Source of the DNA: Branchiostoma floridae
Taxonomy: Eukaryota > Chordata > Leptocardii > Amphioxiformes > Branchiostomatidae
Assembly: GCF_000003815.2 (NCBI RefSeq)
Contig: NC_049981.1
Location: forward strand, 1,947,973 to 2,011,972
Reading direction: 5' to 3'
DNA: 64,000 bases
In this document: piece after piece, positions 1 to 64,000 of the stretch
Position numbering within the stretch: the first letter of the stretch is position 1
Layout: each line of letters begins with the position of its first letter
Made by a program: the position numbers and the translations under genes
The notes under the pieces: model-generated
The model's database searches: none
What the model saw: the letters and a program-made list of their open reading frames with translations, nothing else
Told to the model about the DNA's origin: nothing

Positions 1-2830
1 ATGGATTCTTGTCGTTTTCTAAAGTTAGGAATGTTGCAAAACACTGAAAAGACCTGTTTTAAGATTACAAGATATATAGGATTCTGGTCTATCATTATCA
101 CCTACGGGTAACTTATACAGCTTTGAAGGGACGCCCAAACAGGAATGTTGACCACAAACTTTGAAGTGTTTCAATGCAGGACTAATAGACTTTACCCTTA
201 ATTGTGGCCGACGGGAAAATGGATGGATTCTTGTTGTTTTCTTTAGTAAGGAATGTTGTAAAACACTGAAAAGACCTGTTTTAAGATTACAAGATATATA
301 GGATTCTGGTCTATCATTATCACCTACGGGTAATTTGTACAGCTTTGAAGGGACGCCCAAACAGGAAGGTTGACCAAGCATTTTGGACTGTTCCAATGCA
401 AGCCTGATAGACTTTACCCAAAACTATGGCCGACGGGGGTAATGAATGGATTCTTGTTGTTTTCTAACGTTAGGAATGCTGTAGAGCATTGAAAACTCCT
501 GTTTTAAGATTATAAGATATATAAGATTCTTGTCTAGCAATATTGACTACGGCTAACTTGTACAGCTTAAAAGAGACGCCCAAACATGAATGTTTGAAGT
601 GTTTCAATGCAGGCCTCATAGACTAAACTGTGGCCGACGGCAAAATGGATGGATTCGTGTTGTTTTCTAAAGTAAGAAATGCTCTAGAACATTGACAAGT
701 CCTGTTATAAGATTATAAGACATGTGGGATTCTGGTCTAGCATTATTACCTACGGGTAACTTGTACAGCTTTAAGTTAAAATGACACCCAAACAGGAATG
801 TTGACGACGCATTTTGAAGTTTTTCAATGCAGGACTAATTGACGTTACCCCTAAATTGTGGCCGACGGGAAAATGGATGGATTCTTGTTGTTTTCTTAAG
901 TAAGGAATGTTGCAAAACACTGAAAAGACCTGTTTTAAGATTATAAGATATATAGGATTCTGGTCTATCATTATTAACTACGAATAACTTGTACAGCTTT
1001 GAAGGGACGCCCAAACAGGAAGGTTGACCAAGCATTTTGGACTGTTCCAATGCAAGCCTGATAGACTTTACACAAAACTATGGCCGACGGGGGTAATGAA
1101 TGGATTCTTGTTGTTTTCTAACGTTAGGAATGCTGTAGAGCATTGAAAACTCCTGTTTTAAGATTATAAGATATATAAGATTCTTGTCTAGCAATATTGA
1201 CTACGGCTAACTTGTACAGCTTAAAAGAGACGCCCAAACATGAATGTTTGAAGTGTTTCAATGCAGGCCTCATAGACTAAACTGTGGCCGACGGCAAAAT
1301 GGGTGGATTCTTGTTGTTTTCTAAAGTAAGAAATGCTCTAGAACATTGACAAGTCCTGTTATAAGATTATAAGACATGTGGGATTCTGGTCTAGCATTAT
1401 TACCTACGGGTAACTTGTACAGCTTTAAGTTAAAATGACACCCAAACAGGAATGTTGACGACGCATTTTGAAGTTTTTCAATGCAGGACTAATTGACGTT
1501 ACCCTAAATTGTGGCCGACGGGAAAATGGATGGATTCTTGTTGTTTTCTTAAGTAAGGAATGTTGCATAACACTGAAAAGACCTGTTTTAAGATTACAAG
1601 ATATATAGGATTCTGGTCTATCATTATTACCTTTGGGTAACTTGTACAGCTTTGATGGGACGCCCAAACAGAAATGTTGACCACGCAATTTGGAGTATTT
1701 GAATGCAGGCCTGATAGACTTTACCCTAAACAGTGGCCCACGGGAAATGGATGGATTCTTGTTGTTTTTCTAACGTTAAGAATGGTGTAGAGCATTGAAA
1801 CGTCCTGTTTTGTTGTTATAAGATATATAGGATTCTGGTCTATCATTATTACCTATGGGTAACTTGTACAGCTTTGAAGGGACGCCCAAACAGAAATGTT
1901 TACCATGCATTTTGGAGTTTTCAATGCAGGCCTGATAGACTTTACCCGAAACGATGGCCGACGGGAAAATGGATGGATTCTTGTTGTTTTCTAAAGTTAG
2001 GAATGCGGTAGAACATTGAGAAGTTCTGTTTTAAGATTGTAAGACATATAGGATTCTGGTCTAGCATTATTAATACCTACGGGTAACTTGTACAGCTTTA
2101 AAAGCACGCCCGAACATGAATGTTGACCACGTAATTTGGAGTGTTTCAATGCAGGACTAATAGACTTTACCCTAAATTGTGGCCGACGGGAAAATGGATG
2201 GATTCTTGTTGTTTTCTAAAGTAAGGAATGTTGTAAAACACTGAAAATATCGGTTTTAAGATTGTAAGACACATAGGATTCTGGTCTAGCATTATTAATA
2301 CCTACGGGTAACTTGTACAGCTTTATAATCACGCCCGAACAAGAATGTTGACCACGCATTTTGGAGTGTTTCAATGCAGAACTAATAGACTTTACCCTAA
2401 ATTGTGTCCGACGGGAAAATGGATGGATTCTTGTTGTTTTCTAAAGCAAGGAATGTTGCAAAACACTAAAAATACCTGTTTTAAGATTACAAGATATATA
2501 GGATTCTGGTCTAGCATTATTACCTACGGGTAACTTGTACAGCTTTGAAGGGACGCCCAAACAGAAATGTTGACTACCCAATTTGGAGTATTTCAATGCA
2601 AGCCTAATAGACTTTACCCTAAACCGTGGCCGACGGGAAAATGAAAGGAATCTTATTGTTTTCTAAAGTTAAGAATGCTGTAGATAATTGACAAGTCCTG
2701 TTTTAAGATTATAAGATATATAGGATTCTGGTCTACCACTATTACCTACGGGTAACTTGTACAGCTCTAAAGGAACGTTCAAACAGGAAGGTTGCCCACA
2801 AAGTTTTCAAGTGTTTCCATGTAGACCTGA
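1..2830. repeat. Satellite / long tandem array, ~222-bp unit, about 13 copies
   Basis: The block TGGATTCTTGTTGTTTTCTA recurs about every 200-228 bases (near 1, 224, 446, 650, 876, 1097, 1303, 1531, 1752, 1974, 2197, 2420 and 2646). It comes with a fixed order of sub-blocks (GGCCGACGGGAAAATGGATG, TACGGGTAACTTGTACAGC, GACGCCCAAACAGGAATGTT). Positions about 361-830 repeat nearly exactly at about 1015-1490, so there is a second period of about 654 bp (three units). The array starts at or before the window edge. Open frames occur because the unit is close to a multiple of three, but stops interrupt them and nothing protein-like is conserved. I treat it as non-coding. Confidence 0.9.
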
Positions 2831-2837
2831 TATTTTC

Positions 2838-3035
2838 TCCAAGCAGAAGTTAGGCTCCGGCTTTTTTTTTACGTTTTTTTAGTCCTTTTAAAGCGAGCTT
2901 TCTATTTTGTATTGTATCTTGTATTGGCTGGCAGAGTTCAAGAAAAATGACAAAATAGAAAGCCCGATAAAAGCAAGGAACTTTTATAAAAGCGACTAAA
3001 AAATCGTCAAAAAACAGCTGGGGCATAGATTCGTC
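2838..3035. mobile_element. Small inverted-repeat element (MITE-like), family also at 46967
   Basis: Two arms face each other: CTTTCTATTTTGTATTG near 2897 and GACAAAATAGAAAGCCCGAT near 2948, with outer TTTTTTTAGTC / GACTAAAAAATC. The outermost left part AAGCAGAAGTTAGGCTCCGG matches the right end of the second copy (AGCCGGAGCCTAACCTCTGC near 47132). No coding capacity. The superfamily is not assigned because a target duplication could not be fixed. Confidence 0.65.
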
Positions 3036-4729
3036 TCCCTAATGAGAAAACAATGGGGGTTATGGGCGAGAGGGAAAGAATGTAGGTGTGAAACGCATTT
3101 TGACCGCGCGCATTTGACCGCCCGGAGGGACCATAAACCGGATTTTTCGCCGTTATCCCAGAAATCTTCGCCTTTCCACGTTTATAAATCTTGGCCAGGG
3201 TCCATAAACGAAAAATGTCGCCAAAAGGGGCAATCTAACAGCGACAATTTTGAGGCGCTAATAAATCGCCCCAGAATTGTAACCAAAAATGTCCGTTTGT
3301 AACCATTCCGTGTTCGTAGTGCCCAATACACATCCCAGTCTGCAGTCAAGTGAAGCCAGACTTTGTACAAGTCAGATGAGATGTATTTGGGCAAGGAGGT
3401 TGAAAAATTTGGGTAAACCCTGTCCTGTCTTTTGTACGTAAGTTCTATAATCATTTGCTATAGACTCCCTTTTACATTTTTTCATATTGGCCTGTTTCTG
3501 TTGGCAGCTTGCGTTGTTTAGATTATGATTTGACAATGATTGTATAGATGCCGGAAATAGTCGTCGCTTCAGTTTACGGGCTTATAAATGTTTCCTGTTG
3601 TATAAGCACTGTAAAATGAAATACTATACATAGAGTGAAGATTTGTAAATATGATTTCATATAATTTGGATTGTGACCTCTGAGTGGTAAAACGAGTCTC
3701 CTCGAATCAGTAAGCCTTCAAGCATTTTGCACTTCAATGTTGACATCGTCAAATTATCTATATGTACATATACAAGTAAGTCTTATGGGTGGCAGTACAA
3801 AAGCCCAGCCGATGTGCAAAGTAAACACCTGTATATTTTGCACGAACAACAATGAATCTTATCCCTTTTATGTTGTCCAATTAACCCCTTGTTTTTTCTT
3901 TTATACTTTATAGGAGTATGCTAAGCATATTTCTCTAAGCCTCTACAGGAGGCAATTAGCATGTCCATGTCAGATAAATAAGAGAATCTTTTATAAACTC
4001 CAGTCAGTCCACTGTTTGTTCGCTTCTTTGGATCCGGAGTTGACGTAAAAAAATAAAGCGCGTCCTTGTTGATCTTATGGCAGGCTTGTGTGTTGTGAAT
4101 ATGGATGAGAGTCATCTATTTAAGTTAAATCCGTCCTCGGCACAGACACAACGGATCCACCATTTCCTTTGCTGTCTTTCCAGTAGGGTCACTTCGTGAC
4201 ACATCGATTTGGTTCTTCAAAGTACCGACTAAGATTTCTAATTCTAATTGACCATAATGTTTATACAATATCTTTTGAACAGACTGTTTTTACAAACTGG
4301 GCCGATATGTTTCAACTAACAGATCACAAACTCCTTGAATCTTCTTAAATCTTAGGTGGTACATAAAGGAGGAGCTGGGCGTAGCCGTCAAACCATATAT
4401 GTGAATGAATTCGGTGCTAATTCACTTGTAAATTAGTTAATCGGCAGAATAGTAGCGGCACTCGAGGGGAGGGGGAGTTTTTCACACTTTTTATTTTGAC
4501 TAAACAGTAGAATAACTTTGCGCAAGCTTTGTATCGCTTACAACGCATATTTTGGAGAACAGTCCACAAATGTTTAACCCATACATGAGCGACGTGGAAT
4601 TAAAAAAAGACAGCCTTTGTCTTGACCGCGTACGAAGTCTGTGGTTTATGACAAGACAAACATGCATGGAATACATACTTAAAATCTTTGAAAAGTGTTT
4701 GCATGCTGAATGCATATTTTGGAAACACG
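3036..4729. other. Non-genic stretch, nothing recognised
   Basis: No splice-bounded open frame similar to the channel gene is visible on the minus strand, and the short open frames on either strand have no recognisable domain. The missing CNBD of channel repeat III is not here. The stretch is probably intron sequence of the channel gene. Confidence 0.5.
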
Positions 4730-4744
4730 TGGAAACTTATCTGT

Positions 4745-5165
4745 TACATGTTGTAACTTTTTCACATAAAATCACATTCTTAGCTAGGACACCGGCTAAT
4801 GTGACATTATGTGAAACACTTTCACATAAAATAACATTTTGATCTGTCATGTGAAAAAATGTGATTTCAACTTCACATAATTTCACATTCGCCTCCGTCC
4901 AGTTTGCGGAGTAAAACCGTTTCACATCCCTTCACATTTTGTCACATTTCACATTCACATTTTTTTTGTCACGTTTTTGGGTTGTGCGGTTTCACATAAT
5001 CGATTCACATTTTTCGAAGGGTCACATTAATTCACATAGAATAACATTTGACGATTCACATTTTGAAAATAAATCACATTTTGGGTTTCACATTTTTCCA
5101 ATGGAAGTCACATTAAATCACATTTTCTTGGCATCGTGCACTAAATTCACATAATTTTCACATTT
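4745..5165. repeat. Dense cluster of TTCACAT / ATGTGAA motifs
   Basis: Within about 420 bases the hexamer TCACAT or its complement ATGTGA occurs dozens of times, usually extended to TTCACATTT or TTCACATAA, in both orientations and with irregular spacing of about 8-25 bases. It is not a regular tandem repeat. It lies just downstream, in the gene sense, of channel exon 25 and is therefore probably intronic. Confidence 0.75.
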
Positions 5166-5216
5166 ATGCACCTTGTAGTGAAAAGGACAGTTAGGGCATA
5201 AAAACTGGATACAAAC

Positions 5217-5373
5217 CGATGATCCTCTGGTATAACGTGAATGTCACGTCAGCCTCTAGAGCCACTGGTAAACCCTCAAACAGTGATCGGGTTGCGATGC
5301 CACGTGTTCGCACCCACAGGTACTCATAGTGCTGGTCGACACGCTTCTGGAGACGTTCATCCACACCGTAGCA
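5217..5373 (-). CDS. Channel exon 25: C-linker of repeat III, last visible exon
   Basis: After the acceptor ctcatcgacag the phase-0 frame reads CYGVDERLQKRVDQHYEYLW and then RGIATRSLFEGLPVALEADV, the standard CNG C-linker pattern (helix, YYxYxW, then a LP...LxxDV segment). It connects directly to FAFLK of exon 24 over a 551-base intron. The donor is uncertain: gtttgt after 5217 (phase 1) is preferred, gtatcc after 5213 (phase 2) is possible. CNBD III is not found further left in the window. Confidence 0.82.
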
Positions 5374-8300
5374 CTGTCGATGAGAAAGTGAGAATATCCC
5401 GGGTAAGGCTTAGGTCCCAATTGAAAAAGGAGCCCTGCTGGGCAGGTCATCATCACTGGCTGTTTTTGACACTTTCGGGCGTGACCCTGCGTGGCCCTGT
5501 GGAATACCATGCGGCTCCCGGTGTATTTTTGGGCCCGGCCGAGCCCCGGGTTGAATTTAAGTTGGACCTAAAAAATGAACAAGGCACCGGTAACGGACAG
5601 ACGCCGTATGCTAATTATGAGCACACTGAGAGGTACCCCCTCAGTCCACCGGGACAAATTTGTGGCTTCGGGACCCGACCGGGGCTACATCCCTGACGGG
5701 CACCGGTGCACTGAGGACCAAAGTCTAACTTTGCAAATTGGGAATAACTAGCATAAAACCTCATGTGACAATTGACGCAAATTTGAACCATGAATGCGCC
5801 AAACATTGAGCGTGACAGAGGTTGAAAACTTAATTCGAAATGTCATGATCAGACGAAGAAGAACCTGCAAAATGTCTTTTTTTCTAGTACACAAGGGGAA
5901 ATGCTGAGGTCGCGACAGGTTTACCTTTAAGAAGGCGAAGATCAGCCTCAGTCTCTCCTGGTAGCGAGCGCGCTGCGCTGCCGCGTTGGCTAAGCTGGCC
6001 GCTACGCTGGCGACGATGTAACCATAGAACACGATTCCCACGATCTGAAGCAGGGCCATCAACACCATCTGTCGCAATGGAAGACAAAGGTAAGTGTCAT
6101 TCTGATTCATCATGGAAGCCCATCTGTATTGCCTATTGGTGGCGAACTCCACGGAACAAATTTGCAACGACCACAATCGCTTTCTTTCTCAGCAATAATG
6201 ACCAATCATGATCACTGCAAAACATGAACTCTCGAGAGTTACAGACACGTGATCTTATCAACAATCAACATGTGATCTTGCGGATACGTGATGTCAGCAA
6301 CCGGTCAAACGTGCCAGGAAGTTTATAAAGCCCACCGTCTCTGTTAACTTACTGACACCTTTCACCAATTAATGACGTCATGCATCCGTAAGACCACGTG
6401 TTGACAAGATCTCATGCCTACAAATCTAGCAAGCAGTCTGTAGCGATTGGTCATTACCGGGCCAAACAAACTGCCATTACGCCATACGACTCCACGCATA
6501 CTTTATGATCAACCCCGAAACCTGCTTGTACCTTTTAAATAATTCAAACCGACCTCATAATCCTTGTCTAAGCTGGCGTGCAAATCTCCATAGCCCACGT
6601 TGAGTGCCGTGGCGCATGCCCAGTACATGCTAGTGGCGTACATCTTGCCGTGTTCGTCTTCTTTGAAATCGTGCTCGTCCACCAACGTTCGGGCGATCCA
6701 GTTGTCCTCCACACAGGGTGTAGACAGAAAGGGCGGGCAGCCCATCAACCACACGACGCACGTGGTCCAGTGGGTGAAGATGAGTGAGTACAAGAAGAAC
6801 TTGACCTGTCTATAGCAAGCACAAAAGAACATTTGCTTGTCAATAATCATAAGTTAAACTTGCCGCGTGTCAAATGTGCAACACAACAACTAGTAGTGTC
6901 TTTGGAAGGTATGTCAGAAAGCAGTTACTCATTGACAAGCAACTGGATATGATTTTGGAAAAGGCCAGACGTTTCAGACAGCATCCACAATCTTTCGTCA
7001 GTGACACTTAGGAAAGCTGGTAGAAGAGCAGGTTTTATACCTTACCTATGAATCGATATGCAAAGGAGATGAAGACAAATAACGGATTGTCCAATAGGAA
7101 ACAAAAATAAGGCAAAGTCAAGACAAGGTTGATGCAATTTGACGATCCTGGGATTCTCACATTTTTTTATAAGTTAAATCAATTTGGTCGCTACTTTTAT
7201 AGTTTGTCGTTCGTTTTGCCACATAATCAATACAGACAATAGTCTTATAAATTCAAGACCTGATTAATCCAGTTTCGATCTCCACGTTGGACTCCAAGTA
7301 GTCAAAGAACAGCAGGAGGTTGTAGGCGATCAGCACACGGTTCAGCCTCAGAAGACCCACCAGAGCCATGAGGTCCGTGTAGTCCCACTGTGGACGGTAC
7401 ATGGTCAGAATTCATGGTCATTCAGAATTTGCAACGTAGAAAGAGTATTGCAAATTCTGGACTGAGGGCTAACTGCAGGTAACATGAAGGGGATGGATGA
7501 ATAAACGAAGTAGAACAAATAGCATGTGCCTACCCTAATTCAGGCCAGACTTCGACGCCACAAATTTGTCCCGGTGGACTGCCGGATATATCGGGGGTAC
7601 CCTCTGGTGTGCCTCACGGATATAGGTCACGTCGTCCATTTATTATGGGCCCCGTGCCGATTTTAACTGAGCCGAAAATAAGCACAACGGTCTGCTACTT
7701 TTAAAATGAACCCGTGGTTCGGCCGTACCCGCAAGATGTCCTATACGAGGCCACGTATAGGTTAGGACCGAAAGCCCCCCCCCCCCAAAAAAAAAACCCC
7801 AGCTCATTACCTGCCTGACAGGGCCCATTTTCAATTGGACATATATTTTGGCTAGCATGGGTACCATCTGGAAAGTAGTTAGCTCCGCATCCGGCGTTCA
7901 TTATATACTATATACAGTCGCTTCTAGCTCTGACATTCATTATACACTATATACAGTCCCTTCTCTGTGTTTCCGTCTGGGAACGCGGACCATCTTAACG
8001 TCTGGAATCGTCCAAATTTTGGAAGCAGGCGCTGATTGGTCCCTACACATGAGCGAAATATGGAATGGTTTCAAGCGCTCGTTCGAACAGACGTTCCAAC
8101 ACCGGACAAGCCCTCCGCCCGCTCGTGGGAGGCCTGTTGTCATCGAACAAGCGCTCTAGAACCTATTCCTAGATTCGCTCATTAACTGACGTTACCGCCA
8201 AACGGTTTGAATGCGCACATCTCCAGACGGATAGCAGAAGCGAACGTAGGAGCGAACTACTATCCGGATGGTACCCAGGCTATATTTTGGCCCGATAGAT

Positions 8301-11300
8301 GTTGTAATTAGCAAGTGTATCTAAGCAACGTAACTAAGAATGTCGTTACGAGGAGCATCTCAGGTTGTTACGAGGAGCATCCCAAGACCACATACGTACG
8401 TTTGTGATGAAGGGAATGGCCACCAGCTCAATAGGGAAGCTGGCCATGATGTCCATCAGGAAGTTAGTCTTGAGGTAATGTCTGGCAGTCTCCAGAGGGT
8501 GTGTCACCATCACGTGCTTATCGTTGTAGAAGGCTGCGTGCAGCTTGATGTACCTAGGCGACGGAAAAACAGGACCCGCCTGTTCTCACAAGCAATACAT
8601 AGGCATTTTGCTTTTGTTTGTATGCAACAAATCAAAGATATAACGTTAAGACCCATCAAGCAAATAGTGAAATACAAAATCATCAAACACAAATAATCAT
8701 ATCAGGGGTCGACCCACTGGACAGATCCACATGGAAGCGCGGTGTGAAGACTAGACAAAGCCGTTTGTTTGGTCTCCTAGGGTTAATGGACTAAACCTGA
8801 TAATTGTAAAACAAATCTACCGACAAATCAGTCATGCAATTAATAGTCTACTGTATATAGTCAACCCCAACTGTCCAATAAGGTGCACCAGGCCCGTCTA
8901 CGCCTGTTTGGTCACATTGCAAGGACAGAGCCACGGAAACAGCTGCCCTTCTGAGGAAACCGACCCTACTCAACTGGCCAGGCCCCAGGGGCCGTCCCAG
9001 GCATACCTAGCAAGAACAACTGAGGGACGACCTGAGGGCTGCCGGCCTCGACCTTAAGCTTACCACCGCCTGGGTGCTGGCCCTCAACAGACCTATGTGG
9101 AGATCTGTGTGTGCAGGCGCTACGCTCCATCCCGGAGAATGCGGACCTGAGTGAGTGAGTGTATATAGTTCGCATCATACCGGTATAACGTTGACTTACA
9201 TGTCCACGAAGTTGCAGACGTCCAGGCCGATGTTGATGCCGAATAAGGCCCAAGACTCGCGCAGCAGGGCGGCCTGTAACGTGTAGGTAAAGGTGGAGGC
9301 TGCCGCCATGAGCAAGCGCAAGCCTATCCACACACGGAACCACCTCCCAGAGGTCATGAAGGTGCGTCTGAAAGAGATAGAGAGATAGATTAGATTCTCT
9401 TGTCGATTTGACAGATGAGGAGGCAGACAGGCATTTGCCTGACCTGCACATGACTTTTTATGGTGAAGGAGGGGTGTGCAATTCCTTCTCCACCCTCTCG
9501 TCTATTGGAGCACTAAGTCTCACGGGGGCGACTGTATGCAACGTGTGAGGCGGCTCCAGTAGATGCAGCTTTGTTGTTCGGAGTATCCGTCACCTAGGAG
9601 GACTTCCGACCAAGGATGTAAGGGGTTCCTCCTACCCCAGACTCGTGTGTCATGGCGGGTGCGTCATGCCCGAACATGCCCCTAAGGCCTGTCTCGGCCA
9701 CAAAGGCCTGCCACTGCCACTAGCCGCAGCAGCTAGATACTCATTTACACCCGAGTTACGTGAGGAAAGAACGTTACAGAGAAGTCACGTGTTGAATCTA
9801 CATAACGTGACGTCACAGAAGCAGTGGATCGCTCATTCATTGACAAAGACTGGAGTTGGGCAGTTGGGATTTGGGGGTGAGTCCAATCTCTGTGTTGAAA
9901 ATTACAGTTTAACTTTGATCCAGGAAACAATAGACAATACCGTGGACAGGTTAGCCAATTTCGTTGATGAAGGTTAGAAATCTAGGTAATAAGAATCTAC
10001 CAAATAGCAGTTACTACTCAAGCAATTGGATATGATTTTGGAAATGGTCAGAAGTTTAAGATAACATCCGTTATCTTTCGTCAGCGACACTGAAGGGATC
10101 TCGCTGGAAGTCAGGTTTCCAAAATCATATCTTGTTGCTTGAGTAACTGTTATTTGGTGTATTTTATTATGTCTAACCTTCATCGACATATAAGACATAC
10201 ATCCGTTTATTGGAAATATAAAAAGTGAGAGTTCTTACCTCATCAGCAAATTGGACAGGATGCGAAGCGGTGTGCTCAAACGATGGAATGGCTCCAAGTA
10301 GTCTTTATCTCCCCCCAGCCCATCTGAGGGGAACTTGAAGACGGGCTCCGACTTTTTGCGGTGAAGACTGGGGAGATAAAGCGATTCCAGTTGATCATCG
10401 TCGGCCGTGGCGGCGACTTGGCTGAATGACCTGATCCGTGGCTTTGTTGGGCCTTCCGTTCCAATCTTACTCAACCGCAGCGCTTCGCGGAAGTCCTCCA
10501 TTTTGGACAGTTCGTGAAATTGCCTAGAAAAGACGAAAAACTATTCAAATATACATCATGCAATGGGCAGGATTCTGTGGGCGTCTGCCATTTATGATAC
10601 AGAAGTGCCAAGTGGAATTTTTAAAATGGGTCTTCGAAGAAAAACATTAATTACAATTAGCGAATCATCCACCAATAAACCAATGAACCAAGTGATAGTG
10701 TGATCATAATCAGCATGACCGGGAATCAAGATTCGTATGCAAGAAAACTTTTAACATACTTTTCAACGAGGGGATACTTCGAGAGCACATCCTCCAGGTC
10801 ATCTCGGGTCAAGATAATCAGCTCGACATATGTCCTGGATCGGATCGTGTCCGGCTGTTGGTCACCAAACAGCAGGGACAGCTGTCCGAAGTACTGACCA
10901 GGGCCCATGATACACAACGTCTCTGCCAGGTCATCCGTTAGTATCTATGGTGCGCAGTGACAGAGGAAGCAATTATTCCAGTAAGGTGAGTGGTAGGATA
11001 CAGGAGAATTACTTTGCACGACCAGTAACATACGTTCGCATAATTCCACCAGGTGCCATTATACCGCCACCTCAAAAAGCGTTGTTATAGAGGTCTTCTC
11101 AAGATTGTCTTCAACACCTAAATATCTGAATTGTATTACATTTAGGATATGTAACATTCGGTGTTCAAGACAATCTTGGGAAGACCTCTATACTAACATT
11201 TTTTGAGGTGGCGGTATTATAGCAGTCGATGTTATATACTTACTATGCTTGCGCTTCTGCAGTAACCGAGCATATTGCCAGGAACAATTGTGTAATTTTT

Positions 11301-14300
11301 TTTCTACTTTGCTCTTGGACAGACGAGGACAATGTGGCACTGCACTCAAGTTTTGTAACTTATATTAACAGTGCCACATACACGGCACAGACAGAAGGTA
11401 AAGATAGTCTTTTACCTCCCCGACCGAAGTCAGGTACCCATTTTTACACCTGGGTGAAGAGAATGAGGAAGGTCGTGTAAAGTGCCTTTCCCAAGGGCAC
11501 AACGGCGGGGGCACGGCGGGGATCGAACTCAGAACCTCTAGATTCCGAGCCGAACGCTCTACCAGTTACGCCACGCCCGACGCCATGTGTAATTTACTGA
11601 GAGGTGCCAAGGTCATAGACAGGAATACAACAGTCGAATGCCGTGGAATAAGGAGACGGTTCAGATAAGAAATTTTAAAGTCAACCCCAGTGATGAACCG
11701 GGACGGGGGAGATACAAACTTAGCCACGTTTGGGGTTCTATCTGCATAACGTGACGTCGCAGAAGCAGTGGATTGCTCTTTCATTGACAAAGACTGGAGC
11801 AAATAAAACGCGCAAAAGCGCCACCTACATCGGCTACATATAGCGGCGAGAAGCAGGAATCCAATTAGAAGCTCTGGAGAAGAGGTCTATAAGAGACACC
11901 GAAACGTAAGCAAAGTGAGTACATACTGGTTGTGTTAAGGAATTCTGCTATATCCCATATTCTATCAACCATATGAAATTATTTTGGAAGGTAAGAGACA
12001 GTTTTATGGCCCAGTTTAGGGAATCTACAGTCATTTTTTTTTCTTTCCATCTGCCACTGTCTCCAAAATCAATTTGATGTTCAATTGTTGCTCCAGATCA
12101 ATTGCGGGTACGATTGACCCATTTTCTTTTCGTCGTATCGCGCTTTGGAAATGAGTATTGTACAGTGAGTAAAAGAAACAGTCCTACTCACGAAAAATGC
12201 CCCTGCTATCCCAAAACTAGCCGCTAGCTAGGGGTCCCAAACTTATGTCATTTCTTTCTGAGCACAAGAGCTACCTAACGCCCAAAAATCGTGACCATAG
12301 CGTCTTCAGAACACGAGATAGCAAAATCGGTTGTGCTGCAGTACCAAGGTAAGCCGCTAGGGGGCCCAAAATCTACTCATTTCCAGCTTTCATCACACCC
12401 TACCAACACACCAAGTATGAATTATCTTTTACACACAGAGTTATCTTGTTGACAGACACACACACACACACACAGGCTAGTGAACGCTAGTGAAAATATA
12501 ACCTACATGACATTTCATGGAGGTAATTAAAGCCCAAAATTTAAAACGTTACTGGACTGATACCTCACAGTAGCCCTTCCGAATCATGTGCAGGTCACGG
12601 GTGATGTCTCCAGAATACACGATGACGTCACCGGGTGCGTACAGCACAGCGTGCGTGTTGACCGCCAACTCTCGCAGAAAGGAGGGATCCGTCTCCTGGA
12701 ACAGCGGGACCTGGGGAAACAAATTAAAGAAATCTTCATGTCATACTATCTTATGTGTTGAGATTACATAGGTTCAGCTAAAAGCCACCGTAACAAAAGT
12801 GTAACAAGTGCTTTTGAAAAAAAGCTTTGCCATAGCGAATAGTAGGGATGATTTGCTTGTCTGCTAGCATGCTAAATACATCTCCAGTATATCGCTCTTT
12901 GATTGCTACGTGCAAGTGTTGTTTCCAAACTGCCAATGATATTGGGAAGATCGTCAACTGATAGCTAAGATAAGATACGGTAGGTGCACGTGGTAGAGGT
13001 GGTTTTATGCGGTTGTAAAGTGCATCACCTTCAAACAGTACAGTTTCGGGATTTGAAATGACTGCAAGGGCACAGTGCACGGTAGCAATGGTTAGAATTA
13101 CATTAGAAAGTTCTAAAAGGGCAGCGATCGAAAGCTTTTATAAACTGAGAGCCATTCAATGAGCTACCACGAGTAGAGGCTGTTCGGAGGTGTTCTTTTC
13201 TATCAGATGCAACTGGGTACCCACGTACAGTGCGAGAGAGCCAGATATATGCCGAAGGATGCAATGCTTATCGCCCTCTGATCGAGCTACTTGATACAGA
13301 AGTGTTGGTATTCTTACTTCCGAAATATCTGCCCAGAAACAAAAGCAGTACGTGCCGACAGATTTCAATTAGAAGGGCAAAACTTACAGGCTCTCAATTA
13401 GGGACTACACAGCTCCCGCCTCGTTTTGGTGCATGACCTTGGATGGCCCAAAATGGCTGCCGTTTCTGGAATAGGATCTATTGCTGTCGACGCAGTGGGG
13501 TCTGTTTTGGCCAATGATGCATAAACCTCGCCTGCTTACATACAATACCAAGGGAAGAGGATACTTTCTTGCATGGCAAGCGAAAAGTGCCTCACCTGCT
13601 CCAAGACTTCTTTCGCCTCTTCGAAGGCGACGTCCTGTTGTAAGGCGACAGGCATGTCGTGCATGAGACCCATGGACCCAGCTACCTCCTCGCCTCTGGA
13701 ATGAAAAACGCCAAGCCGAATCAACCCACAAGAACGTGAGATGACGTCATGTAGCTACCATCTGCATATATTCCAACAACATAGAATAACAGTCCGTTGT
13801 AGGTAGCTTCGGAGTTCATGAAGCTTTAGTCGACAAACATATATCAAGTAAACCATAAACTTAAGGTACATACGCACGCTACCGCGCCACTCTCGCACCG
13901 ACGTTTCGATAATAATAATAAGTTTATTGCAAATTCTTGCCCGAGGGCTAATTGCGAGTGACAGAATGACAGGCAAATGATGCTAAGCAGTATAGTAAGC
14001 GACTACTCAAGTCTACCTTAAACTAGTTAAAGATGTATTGGGTTTTACTTCTTTTTCTGAGACAGTGGAAGACGAAAGATCCCACTTTTTCTGTAACGTG
14101 TGGGTTTTGCGACGTTAAAAGTAGAGTAGTTTTCTTTTTGTCTGTAAACGTGGAGATATGACCGTCTGTCACCTTCTTCAAGGCAATTCTGACCGTTTCA
14201 CATTGTACTGCAGCACTAGGTGTCGCTGCTTCCAGTTCCAATGCGGTGACAAACGCACGGACTGTTTTATGTGAATCTATTAACAATGCTGTCCCAAACG

Positions 14301-17300
14301 TAAAGAATCATGATATAAAACATTCCGTACCTGAGTTTTCCCCACATCAGGATCATGTAGTTGACCACGCGACGCCGTAAGTTTGGACATATCTCATGGT
14401 CTTTCATGAACTGTCTCACTACCGACAGCTTCGCTTGGAAGTCAACTCTGCAGCCGGAACAACGCACCATGTAGATATGTAAAATCACCATCTACATGCA
14501 TCGTGACATGTGTTCTATTCCAGGCTTTGAGGGAGTTGGGAGTTTCCCACCACTAAAACACGCGTTTGTGCAGTCGTTTATCTTTTTAGCCCATTAGGAG
14601 TAATACATGAATATAGAAAATTGCAGAAAGCAACTGGTAAAAAAAAGTCAACTTTCTGAAGTAACTGGCACACAAACATACCCTTACCTGAAAGCTATCT
14701 CAGCTGTGAAAAAAAAACTGTCGCTAACAAGAGTTCGTAGACCTCAGGCCTGCATGAAATGTGTTGTGTGTCTGTAGACCTATTGTGTATTTTTTTTCCT
14801 TTTCGTCCCTGGTTGCGTGGTTGGAAAAGTGAGATTTTTACCGTGTTGGTTGTGCACCATGCAAAAATCTGAACTTCTATTTTCGGAATGTGTAAGTTTG
14901 GGCATGGATGAACATTACTTATTTTGGATTTCTTAAGCATGTAACCAACCACAGTACCTTAAAGTTATTGAGACGACTTTTCCTACCTTTCATGGTCTCA
15001 GATGGCCCATGTAGTTATTCTGTCACATATGATATATTCAGTACTGATATCTTCCTATTTCAATGTACTGGCCTATTGTACCAATGATATTCATTAAAGA
15101 TTTATTTCTGGAGTGTTATATCACTTGACACTGGAAGGTTATTTGCATAATTTGACAAATGATATTTTTACAGTAGTTCCATAGACAATATGAATAGTGG
15201 TAGCCCCCATCCAGCAGCATTAGGGTGGCATGATATTTTAGGCCCCGTTCATACTAGGATTCGCGTATCCGGATATATCCGGGTACGGCGTGAATCCGGA
15301 TATATCCATTTGCGTTCATACCAGGGTTAGACGAATCCGGATATGATTATTCGTGTCCAAAATCAGATCCGGATAGTTCCTAATTACATCATCTGATACT
15401 GTTTGGTGACGTCAAACGTAACTCTTAAGTATCGTTTGCATTGGTGTATGATGGTAAGGGTGAGGCAACGGGCTGCGTCGTGCACTTGGAAGAAGGGAAT
15501 GCAACCAAAATGACGGAGTGTTTGCACGGCTACAAGTAACGTTACACGTCTTCACGACCTACTCGAAACTTTAAAATGATCTTTATTCTTCAACTGACCG
15601 TTCTAGAATGTTGTTTAGAACAGGTGTTCGTACCCTGCCACCTGCGACGCAGCCCGTTGCCTCATCCTTACCATGCTACACAAAAGCAAACGCTACTTAA
15701 GAGTTAAGTTTGACGTCAGATCCGACAGCGAATCCGGATACGTGAATCCTATTGCGTTCATACCAGGGTTCACCCCGCAGCGAATCCGGATAAATCCACC
15801 TCCAGATGTGGATTCGGCGTATCCGGATATATCCCATAAAGATCCGGATTCGGACCGTTCATACCAGGGTTCGCGAATCCGGATTCACCACGAATCAGGA
15901 TATATCCGGATACGCGAATCCTAGTATGAACGGGGTGTTATTCAATCCGTCCAACTAAAACCTAAATCTCTTGAAATACCTAAGCCAAATTTTACAGCAG
16001 AATTTGATATTCAAAATGTCCTTGTCAATCCCATTCATAGATGGCAAGCTGCTGGCAACTTTAAAAAGTTCAGAAAGCTGTTGCAGTCAGCAGAGTGAAC
16101 ACCCAGCAAACATCCCCCAAAATCAATGAGCAGTTGCTTAGAGGGGGAAACAATTTCATCATATTTTTGCAGTGACAAAATGCAACAAACGATACCAAAT
16201 TTAAAACATAACAAAGCCTCTACCACTTAACCCTGCCCGTACTATAGATTAAGTAGGCCCAAAAATCAAGCGAATATGACTAGCCCCAAACTACAAATTA
16301 CCTGCATACAATACGGAAATGGCATCCCCAAAGAAACAACAAGAAACACAGGAAAAATCATACATATACCTTTGTCTTACACTCAAGCTCTATACATTTC
16401 TCCTCCACTTTAGAAAGTTGTATCTTCTGCTGATTGCCAAACAGGGTAAAGGAACTTGTACCAGAACTTTAATCTCAGTACTACACAGCTCTCAAAACAC
16501 CACAAACTTGGACTAAGAAGCAAACTCAAACTGTACCTAAGAAATACAGCAGCAGATACTAGACTAAGTATGTCACCTGGCAGGTCAGACACTGTTGATA
16601 CAAAGTAACCTGATACATTGAAGGTGACACACTGGCCACTGCAGCACAACAGATGATGTTTCTACCCAACCGTCACCTGTTTTCACAACCAAGCAGATAT
16701 TGGGGGGGGGGGTGCCCCAACCACACGAAAACAGGGTCAACCTACAGTATCAAGTTCAAGCACTAGGAGGCCAAAAATCAAACCTGACCACGAGGACACC
16801 AGCAACAATCCACGTACCAAATAGCAACACAATGGCACCTTGCGTTCCGGAAATAAAGCGCACACGCCGTGCCCGCACAAAAGGTAACCTGGAATGTCAA
16901 GTTCAAGTACCAAGGGCGCCAAAATCAAAATTGAGAATTATTCAGCCACCGCCAACACATGTGCCAAATATCATCGCGCCCGCGCCATCCGTTCAGAAGA
17001 TATAACTCCGGAAATACCCCTCCCGGACACAAAATTCAACCTGCCGCCTCAAGTTCAAACGCGACAAGGCCCAAAGTCAATCCTAGGCAACAGGCAACAA
17101 CCCCCCACCCATGCACCAAAAATCATTGCAATGGCGCGTATTGTTCCGGATACACAGCGCCAAAAGTGCACAAAAATGCCACCTTTAATGTCAAGTTCAA
17201 GCACCAGGAGGCCCAAAATCAAACCTGAGTGTCAGGCCACCACCCCCAACCCACATACCAAAAATCGTTGTGGTCGCACCATCCGTTCTTGAGATACAGC

Positions 17301-20300
17301 GCCGTAAAGCCCCAGCTTCCAAAAATTCCCACGCCCCTGAAAACCATACCTGCATACATGCAGGTAATAATCTAACGGTGGAACATCTGGGAATGGCTAA
17401 AACAACCTTTGACCTCCCGACCGCACCACTACCCAGTGGAGAAGACCCCTGTGCTAGGACAAAAAAGTCCCGTCTTCAAATTCCCTGATAACCACGAAAA
17501 CTCAGCTTTTTGACCCTATTAATCAAGTAAAAACACTCTCCTGTCACATCTGCCTTGAAACTGCGAGGATTTCTACCCATTTGACCAGGAAAAAAATATT
17601 GAAGTTTTAGACCCGGCACTACCACCAATTTGCATAGCGGGTCCCCTGCGGATCATTTCTACTATGCGTTACCTGGCAGCATCCATGTTGGATAGTGTGG
17701 CCGCGATGTCACTGACGCAGTAGCCACACAGCAGCAGCCCGACAATCATCACCGCCATGGCCAGGACCCGGCCGGTGGTGGTGGACGGCACGATGTCGCC
17801 GTAACCCGTGCTGGTCATCGTCGCTGCGGTGAAGTAGAGGCTGACGAAGTAATGGTGCATCGATATCTCCTTGCCTGCGAGGCCCAAATGGTCCACCCAA
17901 CCTCCCTCCACACACCTACAGGGACACACAAACTGGCTAACCCAAATAGCAACTAGAAAGGCAACATGTACATTTTTGCAAAAAAATCCAGAATGTTTTC
18001 CATCTAGCCTTGTATCAAGCTACTTGCATACAATACTATACCATTAGGCTTGCCCCAACGTAGTGTGTGCAAGGGAAAAAAGGGACTATCTTAGTAGCCT
18101 GACGTTATAGCCAGCCCATGCAGGTAGCCAGGTCTGGTGCACAACCCAACCTTTTCCGTAAACCCCTTCTGCTAGAGAGAAGAAAGAAAAAGAACACACC
18201 AGGAAAACATTTAACGTTATGTTTTGATTACACAATTATACAAGGATATGGTTTTGGAAATGATCAGATGTTTCAAATAACATCCGTGATCTTTCGTCAG
18301 TGACACTGAAGAGATCTTGTTGGAGTAATGCTTGGGTCCAAACCAGAGCTCGTTTTTGGAAGCGAAAAATAAAAATGAAATGTTACACCTAAAAATAAAC
18401 ACAACTTTCATTCAAAATTACGTTTTTGTGCATTTTGGTATCTTTTGAACCGATCGGACCCCAGTTTAGAGATGTGACCGAGGCATAACATACAGGTTGG
18501 GAGTTATGTATAGATAGAGGTATACCTCTAACAACAGGTATAGATAGAGGTATCAGATCCGATCCAGTTATCAGGACAACGCGGCACCTGGGACAACGTT
18601 AACTCGTCCCCACTTAATCAGGATGACTCGGTACCGTGCCCAGGACAACTCGTCCCCTAGCTTAGGACATGTCGGCACCACATTTACTCAGTACATTATT
18701 TGTGGTACACATGTACTCAGTACAATATTTGTGGTACACATGTACTCAGTACATTATTTGTCACGTTGTGTGACTAGAGCGAGTCGATTCGGATGGACTC
18801 GGCGGGCCGCCATGGCGACTGGCCCCGCTAGCGCTCTCCACGTGTATCGGCGCTATAATACGAAAAGAAAAAAAATAAAGAAAAAAAATGAAGTTTGAAT
18901 CATGACATCCATAACACTACCATTCATCTTCTAAAATAAACATATTGAGTGCGGGGCAAGTTTCTTGTCGACATTCCAAAACTAGGTGCCGAGTTGTCCT
19001 GATTGGTTAGGGGCCGAGTGGTCCCGCCCCTAGTACTGACCATTCCTGTGGGTCTGTGCCGAAGCCCGGGCAGGATTGAGCGTACAGCAGACAGGAGCAC
19101 CAGTGGATGATCAGGATAATGTACGTGAACAGCTTCAGGGACCGCGTCACAAAGATGTCCTTGGTCAGCGACTCTTCCATCTTGCTGAAGAACGTCGTGA
19201 GCTGAAGATTTGGCATTGAATGTTTGGCGTGAAAGTTTGCGATGAAACTATTAACCAATCGTCGATGTAGGTTAGAAATCCAGGTAGTGAGATACGCCAA
19301 AACAGCAATTGCTCAAGCAACGTGGATATGATTTTGGAAACCTTCAGACGTTTCAGATGACACCCGCTATCTTTTGTTGGTGACGCAGTGTCACCGTGTC
19401 AGGGTCACTGACGAAAGATAACGAATGGTTGCCTGAAACGTTATGATAGTCAACCAACGTCTATGAATCCAATTATGATATGAGACGTTTAAGTGAGCAA
19501 GTAAGTCAGAAGATAATCATAAATATCGGGTATTTGTTTGAGTCAGGCAGTTCGATCATAGCTAAGGCATAGTAGTCCATGGGCCAGGACCCGAAATTGA
19601 CGATATTTGTACCACTGAGAGGGACCAGAGCTACCATGCATTTTTTTAATCTGAAATAACCAAAGTTTATTTTAATCCATGATAACAAGCTTTTATGTAC
19701 AGCTTTCTTGTTGTAATCACGTGACCAAGTGACGTCATCCAAACGGATCTCTAAGATTGACACTATGCTGAAAGGAACGCGTAGAAATATCAAACATCAA
19801 TATTTTTAAATAAAAATTCATAGGTTGGTAGAACCAGTCACTACAACCACCGAAATATTCTTCCCTTTTTAATATTTAGCTTTGATAGAAAATTATGAGT
19901 CCTAAAATCAGATTTTTTTGCAGATTTTCTCATAAAAAATATATAGTCTACTTTCCAAAATCGTGCATTTCTTCACATTACCTATGGGGCCTTGCCTGAT
20001 GATTTAGACTTACTGTGCATACCATTCGCTGCATATCAAACTTTGAATGGTATAAATCCGTCCATGCATTCCGGAGATATAAATGTGTGAAGGATGACAC
20101 ATCTGCCAGCTTGTAAGTGACAATATCGTTGCTAAGGCCGTTGCTAAGGCCGTTGCTATGGAGGTTTCAGATCGTACTCCACAACAAAACTGATACACAG
20201 AACTAATTTTTCTGTAGTATTTTGCTCTGATTACCTCTGAGTAGAAGTGTACAGAATAGTGTTGACATGTTTAACATTTAACAGATGCAGAAATATGTTT

Positions 20301-23300
20301 TTATACGTTGTTTCCTTCAGAATCATTAGCAAAACTGTTGCTAAGGCTGTTGCTATGGGGATACTCGGTCATGTTTCAAGCAAAGAACAGCACAGAATCA
20401 AATTCTCTGACAAGTAATTTTGCTCCTGTCATCTTGTAAATCACGCATAACTGTGAAAAATGTTATAATTGATTGGAAGTGTTCATTGGGGCTCTACATG
20501 GGGGATATGAGGATACCTGAAAAGGAATTACCTTGATTTTGTACATTTTTATTTTTACTTTTCCTCAAATTTAGTAGATACCTTACTAAATCACAGTGAA
20601 TATCTATAGCTAGTATGCCGTACATAATGAAAAGGCTCTGCATGGGGGTTACCAGAACTCCACAAATGTGGCACCGTTTAATACCGGCACACTGCACACG
20701 TGGATGCAGGATGCATATTGAAAATTTACAAGACCATAACAAAGTTCAAGAAAAAGGCTATTCTAGGATGAATACAAGTTTTTGTACTTTTCTTTTCTGG
20801 CACATAAAATTTGCTCATGTCATCCTGATAGAAACGTGAGTCTTGTTGACTTTTGGCACCTTCAAAAATGTAATTGCACGAGAAAACCAGGCAAAACTAT
20901 GCTAAGATCGGAAGGTTGGGGTCGGTCAAATTGAGTAAATCTGATGGAAATATGAACATGTTTTGTATTTTCCCTACCTGTGCAGACCAAAAGGTGAGGA
21001 TAAAACATTGCATTTAAGATGATGTACTAGGGGGGGTACTTGAACCAATAAAAGCAGACTTTTAATCTCTTGAAATTTTGAACATGTCTAAGGCGCATTA
21101 CCTCCCAAGCTCCCTCTGCACATTGGAGGTAATGCACCTGGTGGATGGTGTAATGTTGCTGGAGAGAGCAATATGAATCGTTGTCTAATTGGGGTGCATA
21201 ATAAATCAGTTTAAAAGTGATGTTTTACTATGGAGGTTACTTTTTGTGTAGCTGTGTGAAAACCACACATAACTGTCATAAAACTAAAGTAAAGTTGATA
21301 CATTGATTTGGTTGACCGTGTCTGACCTTTTAAAAATGGGACAAACCTTCTCTGCTTAGCTATAGAGATTAGCATTCAGAAGCCTCTCTAGTATGTCAGT
21401 TTTAACACACACAAACAACCACTACTAATAGCAGATGTGCCCCCACTGTAGCAATTTGCACTGTTGTGTGGCCTAAGTGATTGGGAATGGAGATGGGCGC
21501 CAACGATGTGTGATTCGTGGAGGACGTAAACTTACTGCTGCTAATAACAATACTCATAGTCTGTGAACGATATGCTGAGATAGACAATAGTCTTTCTGAA
21601 GTACAGAAGATCCGTGAATAGTTCCATTTTGTTGGTTCGCGTACGTCACTGGATGAAGACTTTTTTCAGATTGATCGACGCTTTCGAGCTGACACGTGCA
21701 GTAATCACACACAATGGCAAGTATGATGTGGAGTGTTTTAATTTTATGAATTAGGAGTACACTTTCACCTACGCGTCTTTGCTAATGTTACAAAATATCG
21801 TCATCACTAAAGTTGTGCAAAATTTATAACATGCGGCTATGCGGCTAGCATTTAACTAATGCGAGAGACACAGACGAACTACCGAGCCCTGTTGGTCATC
21901 ACAGACAACACACAGCCAAGCAAACATGACCCTATAGTGCTGAACACCATAGCGTATACACAAAAACAGGCCAGGTTTGGTAACAAGCTCAATTTGGTAT
22001 AAGGAATAACTGGTCAAACCATAATCAACCATATCACACACCACAGAAAACAACAAAACCGACATAACAAAACCATAACAAGTGACCATAGGTAATTTAC
22101 TCTGTGACGTATTTATGGTTCCTGTTGCATCAGAAAGAAAACGAGACCCTAAAATTGCTGATAGCTTGCCAGGACAAAGTACGTACCTGTGTCACTTACC
22201 AATGCAATGTGCTAGGAAGCCATAACATACTTAACAAATTTCAGTCAGGTTTCAGACCAGCTCATTCTACTACAACAACATTGATACATGTCACTGACAC
22301 TATTCTCGACAACATGGAGAAGGGACTTTTTACTGGTGCCGTCTTTCTTGATTTAAAGAAAGCCTTCGACACCGTATGTCACACTATTCTTCTTGACAAG
22401 TTAAGACTGAATGGTTTCCAAGATACTGAACTGGTCATATCTAGATGACAGAAAGCAAACCACTGTTGTAAATGGGGTGGCAAGTGATTTCATGGGAATT
22501 CTGTTGGGGTTCCCCAAGGTTCCGTACTAGGGCCTTTGTTGTTCATCCTATACATTAATGACATGCCCGACATATTGCAACATGCAATCAGTACAGCTGC
22601 CTCAAGTTCACTTGGAATGTGGAAGACGTAAGTTTAGATACAGGGGCGTTTGTCAGTGGAATCACCTTCCAATGACTTTAAAAACGGCTCCCAACATTGC
22701 AACATTCAAGCATATGATGAAACTCAGAGCTGACCTCTGACCTCATGACCGGGCTGAAGTATGATTCTGGAAAACGGTCTTTGTATACAGTCAAACCTGC
22801 CCGAGCGACCACCTCTTCTCAGCGACCACCTGGCCATTTCGACCGCTTTTTCTCGGTCCCGATTTTTTCCCCATTGACGTAATCATTAAGCGACCTTTTG
22901 TCAACGACCACCTGGCCAACGCGACCGCGACCGGCCAAAATTGGGACCCATAACGACCGCGTCAATTTCAACCTTGAAGTTTTCATCGATTTTTGATGAT
23001 AACTATCACGATTTTGTGCCGAAATCGGCCAGTTTGCGTCGGATTTTGACTACCATTACGATGCTATCTTTAGAATAGAGATGGAGGCAATCAATGGGTG
23101 GGTCAATGGGGCAGTCTACTGTAATATGGGAGGAAATTTCGTTGTAAGAAAATCCGAATTTAGTTGTTACAGAATTTTCTTTAAATCTTTATCATTATAA
23201 AGTGAACGAATGCTGAAACGTATATAGCCTAGGCCTCATTCCTTTTTAAGAAAGATCTGTGTAGCTCAATCCTTTTTAAGAAAGATCTGTGTGAGTGCTT

Positions 23301-26300
23301 TTGTCCAACCAATGGTCCAACTGTACTGTACATTCACCCGTGGGTAAGTACACTATCGGGACGTACCGGGCATCTCCGCAGGCATCGAATTCGAAAGGTA
23401 CACCGTAGTTATTTCAGATACGGCGATCAAGAACACAGCGACGCATAAAGGCTTATATGGTAACTGACAACATCAAAGGTCCGTTACGTTAGTATACAAA
23501 TATTAAGCAGTTCTCTTCTTGTTATGAATAACGTTGCCGACTTGCTGTCCTCCAGAAAGAAATTGTATAGCCAACTAAATACGTATAACACTGGTCCATC
23601 TAACGATCGTAGACGCAGAAATGTAACATGTATAGCACGTACTTTATTGTATGGTAGAAATCCAATTTATAGAAAGTAACGTTATATATTTTTTTTAGAC
23701 TAGAGTAGATCGAGTAGACTGTCTTTTTAACCTCCTTGACTTGAGTAGAGTTTCTCTGGCGCAGGTAGGAACGTCCTGATCCAATTTGTCCAATTTCTGT
23801 TCATTTACTGTATTAAAATTCACCAGGCTCACTGATGATTATTACTTACGTTTTTGCGTGCGTGTTGTTCTTTGCGTGCGTTTGCTTGCTATTTTCCATT
23901 AAACACAACGGAAACCATTTATACTATGCATCGGGCATGTATTGAGTCGATACTCTTCTCAGCGACCACCTGTCCAAATCGACCGCTTTGTTCCGGTCCC
24001 CCGGGTGGTCGTCTTGGGCAGGTTTGACTGTATATTGTTTGTATGTTATGTATTGTTGATATGTCATGTACTATGTGTAATACAGGGCCTCACTGTAAAG
24101 CAGTGTGTAAAGCACTGAGTTGAGCCACCCTGGTTAAAGAAAACAGAATAAAAAAAGCCAGAATCTAACGTCTGTTGAATAGGGATTCCTCTTCCGCGAC
24201 AGCTATTCTCTACATTAGAGAACACATAACCCCATATCTGCATTACGCAACATCTGCTTTGCAATATCCAATTACGGCAAGGCCTAACGCGCAGAGATAA
24301 CTTAGAGCTGAACCAATATAAGGAAGGGCGTGGGGGTGATTTCTGAAATTATTACATTGATTACAACAACAGCTACCGCGAAAAAAACAACGTGCATCAT
24401 CGCGCAACTAATTGAAGACGACATGCCAAACTACATACGAATACGAATACAGACACGAACACTCATCACGGCCACCAACAACAATACCCTGTCGTCGGAG
24501 GTTACCTTCCCAGAGTAATTGCATCACAGAGTATGTTACCCGCGGTTGCCGAATTTCAGGTCATTTGGTTTAAATACCAAGGTACAGGAGCAAAAAATAT
24601 TCATTTTTGGTCTAAAAATGGCCAAAAATCGCAAAAAATGTAACCATAAGAACGTAGTGTCTGCAAATGGCATTAATAAAGTCCTGTTTGTATATGTAAA
24701 AGGCATCCCGACACCAAATTTCAGGTCATTTGGTTTAATTACCAGGGCACAGGAGCCAAAAAATGTACATTTTTTTCTAAAAATTACCATAAAATCCCCA
24801 AATTAACCATTTTGAAGTGATGTATGCAAAAAGCACGAATGAATTCCTGTGACCATATGTCATAACTTTGTCCAGTTATGAAAATGATGAAATTACATAA
24901 TTACCTATCAGATATCTGTTAGTTTCTGACTGTTTCTGTAGGCCACAGATAGTGTATGATGGGCGAGATTACATGTAAGCCTTGTTCATAGGTCAAAACG
25001 GCCGTTGTCATGGCAACCAGTGGCCACCACTTGACCCCAAACTTACCTTTTTTTGTATGATTAGATAAAGGCATCACAATCTTGAAAAAGATCGATATTT
25101 TGACTTTGATCACTTGTTTTTCCTACAGACAGAGCTTCTAAGATTACCCATGATGCATTGCGATATCAGAGTGAATTGGTAAAATGCCTGCAGGGGTATA
25201 ATTCTTAAAACACTTAACATGCATTGGCATAATACCGGTAGTAAGACTTATACCGGTAGATTAAAAATACCGAAACTTAAAGAGATCTACACATGCAACA
25301 ATAGTTATTTCTGAGCTGTGCACACTTCAGACATCTAGGTGTCCAATACATCATTTACAAAGCATCGATAACAATGCATTCGAAGACAACAAGGCCAAAA
25401 GTTTTCAGTATACTTTTTTTTAAATTTCGGGGTAGGCAGCTCGTCGTGGGACGAACACACTGTCACATTCATTGCCAAATTTATATAGATCATAATTACA
25501 CATGCTCACGGCACAAGACGAACATGATTCAACAACAATCTTGAATTTCTGTTGGTGACCTACAACTCATGTAAAAGTGTGAAGAACCGTTGCATAATAG
25601 CCCGGATCTACGACTGAATGGGCAAAATTGAACGTACGCAGCCATTTTCCCGCCATTTTTATATCTACGCTAGCAGTGAAGTGTTACGTCATAGCGGTTG
25701 TGACGGACAGAAGTTAAATGAAAATTCTTGACAGTATACGTCCGTTTTCTCATGACATTTTGTATGCTCATGCAGGTTTATGTTTTATGCATTTACTGAC
25801 AGAAAAGGAAGGAACATCAGGATGTATAAATGTACATAGCGGCAGTTAATTGTGCCGTGTTTCTTCCTACCGGTATTTTGTACCCCCTCCCAACCACGCG
25901 CCCGTTCGCCGTGTAATTCCGCGGCGTGTTACAATTACAATATTACGCTTTTAGCAGGACAAGAGTGGCAGAAAAGTTACACAGAAGAAGTGGCAAGGGT
26001 AACCTATAACAGCAACATGTAACTGGAGAAAATGATGCGTTGACAATTTGTCAAATCAGTATGGCTAGAGAAATCGTCGTAAACGTACCGGTATTATGAT
26101 AATAGATGTTATAACTCCTGATAGAATTGAAGGATTTTCTTGATTTAAAGCCCAAAATGTAGGGAATGATGTGATCAATTAACAAAACTAATTATAAGAG
26201 ACCCCATAGGTAGCCCGGATAAATGCCTGATGTTGGAAAGTAAACAATGCATTTTCTACACAGAAATTACCCCAAAAATCGGGATAGATTGAGCACGGCC

Positions 26301-29300
26301 GGGCCCCGGATTCATTTTAAGTCGGGATCAAAATTGGCCCGGTAACCGTGACCTGCACCCAGGTACACCGAGGGGTGTCCCATGGTATCCGGCAGTCCAA
26401 TCCGGAAAATTTCTGGCTTCGAAGCCCCGGCCGGGACTACGTATACATCCCCAGTGGGATCCGTGCAATTGGAACCAAAGCCTAAATTGTCAAGCAAAAG
26501 ATGCTACAGCATTTGCACAGTACATATATATGGTATTCCTTCTGACCTTGTGAAATTTGATCAGCCTGTTCAGTTTGAGACAGGCGACAAGTCCGAGGCG
26601 GACGGTGCCAAGATGTGGCGATGCCAGGGCGAAGAGCTCGATCGGCAGGATGCTGCACAAGTCCAGTACAAAACTCCAGCTCCGGACGTAGTGCGTCCTG
26701 ATGGAGTCCCAGTCTGTCAGGATTCCTGTGGTCCAAGATATCAGATACATGATCACTGCACCCAAATATCCGGGAATGTTTGGACCCTGGAACTGCATTC
26801 AAATTTTCGGGAATTTCAGGACCCTGGAACACCCGTGAAACTAGACATGTACGGGTCTTGTCCAGGTACATACGGAAATTTCAATGATCGGACACACAGG
26901 CCGGGGAACTTTCTATACACAGCCCGGAAATGTCAAGTATCACGGGGTCGTCAGGGTTCCCCAGACATTCCCGGAAACTTGCGTTTTCGTGCAGTGGATG
27001 GTATGTAAACTTCGCACTCTATTATAATTACAGTGCCCACTGATGATATTGTTTGATAACGAATGAAGAATTAAACATAGTACATAGTATTCCGTATTTC
27101 CGGAGAGGTACCAGCCCGGACGCGGGTCGGATCGCCCGACAGCCGAAGGTCGGGACGTGATCCGGCCAGCCTAAGGGCTGAGACCGAGAATGTCGAAAAT
27201 AAAAAAAAAATGATGAGCTTCCATTATATAGTAATGTTTAGTGATCTCACCATTCGGTGTGAAGATCCCAGTCCTGAGCCTGATGACCACATCCAGCAGC
27301 AAAGGGACGTCCAGCAAGTACGAGACGATGAACCCCGAACTGCCTAAGGCCCAGACGGGATTGGCGCCCGCCCTGCGAACAATTTACAGAAACACATACA
27401 AAGCTAGTTCAGCGGGAACGTCAGTGCAATGATTCAGATATCTGACAAAGGTCGGCGAGATAAACTGAAAATTCATGATGTGTGTTTTCTTTGTGTTGGG
27501 ACAAAGTGTTTGTGTTGATCCCATGCGGCTCCCGGGATATATTTACGGCCGGGACCCGGGTTCATTTTAAGTCGGAATCCGGGACGCGGTAATAAATAGC
27601 CACCGTGACCTACCCGTGTGGAACACCGAGGGGTACCTCCCGGTATCCTTCAGTCCACCGGGACGAACTTGTGGCTTCGGAGCTCGGTCGGGATACATCC
27701 CTGACGGGCACCGGTACAATTGTGACCTAAGCCTTACCTAGTGACATAGAAGGCGGCGAGGTAGCTGTGGCTCATGCAGACGGCAAAGGTCGTGATGATG
27801 ATGAAGATTTCCCAGCCGCGACAGAAGATGGAGGTTGGGTCCAGCACGTGGGATGCTAACCACTCAACCACGACAAGGCACTTCAGTCTGAACCACTGTG
27901 GCGACAGAAAAAGGACACATCAAACTTTCCTAATATCTTGATAGTCAACAGATATTTACTCCCGGAAAAAAAACTAACGTCTCTAAGTCTCTACCAGGCT
28001 CCCACCTGGCTGAATAGTAATAGGGGACTTTGGTCAAGTTTGGAATTAAAAGCTAAAAGTAGGAGTTAATCGGCCAAGGAGTGAACTGACTGGCCGGCGG
28101 ATAGCTGGATAGACTGCAAAAGACTGGCAACTTATTCTTCGTCTTTTTTTAAAATCCAACTGACACGTCTGCTTGGAGAGTAGCGCGGGCTGGCGTATTC
28201 ATCTATTTGTTGAATAATAGGTGGCAATTCGAATTCGTTTCAACAAGTTTACTTTCTGCATTTACAGAAGCAAAGTGAGAACAGATTTCAATAGCATCCA
28301 TAAATCCCAAACCTCAGCGTCATGCCTAGTGTTGAGTTAAAATACGTCGACGTCACATTTCCAAACCGGGGCCCGGCCGGGCAGCGTTCGGGCACGAAAA
28401 GTATAATATAAAAGACACCAGGATACCCAAGGCGTAAAGAAGAAAGTCGTGGCATTATTTGTGTATATCTTTACGCCTTCATGTCTATTTTTCGTTTCGA
28501 CAAGCAGCCCGGCCGGGCCACAGTTTGGAAATGTGACGTTAGCCATGTTATGGGTGGCCATTCAATTCAACAATTTTACTTCCTGCAATTGCAGTACAAA
28601 AACAAAGTGATTAGGACATATTTCAGTGGCATCTAAAAATCCCAAACCTCAATGCTAAGTTAAATTGTGTTACATTTAACTTACGGCGCAAATGGCTCCC
28701 TCCTCTACGGACGGCGCGAGCTGTGCGTTGAGAATCTCCACTGATTCACTGAGCTTGATGGACTTCCTGGACGCACCACGAGAGGCGCGGCGCGCTTCCG
28801 CGAGAGGACGGCTCCCGGCGCGCGCACCTTCCCCTGTGCTGTCCTCCTTTTCCTTCACAGCAGCGAAAAAGGAGCCTCTTGTTGCCGGGTCCTCGTCGAT
28901 AGAGTCTCTGTGACCGGTCATTGGGTCCGTGGATGGCTTCCGGAGGGACAACCGTCTGAGGGCAGAGGCGCGGCGAGTTGACACTGCAGAACTCACAGCT
29001 TCCGCTAGAAGAAGAATGAATGAACTTTATTCTAAGACAATTGTACACTGTAGGACGACAACTTTTACAGCAACTTCCCGCAGCGATGGACGACAAAGAG
29101 GGGTGGAGGATACTAGTTATGCGGAGATTCCGAGCTCGCTCGCCGGGTGCGCAAAGTGCAATATGAAGGTAAAACTTAACACCCTAATTACTATAGCAAT
29201 AAGGGGTAGTTTTGAAATTATGTTTCAATCGAGTGGGGCTAATCATGAGTGTCGGATTTTTTCTTATAAAAAATTGAAAACTGCCTGTATAATTTTGCCT

Positions 29301-32300
29301 ATGTCTGCGTTGAATAAGTTGTTGCAATGGGAGATATATTCAAATCTGTCTGTAGCATTTAGTCTCTTGAAATTTGTTGCACTTTATTCGAGAAATGTGA
29401 ATAACCTATGACGTAAAACATTATATCTGGAACATCCCGCGACAAAGAAGAATTTAGGTCACAGCTAGTAAATTCTATGGATGACACGACGCCAAGATGA
29501 ACGAGAGAGGGCGAAATATAACAAGATAGGTAAGAAAAAACAATCTAGATTTTCAAAATAGACACCTTAAAATTTGTAACAAGAATCGAAGCGACAAAAC
29601 ATGTATCACAGTTAACAAGTCTTTTATTTCTGCATTCAAGAGGCTCACAAATACAACTCCGCCCGGCAACAAACTTGGACCCGGGCCAGTAGAACAAGCT
29701 TGAAGACATACCAAGGCAAACAAACAAATAAACAAACAAAGGAACAAACAAACTGAAAACAAATAAATACTCCTGATGAGATACAATGGATTTTTTGCTT
29801 TCTTTTGGTCAAGTTGATTTGGGTTCCCTTTGTTGTGCTTCTCTCGTTATAAATAGCTTCGAATTCTATCTGACATTGAGGGTACTGCATAGAAAACCTA
29901 ACAAAGCCCATGGGCACGTATACTAAGAGTTCGCGGTAACTTACGGACAACATAGTACGGATTTTGCCCCGACATCGCTATCACGGCAAATTCCATTTCA
30001 CAGCATACTCCCTTCTTTGGCAAACTCCCTTTCCCGGCACAAGTGAACCCAGCCAACGTTGAAAATCGCGGACCCCCCCCCCCCATAAAACCAGCCCCGT
30101 TCAAAGACTGCAACGGAGTCTACGGAATGTATCAATCCATACCTCCCTGTGCGTCCTCGCTAGTTCCTGAGGCCAGATGTCCAAACATACCCTCTGTGCC
30201 CACATCAGTGAGCCCATACAGCGGCGAGTCGGGAGAGCCGAAGCGCTGGACAGCCATCTCGTGTAGTCGCTTCATGACTGAAACATGTGCACAGAAAACC
30301 GTGACGTAATCAACCTGTGTACCATCTTGGGTGAGAATTTCGCGCCCTTTCCTAGAGACATTTTTCATATCAACATAATATACAAAATTGTTATTACAAA
30401 GAACTTTATTTTCTGGAGTGACCTTTTATTTTGAGAAGGCTCAAAATATCAACAAATGAAAAATTTATATTGCACGAAAAATCAGATTTCCAGGAATTTC
30501 TGGGCCCCCAACACACCCGTGATATTGACATGTCCGAGATGTATGCATGCATTTACTCTTTCTTGATATTTCTGTATATTCCAGGAAATTTGAGTTTTCC
30601 TACAAAGTTATGCTTTAGACTGCCAGATTCCGGCGTCTTTGCCTGACATACGATGAATTAAGATACGATTGTATGATTGATTTCTTTCCTAAAACAGGGC
30701 GATGTGAAACAAATTTTACACATCTAACGCGGAAAGTAGAAAACGTTGTTCGTACCGTCAGGATAGTGGTTGAGAATGATGTGCAGGTCTTTTTTCTCCA
30801 GGACGATCAGGTCACAGTTCGTGGCGGCGCGAATGGAGGCCGTACGCGGGACGTTGAATATCAAACTAAGCTGTGGAAGAGGGGATGGCACACGATCAAA
30901 TGTTACCCCGATAAAACGCCATTTCTATCGTATCCGGAAATTTCCGCTGTAGCCGTTAGAATATCTTGCCGTACCCGATAATTTCCGCTGTGCCCGTCAA
31001 AAAAATAAAAAATAAAAAACTCGCAGTACCTGGTGCACTTCTGCAAACAGTGGCGAGCTCTGCGCAGACTGCTTGTTACCAAACTTTGCGGAGGTTTTCT
31101 CAACATTGGGCGTGACTTGTATAACGCAACTCAGTAGAGAGTTGGTCAGAGGTGCATGTATATAGGCTGTATGAGACTGTGTATCATTGCCTTACATGGT
31201 ATTTATATAAGACATTCGTGTGAGTACGCCCTGTGGCCGAGCGATGACGGCAGAGAAGGACAGGGTACGGCGAAAATTACCGGGCACGAGGAGATTTTAA
31301 AACGGGTACGACGAGATTTTTAGGGGTACGGCGGAAATTACACAGAACGTTACGGTAGAAAAGTAGTTTAATGTGGCTTTCCGGTTCTTCGCTCTCTGAA
31401 AACAAACAAATGAATCTACAGCACATGAGTCGCGTGGTTTGCTTGCATCAGCTCAACGCAGCTCATCCAAACTTAGCGTTTCATACCAACGTGCATACTG
31501 AACATGTACGTGCATACATTCCAACAGAATGGCTAGATGTCCATATACGTACCTCTCCGAAAACCTTTCCATGTTTAAAGGTAGCCAAGGGCGTACCGTC
31601 CTTAGAAACCACCTGGAACAAAGACAAGCACGAGAGATACAGTTAATTTAACGGTGGTGCACTTTCAACAAACGTGTAGCAATCTTACATTAAACAATGT
31701 TGTGGTACAAGCGGTAAGGTGTTTGGCCCAACCCCAGTGGTCCCGGGTTCAAAACACTGATGTGCCCCGATGTCGTGCCCTTAGGACTCACACCAAGAGT
31801 GGAGTAAAGAAAAAAAAATGAATGAATGAATGAAGACCTTTATTGCACGTTTTGCCCTTCTGGGCTAAGTACAGGTCACATGGAAACAATCATAAACATG
31901 TAAACAATGGGGAATAACCATACACATCTGTATATGCATATATACGTCTAATCTTTTCTAGGACATTCGACTTCCTCTCGCTTCTTGGTTATAAAAGTAA
32001 AGAAAAAATAAAGTCGTGAGTCGTGTAAAGTACATTTCTAGAGCTCGACATCGTTGCATGTCAGTGATTTAGAACCCTGGATCTATGGGTTCTGAATCAA
32101 ATTATCACGCCATCCGGAGCCAAACGCAAATCAATTGTATTGATTTCAGCTGTATGATAAGGCCACGGGAACTAAATTTCACGGATAAGACATCGCTCGC
32201 TCGAATTTTCGCCTGATTTGAAAATAGTAAATAAAAGGGAAAATATATCATGTAGTTGCATTGATTGTGCTGTACAANNNNNNNNNNNNNNNNNNNNNNN

Positions 32301-35300
32301 NNNNNNNNNNNNNNNNNNNNNNNNNNNNNNNNNNNNNNNNNNNNNNNNNNNNNNNNNNNNNNNNNNNNNNNNNNNNNNNNNNNNNNNNNNNNNNNNNNNN
32401 NNNNNNNNNNNNNNNNNNNNNNNNNNNNNNNNNNNNNNNNNNNNNNNNNNNNNNNNNNNNNNNNNNNNNNNNNNNNNNNNNNNNNNNNNNNNNNNNNNNN
32501 NNNNNNNNNNNNNNNNNNNNNNNNNNNNNNNNNNNNNNNNNNNNNNNNNNNNNNNNNNNNNNNNNNNNNNNNNNNNNNNNNNNNNNNNNNNNNNNNNNNN
32601 NNNNNNNNNNNNNNNNNNNNNNNNNNNNNNNNNNNNNNNNNNNNNNNNNNNNNNNNNNNNNNNNNNNNNNNNNNNNNNNNNNNNNNNNNNNNNNNNNNNN
32701 NNNNNNNNNNNNNNNNNNNNNNNNNNNNNNNNNNNNNNNNNNNNNNNNNNNNNNNNNNNNNNNNNNNNNNNNNNNNNNNNNNNNNNNNNNNNNNNNNNNN
32801 NNNNNNNNNNNNNNNNNNNNNNNNNNNNNNNNNNNNNNNNNNNNNNNNNNNNNNNNNNNNNNNNNNNNNNNNNNNNNNNNNNNNNNNNNNNNNNNNNNNN
32901 NNNNNNNNNNNNNNNNNNNNNNNNNNNNNNNNNNNNNNNNNNNNNNNNNNNNNNNNNNNNNNNNNNNNNNNNNNNNNNNNNNNNNNNNNNNGGGTCCAGA
33001 AATACTTGTAGTACTTTATGATCTGTCGCTGCTGCGTCTCGGGGATGTCCTCCTCAATCTTCAAGATGACAAAACGAAACAAAACAAAACAAAGCAAAAC
33101 ATCAATCAAATCAATAGAGATATGGACAGGGCAACAACTGTGGTACGGAACTGTGGTACGTAAATATTGCAATTTGTACTTATGTGTGTACCCAGGTTCC
33201 CTGAAAAGCAGTGCCCGATGAAATGTGTGCCAGCCTTTCAACGGAGCTGGAGTCTACGACAGGAAGAGAAGTGTCAAGCTTCGTTTGTACGCGTTACTCA
33301 ATATCTGATTGGTTGAACGCCCGTGCAAACCACGTCTGGAATACCGTCCAAATTCCAACTTGGCGTAGTTTCTACGTATCTCAACATAGTTAGAACAAGG
33401 ATTTTTTGTATACTCGAACTGATTGATTGATTTTATTCTGCACTTTCAAAAATGATAACATACAGAAAATTATAGAAAACAACAGAACGTGCAGGGGGGG
33501 GGGGAGCCATGTGGCTTATACAAACTCTTCCCCCGTCGAAATTTACAAATCATGATACAATTAAATGGATATGAAGATTGAACTGTACAGCAATATGTGA
33601 AAATGTCAGCTTAGCACATACCAAATATTGTTTGATGGTATCGAGGCGATGTGTGAACTGGGCGCGTTGGGAGTCCATATTGGTCAGCATTGAAGTCATG
33701 CCGCCGAGAATCATCCCGAAAAACACCGCTACACCCGCCAACATGGCTGCGATAGAGTACGCCTTTTCACTCAACGACTTGGCGTGGATGTCACCGTATC
33801 TGCAAGAAAGAAAAGAAAAGACAATGACATGTAAATCGTATCCGCATGTGAAGGCTAAACTTTAATGTTCACTGAATGATATCATTCTTGTCACAGATAA
33901 TAAGAAAATGTTGTACTCTGGTGTCATAAACACTTTAAACGAAACAAAAGTTCAAACACAGCTGTCTAGTTCCTACCCTGTAGAGGTGGACGTTGCTGTG
34001 GCCCAGTACATGGAAATTACATATTCGTAGCCGGTGTCGTTGTTCGGAAACAGAATGTCTGCACCTGTACAAAAACAAACAATATACTGTACTTGTAAAA
34101 ACGGCCTTAGCAACGATATTGCAAATTAATGATGGTAGATGTATCATCCTTCACACGTTTGTATTTCCAAAGTTTGATATGCAGGGTATATGATACGGAG
34201 GGTAAGTCTAACTCGTCAGGCAAGGACCCATAGGTAATGTGAAGAAATGCATGATGTTGGAAAATAAAGTATATATTTTGGAGATTTTAGATTGTCGTCA
34301 TGGATGTCATATCCAAATAATCAAATCAACATCTTATGATTTTGTTTGTTTGTTTGTTTATAATGATTATGGTACGTACGTTCATTCGGCTCAGTCCATG
34401 TTTCGTGTTCACACTCTTCCTGCATGCCCCAGTGCTTGCCCGTACATCCCAGCGCGAACCATCCGCAGGCCATGAGGTGTAGACACAGCCAGGACACCGC
34501 CGTGTACTTCATAGTGCGGATATACTCCGTCTTCAAGCCGAGCTCCATCTCCAATATGTCTGATACAGAACAGAGACATATACTGTAGTGAAGGGCGTGT
34601 TGAAAGTGTGTTGAATACAAGTACATAGAACTAGAAAGTAATTCTCCGTTTTTGTAGAGATTAAATTGTATTGGAATACAGTATTGTTCACCTGAATGTT
34701 TAACATTCACAAACGTACGTACACATAATGCTGATTTTTTTTTTTCTGCACAACACACGCTGTTCTATTTCATTCTAGTAGATGAGGCACTATTGTGATA
34801 TGAAACGCACTTACCGAAGAAAGTCTGAACTCTATACATCCTCAGAAGACGATTCAGTTGAAACAATGCCATCATTTTCCAAAACGACTCCCCTGGAACT
34901 CCAAAGGCAATCAGTTCTATCGGCAAGAGGGAAAGAAGGTCGACGGCAAACGTTCGTCTCATGTACCGCCGTCTGATGAGCTTGAGGTCGGTCACCGGAA
35001 CCCCGTAGTCAAAGTACACGTAGAAGAATTGTAGTACGATGTCCGAGAGGTACAATGCGTCGAAGATGTACGTGAGGACCCATAGCTCTGTGTGTCTGGA
35101 CTCAAACGATACCTTGAAAGTGCCGATGCAAGCCGTCGCCACACATGTTATCGCAATGATCGCCTCCCATACTCGGGACGCATTGGTCATAGGGTAAATG
35201 TAAGTCCGAAGTAGCTTCCTCTTTTCCTCCGGGCGGTCGGTTGGGTGGACCGGAGCGGCTCCATCGGATGGGGTCGGTAGTTGTCCCCCATCCCGGTCGG

Positions 35301-35316
35301 TCCGGACCTGCGCCAT
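5217..35316 (-). CDS. Multi-repeat cyclic-nucleotide-gated K+ channel (tetraKCNG/CNGK type), 25 visible exons, 3' end outside window
   Basis: One gene encodes successive six-TM channel repeats, each with a GYGD filter and a C-linker/CNBD. Exons, 5' to 3': 35316-34815, 34559-34380, 34064-33977, 33799-33622, 33058-(gap), 31612-31553, 30870-30756, 30277-30143, 29004-28685, 27895-27738, 27372-27251, 26725-26547, 19201-19041, 17915-17673, 14447-14331, 13695-13596, 12710-12564, 10944-10760, 10523-10239, 9367-9200, 8553-8400, 7387-7260, 6809-6554, 6068-5925, 5373-about 5217. Phases match at every junction checked. About 1,450 codons are visible. The start ATG has A at -3 and G at +4. The family is known from sea urchin sperm, where four repeats in one chain form a cGMP-activated K+ channel that hyperpolarises the flagellum. 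Three repeats are seen here; a fourth is inferred beyond the left edge. Part of repeat I is lost in an N gap. Confidence 0.88.
5505..5735 (+). repeat. GC-rich dispersed repeat, copy 1
   Basis: Shares ordered blocks with 26285-26490 and 27520-27740 (same strand) and 7545-7760 (opposite strand): CATGCGGCTCCCGG, GAGCCCCGGGTTGAATTTAAG, CAGTCCACCGGGACAAA, TGTGGCTTCGG, ACATCCCTGACGGGCACCGG. It sits in channel intron 24. No coding capacity. Confidence 0.65.
5925..6809 (-). CDS. Channel exons 23-24: S5, pore and S6 of repeat III
   Basis: Exon 23 (6809-6554) holds S5 (FFLYSLIFTHWTTCVVWLMG), a long acidic turret with three cysteines, and the pore MYWACATALNVGYGDLHASL. Exon 24 (6068-5925, 48 codons) holds S6 (LMALLQIVGIVFYGYIVASV) and ends RLRLIFAFLK in phase 0. 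The filter core GYGD is present, but the preceding TST of repeats I and II is LNV here. Confidence 0.9.
6228..6345. repeat. Dispersed repeat paired with 41560-41660
   Basis: The reverse complement of this stretch and 41560-41660 share GAGACGGTGG, TATAAACTTCCTGG, CACGTATCC and GATCACGTGTCTGTAACTC in the same order. It contains several CACGTG-type sites. It lies in the intron between channel exons 23 and 24. Confidence 0.6.
7260..9367 (-). CDS. Channel exons 20-22: voltage sensor S1-S4 of repeat III
   Basis: Exon 20 (9367-9200) contains S1 (VWIGLRLLMAAASTFTY) and the start of S2 (FGINIGLDVCNFVDM). Exon 21 (8553-8400) continues S2 and holds S3 (TNFLMDIMASFPIELVAIPF). Exon 22 (7387-7260) holds S4 (LMALVGLLRLNRVLIAYN) and FFDYLESNVEIETGLIR. 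S4 keeps only two arginines. Phases 2-2, 2-0 and 0-2 fit. A second possible donor 4 bases downstream in exon 21 is excluded because it breaks phase. Confidence 0.88.
7545..7760 (-). repeat. GC-rich dispersed repeat, copy 2 (inverted)
   Basis: Reverse-orientation, more diverged copy of the family at 5505, 26285 and 27520. CCACAAATTTGTCCCGGTGGA and TTTTAAAATGAACCCG are the clearest shared blocks. It lies in a channel intron. Confidence 0.55.
7855..8280. mobile_element. MITE-like element with TA flanks, family also at 36383
   Basis: The left end GCATGGGTACCATCTGG and right end CCGGATGGTACCCAGGC are inverted repeats, each flanked by TA. The 426-bp body matches 36383-36704 in opposite orientation, including TATACTATATACAGTCGCTT, CGTCTGGGAACGCGGACCAT and CTCCAGACGGATAGCAGAAG. 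No transposase frame is visible, so it is non-autonomous. Confidence 0.75.
8876..9165 (+). mobile_element. LINE-type retrotransposon relic, C-terminal fragment
   Basis: The plus strand reads VHQARLRLFGHIARTEPRKQ, a stop, then LNWPGPRGRPRHT, a stop, and further on DDLRAAGLDL and ALNRPMWRSV. This is the usual C-terminal signature of endonuclease/reverse-transcriptase retrotransposon proteins (RLRWxGHIxR...GRPRxTW...DL...RPxWR). It is broken by stops and a frameshift, sits in channel intron 20 and is antisense to the gene. Confidence 0.65.
9967..10184. mobile_element. MITE-like inverted-repeat element, family also in three other channel introns
   Basis: The ends are GATGAAGGTTAGA and TCTAACCTTCATC. 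Inside them are GCAATTGGATATGATTTTGG and, facing it, CCAAAATCATATCTTGTTGC. The core CATCCGTTATCTTTCGTCAG recurs at about 6945-7020, 18225-18310 and 19265-19450. The element abuts exon 19 on its 3' side. No coding capacity. Confidence 0.7.
10239..10523 (-). CDS. Channel exon 19: linker between repeats II and III
   Basis: The exon reads on from the CNBD II C-helix (QFHELSKMEDFREALRLSK) into a polar linker (RIRSFSQVAATADDDQLESL). It ends in a sequence typical of the approach to S1 (DYLEPFHRLSTPLRILSNLL). It is 95 codons, phase 2 in and phase 2 out. No domain beyond the channel linker is seen. Confidence 0.85.
10760..14447 (-). CDS. Channel exons 15-18: C-linker and CNBD of repeat II
   Basis: Exon 15 (14447-14331) and exon 16 (13695-13596) form the C-linker (SVVRQFMKDHEICPNLRRRV, then LQQDVAFEEAKEVLEQ). 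Exon 17 (12710-12564) starts VPLFQETDPSFLRELA and carries the first CNBD strands (APGDVIVYSGD...MIRKGYCE). Exon 18 (10944-10760) carries YFGQLSLLFGDQQPDTIRS and the helix LTRDDLEDVLSKYPLVEK. At the phosphate-cassette position where repeat I has PRTAS, this repeat has PDTIRS, so the key arginine appears to be replaced by Asp. Confidence 0.88.
11062..11216. mobile_element. Palindromic MITE-like element with TTA duplication
   Basis: About 60-bp inverted arms run inward from TACCGCCACCTCAAAAA (left) and TTTTTTGAGGTGGCGGTA (right), continuing through TATAGAGGTCTTC and CAAGATTGTCTTCAACACC. TTA flanks both ends. A three-base TTA/TWA duplication is typical of PIF/Harbinger-derived elements. It lies in the intron between channel exons 17 and 18. 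Confidence 0.75.
11415..11582 (-). mobile_element. tRNA-derived SINE fragment
   Basis: Read on the minus strand from 11582, the sequence has an A-box-like GGCGTAACTGGTAGAGCG, then a B-box-like GAGTTCGATCCC, then GTGCCCTTGGGAAAGGCACT. The same order appears in the element at 48190-48602. It lies in a channel intron. It is not a functional tRNA because the arms do not pair well. Confidence 0.65.
12455..12476. repeat. (CA)n microsatellite
   Basis: A short uninterrupted run of CA dinucleotides in the intron just downstream, in the gene sense, of channel exon 17. Confidence 0.85.
13910..13972. repeat. Dispersed short repeat (retrotransposon 3'-tail-like)
   Basis: AATAATAATAAGTTTATTGC followed by AAATTCTTGCCCGAGGGCTA and ATTGCGAGTGACA. 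Near-identical sequence is at 38657-38720 and 35780-35835, with looser copies at 31836-31885 and, inverted, 54640-54672. The family may be a retrotransposon 3' end. Confidence 0.55.
15241..15937. mobile_element. Foldback / Harbinger-like MITE, 697 bp with TTA duplication
   Basis: The ends mirror each other for about 38 bases: CCCCGTTCATACTAGGATTC at the left and GAATCCTAGTATGAACGGGG at the right. Inner inverted blocks continue the fold (CTTAAGTATCGTTTGC / GCAAACGCTACTTAAG, and GCAACGGGCTGCGTCG / CGACGCAGCCCGTTGC). TTA occurs directly outside both ends. Sub-terminal copies of GAATCCGGATATATCC repeat within each arm. No transposase. It lies in the intron between channel exons 14 and 15. Confidence 0.8.
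16700..17345. repeat. Degenerate tandem repeat, unit ~142-152 bp, about 4 copies
   Basis: CAAGTTCAAGCACYAGGAGG or a close variant recurs at about 16751, 16898, 17050 and 17192. It is followed each time by CCAAAATCAAAMCTGA, a CACC-rich stretch and CCGGAAATACAGCGC-like sequence. A run of G marks the left edge. Plus-strand open frames here follow the repeat and are not considered genes. It is intronic. Confidence 0.75.
17673..19201 (-). CDS. Channel exons 13-14: S5, pore and S6 of repeat II
   Basis: Exon 13 (19201-19041) begins LTTFFSKMEESLTKDIF and contains S5 (LKLFTYIILIIHWCSCLLY). Exon 14 (17915-17673) contains the turret CVEGGWVDHLGLAG, the pore helix YFVSLYFTAATM, the filter TSTGYGD and S6 (VLAMAVMIVGLLLCGYCV). 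The filter is canonical for K+. Junction TG|G (Trp) and end GCC AG (phase 2) both match. Confidence 0.92.
18225..18312. repeat. Copy of the ATGATTTTGG...CTTTCGTCAG intronic repeat
   Basis: Contains GGATATGGTTTTGGAAATGA, CATCCGTGATCTTTCGTCAG and TGACACTGAAGAGATCTTG, matching the core of the element at 9967-10184. The flanking inverted arms are not clear here. Confidence 0.6.
18683..18762. repeat. Short tandem repeat, ~29-bp unit
   Basis: TACTCAGTACATTATTTGTG followed by GTACACATG is repeated about two and a half times with a period of 29. It is intronic, between channel exons 13 and 14. Confidence 0.8.
19945..20170. repeat. Dispersed repeat shared (inverted) with 34085-34285
   Basis: GCATTTCTTCACATTACCTA, CCTTGCCTGA, GCATATCAAACTTTG, GTGTGAAGGATGA and ATATCGTTGCTAAGGCCGTT occur here. 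The same blocks occur in the same order on the opposite strand at 34085-34285. Both copies are in introns of the same gene. Confidence 0.65.
22104..22745 (+). pseudogene. Degenerate LINE reverse transcriptase (CR1/Jockey-like)
   Basis: The plus strand reads NKFQSGFRPAHSTTTTLIHV and AVFLDLKKAFDTV, the conserved RT fingers and palm start (GFRPxxST, DLKKAFDTV). A frame change follows, then DRKQTTVVNGVASDF, another frame change around the expected GVPQGSVLGP block, and after a deletion the C-terminal RYRGVCQWNHLPMTL. The catalytic YADD region is missing. It is a dead, internally deleted copy in the long channel intron. Confidence 0.8.
22788..24030. mobile_element. TA-flanked DNA element (1,243 bp), TIR CAGTCAAACCTGCCC
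   Basis: It starts CAGTCAAACCTGCCCGAGCG and ends GTCTTGGGCAGGTTTGACTG with TA immediately outside both ends, the pattern of Tc1/mariner-type insertions. Sub-terminal copies of CAGCGACCACCTG occur at both sides. No intact transposase frame is visible. Shorter relatives lie at 35536-35629 and 57659-57836, and a truncated one begins at 44067. Confidence 0.78.
24541..24800. repeat. Two-copy tandem repeat (~180 bp apart)
   Basis: AATTTCAGGTCATTTGGTTT, then a ...ACCARGGYACAGGAGC... block, AAAAAAT and a CTAAAAATK run occur twice in direct orientation. It lies in the long channel intron and is non-coding. Confidence 0.65.
26285..26490 (+). repeat. GC-rich dispersed repeat, copy 3
   Basis: Contains GGCCGGGCCCCGGATTCATT, TTAAGTCGGGATC, ACACCGAGGGGTGTC, GGCTTCGAAGCCC and ACATCCCCAGTGGGATCC in the same order as the copies at 5505 and 27520. 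It lies just 3' (in gene sense) of exon 12. The long plus-strand frame from 26382 comes from this repeat plus antisense exon 12. Confidence 0.6.
26547..27895 (-). CDS. Channel exons 10-12: voltage sensor S1-S4 of repeat II
   Basis: Exon 10 (27895-27738) holds S1 (WEIFIIITTFAVCMSHSYLA). Exon 11 (27372-27251) holds S2 (FIVSYLLDVPLLLDVVIRL). Exon 12 (26725-26547) holds S3 (SWSFVLDLCSILPIELFAL) and S4 (LGLVACLKLNRLIKFHK). Phases 0-2, 2-1 and 1-0 link exactly. S4 has one arginine plus lysines and a histidine. The last donor is gtcaga, a weak but valid GT site. The next exon is 7.3 kb away. Confidence 0.88.
27520..27737 (+). repeat. GC-rich dispersed repeat, copy 4
   Basis: CCATGCGGCTCCCGGGATAT, GGGTTCATTTTAAGTCGG, AGTCCACCGGGACGAAC, TGTGGCTTCGGAGC and ACATCCCTGACGGGCACCGG mark this copy. 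It abuts the donor side of channel exon 10. Confidence 0.65.
28351..28538. mobile_element. MITE-like inverted-repeat element, GC-rich arms
   Basis: The left end CGTCACATTTCCAAACCGGG and right end TTTGGAAATGTGACG face each other. The arms continue with GCCCGGCCGGGC on both sides and GGCGTAAAG / CTTTACGCC further in. About 188 bp, non-coding. It lies in the intron between channel exons 9 and 10. Confidence 0.75.
28685..29004 (-). CDS. Channel exon 9: Ser/Arg-rich linker between repeats I and II
   Basis: The exon follows a good pyrimidine tract (ttcttctag) and joins in phase 1. It is low-complexity, basic and serine-rich, with RRASALRRLS near the start and EARRASRGASRKSIKLS further on. These are basophilic-kinase (PKA/PKG-like RRxS) consensus sites. 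It ends LAPSVEEGAICA in phase 0. The reading frame is open throughout and its phases fit both neighbours, which supports it as coding. No folded domain is recognised. Confidence 0.8.
30143..31612 (-). CDS. Channel exons 6-8: CNBD I, distal part, and following segment
   Basis: Exon 6 (31612-31553, 20 codons) reads VVSKDGTPLATFKHGKVFGE, ending at the conserved FGE of the phosphate-binding cassette. Exon 7 (30870-30756) reads LSLIFNVPRTASIRAATN and on to LHIILNHYPD. It keeps the PRTAS arginine that contacts the cyclic phosphate in known CNBDs. Exon 8 (30277-30143) begins VMKRLHEMAVQRFGSP, the C-helix region, and continues into a Gly/Ser-rich stretch. Phases are 0-0, 0-1 and 1-1. Confidence 0.87.
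31700..31900 (+). repeat. SINE-like relic with retro-tail
   Basis: GGTGTTTGGCCCAACCCCAG and GTGGTCCCGGGTTCAAAAC resemble a decayed tRNA-type promoter. TGCCCTTAGGACTCACACC, a GAATGAATGAATGAA run and CTTTTATTGCACGTTTTGCC follow. It lies in the intron region next to the N gap. Confidence 0.45.
32278..32991. other. Assembly gap (714 N)
   Basis: The run of N begins at 32278 and ends at 32991. The length may be an estimate. By comparison with repeat II, the gap should hold the rest of C-linker I and the first CNBD beta-strands. Open frames written across the gap are artefacts. Confidence 0.98.
32992..33058 (-). CDS. Channel exon 5 (partial): start of C-linker I, cut by the sequence gap
   Basis: The acceptor ...cttgaag is followed in phase 0 by IEEDIPETQQRQIIKYYKYF, the typical start of a CNG/HCN C-linker helix pair after S6. 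The exon runs into the N block, so its 3' end and the first half of CNBD I are not visible. Confidence 0.85.
33622..34559 (-). CDS. Channel exons 2-4: S5, pore and S6 of repeat I
   Basis: Exon 2 (34559-34380) carries S5 (TAVSWLCLHLMACGWFAL) and the acidic turret ending TEPNE. Exon 3 (34064-33977) carries the pore helix YVISMYWATATSTSTG. Exon 4 (33799-33622) completes the filter GYGD and carries S6 (AYSIAAMLAGVAVFFGMILG). The intron between exons 3 and 4 falls inside the codon of the first filter glycine (GG|A, phase 2). The TSTGYGD filter is K+-selective by family knowledge. Exon 4 ends in phase 0 right after DTIKQYL. Confidence 0.9.
34085..34285. repeat. Dispersed repeat shared (inverted) with 19945-20170
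   Basis: Second copy of the repeat described at 19945. It carries AACGGCCTTAGCAACGATAT, TCATCCTTCACACGTTTG and TAGGTAATGTGAAGAAATGC. It sits in the intron between channel exons 2 and 3. Confidence 0.65.
34815..35316 (-). CDS. Channel exon 1: N-terminus and voltage-sensor S1-S4 of repeat I
   Basis: The exon opens with a short cytoplasmic N-terminus (MAQVRTDRDGG...) and no signal peptide. Hydrophobic segments follow in order: S1 around WEAIIAITCVATACIG, S2 around LWVLTYIFDALYLSDIVLQF, S3 around FAVDLLSLLPIELIAF and S4 with FQLNRLLRMYRVQTFF. S4 keeps three arginines. The exon ends TTC G before GTAAGT-like gtaagtgc (phase 1), and the next exon completes Asp. The whole voltage sensor is in one exon, whereas repeats II and III split it into three. 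Confidence 0.92.
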
Positions 35317-35535
35317 TTTCGCTCAACAAATGTTGCTCCACATTTGAACAGATGTTTGAGCATTCGATGCATTCGAAATCGTGTTCTCGAACCTAACGTG
35401 ATTTCTTACGTAAGAATTAGAACTATACAAGCGTAAAGAAAACGTGACAAGTGTAAAGCCGAACCGCAGGACACCACAGACCGCGTTATTTTCTAAGAGA
35501 AGTAAGGTAACGTTACCGCTTACACTATAACGCTA

Positions 35536-35629
35536 CAGTCAAACCTGTCAAGCGGCCCTTCAAGAACAAAGTGACCGCATAGGCCAGGTGGTCGCTCTGC
35601 AAAGGTGGCCGCTTATACAGGTTTGACTG
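35536..35629. mobile_element. Miniature TA-flanked element (94 bp), TIR CAGTCAAACCTGT
   Basis: CAGTCAAACCTGTCAAGCGG at the left end and CCGCTTATACAGGTTTGACTG at the right end are inverted copies with TA outside each. It belongs to the family at 22788, 44067 and 57659. It lies 220 bp upstream of the channel start codon, so it is close to or inside the promoter or 5' UTR. Confidence 0.8.
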
Positions 35630-35779
35630 TATTTGAGATAACTGCCCGTGGTGCAACAAAGAATTTTAATTGAGGAATTGAAAAAAAAATGACCTTAAGT
35701 GTTAGGCTCTACACACTGTTTTTTTATCCACATCTACAGGTTTCTCCAAGTACAAGTCAGAATAGATATAAACAAAAAC

Positions 35780-35835
35780 AACAGTTTATTTCAAATTCTT
35801 GCCCTATGGCTAATTGCAAGTGACAAAAAAAACGC
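35780..35835. repeat. Dispersed short repeat (retrotransposon 3'-tail-like)
   Basis: CAGTTTATTTCAAATTCTTG followed by CCCTATGGCTAATTGCAAG and TGACAAAAAA. Same family as 13910 and 38657. Confidence 0.5.
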
Positions 35836-36151
35836 ATTGGTAAACAGTATAGTAAGCAACGACTCTAGCCTTAAGTCTAACGCTAAAATGTAATTTTGAA
35901 TTAATGCCAATTTCCTCTTGTAAATTTGATGGGATCGCGATCGGTTTATTCCCGATAATGAAAACTGCGACGATACCCATGGCGTAAAGTTGCAGATTTC
36001 AATAGGTGTTTGGAAAAGTTCATCAAACTTACGGCTCAAGTTTGGGCATCTCAAATAGATTTTCTTATCGTTTCTAAATAAGGCAAATATCATCTAGAAT
36101 TACAAAGAAGATAATCGGATTTCACAGGCAAACTGCCTCCTATCCGATGAT

Positions 36152-36182
36152 GTGATATGATATGATATGATATGATATGATA
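36152..36182. repeat. (GATAT)n microsatellite
   Basis: GATAT/ATGAT pentamers repeat about six times. Confidence 0.85.
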
Positions 36183-36382
36183 ATCAGAATACGTAGATCA
36201 AGTCATGTGATTTATAGTTCTGGTAACAAGTTCTTTTATTTGGACACGGCCGAAAATTTATGCATCATCTGATCATCCATGTAATCAAGTCCGTATGGGC
36301 TAGCGTAGTCTGCGTAAGAAATTCTCACTCTCCCGATGACTTTGCATTGTGGACAAACCCCATGAAATGAGTGAAACCATTA

Positions 36383-36704
36383 GCCTGGGTACCATCCGGA
36401 TAGTAGTTCGCTCCTATGTTCGCTTCTGCTATCCGTCTGGAGACGTGCGCATTCAAACCGTCTGGTGCTAACGTCAGTTAATAAGCGAATCAAGGAATAG
36501 GTTCTAGAGCTCTCGTATGTGGGGACCAATCAGCGCCTGCTTCCAGAATTTGGACGATTCCAGAAGTTAACATGGTCCGCGTTCCCAGACGGAAACACAG
36601 AGAAGCGACTGTATATAGTGTATAATGAATGTCAGAGCTAGAAGCGGCTGTATATAGTAAATAATGAACGCCAGAGCGAACTACTTTCCGGATGGTACCC
36701 AGGC
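36383..36704. mobile_element. MITE-like element with TA flanks, second copy of the 7855 family
   Basis: The ends GCCTGGGTACCATCCGGATA and TTTCCGGATGGTACCCAGGC are inverted repeats flanked by TA. The body is the reverse of 7855-8280 with about 100 bp fewer. The open frame on the minus strand across it is a repeat artefact. Confidence 0.78.
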
Positions 36705-37489
36705 TATGAAACCATTTCATATGGACTACAAAACAACAGCATCGGGATCACTATGGAAACTCCCGCGAAACAAAAAAAAAGGAACAGTTTCAAATGGGTG
36801 GAATCTTGGCATGGCAACCAGACACGTTCGAAAGTCACCGTTGCCGGCGTTCTAAGAACGTGCTTCTGGCGCGGGCCGCTTTCGCCACTTTACGTTCCCA
36901 TGTGTTCGAATCCGTTCAAAGGAGGTCTTTTCTCGTAGTACCATGGGCGATAGGCCATCGAGTTTTTGTCGAAATCGCTGTTGCTTTATTTTTACGTATA
37001 CACTCAACACACACTGTATACAGTACTACCGTACTGTGTACTCAGTCCATTGAATCAAATAATAAACAAGCATGCTGAGCTTGAAAGACGCACTGTGTAC
37101 GCCGAGCTCCGTTTGCTGCGTCGTTCTAGATCACGGGGATAGTTCGCGCTAAGGCCGACGGGAGTAGAACAGTTTCGCAGTTTGCTCGAACGCGTTCGCG
37201 AAGCCCTGCTCGAACCGATGAACCGCCAAGGGGGCTAACTTCTCTAACTACATAAAGATGACTGGGTAGGAAATACTATCCGGAAAGAGCGTTACCAATA
37301 GGGGTGGCAGCAGGAAAAGTGACTTAGAACCATGGTTCTATGGTGGATCTGGGGCTTCTCGGCTTTTACGTGAGAATACTAGACTAGTTTTCGGCGTGGC
37401 TGGTTTGACAAAAGGCAATAGGCCATCGAGTATTTGTTGAAATCAGTATTACATGTACTTTGTCGTACTAAAATAAGACTCTATGAACT

Positions 37490-37735
37490 CAAACAGCGTG
37501 TACTCGTTCCACAGAGATTCACGAGAATCAATCATACACTGACTACCAAACACACAGTGTACTCGGTCCACTGAAATATTCCCGAGAATCATACACTAAC
37601 ACACTCTGTGTCTTGTTCACTGAAAGAATTCCGAGAATCATAACACTAACATACACCGTGCACTCAGTCCACTGAAAGAATCCTGAGAATCATACACAAT
37701 CATACACGCGGTGTACTTGGTTCACTGAAACTTTC
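37490..37735. repeat. Minisatellite array A, ~50-59-bp unit, about 5 copies
   Basis: Units contain TACTCGGTCCACTGAAA and TTCCCGAGAATCATACAC, starting near 37501, 37560, 37611, 37661 and 37713. They are the reverse complement of the units in array B (38139-38425), with more divergence. Confidence 0.75.
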
Positions 37736-38138
37736 GCGGGAACTTTTCTGAGTCTCGCGTCTGATTGGCTAGCAATGATGTAATCGTCTTGTGCAGCAGC
37801 GACCCTACCGGCTAGATATGGTACTGCTGGTAACGCTGTTCCCCGGAAATCGGACTTTACAAAATGCTGCATATTTTCTTTATTATTAGATGTTGTGTCC
37901 TAAGAAATCTCACATGGCTAGTAAGTAACACCTAGATGATAAGTAGTATCAATTTGTTTTATTTCATTGCGGTATTTCGCCGAAAACAAGGGCTTTTGAA
38001 ACGGCGTTTCCTACCTATTCATTATTGTTCTTAACACCAAAGCGTTCGGAAGTCGGTGTTCGGCAAACTTCGGGTGATTTCGGCAAGCGTTCGTATGTGT
38101 GATTCTTTGGAATGGACAGCGTGTATGTGTAACCGCTA

Positions 38139-38425
38139 AGTGTACGATTCGGGAATCTTTCCGTGGACCGAGTACCCAGTGTGTGTAAGTGCACGATTCT
38201 CGGGAATCTTTCCGTGGACCGAGTACCCAGTATGTGTAAGTGTACGATTTTTGGGAATCTTTCCGTGGACCGAGTACCCAGTGTGTGTAAGTGTACGATT
38301 CTCGGGAATCTTTCCGTGGACCGAGTACCCAGTGTGTGTAAGTGTACGATTCTCGGGAATCTTTCCGTGGACCGAGTACACCACGTGTGTAATAAGTGTA
38401 CGATTCTCGGGAAGCTTTCCGCGGA
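38139..38425. repeat. Minisatellite array B, 51-bp unit, about 5.5 copies
   Basis: GTGTACGATTCTCGGGAATC followed by TTTCCGTGGACCGAGTACCC and AGTGTGTGTAA repeats every 51 bases. Because 51 is 17 codons, all frames stay open and give false 17-residue repeat proteins on both strands. No start, splice or domain evidence for a gene. Confidence 0.9.
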
Positions 38426-38656
38426 GTCAGATTTTTATTACAGCAAACTAATACTGATTTCAACAAAAACTCAATGGCCTACCGCCTATGGTAGTACTAC
38501 AGCTTTTTCTGAATGTAAAATAGACATGAAGTCTTCTACACCCTTCAAGGTACACTTCTTTGGTAGAGTTCACGTCATTACAATTGCCATAACAAACTAC
38601 CCGTAGAAGTAAAAAAGAAACTAACAGAAATATTCTACCTCAACCCAATCAAAGAT

Positions 38657-38720
38657 CATAATAATAACTTTATTGCATATTCTTGCCCGAGGGCTAATTG
38701 CAAGTGACAAAAAATTACAT
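38657..38720. repeat. Dispersed short repeat (retrotransposon 3'-tail-like)
   Basis: ATAATAATAACTTTATTGCA followed by TATTCTTGCCCGAGGGCTAA and TTGCAAGTGACAAAAA. Closest relative of 13910-13972. Confidence 0.55.
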
Positions 38721-41559
38721 ACAAATAATGGTAAACACTAAAACAGTATAAAATTATAGAAACCAAAGGTTTTAGATTTGACTGACGCACCTATTGAACT
38801 GTTCAATATTGACTTTTGACTTTATAATAACGTTATACAATTTACAGTTTAAAATACGGCACTGCATCGTAACTATAAAGATTACCATTGCCCAGCTCAA
38901 ATGCTGTGCAGTTGTCTTTCCAGAGTTTATAATGATACTTGCTGAGTGAATCACCTCTGTGTCTTGTCACAATTTCTTGTTCATTCATAACAGAATGTTG
39001 ACGAAAGTGACGTATCCCTGTCTGTAATGTAGGCAGTTCGTACACGCACAATTATTATTATACACGCACGTATGTATTATATAAAGCTAATACATATAAA
39101 GGCCCGTCAAAATAGGACTGCAAACCATTAGACTTGCCATACTCGTGAGAGTGGCCGTCCGTCACATATAAAGACCGATTTAAAAGGTTGGTTCAATTAA
39201 AATGTAAAATAAATATTGATCAAAAGCAAGGATTGTTCTATCAGCAAGGAAGGGGTTTTGAAAACGTCAGGCCTTGGGTCAGATGTCAGGATTGAAATAT
39301 AATTTTGAAATCGCAACGCCTGACTTAACGCTTTCTTTGTCAGAGTTGCCTTTTTCCACCCTTATGTGCAAGTCAGAACAATTCCCCATCCAAAGCTCTA
39401 TTGTCATCGTTTTAACATTCCGCCATTGCTTACCTCGTAGAAAAGACGAATCAGAGATCTGAATCAGAGTTTGTTTGAACCTTTTTTCAAGTTATTTATT
39501 CAAATCGGCCGCAGAAGTGGTCATAGAAAGAAAACAAACATTGGAGACATGCTACTTACAAAAGATTGAAGATGGACGTTAACGTTGACGATCTTGAAAT
39601 CACTGACTTCATAATCAAGCAGAGTGAAGCCTGTCTCCGTAACCTTGACAGTGGCCTCAGGATAGGATAAGCAACATTGTGTCCAAGTTCACGGCGAACA
39701 ACGGCCGTCGCCATCTTCGCTGTCTTCGCCATCTTCGAGTCTTCGCTGTCTTACAACTTTCTTCAAATGAAGAAAATTTCAAGCTGTTTTGACAAAAATC
39801 TATGGAAAGAATTTTCACAGTAACGGTTTTCTGTATGCTGTTCTTATGGATGCCCGGCTTATCCATCATTGGTTGATGTTTTCAACAGTTGTTGAGTAAC
39901 ATAACCTTATTTGGAAGAAACTCGGGTGTCCTTAGTTGACCCTGACCGTATCTGCATCGCGAGTTGTCCTTAGTTGACCCTGGCAGTGCGCGGTCAGTGG
40001 TAGAACCAGTGGGTCCCATAGAACGCTTCTGGTATATTTTGTTACATTCTGTGCGGGTTTCAAACATTCATGTGCAGGACAAGGCACCGGTTAAGAAAAT
40101 TCAGGGACATTTTCAACTTCAGGTCCAGGTCCGGACCTAATTGTCTGTGAAAACTTTTGACTGGGTGATACTCAAAACAATGGTGCATTTCTCTATAACG
40201 AAGATTCGTTTGGTGGAATATCTGACATCCGCTGGCGCTTTAAAATCCCATCTTCATAACAACGCTAACTGCCTCTGTTTGTTTGACTGCAAGACTTTGT
40301 ATAGAAATGACTCTACTTCGCTCTTGTGACTTTCTTAGACTGGATAACTCCAAAACATGACGCCTTCCTATACAATATGTCCATTCTTTTTTAACAGAAC
40401 CCAAATTCGGTCCACTGATTTTTTTCAGGTCCATTTTTTACTGGTCCAAGAAGAAAAACAACTTTTTTTCCGGTACAAAAGTACCAGTCCCCACCCTTAT
40501 ATATATATTGATGGTGAAACATAACATTACGCAATCAGCCATTTCTTTCCACGGAATTCTATATGTCACTACTATTAGGACCATATATGGAATAAACTAA
40601 GTTGTCCTTAGTTGACCCTGACCGTACGTGGTCACCTGAACGTTTGTGATATATTTTTTTACAATCCATTTCAAGGATGTTGTGAACTTGTCAATATGAT
40701 ACATTAAGTATTTCAGTAGTAGTTCAGTTGACACATTGAAATCGTAGCAAAAGATTCTTTATTATATTGACAATTACAAAAGTTCAGTGACTTTCTTAAC
40801 AATCCACAAAATAGAAATACAAAAGAAAATCTTAAAATTCTTACGGAATGATTTAGGCTAGCAAACACGAATATCTAATATTTTGTTACAATAGTAATGT
40901 CACTCATAAAAAAACAACCTTACGCATTTACGCATTGAGAGTGTTGCCAAAGCTGAACATATATTAAAATCTGATTGCGGTATCGAGTGTCTTAAAATTT
41001 GCAACGTAATGTTTATCTACATCAAAACGACTTCTCCGTAAATTCGCATGGTGTCAGAAATGAAGACATCGTTAGTCCGCGGTTAGTAGTAGCAGTTTTT
41101 CTATCAACCAACAGGGGGCGCTTTAAAATCCGCAAACGTTTCAATGTCAATTTTCTAGACCGCTAACGTTACATATGTAAACAGCATGAAATTTTGTTGT
41201 TGCATGCATTCGTACTGGCGTTGATACATGCGTATTGAATGAAAAATGAATTATTTAGTGCGTTGCAGCCAGATTCACAAACACATACAAAGACTTCAGT
41301 TGTCTGCTAACATCTTTTTCATGTACATTGTATATTAAACATTAAAATCTAGTTATTGAAAGATCTGCATAGAGAATAAAATCGGAGGTTCTAGCTAGTG
41401 TCTATTAGTCACTCTAGTCACAAGTCCTGGTTGTGGAGGCCTATCAACTGATGCAGAAACGATTTTTTCATTCTTTCTCATGAAAGCTCATCTGTGTTGG
41501 TAGTAATCATAGTACAAACCTTCTTCCGACACATAAGTACACAAGGATCATTGAATAGA

Positions 41560-41660
41560 GACGGTGGTCGTTATAAACTTCCTGGTACGTTTGACCAATT
41601 GCTGACGACACGTATCCACAAGATCACGTGTTAATAAGATCACGTGTCTGTAACTCGTCG
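41560..41660. repeat. Dispersed repeat paired with 6228-6345
   Basis: GAGACGGTGGTCGTTATAAA, CTTCCTGGTACGTTTGACC, CACGTATCCACAAGATCACG and GATCACGTGTCTGTAACTCG match the reverse complement of 6228-6345. It lies about 300 bp downstream of the GPCR stop codon. Confidence 0.6.
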
Positions 41661-41716
41661 TGTATATGGATTGGAGCAGATAGTATTCGTTCTGCATTTG
41701 GCTGAAGAGGCTAGGG

Positions 41717-41932
41717 TATACTATAAATGCAGAAATGTTCGCGGTGGGTTAATGTTCGTGGTTTTCGCAGTGACCACTTCACCGCGAACTTAAAAACTTC
41801 CGCGAACATTTTTCTATTATGGTATTAGATTGCAGTCTATGGCGTTACCGTGAAATTAAAACCACCGCGAAAAGTCCTTTTCCCCGCTACTGCGAAATTA
41901 AATCCCCGCGAACTTAAATGCATTTACAGTAT
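41717..41932. mobile_element. MITE-like inverted-repeat element downstream of the GPCR
   Basis: The ends TACTATAAATGCAGAAATGT and TAAATGCATTTACAGTA are roughly inverted. CCGCGAAC/GTTCGCGG motifs recur inside each arm. A looser relative may be at 59702-59913 (TACTGTAATTC ... GAATTACAGTA). Its right end is 30 bp from the GPCR stop, so it probably lies in that gene's 3' UTR. Confidence 0.6.
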
Positions 41933-41961
41933 TGCTATTGTTATTGTCTTCATAGGGCCGA

Positions 41962-43290
41962 CTACTCTCTCTTCACAGCCAGGGGCTGAACTGCGACGAG
42001 CTCACAGTTGGCGGGGGTAAATCCTAAGTGCCCTGTGCAGGTACCATTCGGCGCTAACTCAGGTGAACTCAACACGGCAGTAATACACGCAGGCGCCGGT
42101 ACAGCGGTGTCAATGTCTATCACAGAACCACGATAACCGTATATGGAATCAACCGAGGGTCGCGAGCTTGCGTGGTACCGTCTTCCCGTATCCTCTTCTT
42201 CACGTGGTGAAATGCAGAATAATCTCCTGATGTGCTTTTGAAAGTTTTTCCCGATGAAGGCGTAGAGAAAGGGGTTTATAACCGAGTTCAGTATGGCCAG
42301 CGCTGTCCCCACGTAAAATGCTGTGAGGCTGTCCCCGTCAGTGTAGGAATGCGCGGTGAAGGAAGTCACGTGGAACGGAAGCCAACAGACCAAGAAGAAA
42401 ACCGTCACCACGAATAGCATGGGTAACGTCCGAGAGGTCGATGCCCTCGCTGGGAAAGGTCGTGGCTGACGTAGCGTTACGAATATCCTGACGTATATGG
42501 GGATCATCACACCTGCTGGCACTGCGTACAGGATGACGGAGATGCTGAGCGCCAAGGCGAGGTAGGCGTGGCCAGAGCTGGCATCATCCGGCTTCAGATA
42601 CACGCACTCGAACAGACTCTGGTACGTGAACGTCCAGTCGTTTGACACAAGGTTTCGCACCACCGTGTCGAACGTCGCCGCCAGAAACGCCAGAACCCAC
42701 ATCAGGACGCAGGTACGGCAGGCTTTCTTCTGTGTGCGGAGTAGCCTGTGGTCCAGCGGCTTCACGATGGCCCGGTAACGCTCCACTGCGATGGCCGTGA
42801 GGAGGAAGATGCTCGCACAGGCAAGAAACACGGCAAGAACCCGGCCCACGTCACAACTCCTGGAGCTCACCAGGTTTGCACTGTCGCAGTTCAGCTTCGC
42901 ATCTATCAAAGACATCAGCTTCTGTTTCTCCATGCTCCTCCACGTGCAGTTATTTGATTTTAGGAATTCCACCGTGTCATTTGACATGGTTACATTTGCA
43001 GTGCTGTTTTCAACAATTGCATCTTTCTGTTGACAATAGGCTAATAGGTTGTCGACTCGACTTTTGAAACTGTGAAAGCGGAGGGAGGAAACGCCCTGGA
43101 CCAGCGCGAAGACACAGAAACTGACGTCGGCGACAGCTAAGTTCGCGACGTAAACGTTAGAGATGGTTCTGATGGTGGGGTATTTGGCGATGATGTAGAG
43201 GATTAAAAGATTTGCCGCCACTCCTAGCGCGGACAGAAGGCAGCGGATGACGTTCGCGACGTACAGAGGTGAGCTGGCGCCACTATCCAT
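41962..43290 (-). CDS. Rhodopsin-family GPCR, intronless, peptide-receptor-like, with very long ECL1
   Basis: 442 residues from the ATG at 43290 (good context, GTCATGG). The frame is open further up to 43356 but has no upstream ATG. Seven TM helices are clear. TM1 has N27 (GVAANLLI), TM2 has D55 (NLAVAD), TM3 runs from C146 to ERY at about 170-172, ECL2 has ECVYLKP, TM6 has CWLPFH and TM7 has NPFLYAF. The N-terminus is only about 9 residues with no glycosylation site. ECL1 (about 71-145) is about 75 residues with four sequons (N95, N99, N104, N114) and extra cysteines. TM6/TM7 patterns resemble somatostatin/opioid/galanin-type peptide receptors; the ligand is unknown. Couples to G proteins at the plasma membrane by family inference. 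The C-tail is Ser- and Arg-rich. Confidence 0.9.
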   Translation of the reverse strand: MDSGASSPLYVANVIRCLLSALGVAANLLILYIIAKYPTIRTISNVYVANLAVADVSFCVFALVQGVSSLRFHSFKSRVDNLLAYCQQKDAIVENSTANVTMSNDTVEFLKSNNCTWRSMEKQKLMSLIDAKLNCDSANLVSSRSCDVGRVLAVFLACASIFLLTAIAVERYRAIVKPLDHRLLRTQKKACRTCVLMWVLAFLAATFDTVVRNLVSNDWTFTYQSLFECVYLKPDDASSGHAYLALALSISVILYAVPAGVMIPIYVRIFVTLRQPRPFPARASTSRTLPMLFVVTVFFLVCWLPFHVTSFTAHSYTDGDSLTAFYVGTALAILNSVINPFLYAFIGKNFQKHIRRLFCISPREEEDTGRRYHASSRPSVDSIYGYRGSVIDIDTAVPAPACITAVLSSPELAPNGTCTGHLGFTPANCELVAVQPLAVKRE

Positions 43291-43696
43291 GACTAAGCCA
43301 AACTTTTCTTTTCTACCAGTCCTTAGCTTGGCAACTTTCCTTTCAAATTTTGTCAAGTCGTAGTTTTCAGAATTGAGGTGTCCGTCTTACAATTTTGTTC
43401 TGCAAACGGTTCGCTTCTCAAGATACTAAAACTAGGTATTTGGTACAAGTGAAATGGAAACACGCGTGTGAAACAAGCCTGAGCCTACCGTTCAACATGG
43501 AGTGCCAGAGAGTATCTGCGCAATGCCATGCAGTTTCGTGTGACTCGCTGTACCGCCGTTTTCAGAGTTCTCTCTCAGACAGTACTGCGTTGCTGTGTGA
43601 CTTACAGCGGTCACGGACCACTTGTCAGACCTACTGCTGTAATTTATGACGTAAATCCGCCCCTCCCTGTCGGCTGCAACACCTGGAATGTGATAA

Positions 43697-43795
43697 CAAA
43701 TTACACAGGATATTTATTACAAGTTACACAGGATATTTACTACAAGTTACACAGGGTATTTACGACAAATTACACAGGATATTTACCTGTAAATA
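43697..43795. repeat. Short tandem repeat, ~27-bp unit, 4 copies
   Basis: ACAAGTTACACAGGATATTT with TACT/TATT spacing occurs four times upstream of the GPCR start. Confidence 0.85.
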
Positions 43796-44066
43796 TGAAG
43801 TATTAAAGATTCTGACTGCTGGTAATGCCGCCATTGATAACACAATTTTACCACTGTCAAAATGATTTGTGTAGCGTTCGTGCTAGTCTGTGACCTTAGG
43901 TCAACCTAAGACAAAACAAACACCCCCTCAAGGCGCAGCCATGACACTAAACAAGAGTCAACCTTTACACACAAATCGTGATCGGCTAAACTCACGCAAA
44001 GGTGAACACAAGTCCAACACAACAATCTACAAAGTATGTCAGAAGGCGATTCACAGTTTATATATA

Positions 44067-44290
44067 CAGTCAAACCTGCCCAAGCGACCACCTCTTCTGA
44101 GAGACCACCTGGCCATTGCGGCCGCTTTTTCTCGGTCCCGAAAATTTTCACCATTGACGTAAGCATTAAGCGACCTCTTTTCAACGTCCACCTGGCCAAC
44201 GCGACCGCGACCGCCAAAAATTTTCAAATCTTGAGGTGTCATCGATTTTCAATGATAACTAGCACGATTTCATTGCACTTGCGTCAAGCT
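44067..44290. mobile_element. Truncated copy of the CAGTCAAACCTGCCC element
   Basis: Begins CAGTCAAACCTGCCCAAGCG after TA and follows the left end of the 22788 element (CATTGACGTAAGCATTAAGC, CACCTGGCCAACGCGACCGC, TCATCGATTTTCAATGATAA). Similarity fades near 44290. No right terminal repeat was found. Confidence 0.7.
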
Positions 44291-45392
44291 TTCGTTCCTG
44301 CGGGGTTCGTTAACTTCGTCACTATTTTGTTATTTTCTCCGATCTATTATGATTTAGATATTGCGTGATACGTAAAGGTATGACTGAGAAGACGACAAAA
44401 CACAGAAAAAGTAAGAAACTTCGTTCTTTAGCTCTGAAGTTAGTTGAGTATCTTTCGAACCCCACAGTGGCACACGCGTGACGCAAGTGCAGTGAGAGTG
44501 CACCTCGACGAGTCTGTGGTCTCTAAAAGGACACATTTTATTTATTTATTTAATTTCACACACACAAATCCACGTGAGCAGGAGGCCGCAGACCTCCTGA
44601 ATTGAGTGCGATTTGTTACAAATGGTCTCAATAAAAACATGGCATAGACATACAAATGCAGGTTACAAACGATTTGACTGCAAATACCTGTACGCTCAGT
44701 GTTCTTTCAACCACAGCGCGAGCTTTATGGATCAGCGAATATTCGCACGTCCCCGAGACCCCTCCAAAGTTTCGGAGACCTTCTGGTATCAACAAATTCG
44801 TACGAAGCTCGTTGACAGTGTAACGCCGTCTTCAGTGAACTTAGTCTAGTCCTACAGCCACTGGAGACCCCCAGGTGTTCGCCATTTGCGTCCTTCTGGC
44901 ACGGATCGTTGACACAGTGGGCTGGTAAAGTTTGTCGCCTCAGGTGGAGTTGCAAAGTTGCATCCTGTGTTCGTGGAAAGTGGATTACCTAATCTCGGGA
45001 CAGGGGGATTCGCACCAACGGCTCCTTTGTTTACGGTGAGACCAAAGCTTAACGTAAGAATGTGGGCAAAAGTTCACGAGTCACGCTAGTTATATTTCAA
45101 CCATACCACAGGTATGGATGGATTGAAATATTTTGCTTTTCCCCTAAACAATCTTCCGCGGCCTTGAAAAAGGTGTCTTCTAAGAAGAAACACCTGTTCC
45201 GCCATACCCTCCACTCTATTTTGAAGATTCTTAATAGATAAAGGAATAAATGGTTGGATCTAAGTTATGACCATCAGCCTAATTGATTAAATACAACATT
45301 TCTAAGTGAATCTTGATGTTGCGATTAAAGATGCTCTAGAAGTGGTTGTGGAACGACAGGCAAAAAGCACATAACTTTTGACGACAACAATG

Positions 45393-45398
45393 TTTATT
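45393..45398 (-). terminator. Candidate poly(A) signal of the mucin-like gene
   Basis: AATAAA on the minus strand, about 1.4 kb past the stop codon at 46782. It is the clearest full hexamer noticed downstream. Not supported by transcript data. Confidence 0.3.
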
Positions 45399-45652
45399 GT
45401 AGTCACATTTTAAACACACAAACATGCACAAATCGTACAGAAAAAATACATCCTATAGGTCTTTTAATAAACTACATTTTTTAAAAATCGTTTTCATTAT
45501 GAGACAAATAGAATCATTGATGAAACCCTTTCGACATGAGATTTCATAATCTATTTACAACAGTAAAAACAACTATGATGAAGACAACATGGCAAATGTT
45601 TCTGTCTACCGACGTGTACAACAGTCATGTGCGTTGTGCGTTTTTTATTGTA

Positions 45653-45819
45653 GGATCTTTCTAATCTCAAAGCAGATTCTACGGTGCCATAAGATAGTAT
45701 CAAGGCTAGTCAAGGAGTAAAGCCGACCAAAGGAAGTCAGATGGGCCGGCTTCACTCCTCTGCCAGCTTTTGATACTATCTTATGCTACCGTAGGATCTA
45801 CTTGGAGATTACGATCTTT
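45653..45819. mobile_element. MITE-like inverted-repeat element
   Basis: Arms of about 50 bases: CTACGGTGCCATAAGATAGT and ATCAAGG on the left, and TTGATACTATCTTATGCTAC and CGTAGGATC on the right. The outer parts GGATCTTTCTAATCTC / GAGATTACGATC also pair. The spacer is about 60 bp. It probably lies within the 3' UTR of the mucin-like gene. Confidence 0.7.
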
Positions 45820-46781
45820 AGCGAAAGAACCTTTGACAAGGCTCTACAACAATCTCTCCCATCACATGATAGTCCCCTTTTGTACAACACATCGGCAGTA
45901 ACAATGTACACATGCTGTTAAAATTGCCGGAGTTTACATTTAGTTACATTTTAGAAGTATAGAGGTCATTTCTGGAGTACAATGGAATTGTTAAGTTAAA
46001 ATTTTCGAAAGCTCACTCTTAAGTGTTAGACACGAGAGTTAAAATAGTTTTCATAAGTTTATGCCCTCAATTTGCTGTCGGAAGCCTGTCTTACAGTGAA
46101 TGTCATAGGGCCTTTACGTGAGTTTGGCTGAAAAATGGATTCTTGATACAAGAAAATAGCAGGGCATTCATTTTTTTTCATAATCTGCAACATTGTGTTG
46201 TAAATAATCTTGCAACATTAGAAAATGATACGCCATGTTTACTAATCATTTAGACACACAAGTAAGTATATATAAGAATAAGTCACAATATAAAAGAATG
46301 CACACCACATCATGCTATGTTATATATATTCTACATTCTATGTTTTAAAACAAACAGTAATCTGTTGTAGTTGTCATAATGTTAGAAATGTGGAAACACA
46401 TAGGGCCACATCAATTCATTTTCCTGGTTCTCATACCAAAAAGAAATGCTAATCTGAAACATCAACACAAAAACAGAGTTTAAGGGGTAAAGTCTGTACC
46501 TTGGTACACACAGTTTTAGGGAGTAAATATATTGTCTGATTCAAGTTTTCCTGTCAATTCATTTTTGCATTAGAACGTCTGAGAACAGGGAAAATGATTT
46601 GTCATGGCGTGATGTCATGCTAAAATACCACCCTATGTCTCACTTGATATACAATTACTTAGCTTCAAATTGTATGAAATATATTCACAGCTACATGCAA
46701 TCTTATACCAAGGCTTTTTTTACTTAAAATGTGAAACTGAAGATCGATGTTAAAAGTGCTCCACGATGTTGGTACGTTGTT

Positions 46782-47589
46782 CTATTCTGATGTTGTCGGT
46801 TTGACAGGGGTGATTTTCGTTCCTCCCTGTAAAGAACAAAATGATCATAATTGGAAAATTCCACAGAAAATGTGAACGAAATAGTTCAAAATGCATAAAA
46901 CAGTGAAAAATGCATAAATATAGTCATGCGCATAACGCCACTACTTCACCTTTATCTACTCTCTAAGCAGAGGTTTAAGGCACCAGCTGTTTTTTTAGTC
47001 GTTTTTATCGGACTTTCTATTTTGTATTGCTGTATCAAAACCTAACCAGTTTGGCTGGCGTACTTCAAGAAAAATGACAAAATAGAAAGCCCAATAAAAA
47101 CGACTAAAAAAAAAATGTTTAAAAAACAGCCGGAGCCTAACCTCTGCTTGGAGACTAACCTTTATCCACAATGTAACCTATGTCTGTTGTTATCATTGAA
47201 TATCAAATCAATAGACGGTTGTTTTAAATGGCAGCATTTCAAAAATATTTGGACGCCGCCAATCAAAGAAATATCCCTAAGTACCCTATTCTATAAAATG
47301 AATTATATATATTAATGAAAACTTGGAAGAACTTGACCTGAGGCAAAATAGAATAAAATTAATATTTTAAGATTAAGTTTGTGATGTCAGCAATTTTCCA
47401 ATGTAGACTGCAATGCCCAAATCTCATTTACACAAACACAAATAAACAAACATCTCCTTACGGTTTTGTTCTTGTGCAGTAGGAAGAACACAAGCGCGAC
47501 CACGATCATGATGGCCAGTACGCCACAGGTCACGCCCAGCGCGATGGCTAGGGTCGTGTTGTCCTTCCCTGGAGCTGCCGGACGTACAG
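46782..47589 (-). CDS. Mucin-like exons x-y: transmembrane helix and cytoplasmic tail
   Basis: Exon x (47589-47462) reads [20 protein letters not shown] then [20 protein letters not shown], one hydrophobic helix followed by HKNKT. Exon y (46826-46782) starts after ttctttacag and reads [14 protein letters not shown] and then TAG. The cytoplasmic part is therefore only about 20 residues, with several Thr/Lys. Exon y is too short to be found by length and was placed from the phase-0 acceptor and in-frame stop. It is the least certain exon of the gene. Confidence 0.8.
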
Positions 47590-50500
47590 CTGAAGGGGAA
47601 ATAGCACAAAGGGGAAATAACACATAAGTTTCCTTCTAACAAGTTAGCTAGCTGTGGAGCTAATCAACCAAAAGTTAGCTATTTGTGGAGCTAATCCAAC
47701 TCAAGTTAGCTAGCTGCGGAGCTAATCAAACACAAGTTAGCTAGCTGTGGAGCTATTCAGTTTGCTATTGAGCTTAAGCCAAACAACAAATTAGCCTGTT
47801 ATGGAGCTAGCCAAAGATGAATTAGCTAGCAAGCTTGGTAAACTAGCCATGAAGCTGACAAATTAGCTAGCTAACCAAACAACTACATTATATACCATAC
47901 AGTTGGTTAAAGACATAAACACAGTTAGCTACATGTAACTAACCAACAAACTTGTCAATTAAGTTAGGCAGCAACCCTTTTTTATCAATGAACCATCTTG
48001 CTAACCATCTAGCTAACCCTCTTGCTAACCATCTAGCAAACTATCTGGCTAACCATCCAGCTAACCATCTAGCAAACCATGTAGCTAGACAAGCAAATAC
48101 ATATTGACACATAGCTCACAGCTAAGGTAACAAACCAGCTAGTTACTAGAAATCTAGCAATGTAGCTCACAGGCCATCTATACTACATTAATTTATTTTT
48201 ATTTATTTTTAATTTTTATTTTATTTGCCAATGATACAACAGTTACTCATTACACGGATCTGCCTAGGCAGCTTTGGGCTGGTAGCGGCAGATCCACAGA
48301 GATACAGACGAATAACATCATCCGTCGACGTGATCACACATGTTCGCACATGTTTACACACGACGGGGTTATACCGCCCCTTACGGGATGACATACCCTT
48401 TCATATGCGCCAGGTCTCCTGTCCGCGTGAATGATGTAAATCACCGTGAGCCGAAGCTAGGTACTCATTTTCACCTGAGTATAGTGAGGAAAGCCGTGTA
48501 AAGTGCCTTTCCCAAGGGCACAAGATCGGTAACACGGCAGGCGGATTCGAACCCGCAACCTCTCGGTCACGGGGCGAACACGGTCCACTGCGCTACGCAG
48601 TATTAATGATTGATCAATTGATTGATCGATCAGACATACCTTCACAGATGGAGCCAGACTTGGTGCCGGCAGGTGAGCTGTCTGTGTAGCCGGTGAGACA
48701 GGTGCAGGTGTAGGACCCCTCCGTGTTATCGCAGGTGGCCTGCATGTGGCAGCTGTTTGCACCTGCACTGGCGCACTCATCCACATCTGCGGGAGGGAAA
48801 ATCAATCAGTTGTTAACACAGGTACTTGTACCAAAGACACACAGGTAAAGGTGAACAGGTGTTTTTTACAGGTTTGTTGCAGGTGGCAGCTTAAACTTAT
48901 CAGTAAAAATGTTCGATTTTGCAGTTCAATCAGTTTAACTTTTGTTAACTTGAAGACCAATTTAATGTTGTGGCCTAAGTGAAACAAAGCTTGCATAGTT
49001 TTAAGCAATGTGATAATGATAAGAATTGCATGAGTGCGGGACTGTGTAGATTCTGATGTATATTGAAATGAATGAATTCAAACTTTTTTCCTTGAATTGT
49101 ATGTCCCTCCTGAATACAACTTCAAAAGCGTTATTATATCGATTAGTGATAATGTTCATCACCATCTCTTGACATAGTCACCCCTACATCCCATTAACTT
49201 TTTTTTTTTAAAAAAGTGACAAAAGAACTCACCAGAGACACTGATGCTGCTCGGGTCAAACGAGAAAGCACCGCTGCCGCCAGAGTCTTGAATGGCATCG
49301 GACAGCGCGGTGGACAGACTGTTTGCAGTCTCGTTACTGCTGGGCGCCAGGTTGACGTTGTAGTCAGTGACAATGCTGCCGTTACTGAACCCAGTGATCT
49401 CCGTTCCCTTGAAAGCGTCTCCGAGTTTGGAAGTGTACAAGTCGTCAAGCTGTGTGGGGAAAACATGATTGCATGAATTTGAGTTCTTGTACAAAGTGAT
49501 AGGTCTGGAAATACTACATGCACAATATTACAGGTAAGATTGGAGCTGTGCAGGTGTTCTTAACTACCTGTACTGTTTCACTATAAACCCAGACAGTATA
49601 ACTCATTATAAAAAAGTAAGACTTCCAAGAGTGGTCATAAAATTCCTTGCTGCTTCTAATAATCATTGATAAAGTTTCATCATGATAGTATTTGGTTAAG
49701 TTGATAGTTTCCTGAACTGCTGTACAAGCTGCCATCCATTCTATTATATACAACTCGTGAGCGATTAGTGATAACGTATTGCTAATGAGTACAGAACCGT
49801 TATTCAACCTACCGTAGTTTTGACAGAAGCAGCAAGAGTTTTGAACGCCGCGGATGTCATGTCAGCGAGATCAGCCGTGTAGGTGCGACTGGTGATCTTG
49901 ATTGAACCGGAGAATGACTTTGTGGCTGGAAAAACAGAAAACAAATCTTGTTAAACATCCTGTTACAAGCAATTTGATTACAGGGAGGAACCTAGTTTTG
50001 CCATGAAATTCGACTCCTGCTGAGGATTGAAAATATTAATATTTCATATTGTGAATCAACTATGCTACAGTAACTGTAACTGGTACAAAATTACTTTCTT
50101 GCTCTTCTTGAGAGATTCAACTGGAATCTAGAAGATACTTTTTATACCGATTTATTTCAGACATGTTTGTAAAGGGACTGACATTGTGTTGCTCAACATT
50201 TGGGCAGGAATAGATAGAGATGGAACTGGAGTCAATTTACTTACTTTTAGTTTAGTATTGACTGAGCTACTTAATATTCATTATAGTCAAAGTACTTATG
50301 GCTAGGCTGGTTTTGAGCTATATTCTCCTGGCTTAAACCTTACTGGTAATGGACAACACTAAGCACAAGACCACTATGCTGATTGATACTCACCAACACA
50401 GCTGACAGTCCCATCTCCTGCTGTCTCCAGATAGAACCCTGCCACACAGCCGCACGTGTGGGAACCTTCCATGTTAGTGCAGGCGATGTTCGTGCCGTTA

Positions 50501-53500
50501 CACACTGTGTTACACTCATTGATATCTGAAACAACACAATCATCAATATACAAATCAGCATACTGTTTTAATCTTTAATTTCCAGCTTCAAAGCTCCAGA
50601 AAGATTATCAAATAAACATCAAATAAGAGGCAGATGAAGGCTATTTCAAAAATCATCAAAAGTAAAAATGTCTAGATAATTGCTACTGCTAGACCAAGCA
50701 AGCTGACCAAGGGGCAATTGTACAGCTTAAGCAATAGATTATAGGCAACAGTAGATTATAGGTATCAGCAATAATAACAATAGATTATAGGTATCAGCAA
50801 TAATAAAATTAATGCATTTTTTACAACATAGCCAGATGGTGTCAGCTCATCAGACGCCCCCAATTTACAGTTCGCTTTGCTCACTCGGTGGCTTATTCAT
50901 CAATTATCATAAGTCAATGTATATTAAGCATAACACTCACCCTGGCATACTGTAGCGTTGCTGCCCAATTCATACCCGGCTGCACACATGCAGGTCTCTG
51001 CACCTGACACAACTGCACAGGTGGCGATATTGGCAGGTGAACAGCTGAGGCTCAGGCAGGCATCAGCAGCTGGGGGTAACAAGGTAGATGTCTTTTCATT
51101 TGTTTTTATTCATTGTCATCTTTGTTTATAATGCAGGTATTACAAACCGACCATAGCTTAAAACCCATACAGTCCTACAATTTCACCATTACCAAGAAGC
51201 GAGAAGAAGCCAAACTTATGTGTTAGACTAGATCTGTGATACTTCTAGTACATGTATAATGTATGTTTTGTCTTGTTGTGACCTGTACTTAGCTTGATGG
51301 CCAAAATGTACAATAAAGGTCTTCATTCATTCAATATGCAATGACACACTCAATATGCAATGACACACTCACTTATATTCAATCACACTCTAACTCATTC
51401 ACTCAATCCACTGACTCAGTCTGAAGCTCACTCTTTCCTCCTTCACTCTCATGCTCTCACTCACTGACTCTCTCATTCACAAACTCTCAAACTCTCTCTC
51501 TCACTCTTTCACTCGCTCACTCACTAACTCTCTCACTCACTCACCAACACAGTTGGTACCACTGTTGTCCAGTTTGAGACCCTCAGGACAGGAGCAGACG
51601 AACGAACCGTTCGTGTTGGTACAGAGGTGCTCACAACCGTCAGTGTTTAGAGCACACTCGTCAATGTCTGGACAAATCAAGGAAAAGAAATGGGGAGATG
51701 AAACATTGCCTTCCTTATGCAAAGTAAGTAAGAAGTATGGCAAATGTAATGCCTCTAACACTATATTCATTTTTACCTTGTGGACTACTGTAGTCATGAT
51801 TTTCATGCCGCAGTGTGTAGTAATACTATGAAAATCATCAATGACCATTGAAACAATTAGCTTATCTTAAATTATACTACAACAATTGCTCTTGTATAAA
51901 CTAAGGCAATGTTGAATATTTGCAAAATTTATATGGTCTCATGTAACAATCAGAATGGCATTGTAGCCAGCGATAAATGCATTTTGTAGCAAGAAATATA
52001 AAATGGGCACGTACCATTACAAGTCTTCCCATCAGCCCCCAGTGTGTAACCCTGGTTACAGGCGCAGGAGAAGGTCCCAGGGCTGTTCTGGCACACCTGT
52101 CCACACCCTCCGTTAGACGTGCTGCACTCGTCAATATCTGCAGGTGGAAAAATCAATAAAAAATTATAGTATTAAATGATCCTCCTCTATGCATAAATAT
52201 GCATCTGCAGCGAGATATGTCAAAGTTAGAAGTAAGGATTTGTTTGCTAGCCTCAAAGACAAAGCTGTCTACCTGGACTGTCTGTATCTGTGCTGGCCAT
52301 CACGTCAGTACTGATGCTCTCCTATTCATACCCATACATGTACATATGAATACACACTAATACAATTGTGCCCTCTGATGGCATGTAGTAGAATTGCACC
52401 TTAGTTCTCACTCTGCATTGAGTGTTCTTGCAAAAGGCGAACAATTATTGATCTTTGACACGTACCTTCACACAAAGTTCCTCCATTGCTCTCCAGTTGA
52501 TATCCGGTCTGACAGGAACAGTTGTAACTGCCGGGGGTGTTGGTACAGGCTCCGTTCACAGGGTCACACGAGTTGTTCATGTTAGCAGCACACTCGTCAA
52601 TATCTGGGAAAACAAATTCAGTAAATGCCACTTATCAAACTTTTCATGTGCACTAGGCAGATTTACAATGAATTCCCAATGTATACATGTGTATATGCTT
52701 GAAAGTCAAAGTATCAAGCTGGGACATAGAATAGCCTACTGTCTTATCTACTGCATGTAAGAAAGAGTATTCAGATGAATAGAATCTGGTCATAGGAAGA
52801 TGACTATCATACGTTTGTATGTTGTTCAATTTAAAAATGTCAAAGTACTGGAATTTGATGTGCATTTCATTACTGAAGCAACATACAATAAGATACAACA
52901 GACTTTGGTTTTGTGGCCATATATTTTTGTGGTCCGCTGATAAGTATTTAGGCAACTGTTTCACCAGTAAAAGTCGGCAGGTCCTGAGCCAATGTTTATT
53001 GATTACCCAATGAAAGAGCCATGCACATTCTTATGTGACAATCTGAGTGACTTTGCAATGCAGACTATCATGTAAAATTAAGATATTGTTAAGTTTTACC
53101 TGCACAGGTCTGTAGGTCCTGAGCTAGTGTGTATCCACTGATGCAGTCACACACTTCTGTTACATTTTGAATTGTTACACCGTTGCAGAGTAACTAACAA
53201 GTGTTTTACCTGTACAAGTCTGTAGGTCCTGAGCCAGTGTATACCCACTGATACAGTCACACACTTCTGTCACATTGATGACGGCACAGAGCTGGGTACA
53301 GGCAGTGTCGTTACTACAGGACTGGGCAGCTGTGGAGACAAACAAACAAATAAATAAACAACAAAACACAGCTGAGAACAGGATAGAAATTTAAGAGCTA
53401 CCTGACATGGGTAAGACAAAATTCTGACAGTTCCATTCATACAACTTACTATCACGATCACAATGAAATATTGTTAAGAGCTGCATAGTACTTATTAGTG

Positions 53501-56500
53501 TTGTTTCTTCACAACAGTTATGTAGTGAATCATCCAGGCTTGTAGGCTGCAAGAAATTTGAATGAGTTTAAGAGTATTTGCCTGTTTTTGCCTGAACAAC
53601 TGTGTGGCTCAGCAGATGCATGCGTAGTACTACATATAGATTAAGAATAGAATATATTCCTTAAGCTTGAATATGATCCTAAAACACCAGGTGTTTTTCG
53701 TGAGATAGAAAGGCTGTGATACAAACTGCATTTGTGCATTTGACATTGTGAAGTAAGGAGAAACAAACAAACCTTCACAAGACTTTCCATCAAAAGCCAA
53801 AGCATAGTAGGCCTTACAGGAACACTCGAACCCGCCCACAGTGTTGGTGCAGTACTGGGTACAGCCGTGGGTCGGACCTGCACACTCGTCTATATCTGTG
53901 GGAAGGAATCGTTTTTTCTTTAAAAGCTTCAAATTACTGGGTGCTATCACAGAGTTCCCCATTGTATTCAATCATTGCTGTAAGTTTATATTTCTCCCTT
54001 GGTACTGATAAAAAGACTAGAAAACATTTGCAGAACGTCAGAATCACTGCATTGCTCAGAATTTTACTCTGAGAGATTAAACAAAATTCTAATACACTCA
54101 ACGAAGTCTGTGGGCAAAGAAACAATTAGTTTTCTTGCCAGAAAGATATCAAACTCAGGCTCTGCTGCAATACCAGATAGAATCACTTGGGGGCCTAAAA
54201 TGAAAATCGTCCTTAGTACATGAATAAAACCACAGCAAATGTTTCAAGATGTACAGTACCTTCGCATGAGTGCATGTCATCTGTGAGTCTGAATCCAGAG
54301 TCACAGGTGCACTGGTAACTTCCCTCCAGGTTCAGACAGATCCGGTCACATCCGCCGTTACTCGTCTGACATTCGTCAATATCTGCGGAATAAAAGAAGA
54401 TTGTTACATTTTGTTTTGTATATCTTATATACATTCATGTAGCCTACTCATTATAGACAAAAGCGTGACACTTCGTTTTCCTGAATGCTTCCTGAAAAGA
54501 AGTCAAACCCAAAATACTTAGATTGTAGCTCTTAGCTGTACATATCATCACTAGAATAGCCTCTTGTTTCTACTTGTCACCATCTTATCTGTACCAAAGT
54601 CTTTTATTGTATGTTTACCATTTATTCTGTATGTTACATTTACATGCCCTCAGGCAAGAACTTGCAAATAAACTTTTTTTCTATATAAATATGAATTTGT
54701 CGTATTTATAGCTTTTCAAATATAAAGAAAACGTTTGCTTAGATTTATAATCAGTAACAAAAGCTGGGCATATCTTATTTTTTTAAGTACGATGGAGTTT
54801 ATAAAGGGGGAAATGTCCATATCACGGACAAAAACGTCTAGATTATTACAGAAGACAGTGAAATGTACTGGTTTTGGATGTATCTGCATGGTATATACAG
54901 CATATGCAGCTAGTTGTGGTAACACCTGTAAATTCAGTGGTACTCAGACAGGTGCATTCTTACCTGTGCAGGTGTTCCCATCACCTGTGTAACCATCATT
55001 ACAGGTACAGTTGAAGGAACCCTCAGTGTTGGTGCAGATGGCCTGGGTATCACAGTCGTGTGCACCTGTACTGCACTCATCAATGTCTGTAGAAAAATAA
55101 AACAAAATAAATTTAATTGTTAAAACGTAGACTTCGGATAACCGAAATATTTGGGCATATACAAACTTTTACTGAATATGACCATATCTTTATACAAACC
55201 CCAATAATATTATTACACAATGTCATCCAATATTCAAAATCATAGATTGAAATGTAGTCTTATAATTTGATACAAAATGTAGCTTTAATAGCTTTCAATA
55301 CATTTTATCAAAATCTAAAGGCTGCAACCAGAAAAAATCATTGCATTTCTGTACTTAGATTCACTCCTAAGTTCTTAATTGTTTGTTGGACAGAGATTGA
55401 TATGTTTGTCTACCCTTCTAGAAGCTTTTACACAGGAAATAAACCTACCTATACATGTCCTGTTGTCTGTCAGCATGGTATACCCTGCCAGACAATCACA
55501 GCTGTAACCTGGAGCCTCATTGCTACACGTGGCGTTCTTACACTGGTGAGCATCAGTCTCGTTTGGCAGGAGGAGACACTCGTTCAGATCTGCACAGGAC
55601 TGGCCGTCCCCAACCATACCCATGGGACAGTCGCCGCATGTGTAACCAACTGCGTCCGCCTCTAGAGGGGCTTCAGCGTCCGTGCAGCTCACACCTGGGG
55701 AAGGTATCAATCAATCAATCATTGAATCAATCAATCAATCAATTGGTTTATTAGAATAGCAGGGTAGCTATTCATTCACTCACTCATTCATCAACTCATC
55801 CATTCATTCACTTTCATTTGTTTCCTAGGACATAGGAGAATATCATAGTGTGACAGGTCACTCACTCACTCACTCTCACTCACTCACTCATCCATTCAAT
55901 CATTCAATCACTCCCTCACTCCTACCCACTGGATGACTGAACAGCAGTCCCCCTCGAAGCCCAGCAGTCACATAAGGCCAGGGTGAACCCGTTACTCCAC
56001 TTGTTCATTCATTTACTCATTCGTTCACCAACTTGCTCCTACTCACCAGGATAGCAGGGAGTGACTGAGCAGCCATCGGTGTCAGTCTCACACTCGTCCC
56101 CTTCAAAGCCCTGCAGACAGTCGCAGGAGGCCAGGGCAAACCCGTTACTCCGCTCGGCTAGGGTCGCCTCCCAGTTACACGTGCCTGAAACACACAGAGA
56201 GAAAGAGTTTTAACAGCATCAGCTTAAAAGTAGATATCTTAAATTTAGTATGCTTGTGCAAAGTATATTTAGTGTTAAACAAGTGATCTCTGTTTTTTTG
56301 AAGGGCTTCTTTCCTTCTCAACTTCTAACTAAAAATTTTTAAAACACTTTCTGCACTCGGGTAACTTAAGGCCTGTGATTCAATGTAGCTCGCCGAGGAG
56401 TGAAAAAGGGCGCGGCCCCGCAAGGTTACCAGGGTGATGGAATCGAACATGAATTCTGAACCACTCCGTGACCTCAGGTGACCTGCAGGGCCGCGAAGTT

Positions 56501-59500
56501 TTCAGAACGGCCCAATGTCATAATGTAATGTTACATTGTAAAAACAGGCACTCACTATGTATGGGGCAGACTAATTACTTTTGGTACGACGTCTACATGC
56601 TAACTGTATTAGATATTGATGAAATATTTATCAAATATTGACATAATCCGCTGCGATTAAGAAAAGAGGTCCCCGCGGAAGTCGCATAATGGTACTGCCC
56701 GAACCTGCACATTCGAACGTGCGAACACCCGGGATGTGAAGTGGCGGGAAAACAACAGCTTTGATTGACAACGGCCCAAAGGATCTTGCATAGTCTCATT
56801 TATGGGCTTCAGCCTCGGTCAAAACAGCAGGATTGCTGTCAAATTTAGTATATTTTGAAGTATCAACACTTGTTTGTTTAAACTGTCCTCGGCTATTTTG
56901 TTTTTGTTTTTAAGTATTTTCACTGGAGCTCATTTTCATCGAAAAATTAGAAAAAACACAAGCTTTTTGCTCTTTTTGGCCTAAAAATGTTAGGAATCCT
57001 TCACTTTAGGCAAAATAGCCGCGGATAAAATTAATCTAAAGGAGGTAAGCTCTTATCTTGATGAATATAAAGGCTAAACGTGCTGTCCTCGCCTAGGCTC
57101 GGACACATGAAGTGGACGATGTTTTTTTTAACCAAAATATGTATTTCTAACCCAAAATTCCAGCATTTCACAAACAAATCCACCAGTGTCTAGTACATTA
57201 TGAACAGTTCAAGCATTGTGTGAAGTTTCATCTTGGTACGACTACGCGACAAAAAGTTACGAGAATTTAAGCGTTTTAACATAGCTACACGCGTGTCACA
57301 TGCCTTAAGTCACCCGAGCAGTTGACCAGTACAGACAATTTCCATTCAGATGATAGTTAAAGCTAAAGTTGCCCATATATCAGAACAAGGGGTTCAACCT
57401 TCTTGATCAAGATGCATTGGGCTCAGTGCCAATCTCAAAACAAATGCACGTACCGTTGTTCTGGCAGGAGCAGACTGTGACATCAGGAGACGCGAGAGTT
57501 GCAGCGCCGGCGTCATCAGTAGCCACAAACTCCAGGGTGACGTTTGTAGTGTCAGCTGGAGTCCATCTGATTGGTTGGGTATGAACACAATTTGACTAGT
57601 CAGGTGAAATTACTGAATCAGATGCAGATAGACTATTGATCATTAAGACAAAGATATACAGTCAAACCTGTCTATAGCGGCCACTCAAGGGACCGGACAA
57701 ATTTGGCCACTATAGACAGGTGGCCTCTGTATAGAGGTGGTAACTTGTAGATAAAATACCCAAGGGACCGACAAAAAGTGGCCACTATGGACAGGTGGCC
57801 CCTCTGAAGAGGTGGCCCCTAATACAGGTTTGACTGTAATGTCATTGACTGTATTGTATCATTACAATGAAGCAAAGACCACAGCAGCCATACTTGTACT
57901 CTCATTATCATATTTCTGCCAACTTCCTTGTCATTAAATAAACAAGCACTGTATGTGGCCTTAACTTATAAACCTGCAGTTTTTAACAATTACCTCTACA
58001 ACACCTTTTACAGAACTGTTTACTCGGTTGAACCTGCTTGGATAATGATCTTAGAGAGGCCAATGAGGCAGCCCACTGTTGGATTAGGAGATGGAACGAT
58101 ACGATATGATGATGATAAGTTTGTGACACTGATACTGCCCGGCGTTCCATCCTGTAACTGGTCATGGTAACTTAAGTATGGGTTGTACTTACGTGTAGTA
58201 GTTTGTAGCGTTGATACTTCCCGGCGTCCCGTCCTGTAGTGAGATGGTGACTGTCCCGTCATCCGTGGCCTCCAGCTGCAGACCGAACTCCTTCCCAACC
58301 GTCACACGAACCTCTGATGTCACATTAAACTCAGGCGGCATGTTGTCTGTAAGAATGTAGAGTGTGATTTTAGCATTGATCTGTAAACTTGCCACCAGTA
58401 GCATGTTACTTAATAGACATAAACTTTAGGAATTTGTGTTCATCTTCGACAGTAATTATTGACATTATTAATGCTGTTTCAACTTGATTAGAATCAGAGG
58501 ACTGATCAAAATCTAAAGTTGGTAAGAGATACATTTTGTGTTCGTGGTACCTTTTTGTCATTTATGATCCAATTCTTAAATGCTACAATAAGAAAATGAT
58601 CATGAACCCTTTATCATATACAAATGTTGGGAAGTTAGCCCAGACAAGTTTTACTGAAATCATTAGGTTATTTTGAAACACAAGTAGAACAGAATCCTAA
58701 TTTTGTGGCACAGACATACCCAGAGCAGCGTTGCTACTGGCAGCTGCCTCCAGTGCTGCAGCGGCGGCAGCTCCAACCGCCTCGTTTCCTGTCAGCGCGA
58801 TGTCAAACAGGCATTCTTTGGCAGTGGCGCTACCACAAACCTGTCAATAAAAAAATGAACAAACCAATCAATCAATCAATCAATCATCATGATCACTTGT
58901 GTTGCTCTTCTTAATATCTTGGAAAAGTTTAAGGTTAATGCTTTTGTTTTGAGTGTACCCAGTTTTTTCAAAACAAAAAATTCAAAGATCGTGATAAGAA
59001 ATATCTATTCTAAAACAGTTACAACCTCAAAAGTTGAACAACATTAGAGTTCTCTTCCATTCTTTATAAATGTAACACAAACTTTCTGCACGATTTGAAG
59101 TTTGAAACACATTTCTAAGTTCTCTCACCTCAATAGCTCTCAACCTGTCTGCTTCTGTAGCAAACATGGTGTCAAGGTCAAAGAACAGGGGTTGGAAGGT
59201 CAGGTTTCCGTAGGTCGCGGCGTTCTGGCCGTTAGGATAAACACTGAACAGCGAGATTGTGGAAGGATCTGCACTCAGTTCATCAGCAGCGTAGTTTGGC
59301 AGAGCCCCTAGATTGAATTGAACACAAAATTGGTCTCACTTTTTGTTTCATATGGGAAATACATGGACAGCCACAGATAGCATTTGATACATCTTAGGTC
59401 TTTATACATTGTATGTCTTAGGAGTTATTTTGCAAACATAGAGAGAATCACCGAGGCATCAGTCCCTGGCTTAAGAACTTAGGAAGATAAGCAGGCAGAA

Positions 59501-62500
59501 AGAGAACCATGTTTGCTCTATGCTTCAGCTTGTTCCTAGATGTTCAAAACCTATTCCAATTCTGTTCTGCAAAAAGGCATAGATAGGAGGCTCTGTCCCT
59601 AGTGCTGAAAATGAGGTAGTGATACTTTCTAATGGATACGCTGCAAATTCACCTCATTTAGTTGCTCAGTCTTAAATATATCTTAAAGATTTAATGAATC
59701 AATACTGTAATTCACTTTGTCTTCTTGGTACCAAACTTTCATGGTCTGAGAAATTTTAACTTGTTCTCGGAACTAAATGTTCACGGTGAACGAATTATTT
59801 GGTATCGTCACCAAGATTAATTATTTGTTATCGGTAATGAAAAGTTCACGTTACAGTCGTCATTGTGAAAACCGTGAACATAAAAGTACATTGAAAAAAT
59901 CAGGAATTACAGTAGTTGTTCAATGATTTTCTTGTTTACATATATAATTATGTATGTACCTAGTTGTATCTAAAAATAGATGATTTTTCCAATAGATACA
60001 ATATTTTTTTAAGAATGAACAAAGTTATTTACAGGCCTGTCCCCATGGGAATGTCTCTGCCTCTGCTGGGTTCGTCGCGTTGCTAAGGGCAACCGCAGTT
60101 CCGTTTGGCCAGTAGAATTCGTCGGTGTTGTCATCATTGAAGTTACCCAGCATGCCCTTCATGTGGCCCTTCATGTCAGGGGTCATGGAGACAGCGTAGG
60201 TCAGCATGTTCAGGCCAGCATCCACCTGAGGGAATGAATGAATGAATAGATATGTATCTTAAAGTATCTTGTGTGACTGTTTCCCTTATGTCATGTTGTT
60301 TTGATGTAATTCATGTATTGGACCACAAGGAGAAATAAAAAAAGTGAAGCAATATTGTGGATCCAAATAAGTCAAATATGAATGAATGAATGAGTGATCA
60401 AATGAATGAACATACTGGAATGAGTGAATGATTCAGTTTATGTATAGATTTGTTCATGAATTGATTAAACGATGAATGGTTTGTGGTAACAACATTTCTG
60501 CATTGTATATATTGGGAAATCATAACAACACACACAATCCAGAAGGTCTTACTCCCCTGGGCTGAAGTAAATATCTGTACTGATCTAGATATCCATAGCA
60601 CTGACCTGTACAGAGATCCCAGATGTGAAGATGACCTTCACACCAGTCACAGCTCCACTGGAGGAATCTGTAGGCAGAACAAGAAGGGTTTCTCAGAAAT
60701 GCTGCCTGTAGGCGGAACAATCTATTTAAAATTGCTGAGATGTTTATTGAAATATGATGGCAAAGACACTGGTGAAATAAGAGTGAAAAGGTGAAAGGAT
60801 AACCTCAGCCATCCTTTGTAAGTCTATATGATAGTACTGTATAGTGGCATGGTCCGTCAGAAGCGTCACCCAAGCAACACAGAATTACTACACGCTTCTC
60901 TGCCTCTGGCTCCTACCCACCCTAACCATTTGAGTTTAGGATTATCTTAAAGTTTGTCACTGTTGCCAACTTCAACTTAACCAAAGAAAACATTAATTTT
61001 AAAACTTGAACTGAAAACCCTCAGGCTCCTTTGTAATTTTAGCACAGTAAGTTTGCGTTTAGGATTACCTTTTCTTTATTAAATTTTACTACCTCTTTAA
61101 AGAAAACTTAACTGCCAACACTTTATTGTCTGCATATAGCTGAATAGACAGTTGAACAGGCTTGTTGTGTGCAAGTAAAATGGTGGTACCTGTGATCAGC
61201 TCAAACTCGCCATCGCTGAACTGATTGCTGCTGCCGCTGGCAATGTCGGACAGCGCAACCTGTGTGCTGTCCACGTACACATCCAGACTGGAGCCTGTGC
61301 TGTCCAGGTACAGCTGTACACTTGTGCTGCCCTGCTGAACAGCAATGCCACTAAAGCAAATAGAGCATATTAATTAGACTTTTTTAATGTCACATATTAA
61401 GGAAACAGCAATGATTCTAGAGAAAAGAAGCCAAATAAAATGAAGAAACAAATACACAACAAATACAATGTTAACAACAAACAGAACTCAAATTGGTCAA
61501 GGAACACAGCTTCTTTTGAGATAGTTTTCAGACAGCTTCTCCCACTCATTCCTAACTTTGTCAAAGTTTTTCCTGAAATTTCTTTTATGCAAGATTTTCC
61601 TACTCCTCTGATGCTTTTATCATATATTCTAACTTGCTAAGTAACTAGCTTACTGATTACCTGAAGACTGTAGCTAATGGTGTTTTCCCTTCTTCCACAT
61701 TTGCCAGTGCAGTCCTACCCTGCATGAGGAATCCGCGAGGGGCGCCGTCCGTCGTGTTAGCCATCAGGTACTCCCCATGTCCGTTAAAGGAGTAAGACAG
61801 ACCGTCTAGGGTGGTCAGGTGAGGGTCACCTGCTCCAGCACCTGAGGGAAGACAGAAGAAATGTTTTCTTTAAGACGTGTATCTAAGAAAAAGAATGTTT
61901 TTTCTGGTGTGGAAGATATTTGGTGCCATTCTTTTGCTCTTTTTTTGCTTTTGGGCCTTTGAACTTCTTTGAAGTTCTTTGGCATTGATCTAGAAAAATA
62001 ATGGATGAGAAAGAGTATAGAGGGCATGATGATAATGCTTTTTTCTGGAGCAAATAGTGGAGGGGATTTGACACTGTTGTACACATGTATTTGTGTGTCA
62101 TTATGGGCTTAATTGTACTTGTTCTTTATCACAGATGCAGACAAAAAATTTGAAAAACAAAAGTAGAGGCACAATCATGACACTTTTCTCTGGTGCAAAG
62201 TGTAGAAGAGATTTGGCGCTGTCTTGCTACTGTGTCTATATGGGCCTTCGTAACTCAGTGCTTTGGCACTGATACAGAAACTTTTGGTCTTAGCATGAAA
62301 GTTCATCTGTGTTGGTAAATGACATTGTGGAAAAACTAAACTTTACTTAACCAACACCAAGATTAATTGGGACTTACCCCAAATTTTCAGCCGACTCCGT
62401 CAGCCTTGTTCACGGAATGGACCCGTCTGCTGAGCTTCCGGACGTGACGTCAGGGACACACGACTGCAGCAGAGGGTCGTAGATGCCAGATAACCTGTGT

Positions 62501-64000
62501 CGCCCCCCGTCTCTGTTTAGTGATGGACGGTGGGCACGAATGTACACGGCCTCCTTTACTCCTCTTGCAAAGAACTCCGGCTCTGAGTCAAGGATTTTGA
62601 CTTTTTCAAGAGACACTGAGTGTCCTGGCGACTCAATGTGTATATGTTTGGATACCTCCGAGCCCACAGAACTTGGTCGCTGGTGTTCCAGGAATCTCGT
62701 TTTTAATGCGCGCTCTGTTTCTCCGATATACGATTCCTTGCACTGACCTTTGTTTGTATTACCTTGGCAACGTATATGGTAGACTACTCCACATTTGCTC
62801 TCCCTAGGTGTTTTGTCTTTCGGTGATACAAGTACGTTTCTTAAAGTCTGGGTCGGTTTGAAGCAGGTCTTTATTCCATATTTCCCGAAGGTCCTACGTA
62901 GTGCTTCAGAAATACCCTTAGAATACGGCAAGACCACTAACCCCTTGTTAGGTTTGGAAGAGGTGGTTTTCGTAGTTTGTACTGACTGGGGTGGCTTAGG
63001 TGTAGCTGCCTTTTTGATAGCCCAATCGGGGTAACCACACCGTTTTAGGGACTGGATCACGTGATCCTTCTCCTCCTCTTTGTCCTGAGGATCAGTGATA
63101 ATGGTCTCTGCCCGATGGAACAGGGTGCGAATGACCCCTAGTTTGTGGTCTAGCGGGTGGTTGGAAGAAAAGTTCAAGTACTGATCAGTGTGGGTTTTCT
63201 TTCTGTAAATTCTGATCTGCAGCGAGCCGTCCTCTTTTATAACTGTAAGAGTGTCCAAAAAAGCTAAGGAGTTGTTCTGCTGTTGTTCAAAAGTGAACTT
63301 AATGTCCGGATCTAGGCTGTTCAAATGGTCAGTGAATTCCTCAGCGTACGCTGTCTTAAGTTTAGTATGAGTGTCATCCACATATCTATACCACCATAAT
63401 GGTGGGTGGGGGGCAGTGCTAAGAGCAACTTGTTCAAGGTGTTCTAGGTAAAGATTGCACACTATAGGGGACACTGGGGACCCCATAGCGGCCCCATGGA
63501 TTTGCTGGTAGTAAATCCCATCATGAACAAAGTAGGTGCACTTTAAACAAGTGTTCAATAAATCAACAATCTGGGCGGGCTTTAATTTGGTGCGTTCTGA
63601 CAAGCTTTTATCTTCTTCTAGTCTTTCTAAAATTACCTTACAAGCTTTGTCAACAGGGACAAAGTGTAGTGTGTTGGTTAAGTTAAGTTTAGTTTTTCCA
63701 CAGAAACTTTTGGTGTCTCTTTGTCACTCTGGGCTTTCGTAGATCCACCCAATTAACATTCATCATGCTAAGGTAGCAACAAATTGGTATATTTCTATAG
63801 GTTAGGCAGCAGGGTGATGGTTAAAAAGAGTGTGATGCTACACTTCAAATTGACAAACAAACAAACAAACTGTACTTACTGATCTTGGGTGGCTCGTACC
63901 CAGCGTTGTGCTGCATCGGTCGTTTGCTGAGGTACATCCTGCAGTAGGCGCTGCCCGTATCCTGGCAACAGTGTTGCCTTGGCAACAAGTCCGAGTCCTG
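46782..64000 (-). CDS. Mucin-4-like membrane protein (AMOP-VWD-EGF-SEA-TM), 25 visible 3' exons, 5' end outside window
   Basis: Exons in coding order: (64000)-63880, 61841-61661, 61350-61190, 60667-60606, 60225-60033, 59307-59129, 58840-58720, 58346-58193, 57566-57454, 56184-56047, 55694-55449, 55086-54964, 54382-54260, 53895-53773, 53329-53210, 52603-52466, 52137-52015, 51667-51545, 51069-50941, 50525-50394, 49925-49813, 49449-49233, 48786-48640, 47589-47462, 46826-46782. All junctions keep frame. About 1,150 residues: end of an AMOP domain, a von Willebrand D domain, a conserved spacer, an Ig/cadherin-like stretch, EGF and Ca-binding EGF modules, SEA, one EGF, one TM helix and a short tail with stop TAG at 46782. 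The order matches vertebrate MUC4 and related invertebrate mucin-like proteins. It is probably a type I adhesive or barrier surface protein. The missing 5' part would be expected to carry the signal peptide and possibly a NIDO domain. Confidence 0.88.
46967..47155. mobile_element. Small inverted-repeat element (MITE-like), second copy of the 2838 family
   Basis: Left AAGCAGAGGTTTAAGGCACC and right GGAGCCTAACCTCTGCTTGG are inverted. The inner arms GTCGTTTTTATCGGACTTTC and GAAAGCCCAATAAAAACGAC also pair. It lies in the last intron of the mucin-like gene. Confidence 0.7.
47640..48180. repeat. AGCT/TAGC-rich minisatellite
   Basis: AAGTTAGCTAGCTGTGGAGC plus TAATCAAACAC repeats of about 35 bases shift into CTAACCATCTAGC units of about 13-18 bases. 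All are irregular. It lies in the intron between exons w and x. Confidence 0.8.
48190..48602 (-). mobile_element. tRNA-derived SINE (~410 bp)
   Basis: Read on the minus strand from 48602: A-box-like TAGCGCAGTGG, B-box GGTTCGAATCC, GTGCCCTTGGGAAAGGCACT, a body, and an A/T-rich tail ending in AAATAAAATAAAAATT. The A-box, B-box and GTGCCCTTGGG block are shared with 11415-11582. Not a functional tRNA. Confidence 0.7.
48640..48786 (-). CDS. Mucin-like exon w: membrane-proximal Ca-binding EGF
   Basis: Begins [20 protein letters not shown] and ends SGSICE. Phase 1 on both sides, like the other EGF exons. Confidence 0.9.
49233..49925 (-). CDS. Mucin-like exons u-v: SEA domain
   Basis: Exon u (49925-49813) reads [20 protein letters not shown] and [11 protein letters not shown]. 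Exon v (49449-49233) reads [34 protein letters not shown] and ends FDPSSISVS. The pattern F[11 protein letters not shown] matches the SEA autoproteolysis region (G^SVVV in MUC1). The Ser after Gly is kept, so self-cleavage is possible but not shown. The preceding EGF and the following EGF-TM arrangement fit a membrane-proximal SEA. Confidence 0.85.
50394..56184 (-). CDS. Mucin-like exons j-t: EGF / calcium-binding EGF array
   Basis: Eleven exons, each with phase-1 introns on both sides: j (56184-56047), k (55694-55449, about two modules), l (55086-54964), m (54382-54260), n (53895-53773), o (53329-53210), p (52603-52466), q (52137-52015), r (51667-51545), s (51069-50941), t (50525-50394). Modules l, m, n, p, q and r begin DIDEC, and t begins DINEC (calcium-binding type). 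Modules j, o and s lack this and are plain EGF-like. A rod-like, calcium-stiffened ectodomain segment is the family expectation. Confidence 0.9.
51340..51544. repeat. (CACT)n-rich low-complexity run
   Basis: Irregular CACTCACT / CTCTCTCACTC runs extend up to the donor of EGF exon r, with a shorter run at about 55740-55920. Confidence 0.8.
53094..53180 (-). pseudogene. Decayed partial copy of EGF exon o
   Basis: The minus strand reads [20 protein letters not shown] then C and gtaaaac. That equals the 3' half of exon o (53329-53210) and its donor with a few silent-like changes. The 5' half is missing and no acceptor gives phase 1, so it is not expected to be spliced in. It is a tandem partial duplication about 110 bp downstream. 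Confidence 0.8.
55925..56005 (-). pseudogene. Decayed partial copy of EGF exon j
   Basis: On the plus strand GACTGAACAGCAG, TCCCCCTCGAAGCCC and GGCCAGGGTGAACCCGTTAC follow exon j (GACTGAGCAGCC, TCCCCTTCAAAGCCC, GGCCAGGGCAAACCCGTTAC) with a central deletion. It lies 40-120 bp past exon j, flanked by (TCAC)n. The cysteine pattern is lost. Confidence 0.7.
56185..57453. other. Intron between mucin-like exons i and j
   Basis: 1.27 kb with no recognised element. A GC-richer stretch at 56380-56520 has no open domain. Confidence 0.6.
57454..58346 (-). CDS. Mucin-like exons h-i: Ig/cadherin-like extracellular stretch
   Basis: Exon h (58346-58193) reads [20 protein letters not shown] and ends [13 protein letters not shown]. 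Exon i (57566-57454) reads [20 protein letters not shown] and ends VTVCSCQNN, leading into the first EGF. The A(T)DDAG pattern resembles cadherin or Ig-like beta sandwiches found before EGF arrays in MUC4-type proteins. Several N-glycosylation sequons. Confidence 0.75.
57659..57836. mobile_element. Miniature TA-flanked element (178 bp), TIR CAGTCAAACCTGT
   Basis: CAGTCAAACCTGTCTATAGC at the left and CTAATACAGGTTTGACTG at the right, with TA outside both. GGCCACT/AGTGGCC blocks repeat internally. Same family as 22788, 35536 and 44067. Confidence 0.82.
58720..59307 (-). CDS. Mucin-like exons f-g: conserved post-VWD spacer
   Basis: Exon f (59307-59129) reads [20 protein letters not shown] and later [20 protein letters not shown]. 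Exon g (58840-58720) reads [20 protein letters not shown] followed by an Ala-rich helix. This post-VWD segment with CG...CLFDIALTG is characteristic of MUC4-like proteins and SUSD2. No named catalytic function. Confidence 0.8.
59702..59913. mobile_element. Possible MITE-like inverted-repeat element
   Basis: TACTGTAATTC at the left and GAATTACAGTA at the right are exact inverted ends. Inside are GTTCACGGTGAAC and ACCGTGAAC motifs. It may be related to 41717-41932. It lies in the intron between exons e and f. Confidence 0.55.
60033..61841 (-). CDS. Mucin-like exons b-e: von Willebrand factor D domain
   Basis: Exon b (61841-61661) begins [20 protein letters not shown], the standard VWD opening, then [20 protein letters not shown]. 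Exon c (61350-61190) carries repeated beta-strand segments ([18 protein letters not shown]). Exon d (60667-60606) is 20 codons ([13 protein letters not shown]). Exon e (60225-60033) carries the [19 protein letters not shown] motif that closes VWD domains. Phases are 1-2, 2-1, 1-0 and 0-1. Confidence 0.9.
62289..63699 (-). mobile_element. Penelope-like retroelement, 5'-truncated, with inverted ends and 15-bp direct repeats
   Basis: ACAGAAACTTTTGGT occurs at 62274-62288 and again at 63700-63714, a likely target-site duplication. Inside it, 62327-62357 and 63671-63701 form a 31-base inverted repeat with one mismatch (TGGAAAAACTAAACT / AGTTTAGTTTTTCCA). The body carries the RT and GIY-YIG frame. 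It sits in the intron between mucin-like exons a and b, in the same orientation as the host gene. Confidence 0.82.
62410..63723 (-). CDS. Penelope-like reverse transcriptase with C-terminal GIY-YIG endonuclease, N-terminally truncated
   Basis: The frame is open from just after a TGA at 63724 to the stop at 62410 and has no convincing ATG start. Recognisable similarity begins near [19 protein letters not shown] motifs follow: [18 protein letters not shown], then the catalytic RYVDD, then SLAFLDTL and [25 protein letters not shown] nuclease follows: GVVYHIRC, then [19 protein letters not shown] and [11 protein letters not shown]. This RT plus GIY-YIG order defines Penelope-like elements. The N-terminal RT fingers are missing, so the copy is probably inactive, but the remainder has no stop or frameshift, suggesting a recent insertion. 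Confidence 0.9.
   Translation of the reverse strand, partial: QRDTKSFCGKTKLNLTNTLHFVPVDKACKVILERLEEDKSLSERTKLKPAQIVDLLNTCLKCTYFVHDGIYYQQIHGAAMGSPVSPIVCNLYLEHLEQVALSTAPHPPLWWYRYVDDTHTKLKTAYAEEFTDHLNSLDPDIKFTFEQQQNNSLAFLDTLTVIKEDGSLQIRIYRKKTHTDQYLNFSSNHPLDHKLGVIRTLFHRAETIITDPQDKEEEKDHVIQSLKRCGYPDWAIKKAATPKPPQSVQTTKTTSSKPNKGLVVLPYSKGISEALRRTFGKYGIKTCFKPTQTLRNVLVSPKDKTPRESKCGVVYHIRCQGNTNKGQCKESYIGETERALKTRFLEHQRPSSVGSEVSKHIHIESPGHSVSLEKVKILDSEPEFFARGVKEAVYIRAHRPSLNRDGGRHRLSGIYDPLLQSCVPDVTSGSSADGSIP
63880..64000 (-). CDS. Mucin-like exon a (partial): end of AMOP domain
   Basis: The frame starts exactly at the window edge and reads [20 protein letters not shown], then [14 protein letters not shown]. 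Paired cysteines followed by C, an RP and a Y(E/R)PP ending are typical of AMOP domains, which occur in MUC4, SUSD2 and isthmin. The donor gtaagtac leaves phase 1. Confidence 0.8.

Follow-up and report, generated by a model that had tools for sequence, protein, structure and literature searches.

Introduction

Four-domain Nav/Cav channels have a Na+/Ca2+ filter and no CNBDs. CNGK channels are a rare kind that has already been described, and the sea urchin representative, CNGK or Sp-tetraKCNG, was reportedly treated in Galindo 2007 and Boenigk 2009. In the described CNGK form, four repeats are carried on a single chain, and the sea urchin channel is opened by one cGMP bound at the third CNBD (PMC4749565). 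The zebrafish channel, DrCNGK, is opened by pH; the Arg of its second CNBD is lost, and its third C-linker contains a 42-residue insert (PMC4749565). The repeats of CNGK channels have been paired as 1 with 3 and 2 with 4 (PMC7576140) and have been described as nearly identical, with no turret specializations (PMC6259924).

A channel of this family from Branchiostoma floridae, a species with 19 chromosomes (PMC7269912), has been listed as BfCNGK, XP_002592428.1, by Fechner et al. 2015 (PMC4749565), and the Branchiostoma floridae CNGK was also used in the tree of PMC8835908. An amphioxus CNGK is therefore no discovery as such. In the text available from PMC4749565, no discussion of the pockets or turret of BfCNGK, or of a second gene, was found. 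Likewise, in the main text of the available CNGK/tetraKCNG literature, as distinct from figures and supplements, no mention was found of two amphioxus CNGK genes or of a lost third pocket.

Gene model

The stretch of DNA analyzed, here called the window, was 64,000 nucleotides long and spanned C3:1947973-2011972, with window position w being C3 position 1947972 + w and negative positions lying to its left. A minus-strand gene of about 52 kb, which by its sequence is very probably a four-repeat CNGK (tetraKCNG) channel, ran from the ATG at window position 35316 leftwards to a stop at -16786. It comprised 39 modeled exons (25 within the window, from 35316 to 5217, and 14 to the left of it) and at least one more in an assembly gap. 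The protein had 2198 visible residues, and about 90 were estimated for the gap, giving roughly 2,290 in all.

The automatic model was a dynamic program using splice sites and codon usage, begun at ATG 35316 and run through the window and beyond. Splice weights were generic. The codon table drew on eight loci in this genome and was noisy, since for the three of them with minus-strand matches (L002, L003 and L005; 526 of 3214 codons) the wrong strand had most likely been used. The boundaries of 32 of the 39 exons were identical in the automatic and final models (23 of 25 in the window and 9 of 14 to its left). The automatic model omitted exon 5 (33058, running into the gap), replaced 5373-5217 with 5567-5318 in a different frame, contained one zero-length artifact and did not include the filter and S6 of repeat IV, both of which were placed by hand. 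The remaining exons were also set by hand under phase constraints, with the final window exon ending at 5217. The frame of the model is open by construction; none of the 39 modeled exons required a frameshift or a stop, and 171 stops were counted in the two alternative frames of these exons.

Exon 1 (34815..35316, minus strand; automatic model, refined, with a Pfam Ion_trans match) contained the start ATG, the N-terminus and S1-S4 of repeat I. Exons 2 to 4 (34559-34380, 34064-33977 and 33799-33622, within 33622..34559, minus strand) encoded S5, the pore and S6, and exons 3 and 4 were of equal length in a second CNGK gene on contig C4 (see below). Exon 5 (32992..33058, minus strand), which was set by hand and is not in the automatic model, started C-linker I, which was visible up to IEEDIPETQQRQIIKYYKYFWT and then entered an assembly gap of 714 N at 32278..32991. 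The frame of repeat I could not be followed across this gap. At the matching position, the C4 copy contained the rest of the C-linker, in which no intron was visible, and an open frame for the first CNBD half. The gap in the window gene should therefore hide the remainder of exon 5 together with one or more exons for the initial half of CNBD I. Exons 6 to 8 (31612-31553, 30870-30756 and 30277-30143, within 30143..31612, minus strand) encoded the second half of CNBD I, with the pocket FGELSLIFNVPRTASIRA and a Pfam match, and the C-helix.

Repeat II followed on the same strand. Exon 9 (28685..29004) encoded the cytoplasmic linker from repeat I to II, and 57 of 104 residues were identical in the C4 copy. 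Exons 10 to 14 (27895-27738, 27372-27251, 26725-26547, 19201-19041 and 17915-17673, within 17673..27895) encoded S1-S6 with TSTGYGD, and exons 15 to 18 (14447-14331, 13695-13596, 12710-12564 and 10944-10760, within 10760..14447) the C-linker and CNBD II; both groups had Pfam matches, and the C4 copy had exons of equal length for all five and all four, respectively. Exon 19 (10239..10523) encoded the cytoplasmic linker between repeats II and III, which was identical to that of the C4 copy at 52 of 94 residues. Exons 20 to 24 (9367-9200, 8553-8400, 7387-7260, 6809-6554 and 6068-5925, within 5925..9367), also matched by Pfam, encoded S1-S6 of repeat III with LNVGYGD, the first two being of equal length in the C4 copy. 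Exon 25 (5217..5373), set by hand, encoded C-linker III.

Left of the window, still on the minus strand, CNBD III was encoded at -7996..-8117, -8805..-8950 and -9380..-9603, S1-S6 of repeat IV at -10323..-13864, and the C-linker, CNBD IV and stop at -14343..-16786. Three candidate features of this part were rejected. An apparent insert in CNBD III resulted from reading past an exon end and was removed by the phase-correct splice from -8950 to -9380. For repeat IV, a mini-intron was rejected, as was an alternative S6; the splice adopted instead gave a filter-to-S6 spacing about 1 residue below that of the other repeats by manual count. An extra last exon of the automatic model was dropped, the open frame stopping at -16786, which matched the C-terminus in the C4 copy.

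The four repeats were supported by Pfam, with Ion_trans E-values of 3.9e-23, 7.9e-18, 4.4e-12 and 2.9e-28 and cNMP_binding E-values of 1.4e-8, 4e-14, 4.8e-13 and 1.5e-13 for repeats I to IV, all passing the respective cut-off. The CNBD I match covered the second half alone (profile positions 34-88 of 89). GYGD was present in all four filters (TSTGYGD in I, II and IV, LNVGYGD in III). The filter of repeat I was split by an intron (TSTG|YGD), and a strict motif scan of the window caught the filter of repeat II only. Each of the four repeats showed an S1-S6 unit, a GYGD filter, a C-linker and a CNBD fold, the last being partial in repeat I, and coding linker exons joined the repeats. A genome-wide Ion_trans search (513.4 Mb, 431 contigs) scored 150 of its 399 candidates, and the window gene was absent from the resulting list. 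The best matches in the PDB were AKT1 for the membrane part of repeat I and SthK for CNBDs II-IV, and the C-linker/CNBD units of II, III and IV aligned with SthK. No chain named CNGK was present among the best 60 of the 112, 145, 125 and 160 matches of the repeat I membrane part and CNBDs II, III and IV, respectively.

A preliminary description had proposed three S1-S6 repeats on one strand of the window, each with GYGD and a C-linker, and both the exon model and Pfam bore this out. It had also joined 25 exons in frame from one ATG; the exon count, the ATG at 35316 and the end at 5217 stood, and the unbroken frame did not, since the 714-N gap interrupts repeat I. Repeat IV had been expected past the left edge. 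Extension into the 40-kb left flank located CNBD III together with the whole of repeat IV, including its TSTGYGD filter, on the same strand and phase-compatible, in 14 more exons ending at the stop at -16786, and the case of a missing fourth repeat raised in that description was not observed.

The weak splice sites of the model include the donors 5217, 7260 and -13217 and the acceptor -13737. The weakest join is that of C-linker III to CNBD III, whose donor, 5217, scored -2.2; the next exon was about 13 kb away, past satellite DNA and a 2.1-kb N run. Long introns such as this one (5216 to -7995) and that in repeat II (26546-19202) could hide promoters, and the repeats are just 24-31% identical, as could be expected if the locus were instead a tandem series of single-repeat CNG/HCN-like genes encoding one subunit each. 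However, the inter-repeat linkers were coding exons whose phases fitted both neighbors, and the C4 copy retained two of the three linkers (29004-28685 and 10523-10239); the remaining linker was not detected where the C4 copy has a 6,488-N gap. The CNGK family, moreover, has been described as four-repeat chains (PMC4749565). Separate genes are therefore very improbable. The four Ion_trans matches lay in one exon chain that was phase-consistent except at the 714-N gap in repeat I.

Several repeated sequences were observed in and around the gene. The C-linker III-CNBD III intron contained a run of 2099 N reaching as far as the left window edge. Next to it, in the same intron, lay a tandem array (222-base unit, 12.8 copies, window 1-2832), and similar translations occurred further left of the window. 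Two more long arrays with repeated open translations lay left of the CNGK gene, at about -18600 to -21600 and -28400 to -35900. Short repeats with similar translations (...CPWERHFTR...) were present at window positions of about 11400-11580 and 48400-48600 and in the left flank at about -8930 to -9200; one of them came after a CNBD III exon and led the automatic splice model astray. Tandem arrays were also found at 38137-38425 (51-base unit) and 37552-37730 (52-base unit).

Other coding sequences were present on the minus strand of the window. A single-frame rhodopsin-type GPCR of 474 residues from stop to stop was located at 41962-43386 (Pfam 7tm_1, E 3.6e-43). Open frames at about 48600-61900 resembled exons of a multi-domain extracellular protein; among four tested by Pfam, two matched von Willebrand D and one calcium-binding EGF, and one had no match. 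A reverse-transcriptase-like open frame was found at 62410-63723 (Pfam RVT_1 below the cut-off), and its C-terminal part may be GIY-YIG-like, as in Penelope elements. No tRNA or Rfam matches were found within the 64-kb window.

Ligand pockets

In a cyclic-nucleotide pocket, Glu contacts the ribose and Arg contacts the phosphate. The four pockets of the window gene were aligned among the repeats, and those of II-IV were also aligned against SthK. They read FGELSLIFNVPRTASIRA (FGE..PRTASIRA) in CNBD I, FGQLSLLFGDQQPDTIRS (FGQ..QQPDTIRS) in CNBD II, FGYMHVMLKEPWEFTVRA (FGY..PWEFTVRA) in CNBD III and IGEMSLTYSLPRRRSVRA (IGE..PRRRSVRA) in CNBD IV. The visible half of CNBD I was canonical, with Glu, Arg and Thr kept, and CNBD IV kept Glu and Arg. 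In CNBD II, both Glu and Arg were changed to Q, and the Thr was lost too. The CNBD III pocket, FGYMHVMLKEPWEFTVRA, differed from that of SthK, FGEMALILRAPRTATVRA, at three pocket positions, with E changed to Y, R to W and T to E.

These substitutions indicate that the ligand pockets of CNBD II and III are probably dead, and cGMP at CNBD III would therefore not open the channel, unlike in the sea urchin. In a comparison with SthK, rather than with the sea urchin sequence, an intact cyclic-nucleotide pocket, as needed for sea-urchin-type cGMP gating, was not found in CNBD III. Sea-urchin-type gating might be kept if cGMP were held at CNBD III by other contacts after the loss of Glu and Arg, and the CNBD III unit indeed aligned to SthK over its full length, ungapped over the pocket. 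This is unlikely, given the three replacements at positions aligned to SthK and the statement that the pocket Arg is crucial for binding (PMC4749565). The amphioxus CNGK is accordingly predicted, from its pocket residues, not to be switched by cGMP at CNBD III.

Second CNGK gene

A second CNGK gene was found on another chromosome, at C4:17599709-17620124 (L013-L016), on the plus strand, with an ATG at 17599709 and a stop near 17620124. When the genome was searched with repeat II, all 70 candidates were scored and 31 matches were obtained, and identity above 55% was found only in the C3 gene and at about 17.60-17.62 Mb of C4. The genome has at least two CNGK genes, a number that is a lower bound based on the repeat II search alone.

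With the phases of the window gene imposed, 22 of the 39 exons could be placed in the C4 copy, 15 of them at equal length. The identity between the two genes was 866 of 1154 residues, or about 75%, over the placed exons. Both the I-II and the II-III linker exons were retained. For exons 22-24 of repeat III, no counterpart was detected in the C4 copy; the sequence there runs into a gap of 6,488 N, at the expected site of most of repeats III and IV. The pockets visible in the C4 copy were similar to those of the window gene, with a canonical visible half of CNBD I, QQPDT in CNBD II and PRRRSVRA in CNBD IV.

Over 716 codons in the 15 equal-length exons, dN was 0.097, dS was 0.594 and dN/dS was 0.16; the calculation left out exon 1, seven placed exons whose lengths differed (N gaps cut two of these) and the 16 exons unplaced in the C4 copy. 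Values for single exons ranged from 0.07 (exon 8553) to 0.77 (exon 31612, 20 codons of CNBD I). The exon with the CNBD I pocket (30870) had a dN/dS of 0.12, and CNBD II exon 10944 had 0.10, its apparently dead pocket notwithstanding. By these rates, the pair appears to be an old duplication in which both genes have been constrained for most of their time.

The degeneration of two of the four ligand pockets and the load of tandem repeats in the introns could also be attributed to decay of a non-functional gene copy, the window gene having been freed by the second one. Such decay has only a slight chance of being correct: the 39 modeled exons contained neither a frameshift nor a stop, the dN/dS was low both over the 15 exons and in CNBD II exon 10944, and a change of frame was instead detected in exon 1 of the C4 copy.

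Repeat history

The pairwise identity among the four repeats was 24.0-30.6%. The best tree, with three fragments of other channels from the same genome as the outgroup, paired II with III at a support of 42-55. The AU test left the pairings unseparated, with P values of 0.31 for 1-3/2-4, 0.53 for 1-2/3-4 and 0.57 for 1-4/2-3. Two C-linker introns were common to repeats II and IV in exact position and phase, and no other exact pair was found among the visible introns, those of repeat I in the gap being unseen. Repeats III and IV had one intron position in common, with a different phase, and repeats I and IV had adjoining intron positions in the turret. The sharing of introns by II and IV is consistent with, but does not prove, the 2-4 pairing of PMC7576140.

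Repeat IV differed from the other repeats in its turret. The 46 residues before its pore helix, with boundaries set by hand, included 21 Glu, 3 Asp and 7 His. This stretch is of low complexity, and its length may vary; it is not visible in the C4 copy because of the gap there. With repeats that are 24-31% identical and one long, acidic turret, the window gene does not fit the statement of near-identical repeats in the available text of PMC6259924.

Discussion

The locus is best read as one gene encoding one chain, a pseudotetrameric CNGK K+ channel in which the pockets of CNBD II and III would be dead and which would be opened via CNBD I, perhaps via CNBD IV, or by a non-nucleotide trigger. 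We assign this reading a probability of roughly 0.88. The family assignment, which the preliminary description had also made, was upheld and fits the CNGK/tetraKCNG descriptions in PMC4749565 and PMC8835908.

From what is described for the family, the four pore loops would together shape a single K+-selective filter, and the C-linker/CNBD units of all four repeats would make up a gating ring. In the window gene, CNBD II and III would most likely have a structural role in that ring. The trigger may act at CNBD I, whose visible pocket residues are canonical, and perhaps at CNBD IV, or may be a non-nucleotide signal such as pH, as in zebrafish. By analogy with other members, the window gene is probably expressed in sperm. 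There, opening of the channel would cause K+ efflux and hyperpolarization, to be followed by Na+/H+ exchange and Ca2+ entry through CatSper. CatSper, sNHE and sAC have been reported in amphioxus (PMC6660944), indicating that the downstream sperm pathway is present.

A further-reaching scenario is offered tentatively, at somewhat less than even odds. The cGMP switch at CNBD III may have been lost while purifying selection on the channel continued, with control moved to CNBD I, possibly together with IV, or to a non-nucleotide signal. The gene would also have been duplicated, giving a basal chordate two CNGK channels with a trigger unlike that of the sea urchin, and the Glu/His-rich turret of repeat IV might sense extracellular divalent metals or pH.

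The window gene resembles Nav/Cav channels in having four 6TM repeats per chain and differs from them in that every repeat has a GYGD filter, a C-linker and a CNBD. BfCNGK, XP_002592428.1, belongs to the same family and may be the window gene on C3 or the C4 copy. As in DrCNGK, the pocket Arg of CNBD II is lost in the window gene. CNBD I and IV have no obvious abnormality in DrCNGK, and both keep Glu and Arg in the window gene. In repeat III, DrCNGK has an insert in the C-linker, whereas no such insert was seen in the window gene and the pocket itself is altered.

The sea urchin CNGK is similar in its four 6TM-CNBD repeats on one chain and its GYG/GFG filters. In contrast, the sea urchin channel is opened by cGMP at CNBD III, a domain that lacks the pocket Glu and Arg in the window gene. 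In this known kind of channel, the trigger changed between the sea urchin (cGMP, one site) and fish (pH). A cephalochordate gene whose third site is apparently dead, and which has one canonical pocket and a duplicate on another chromosome, may represent a testable step in this change.
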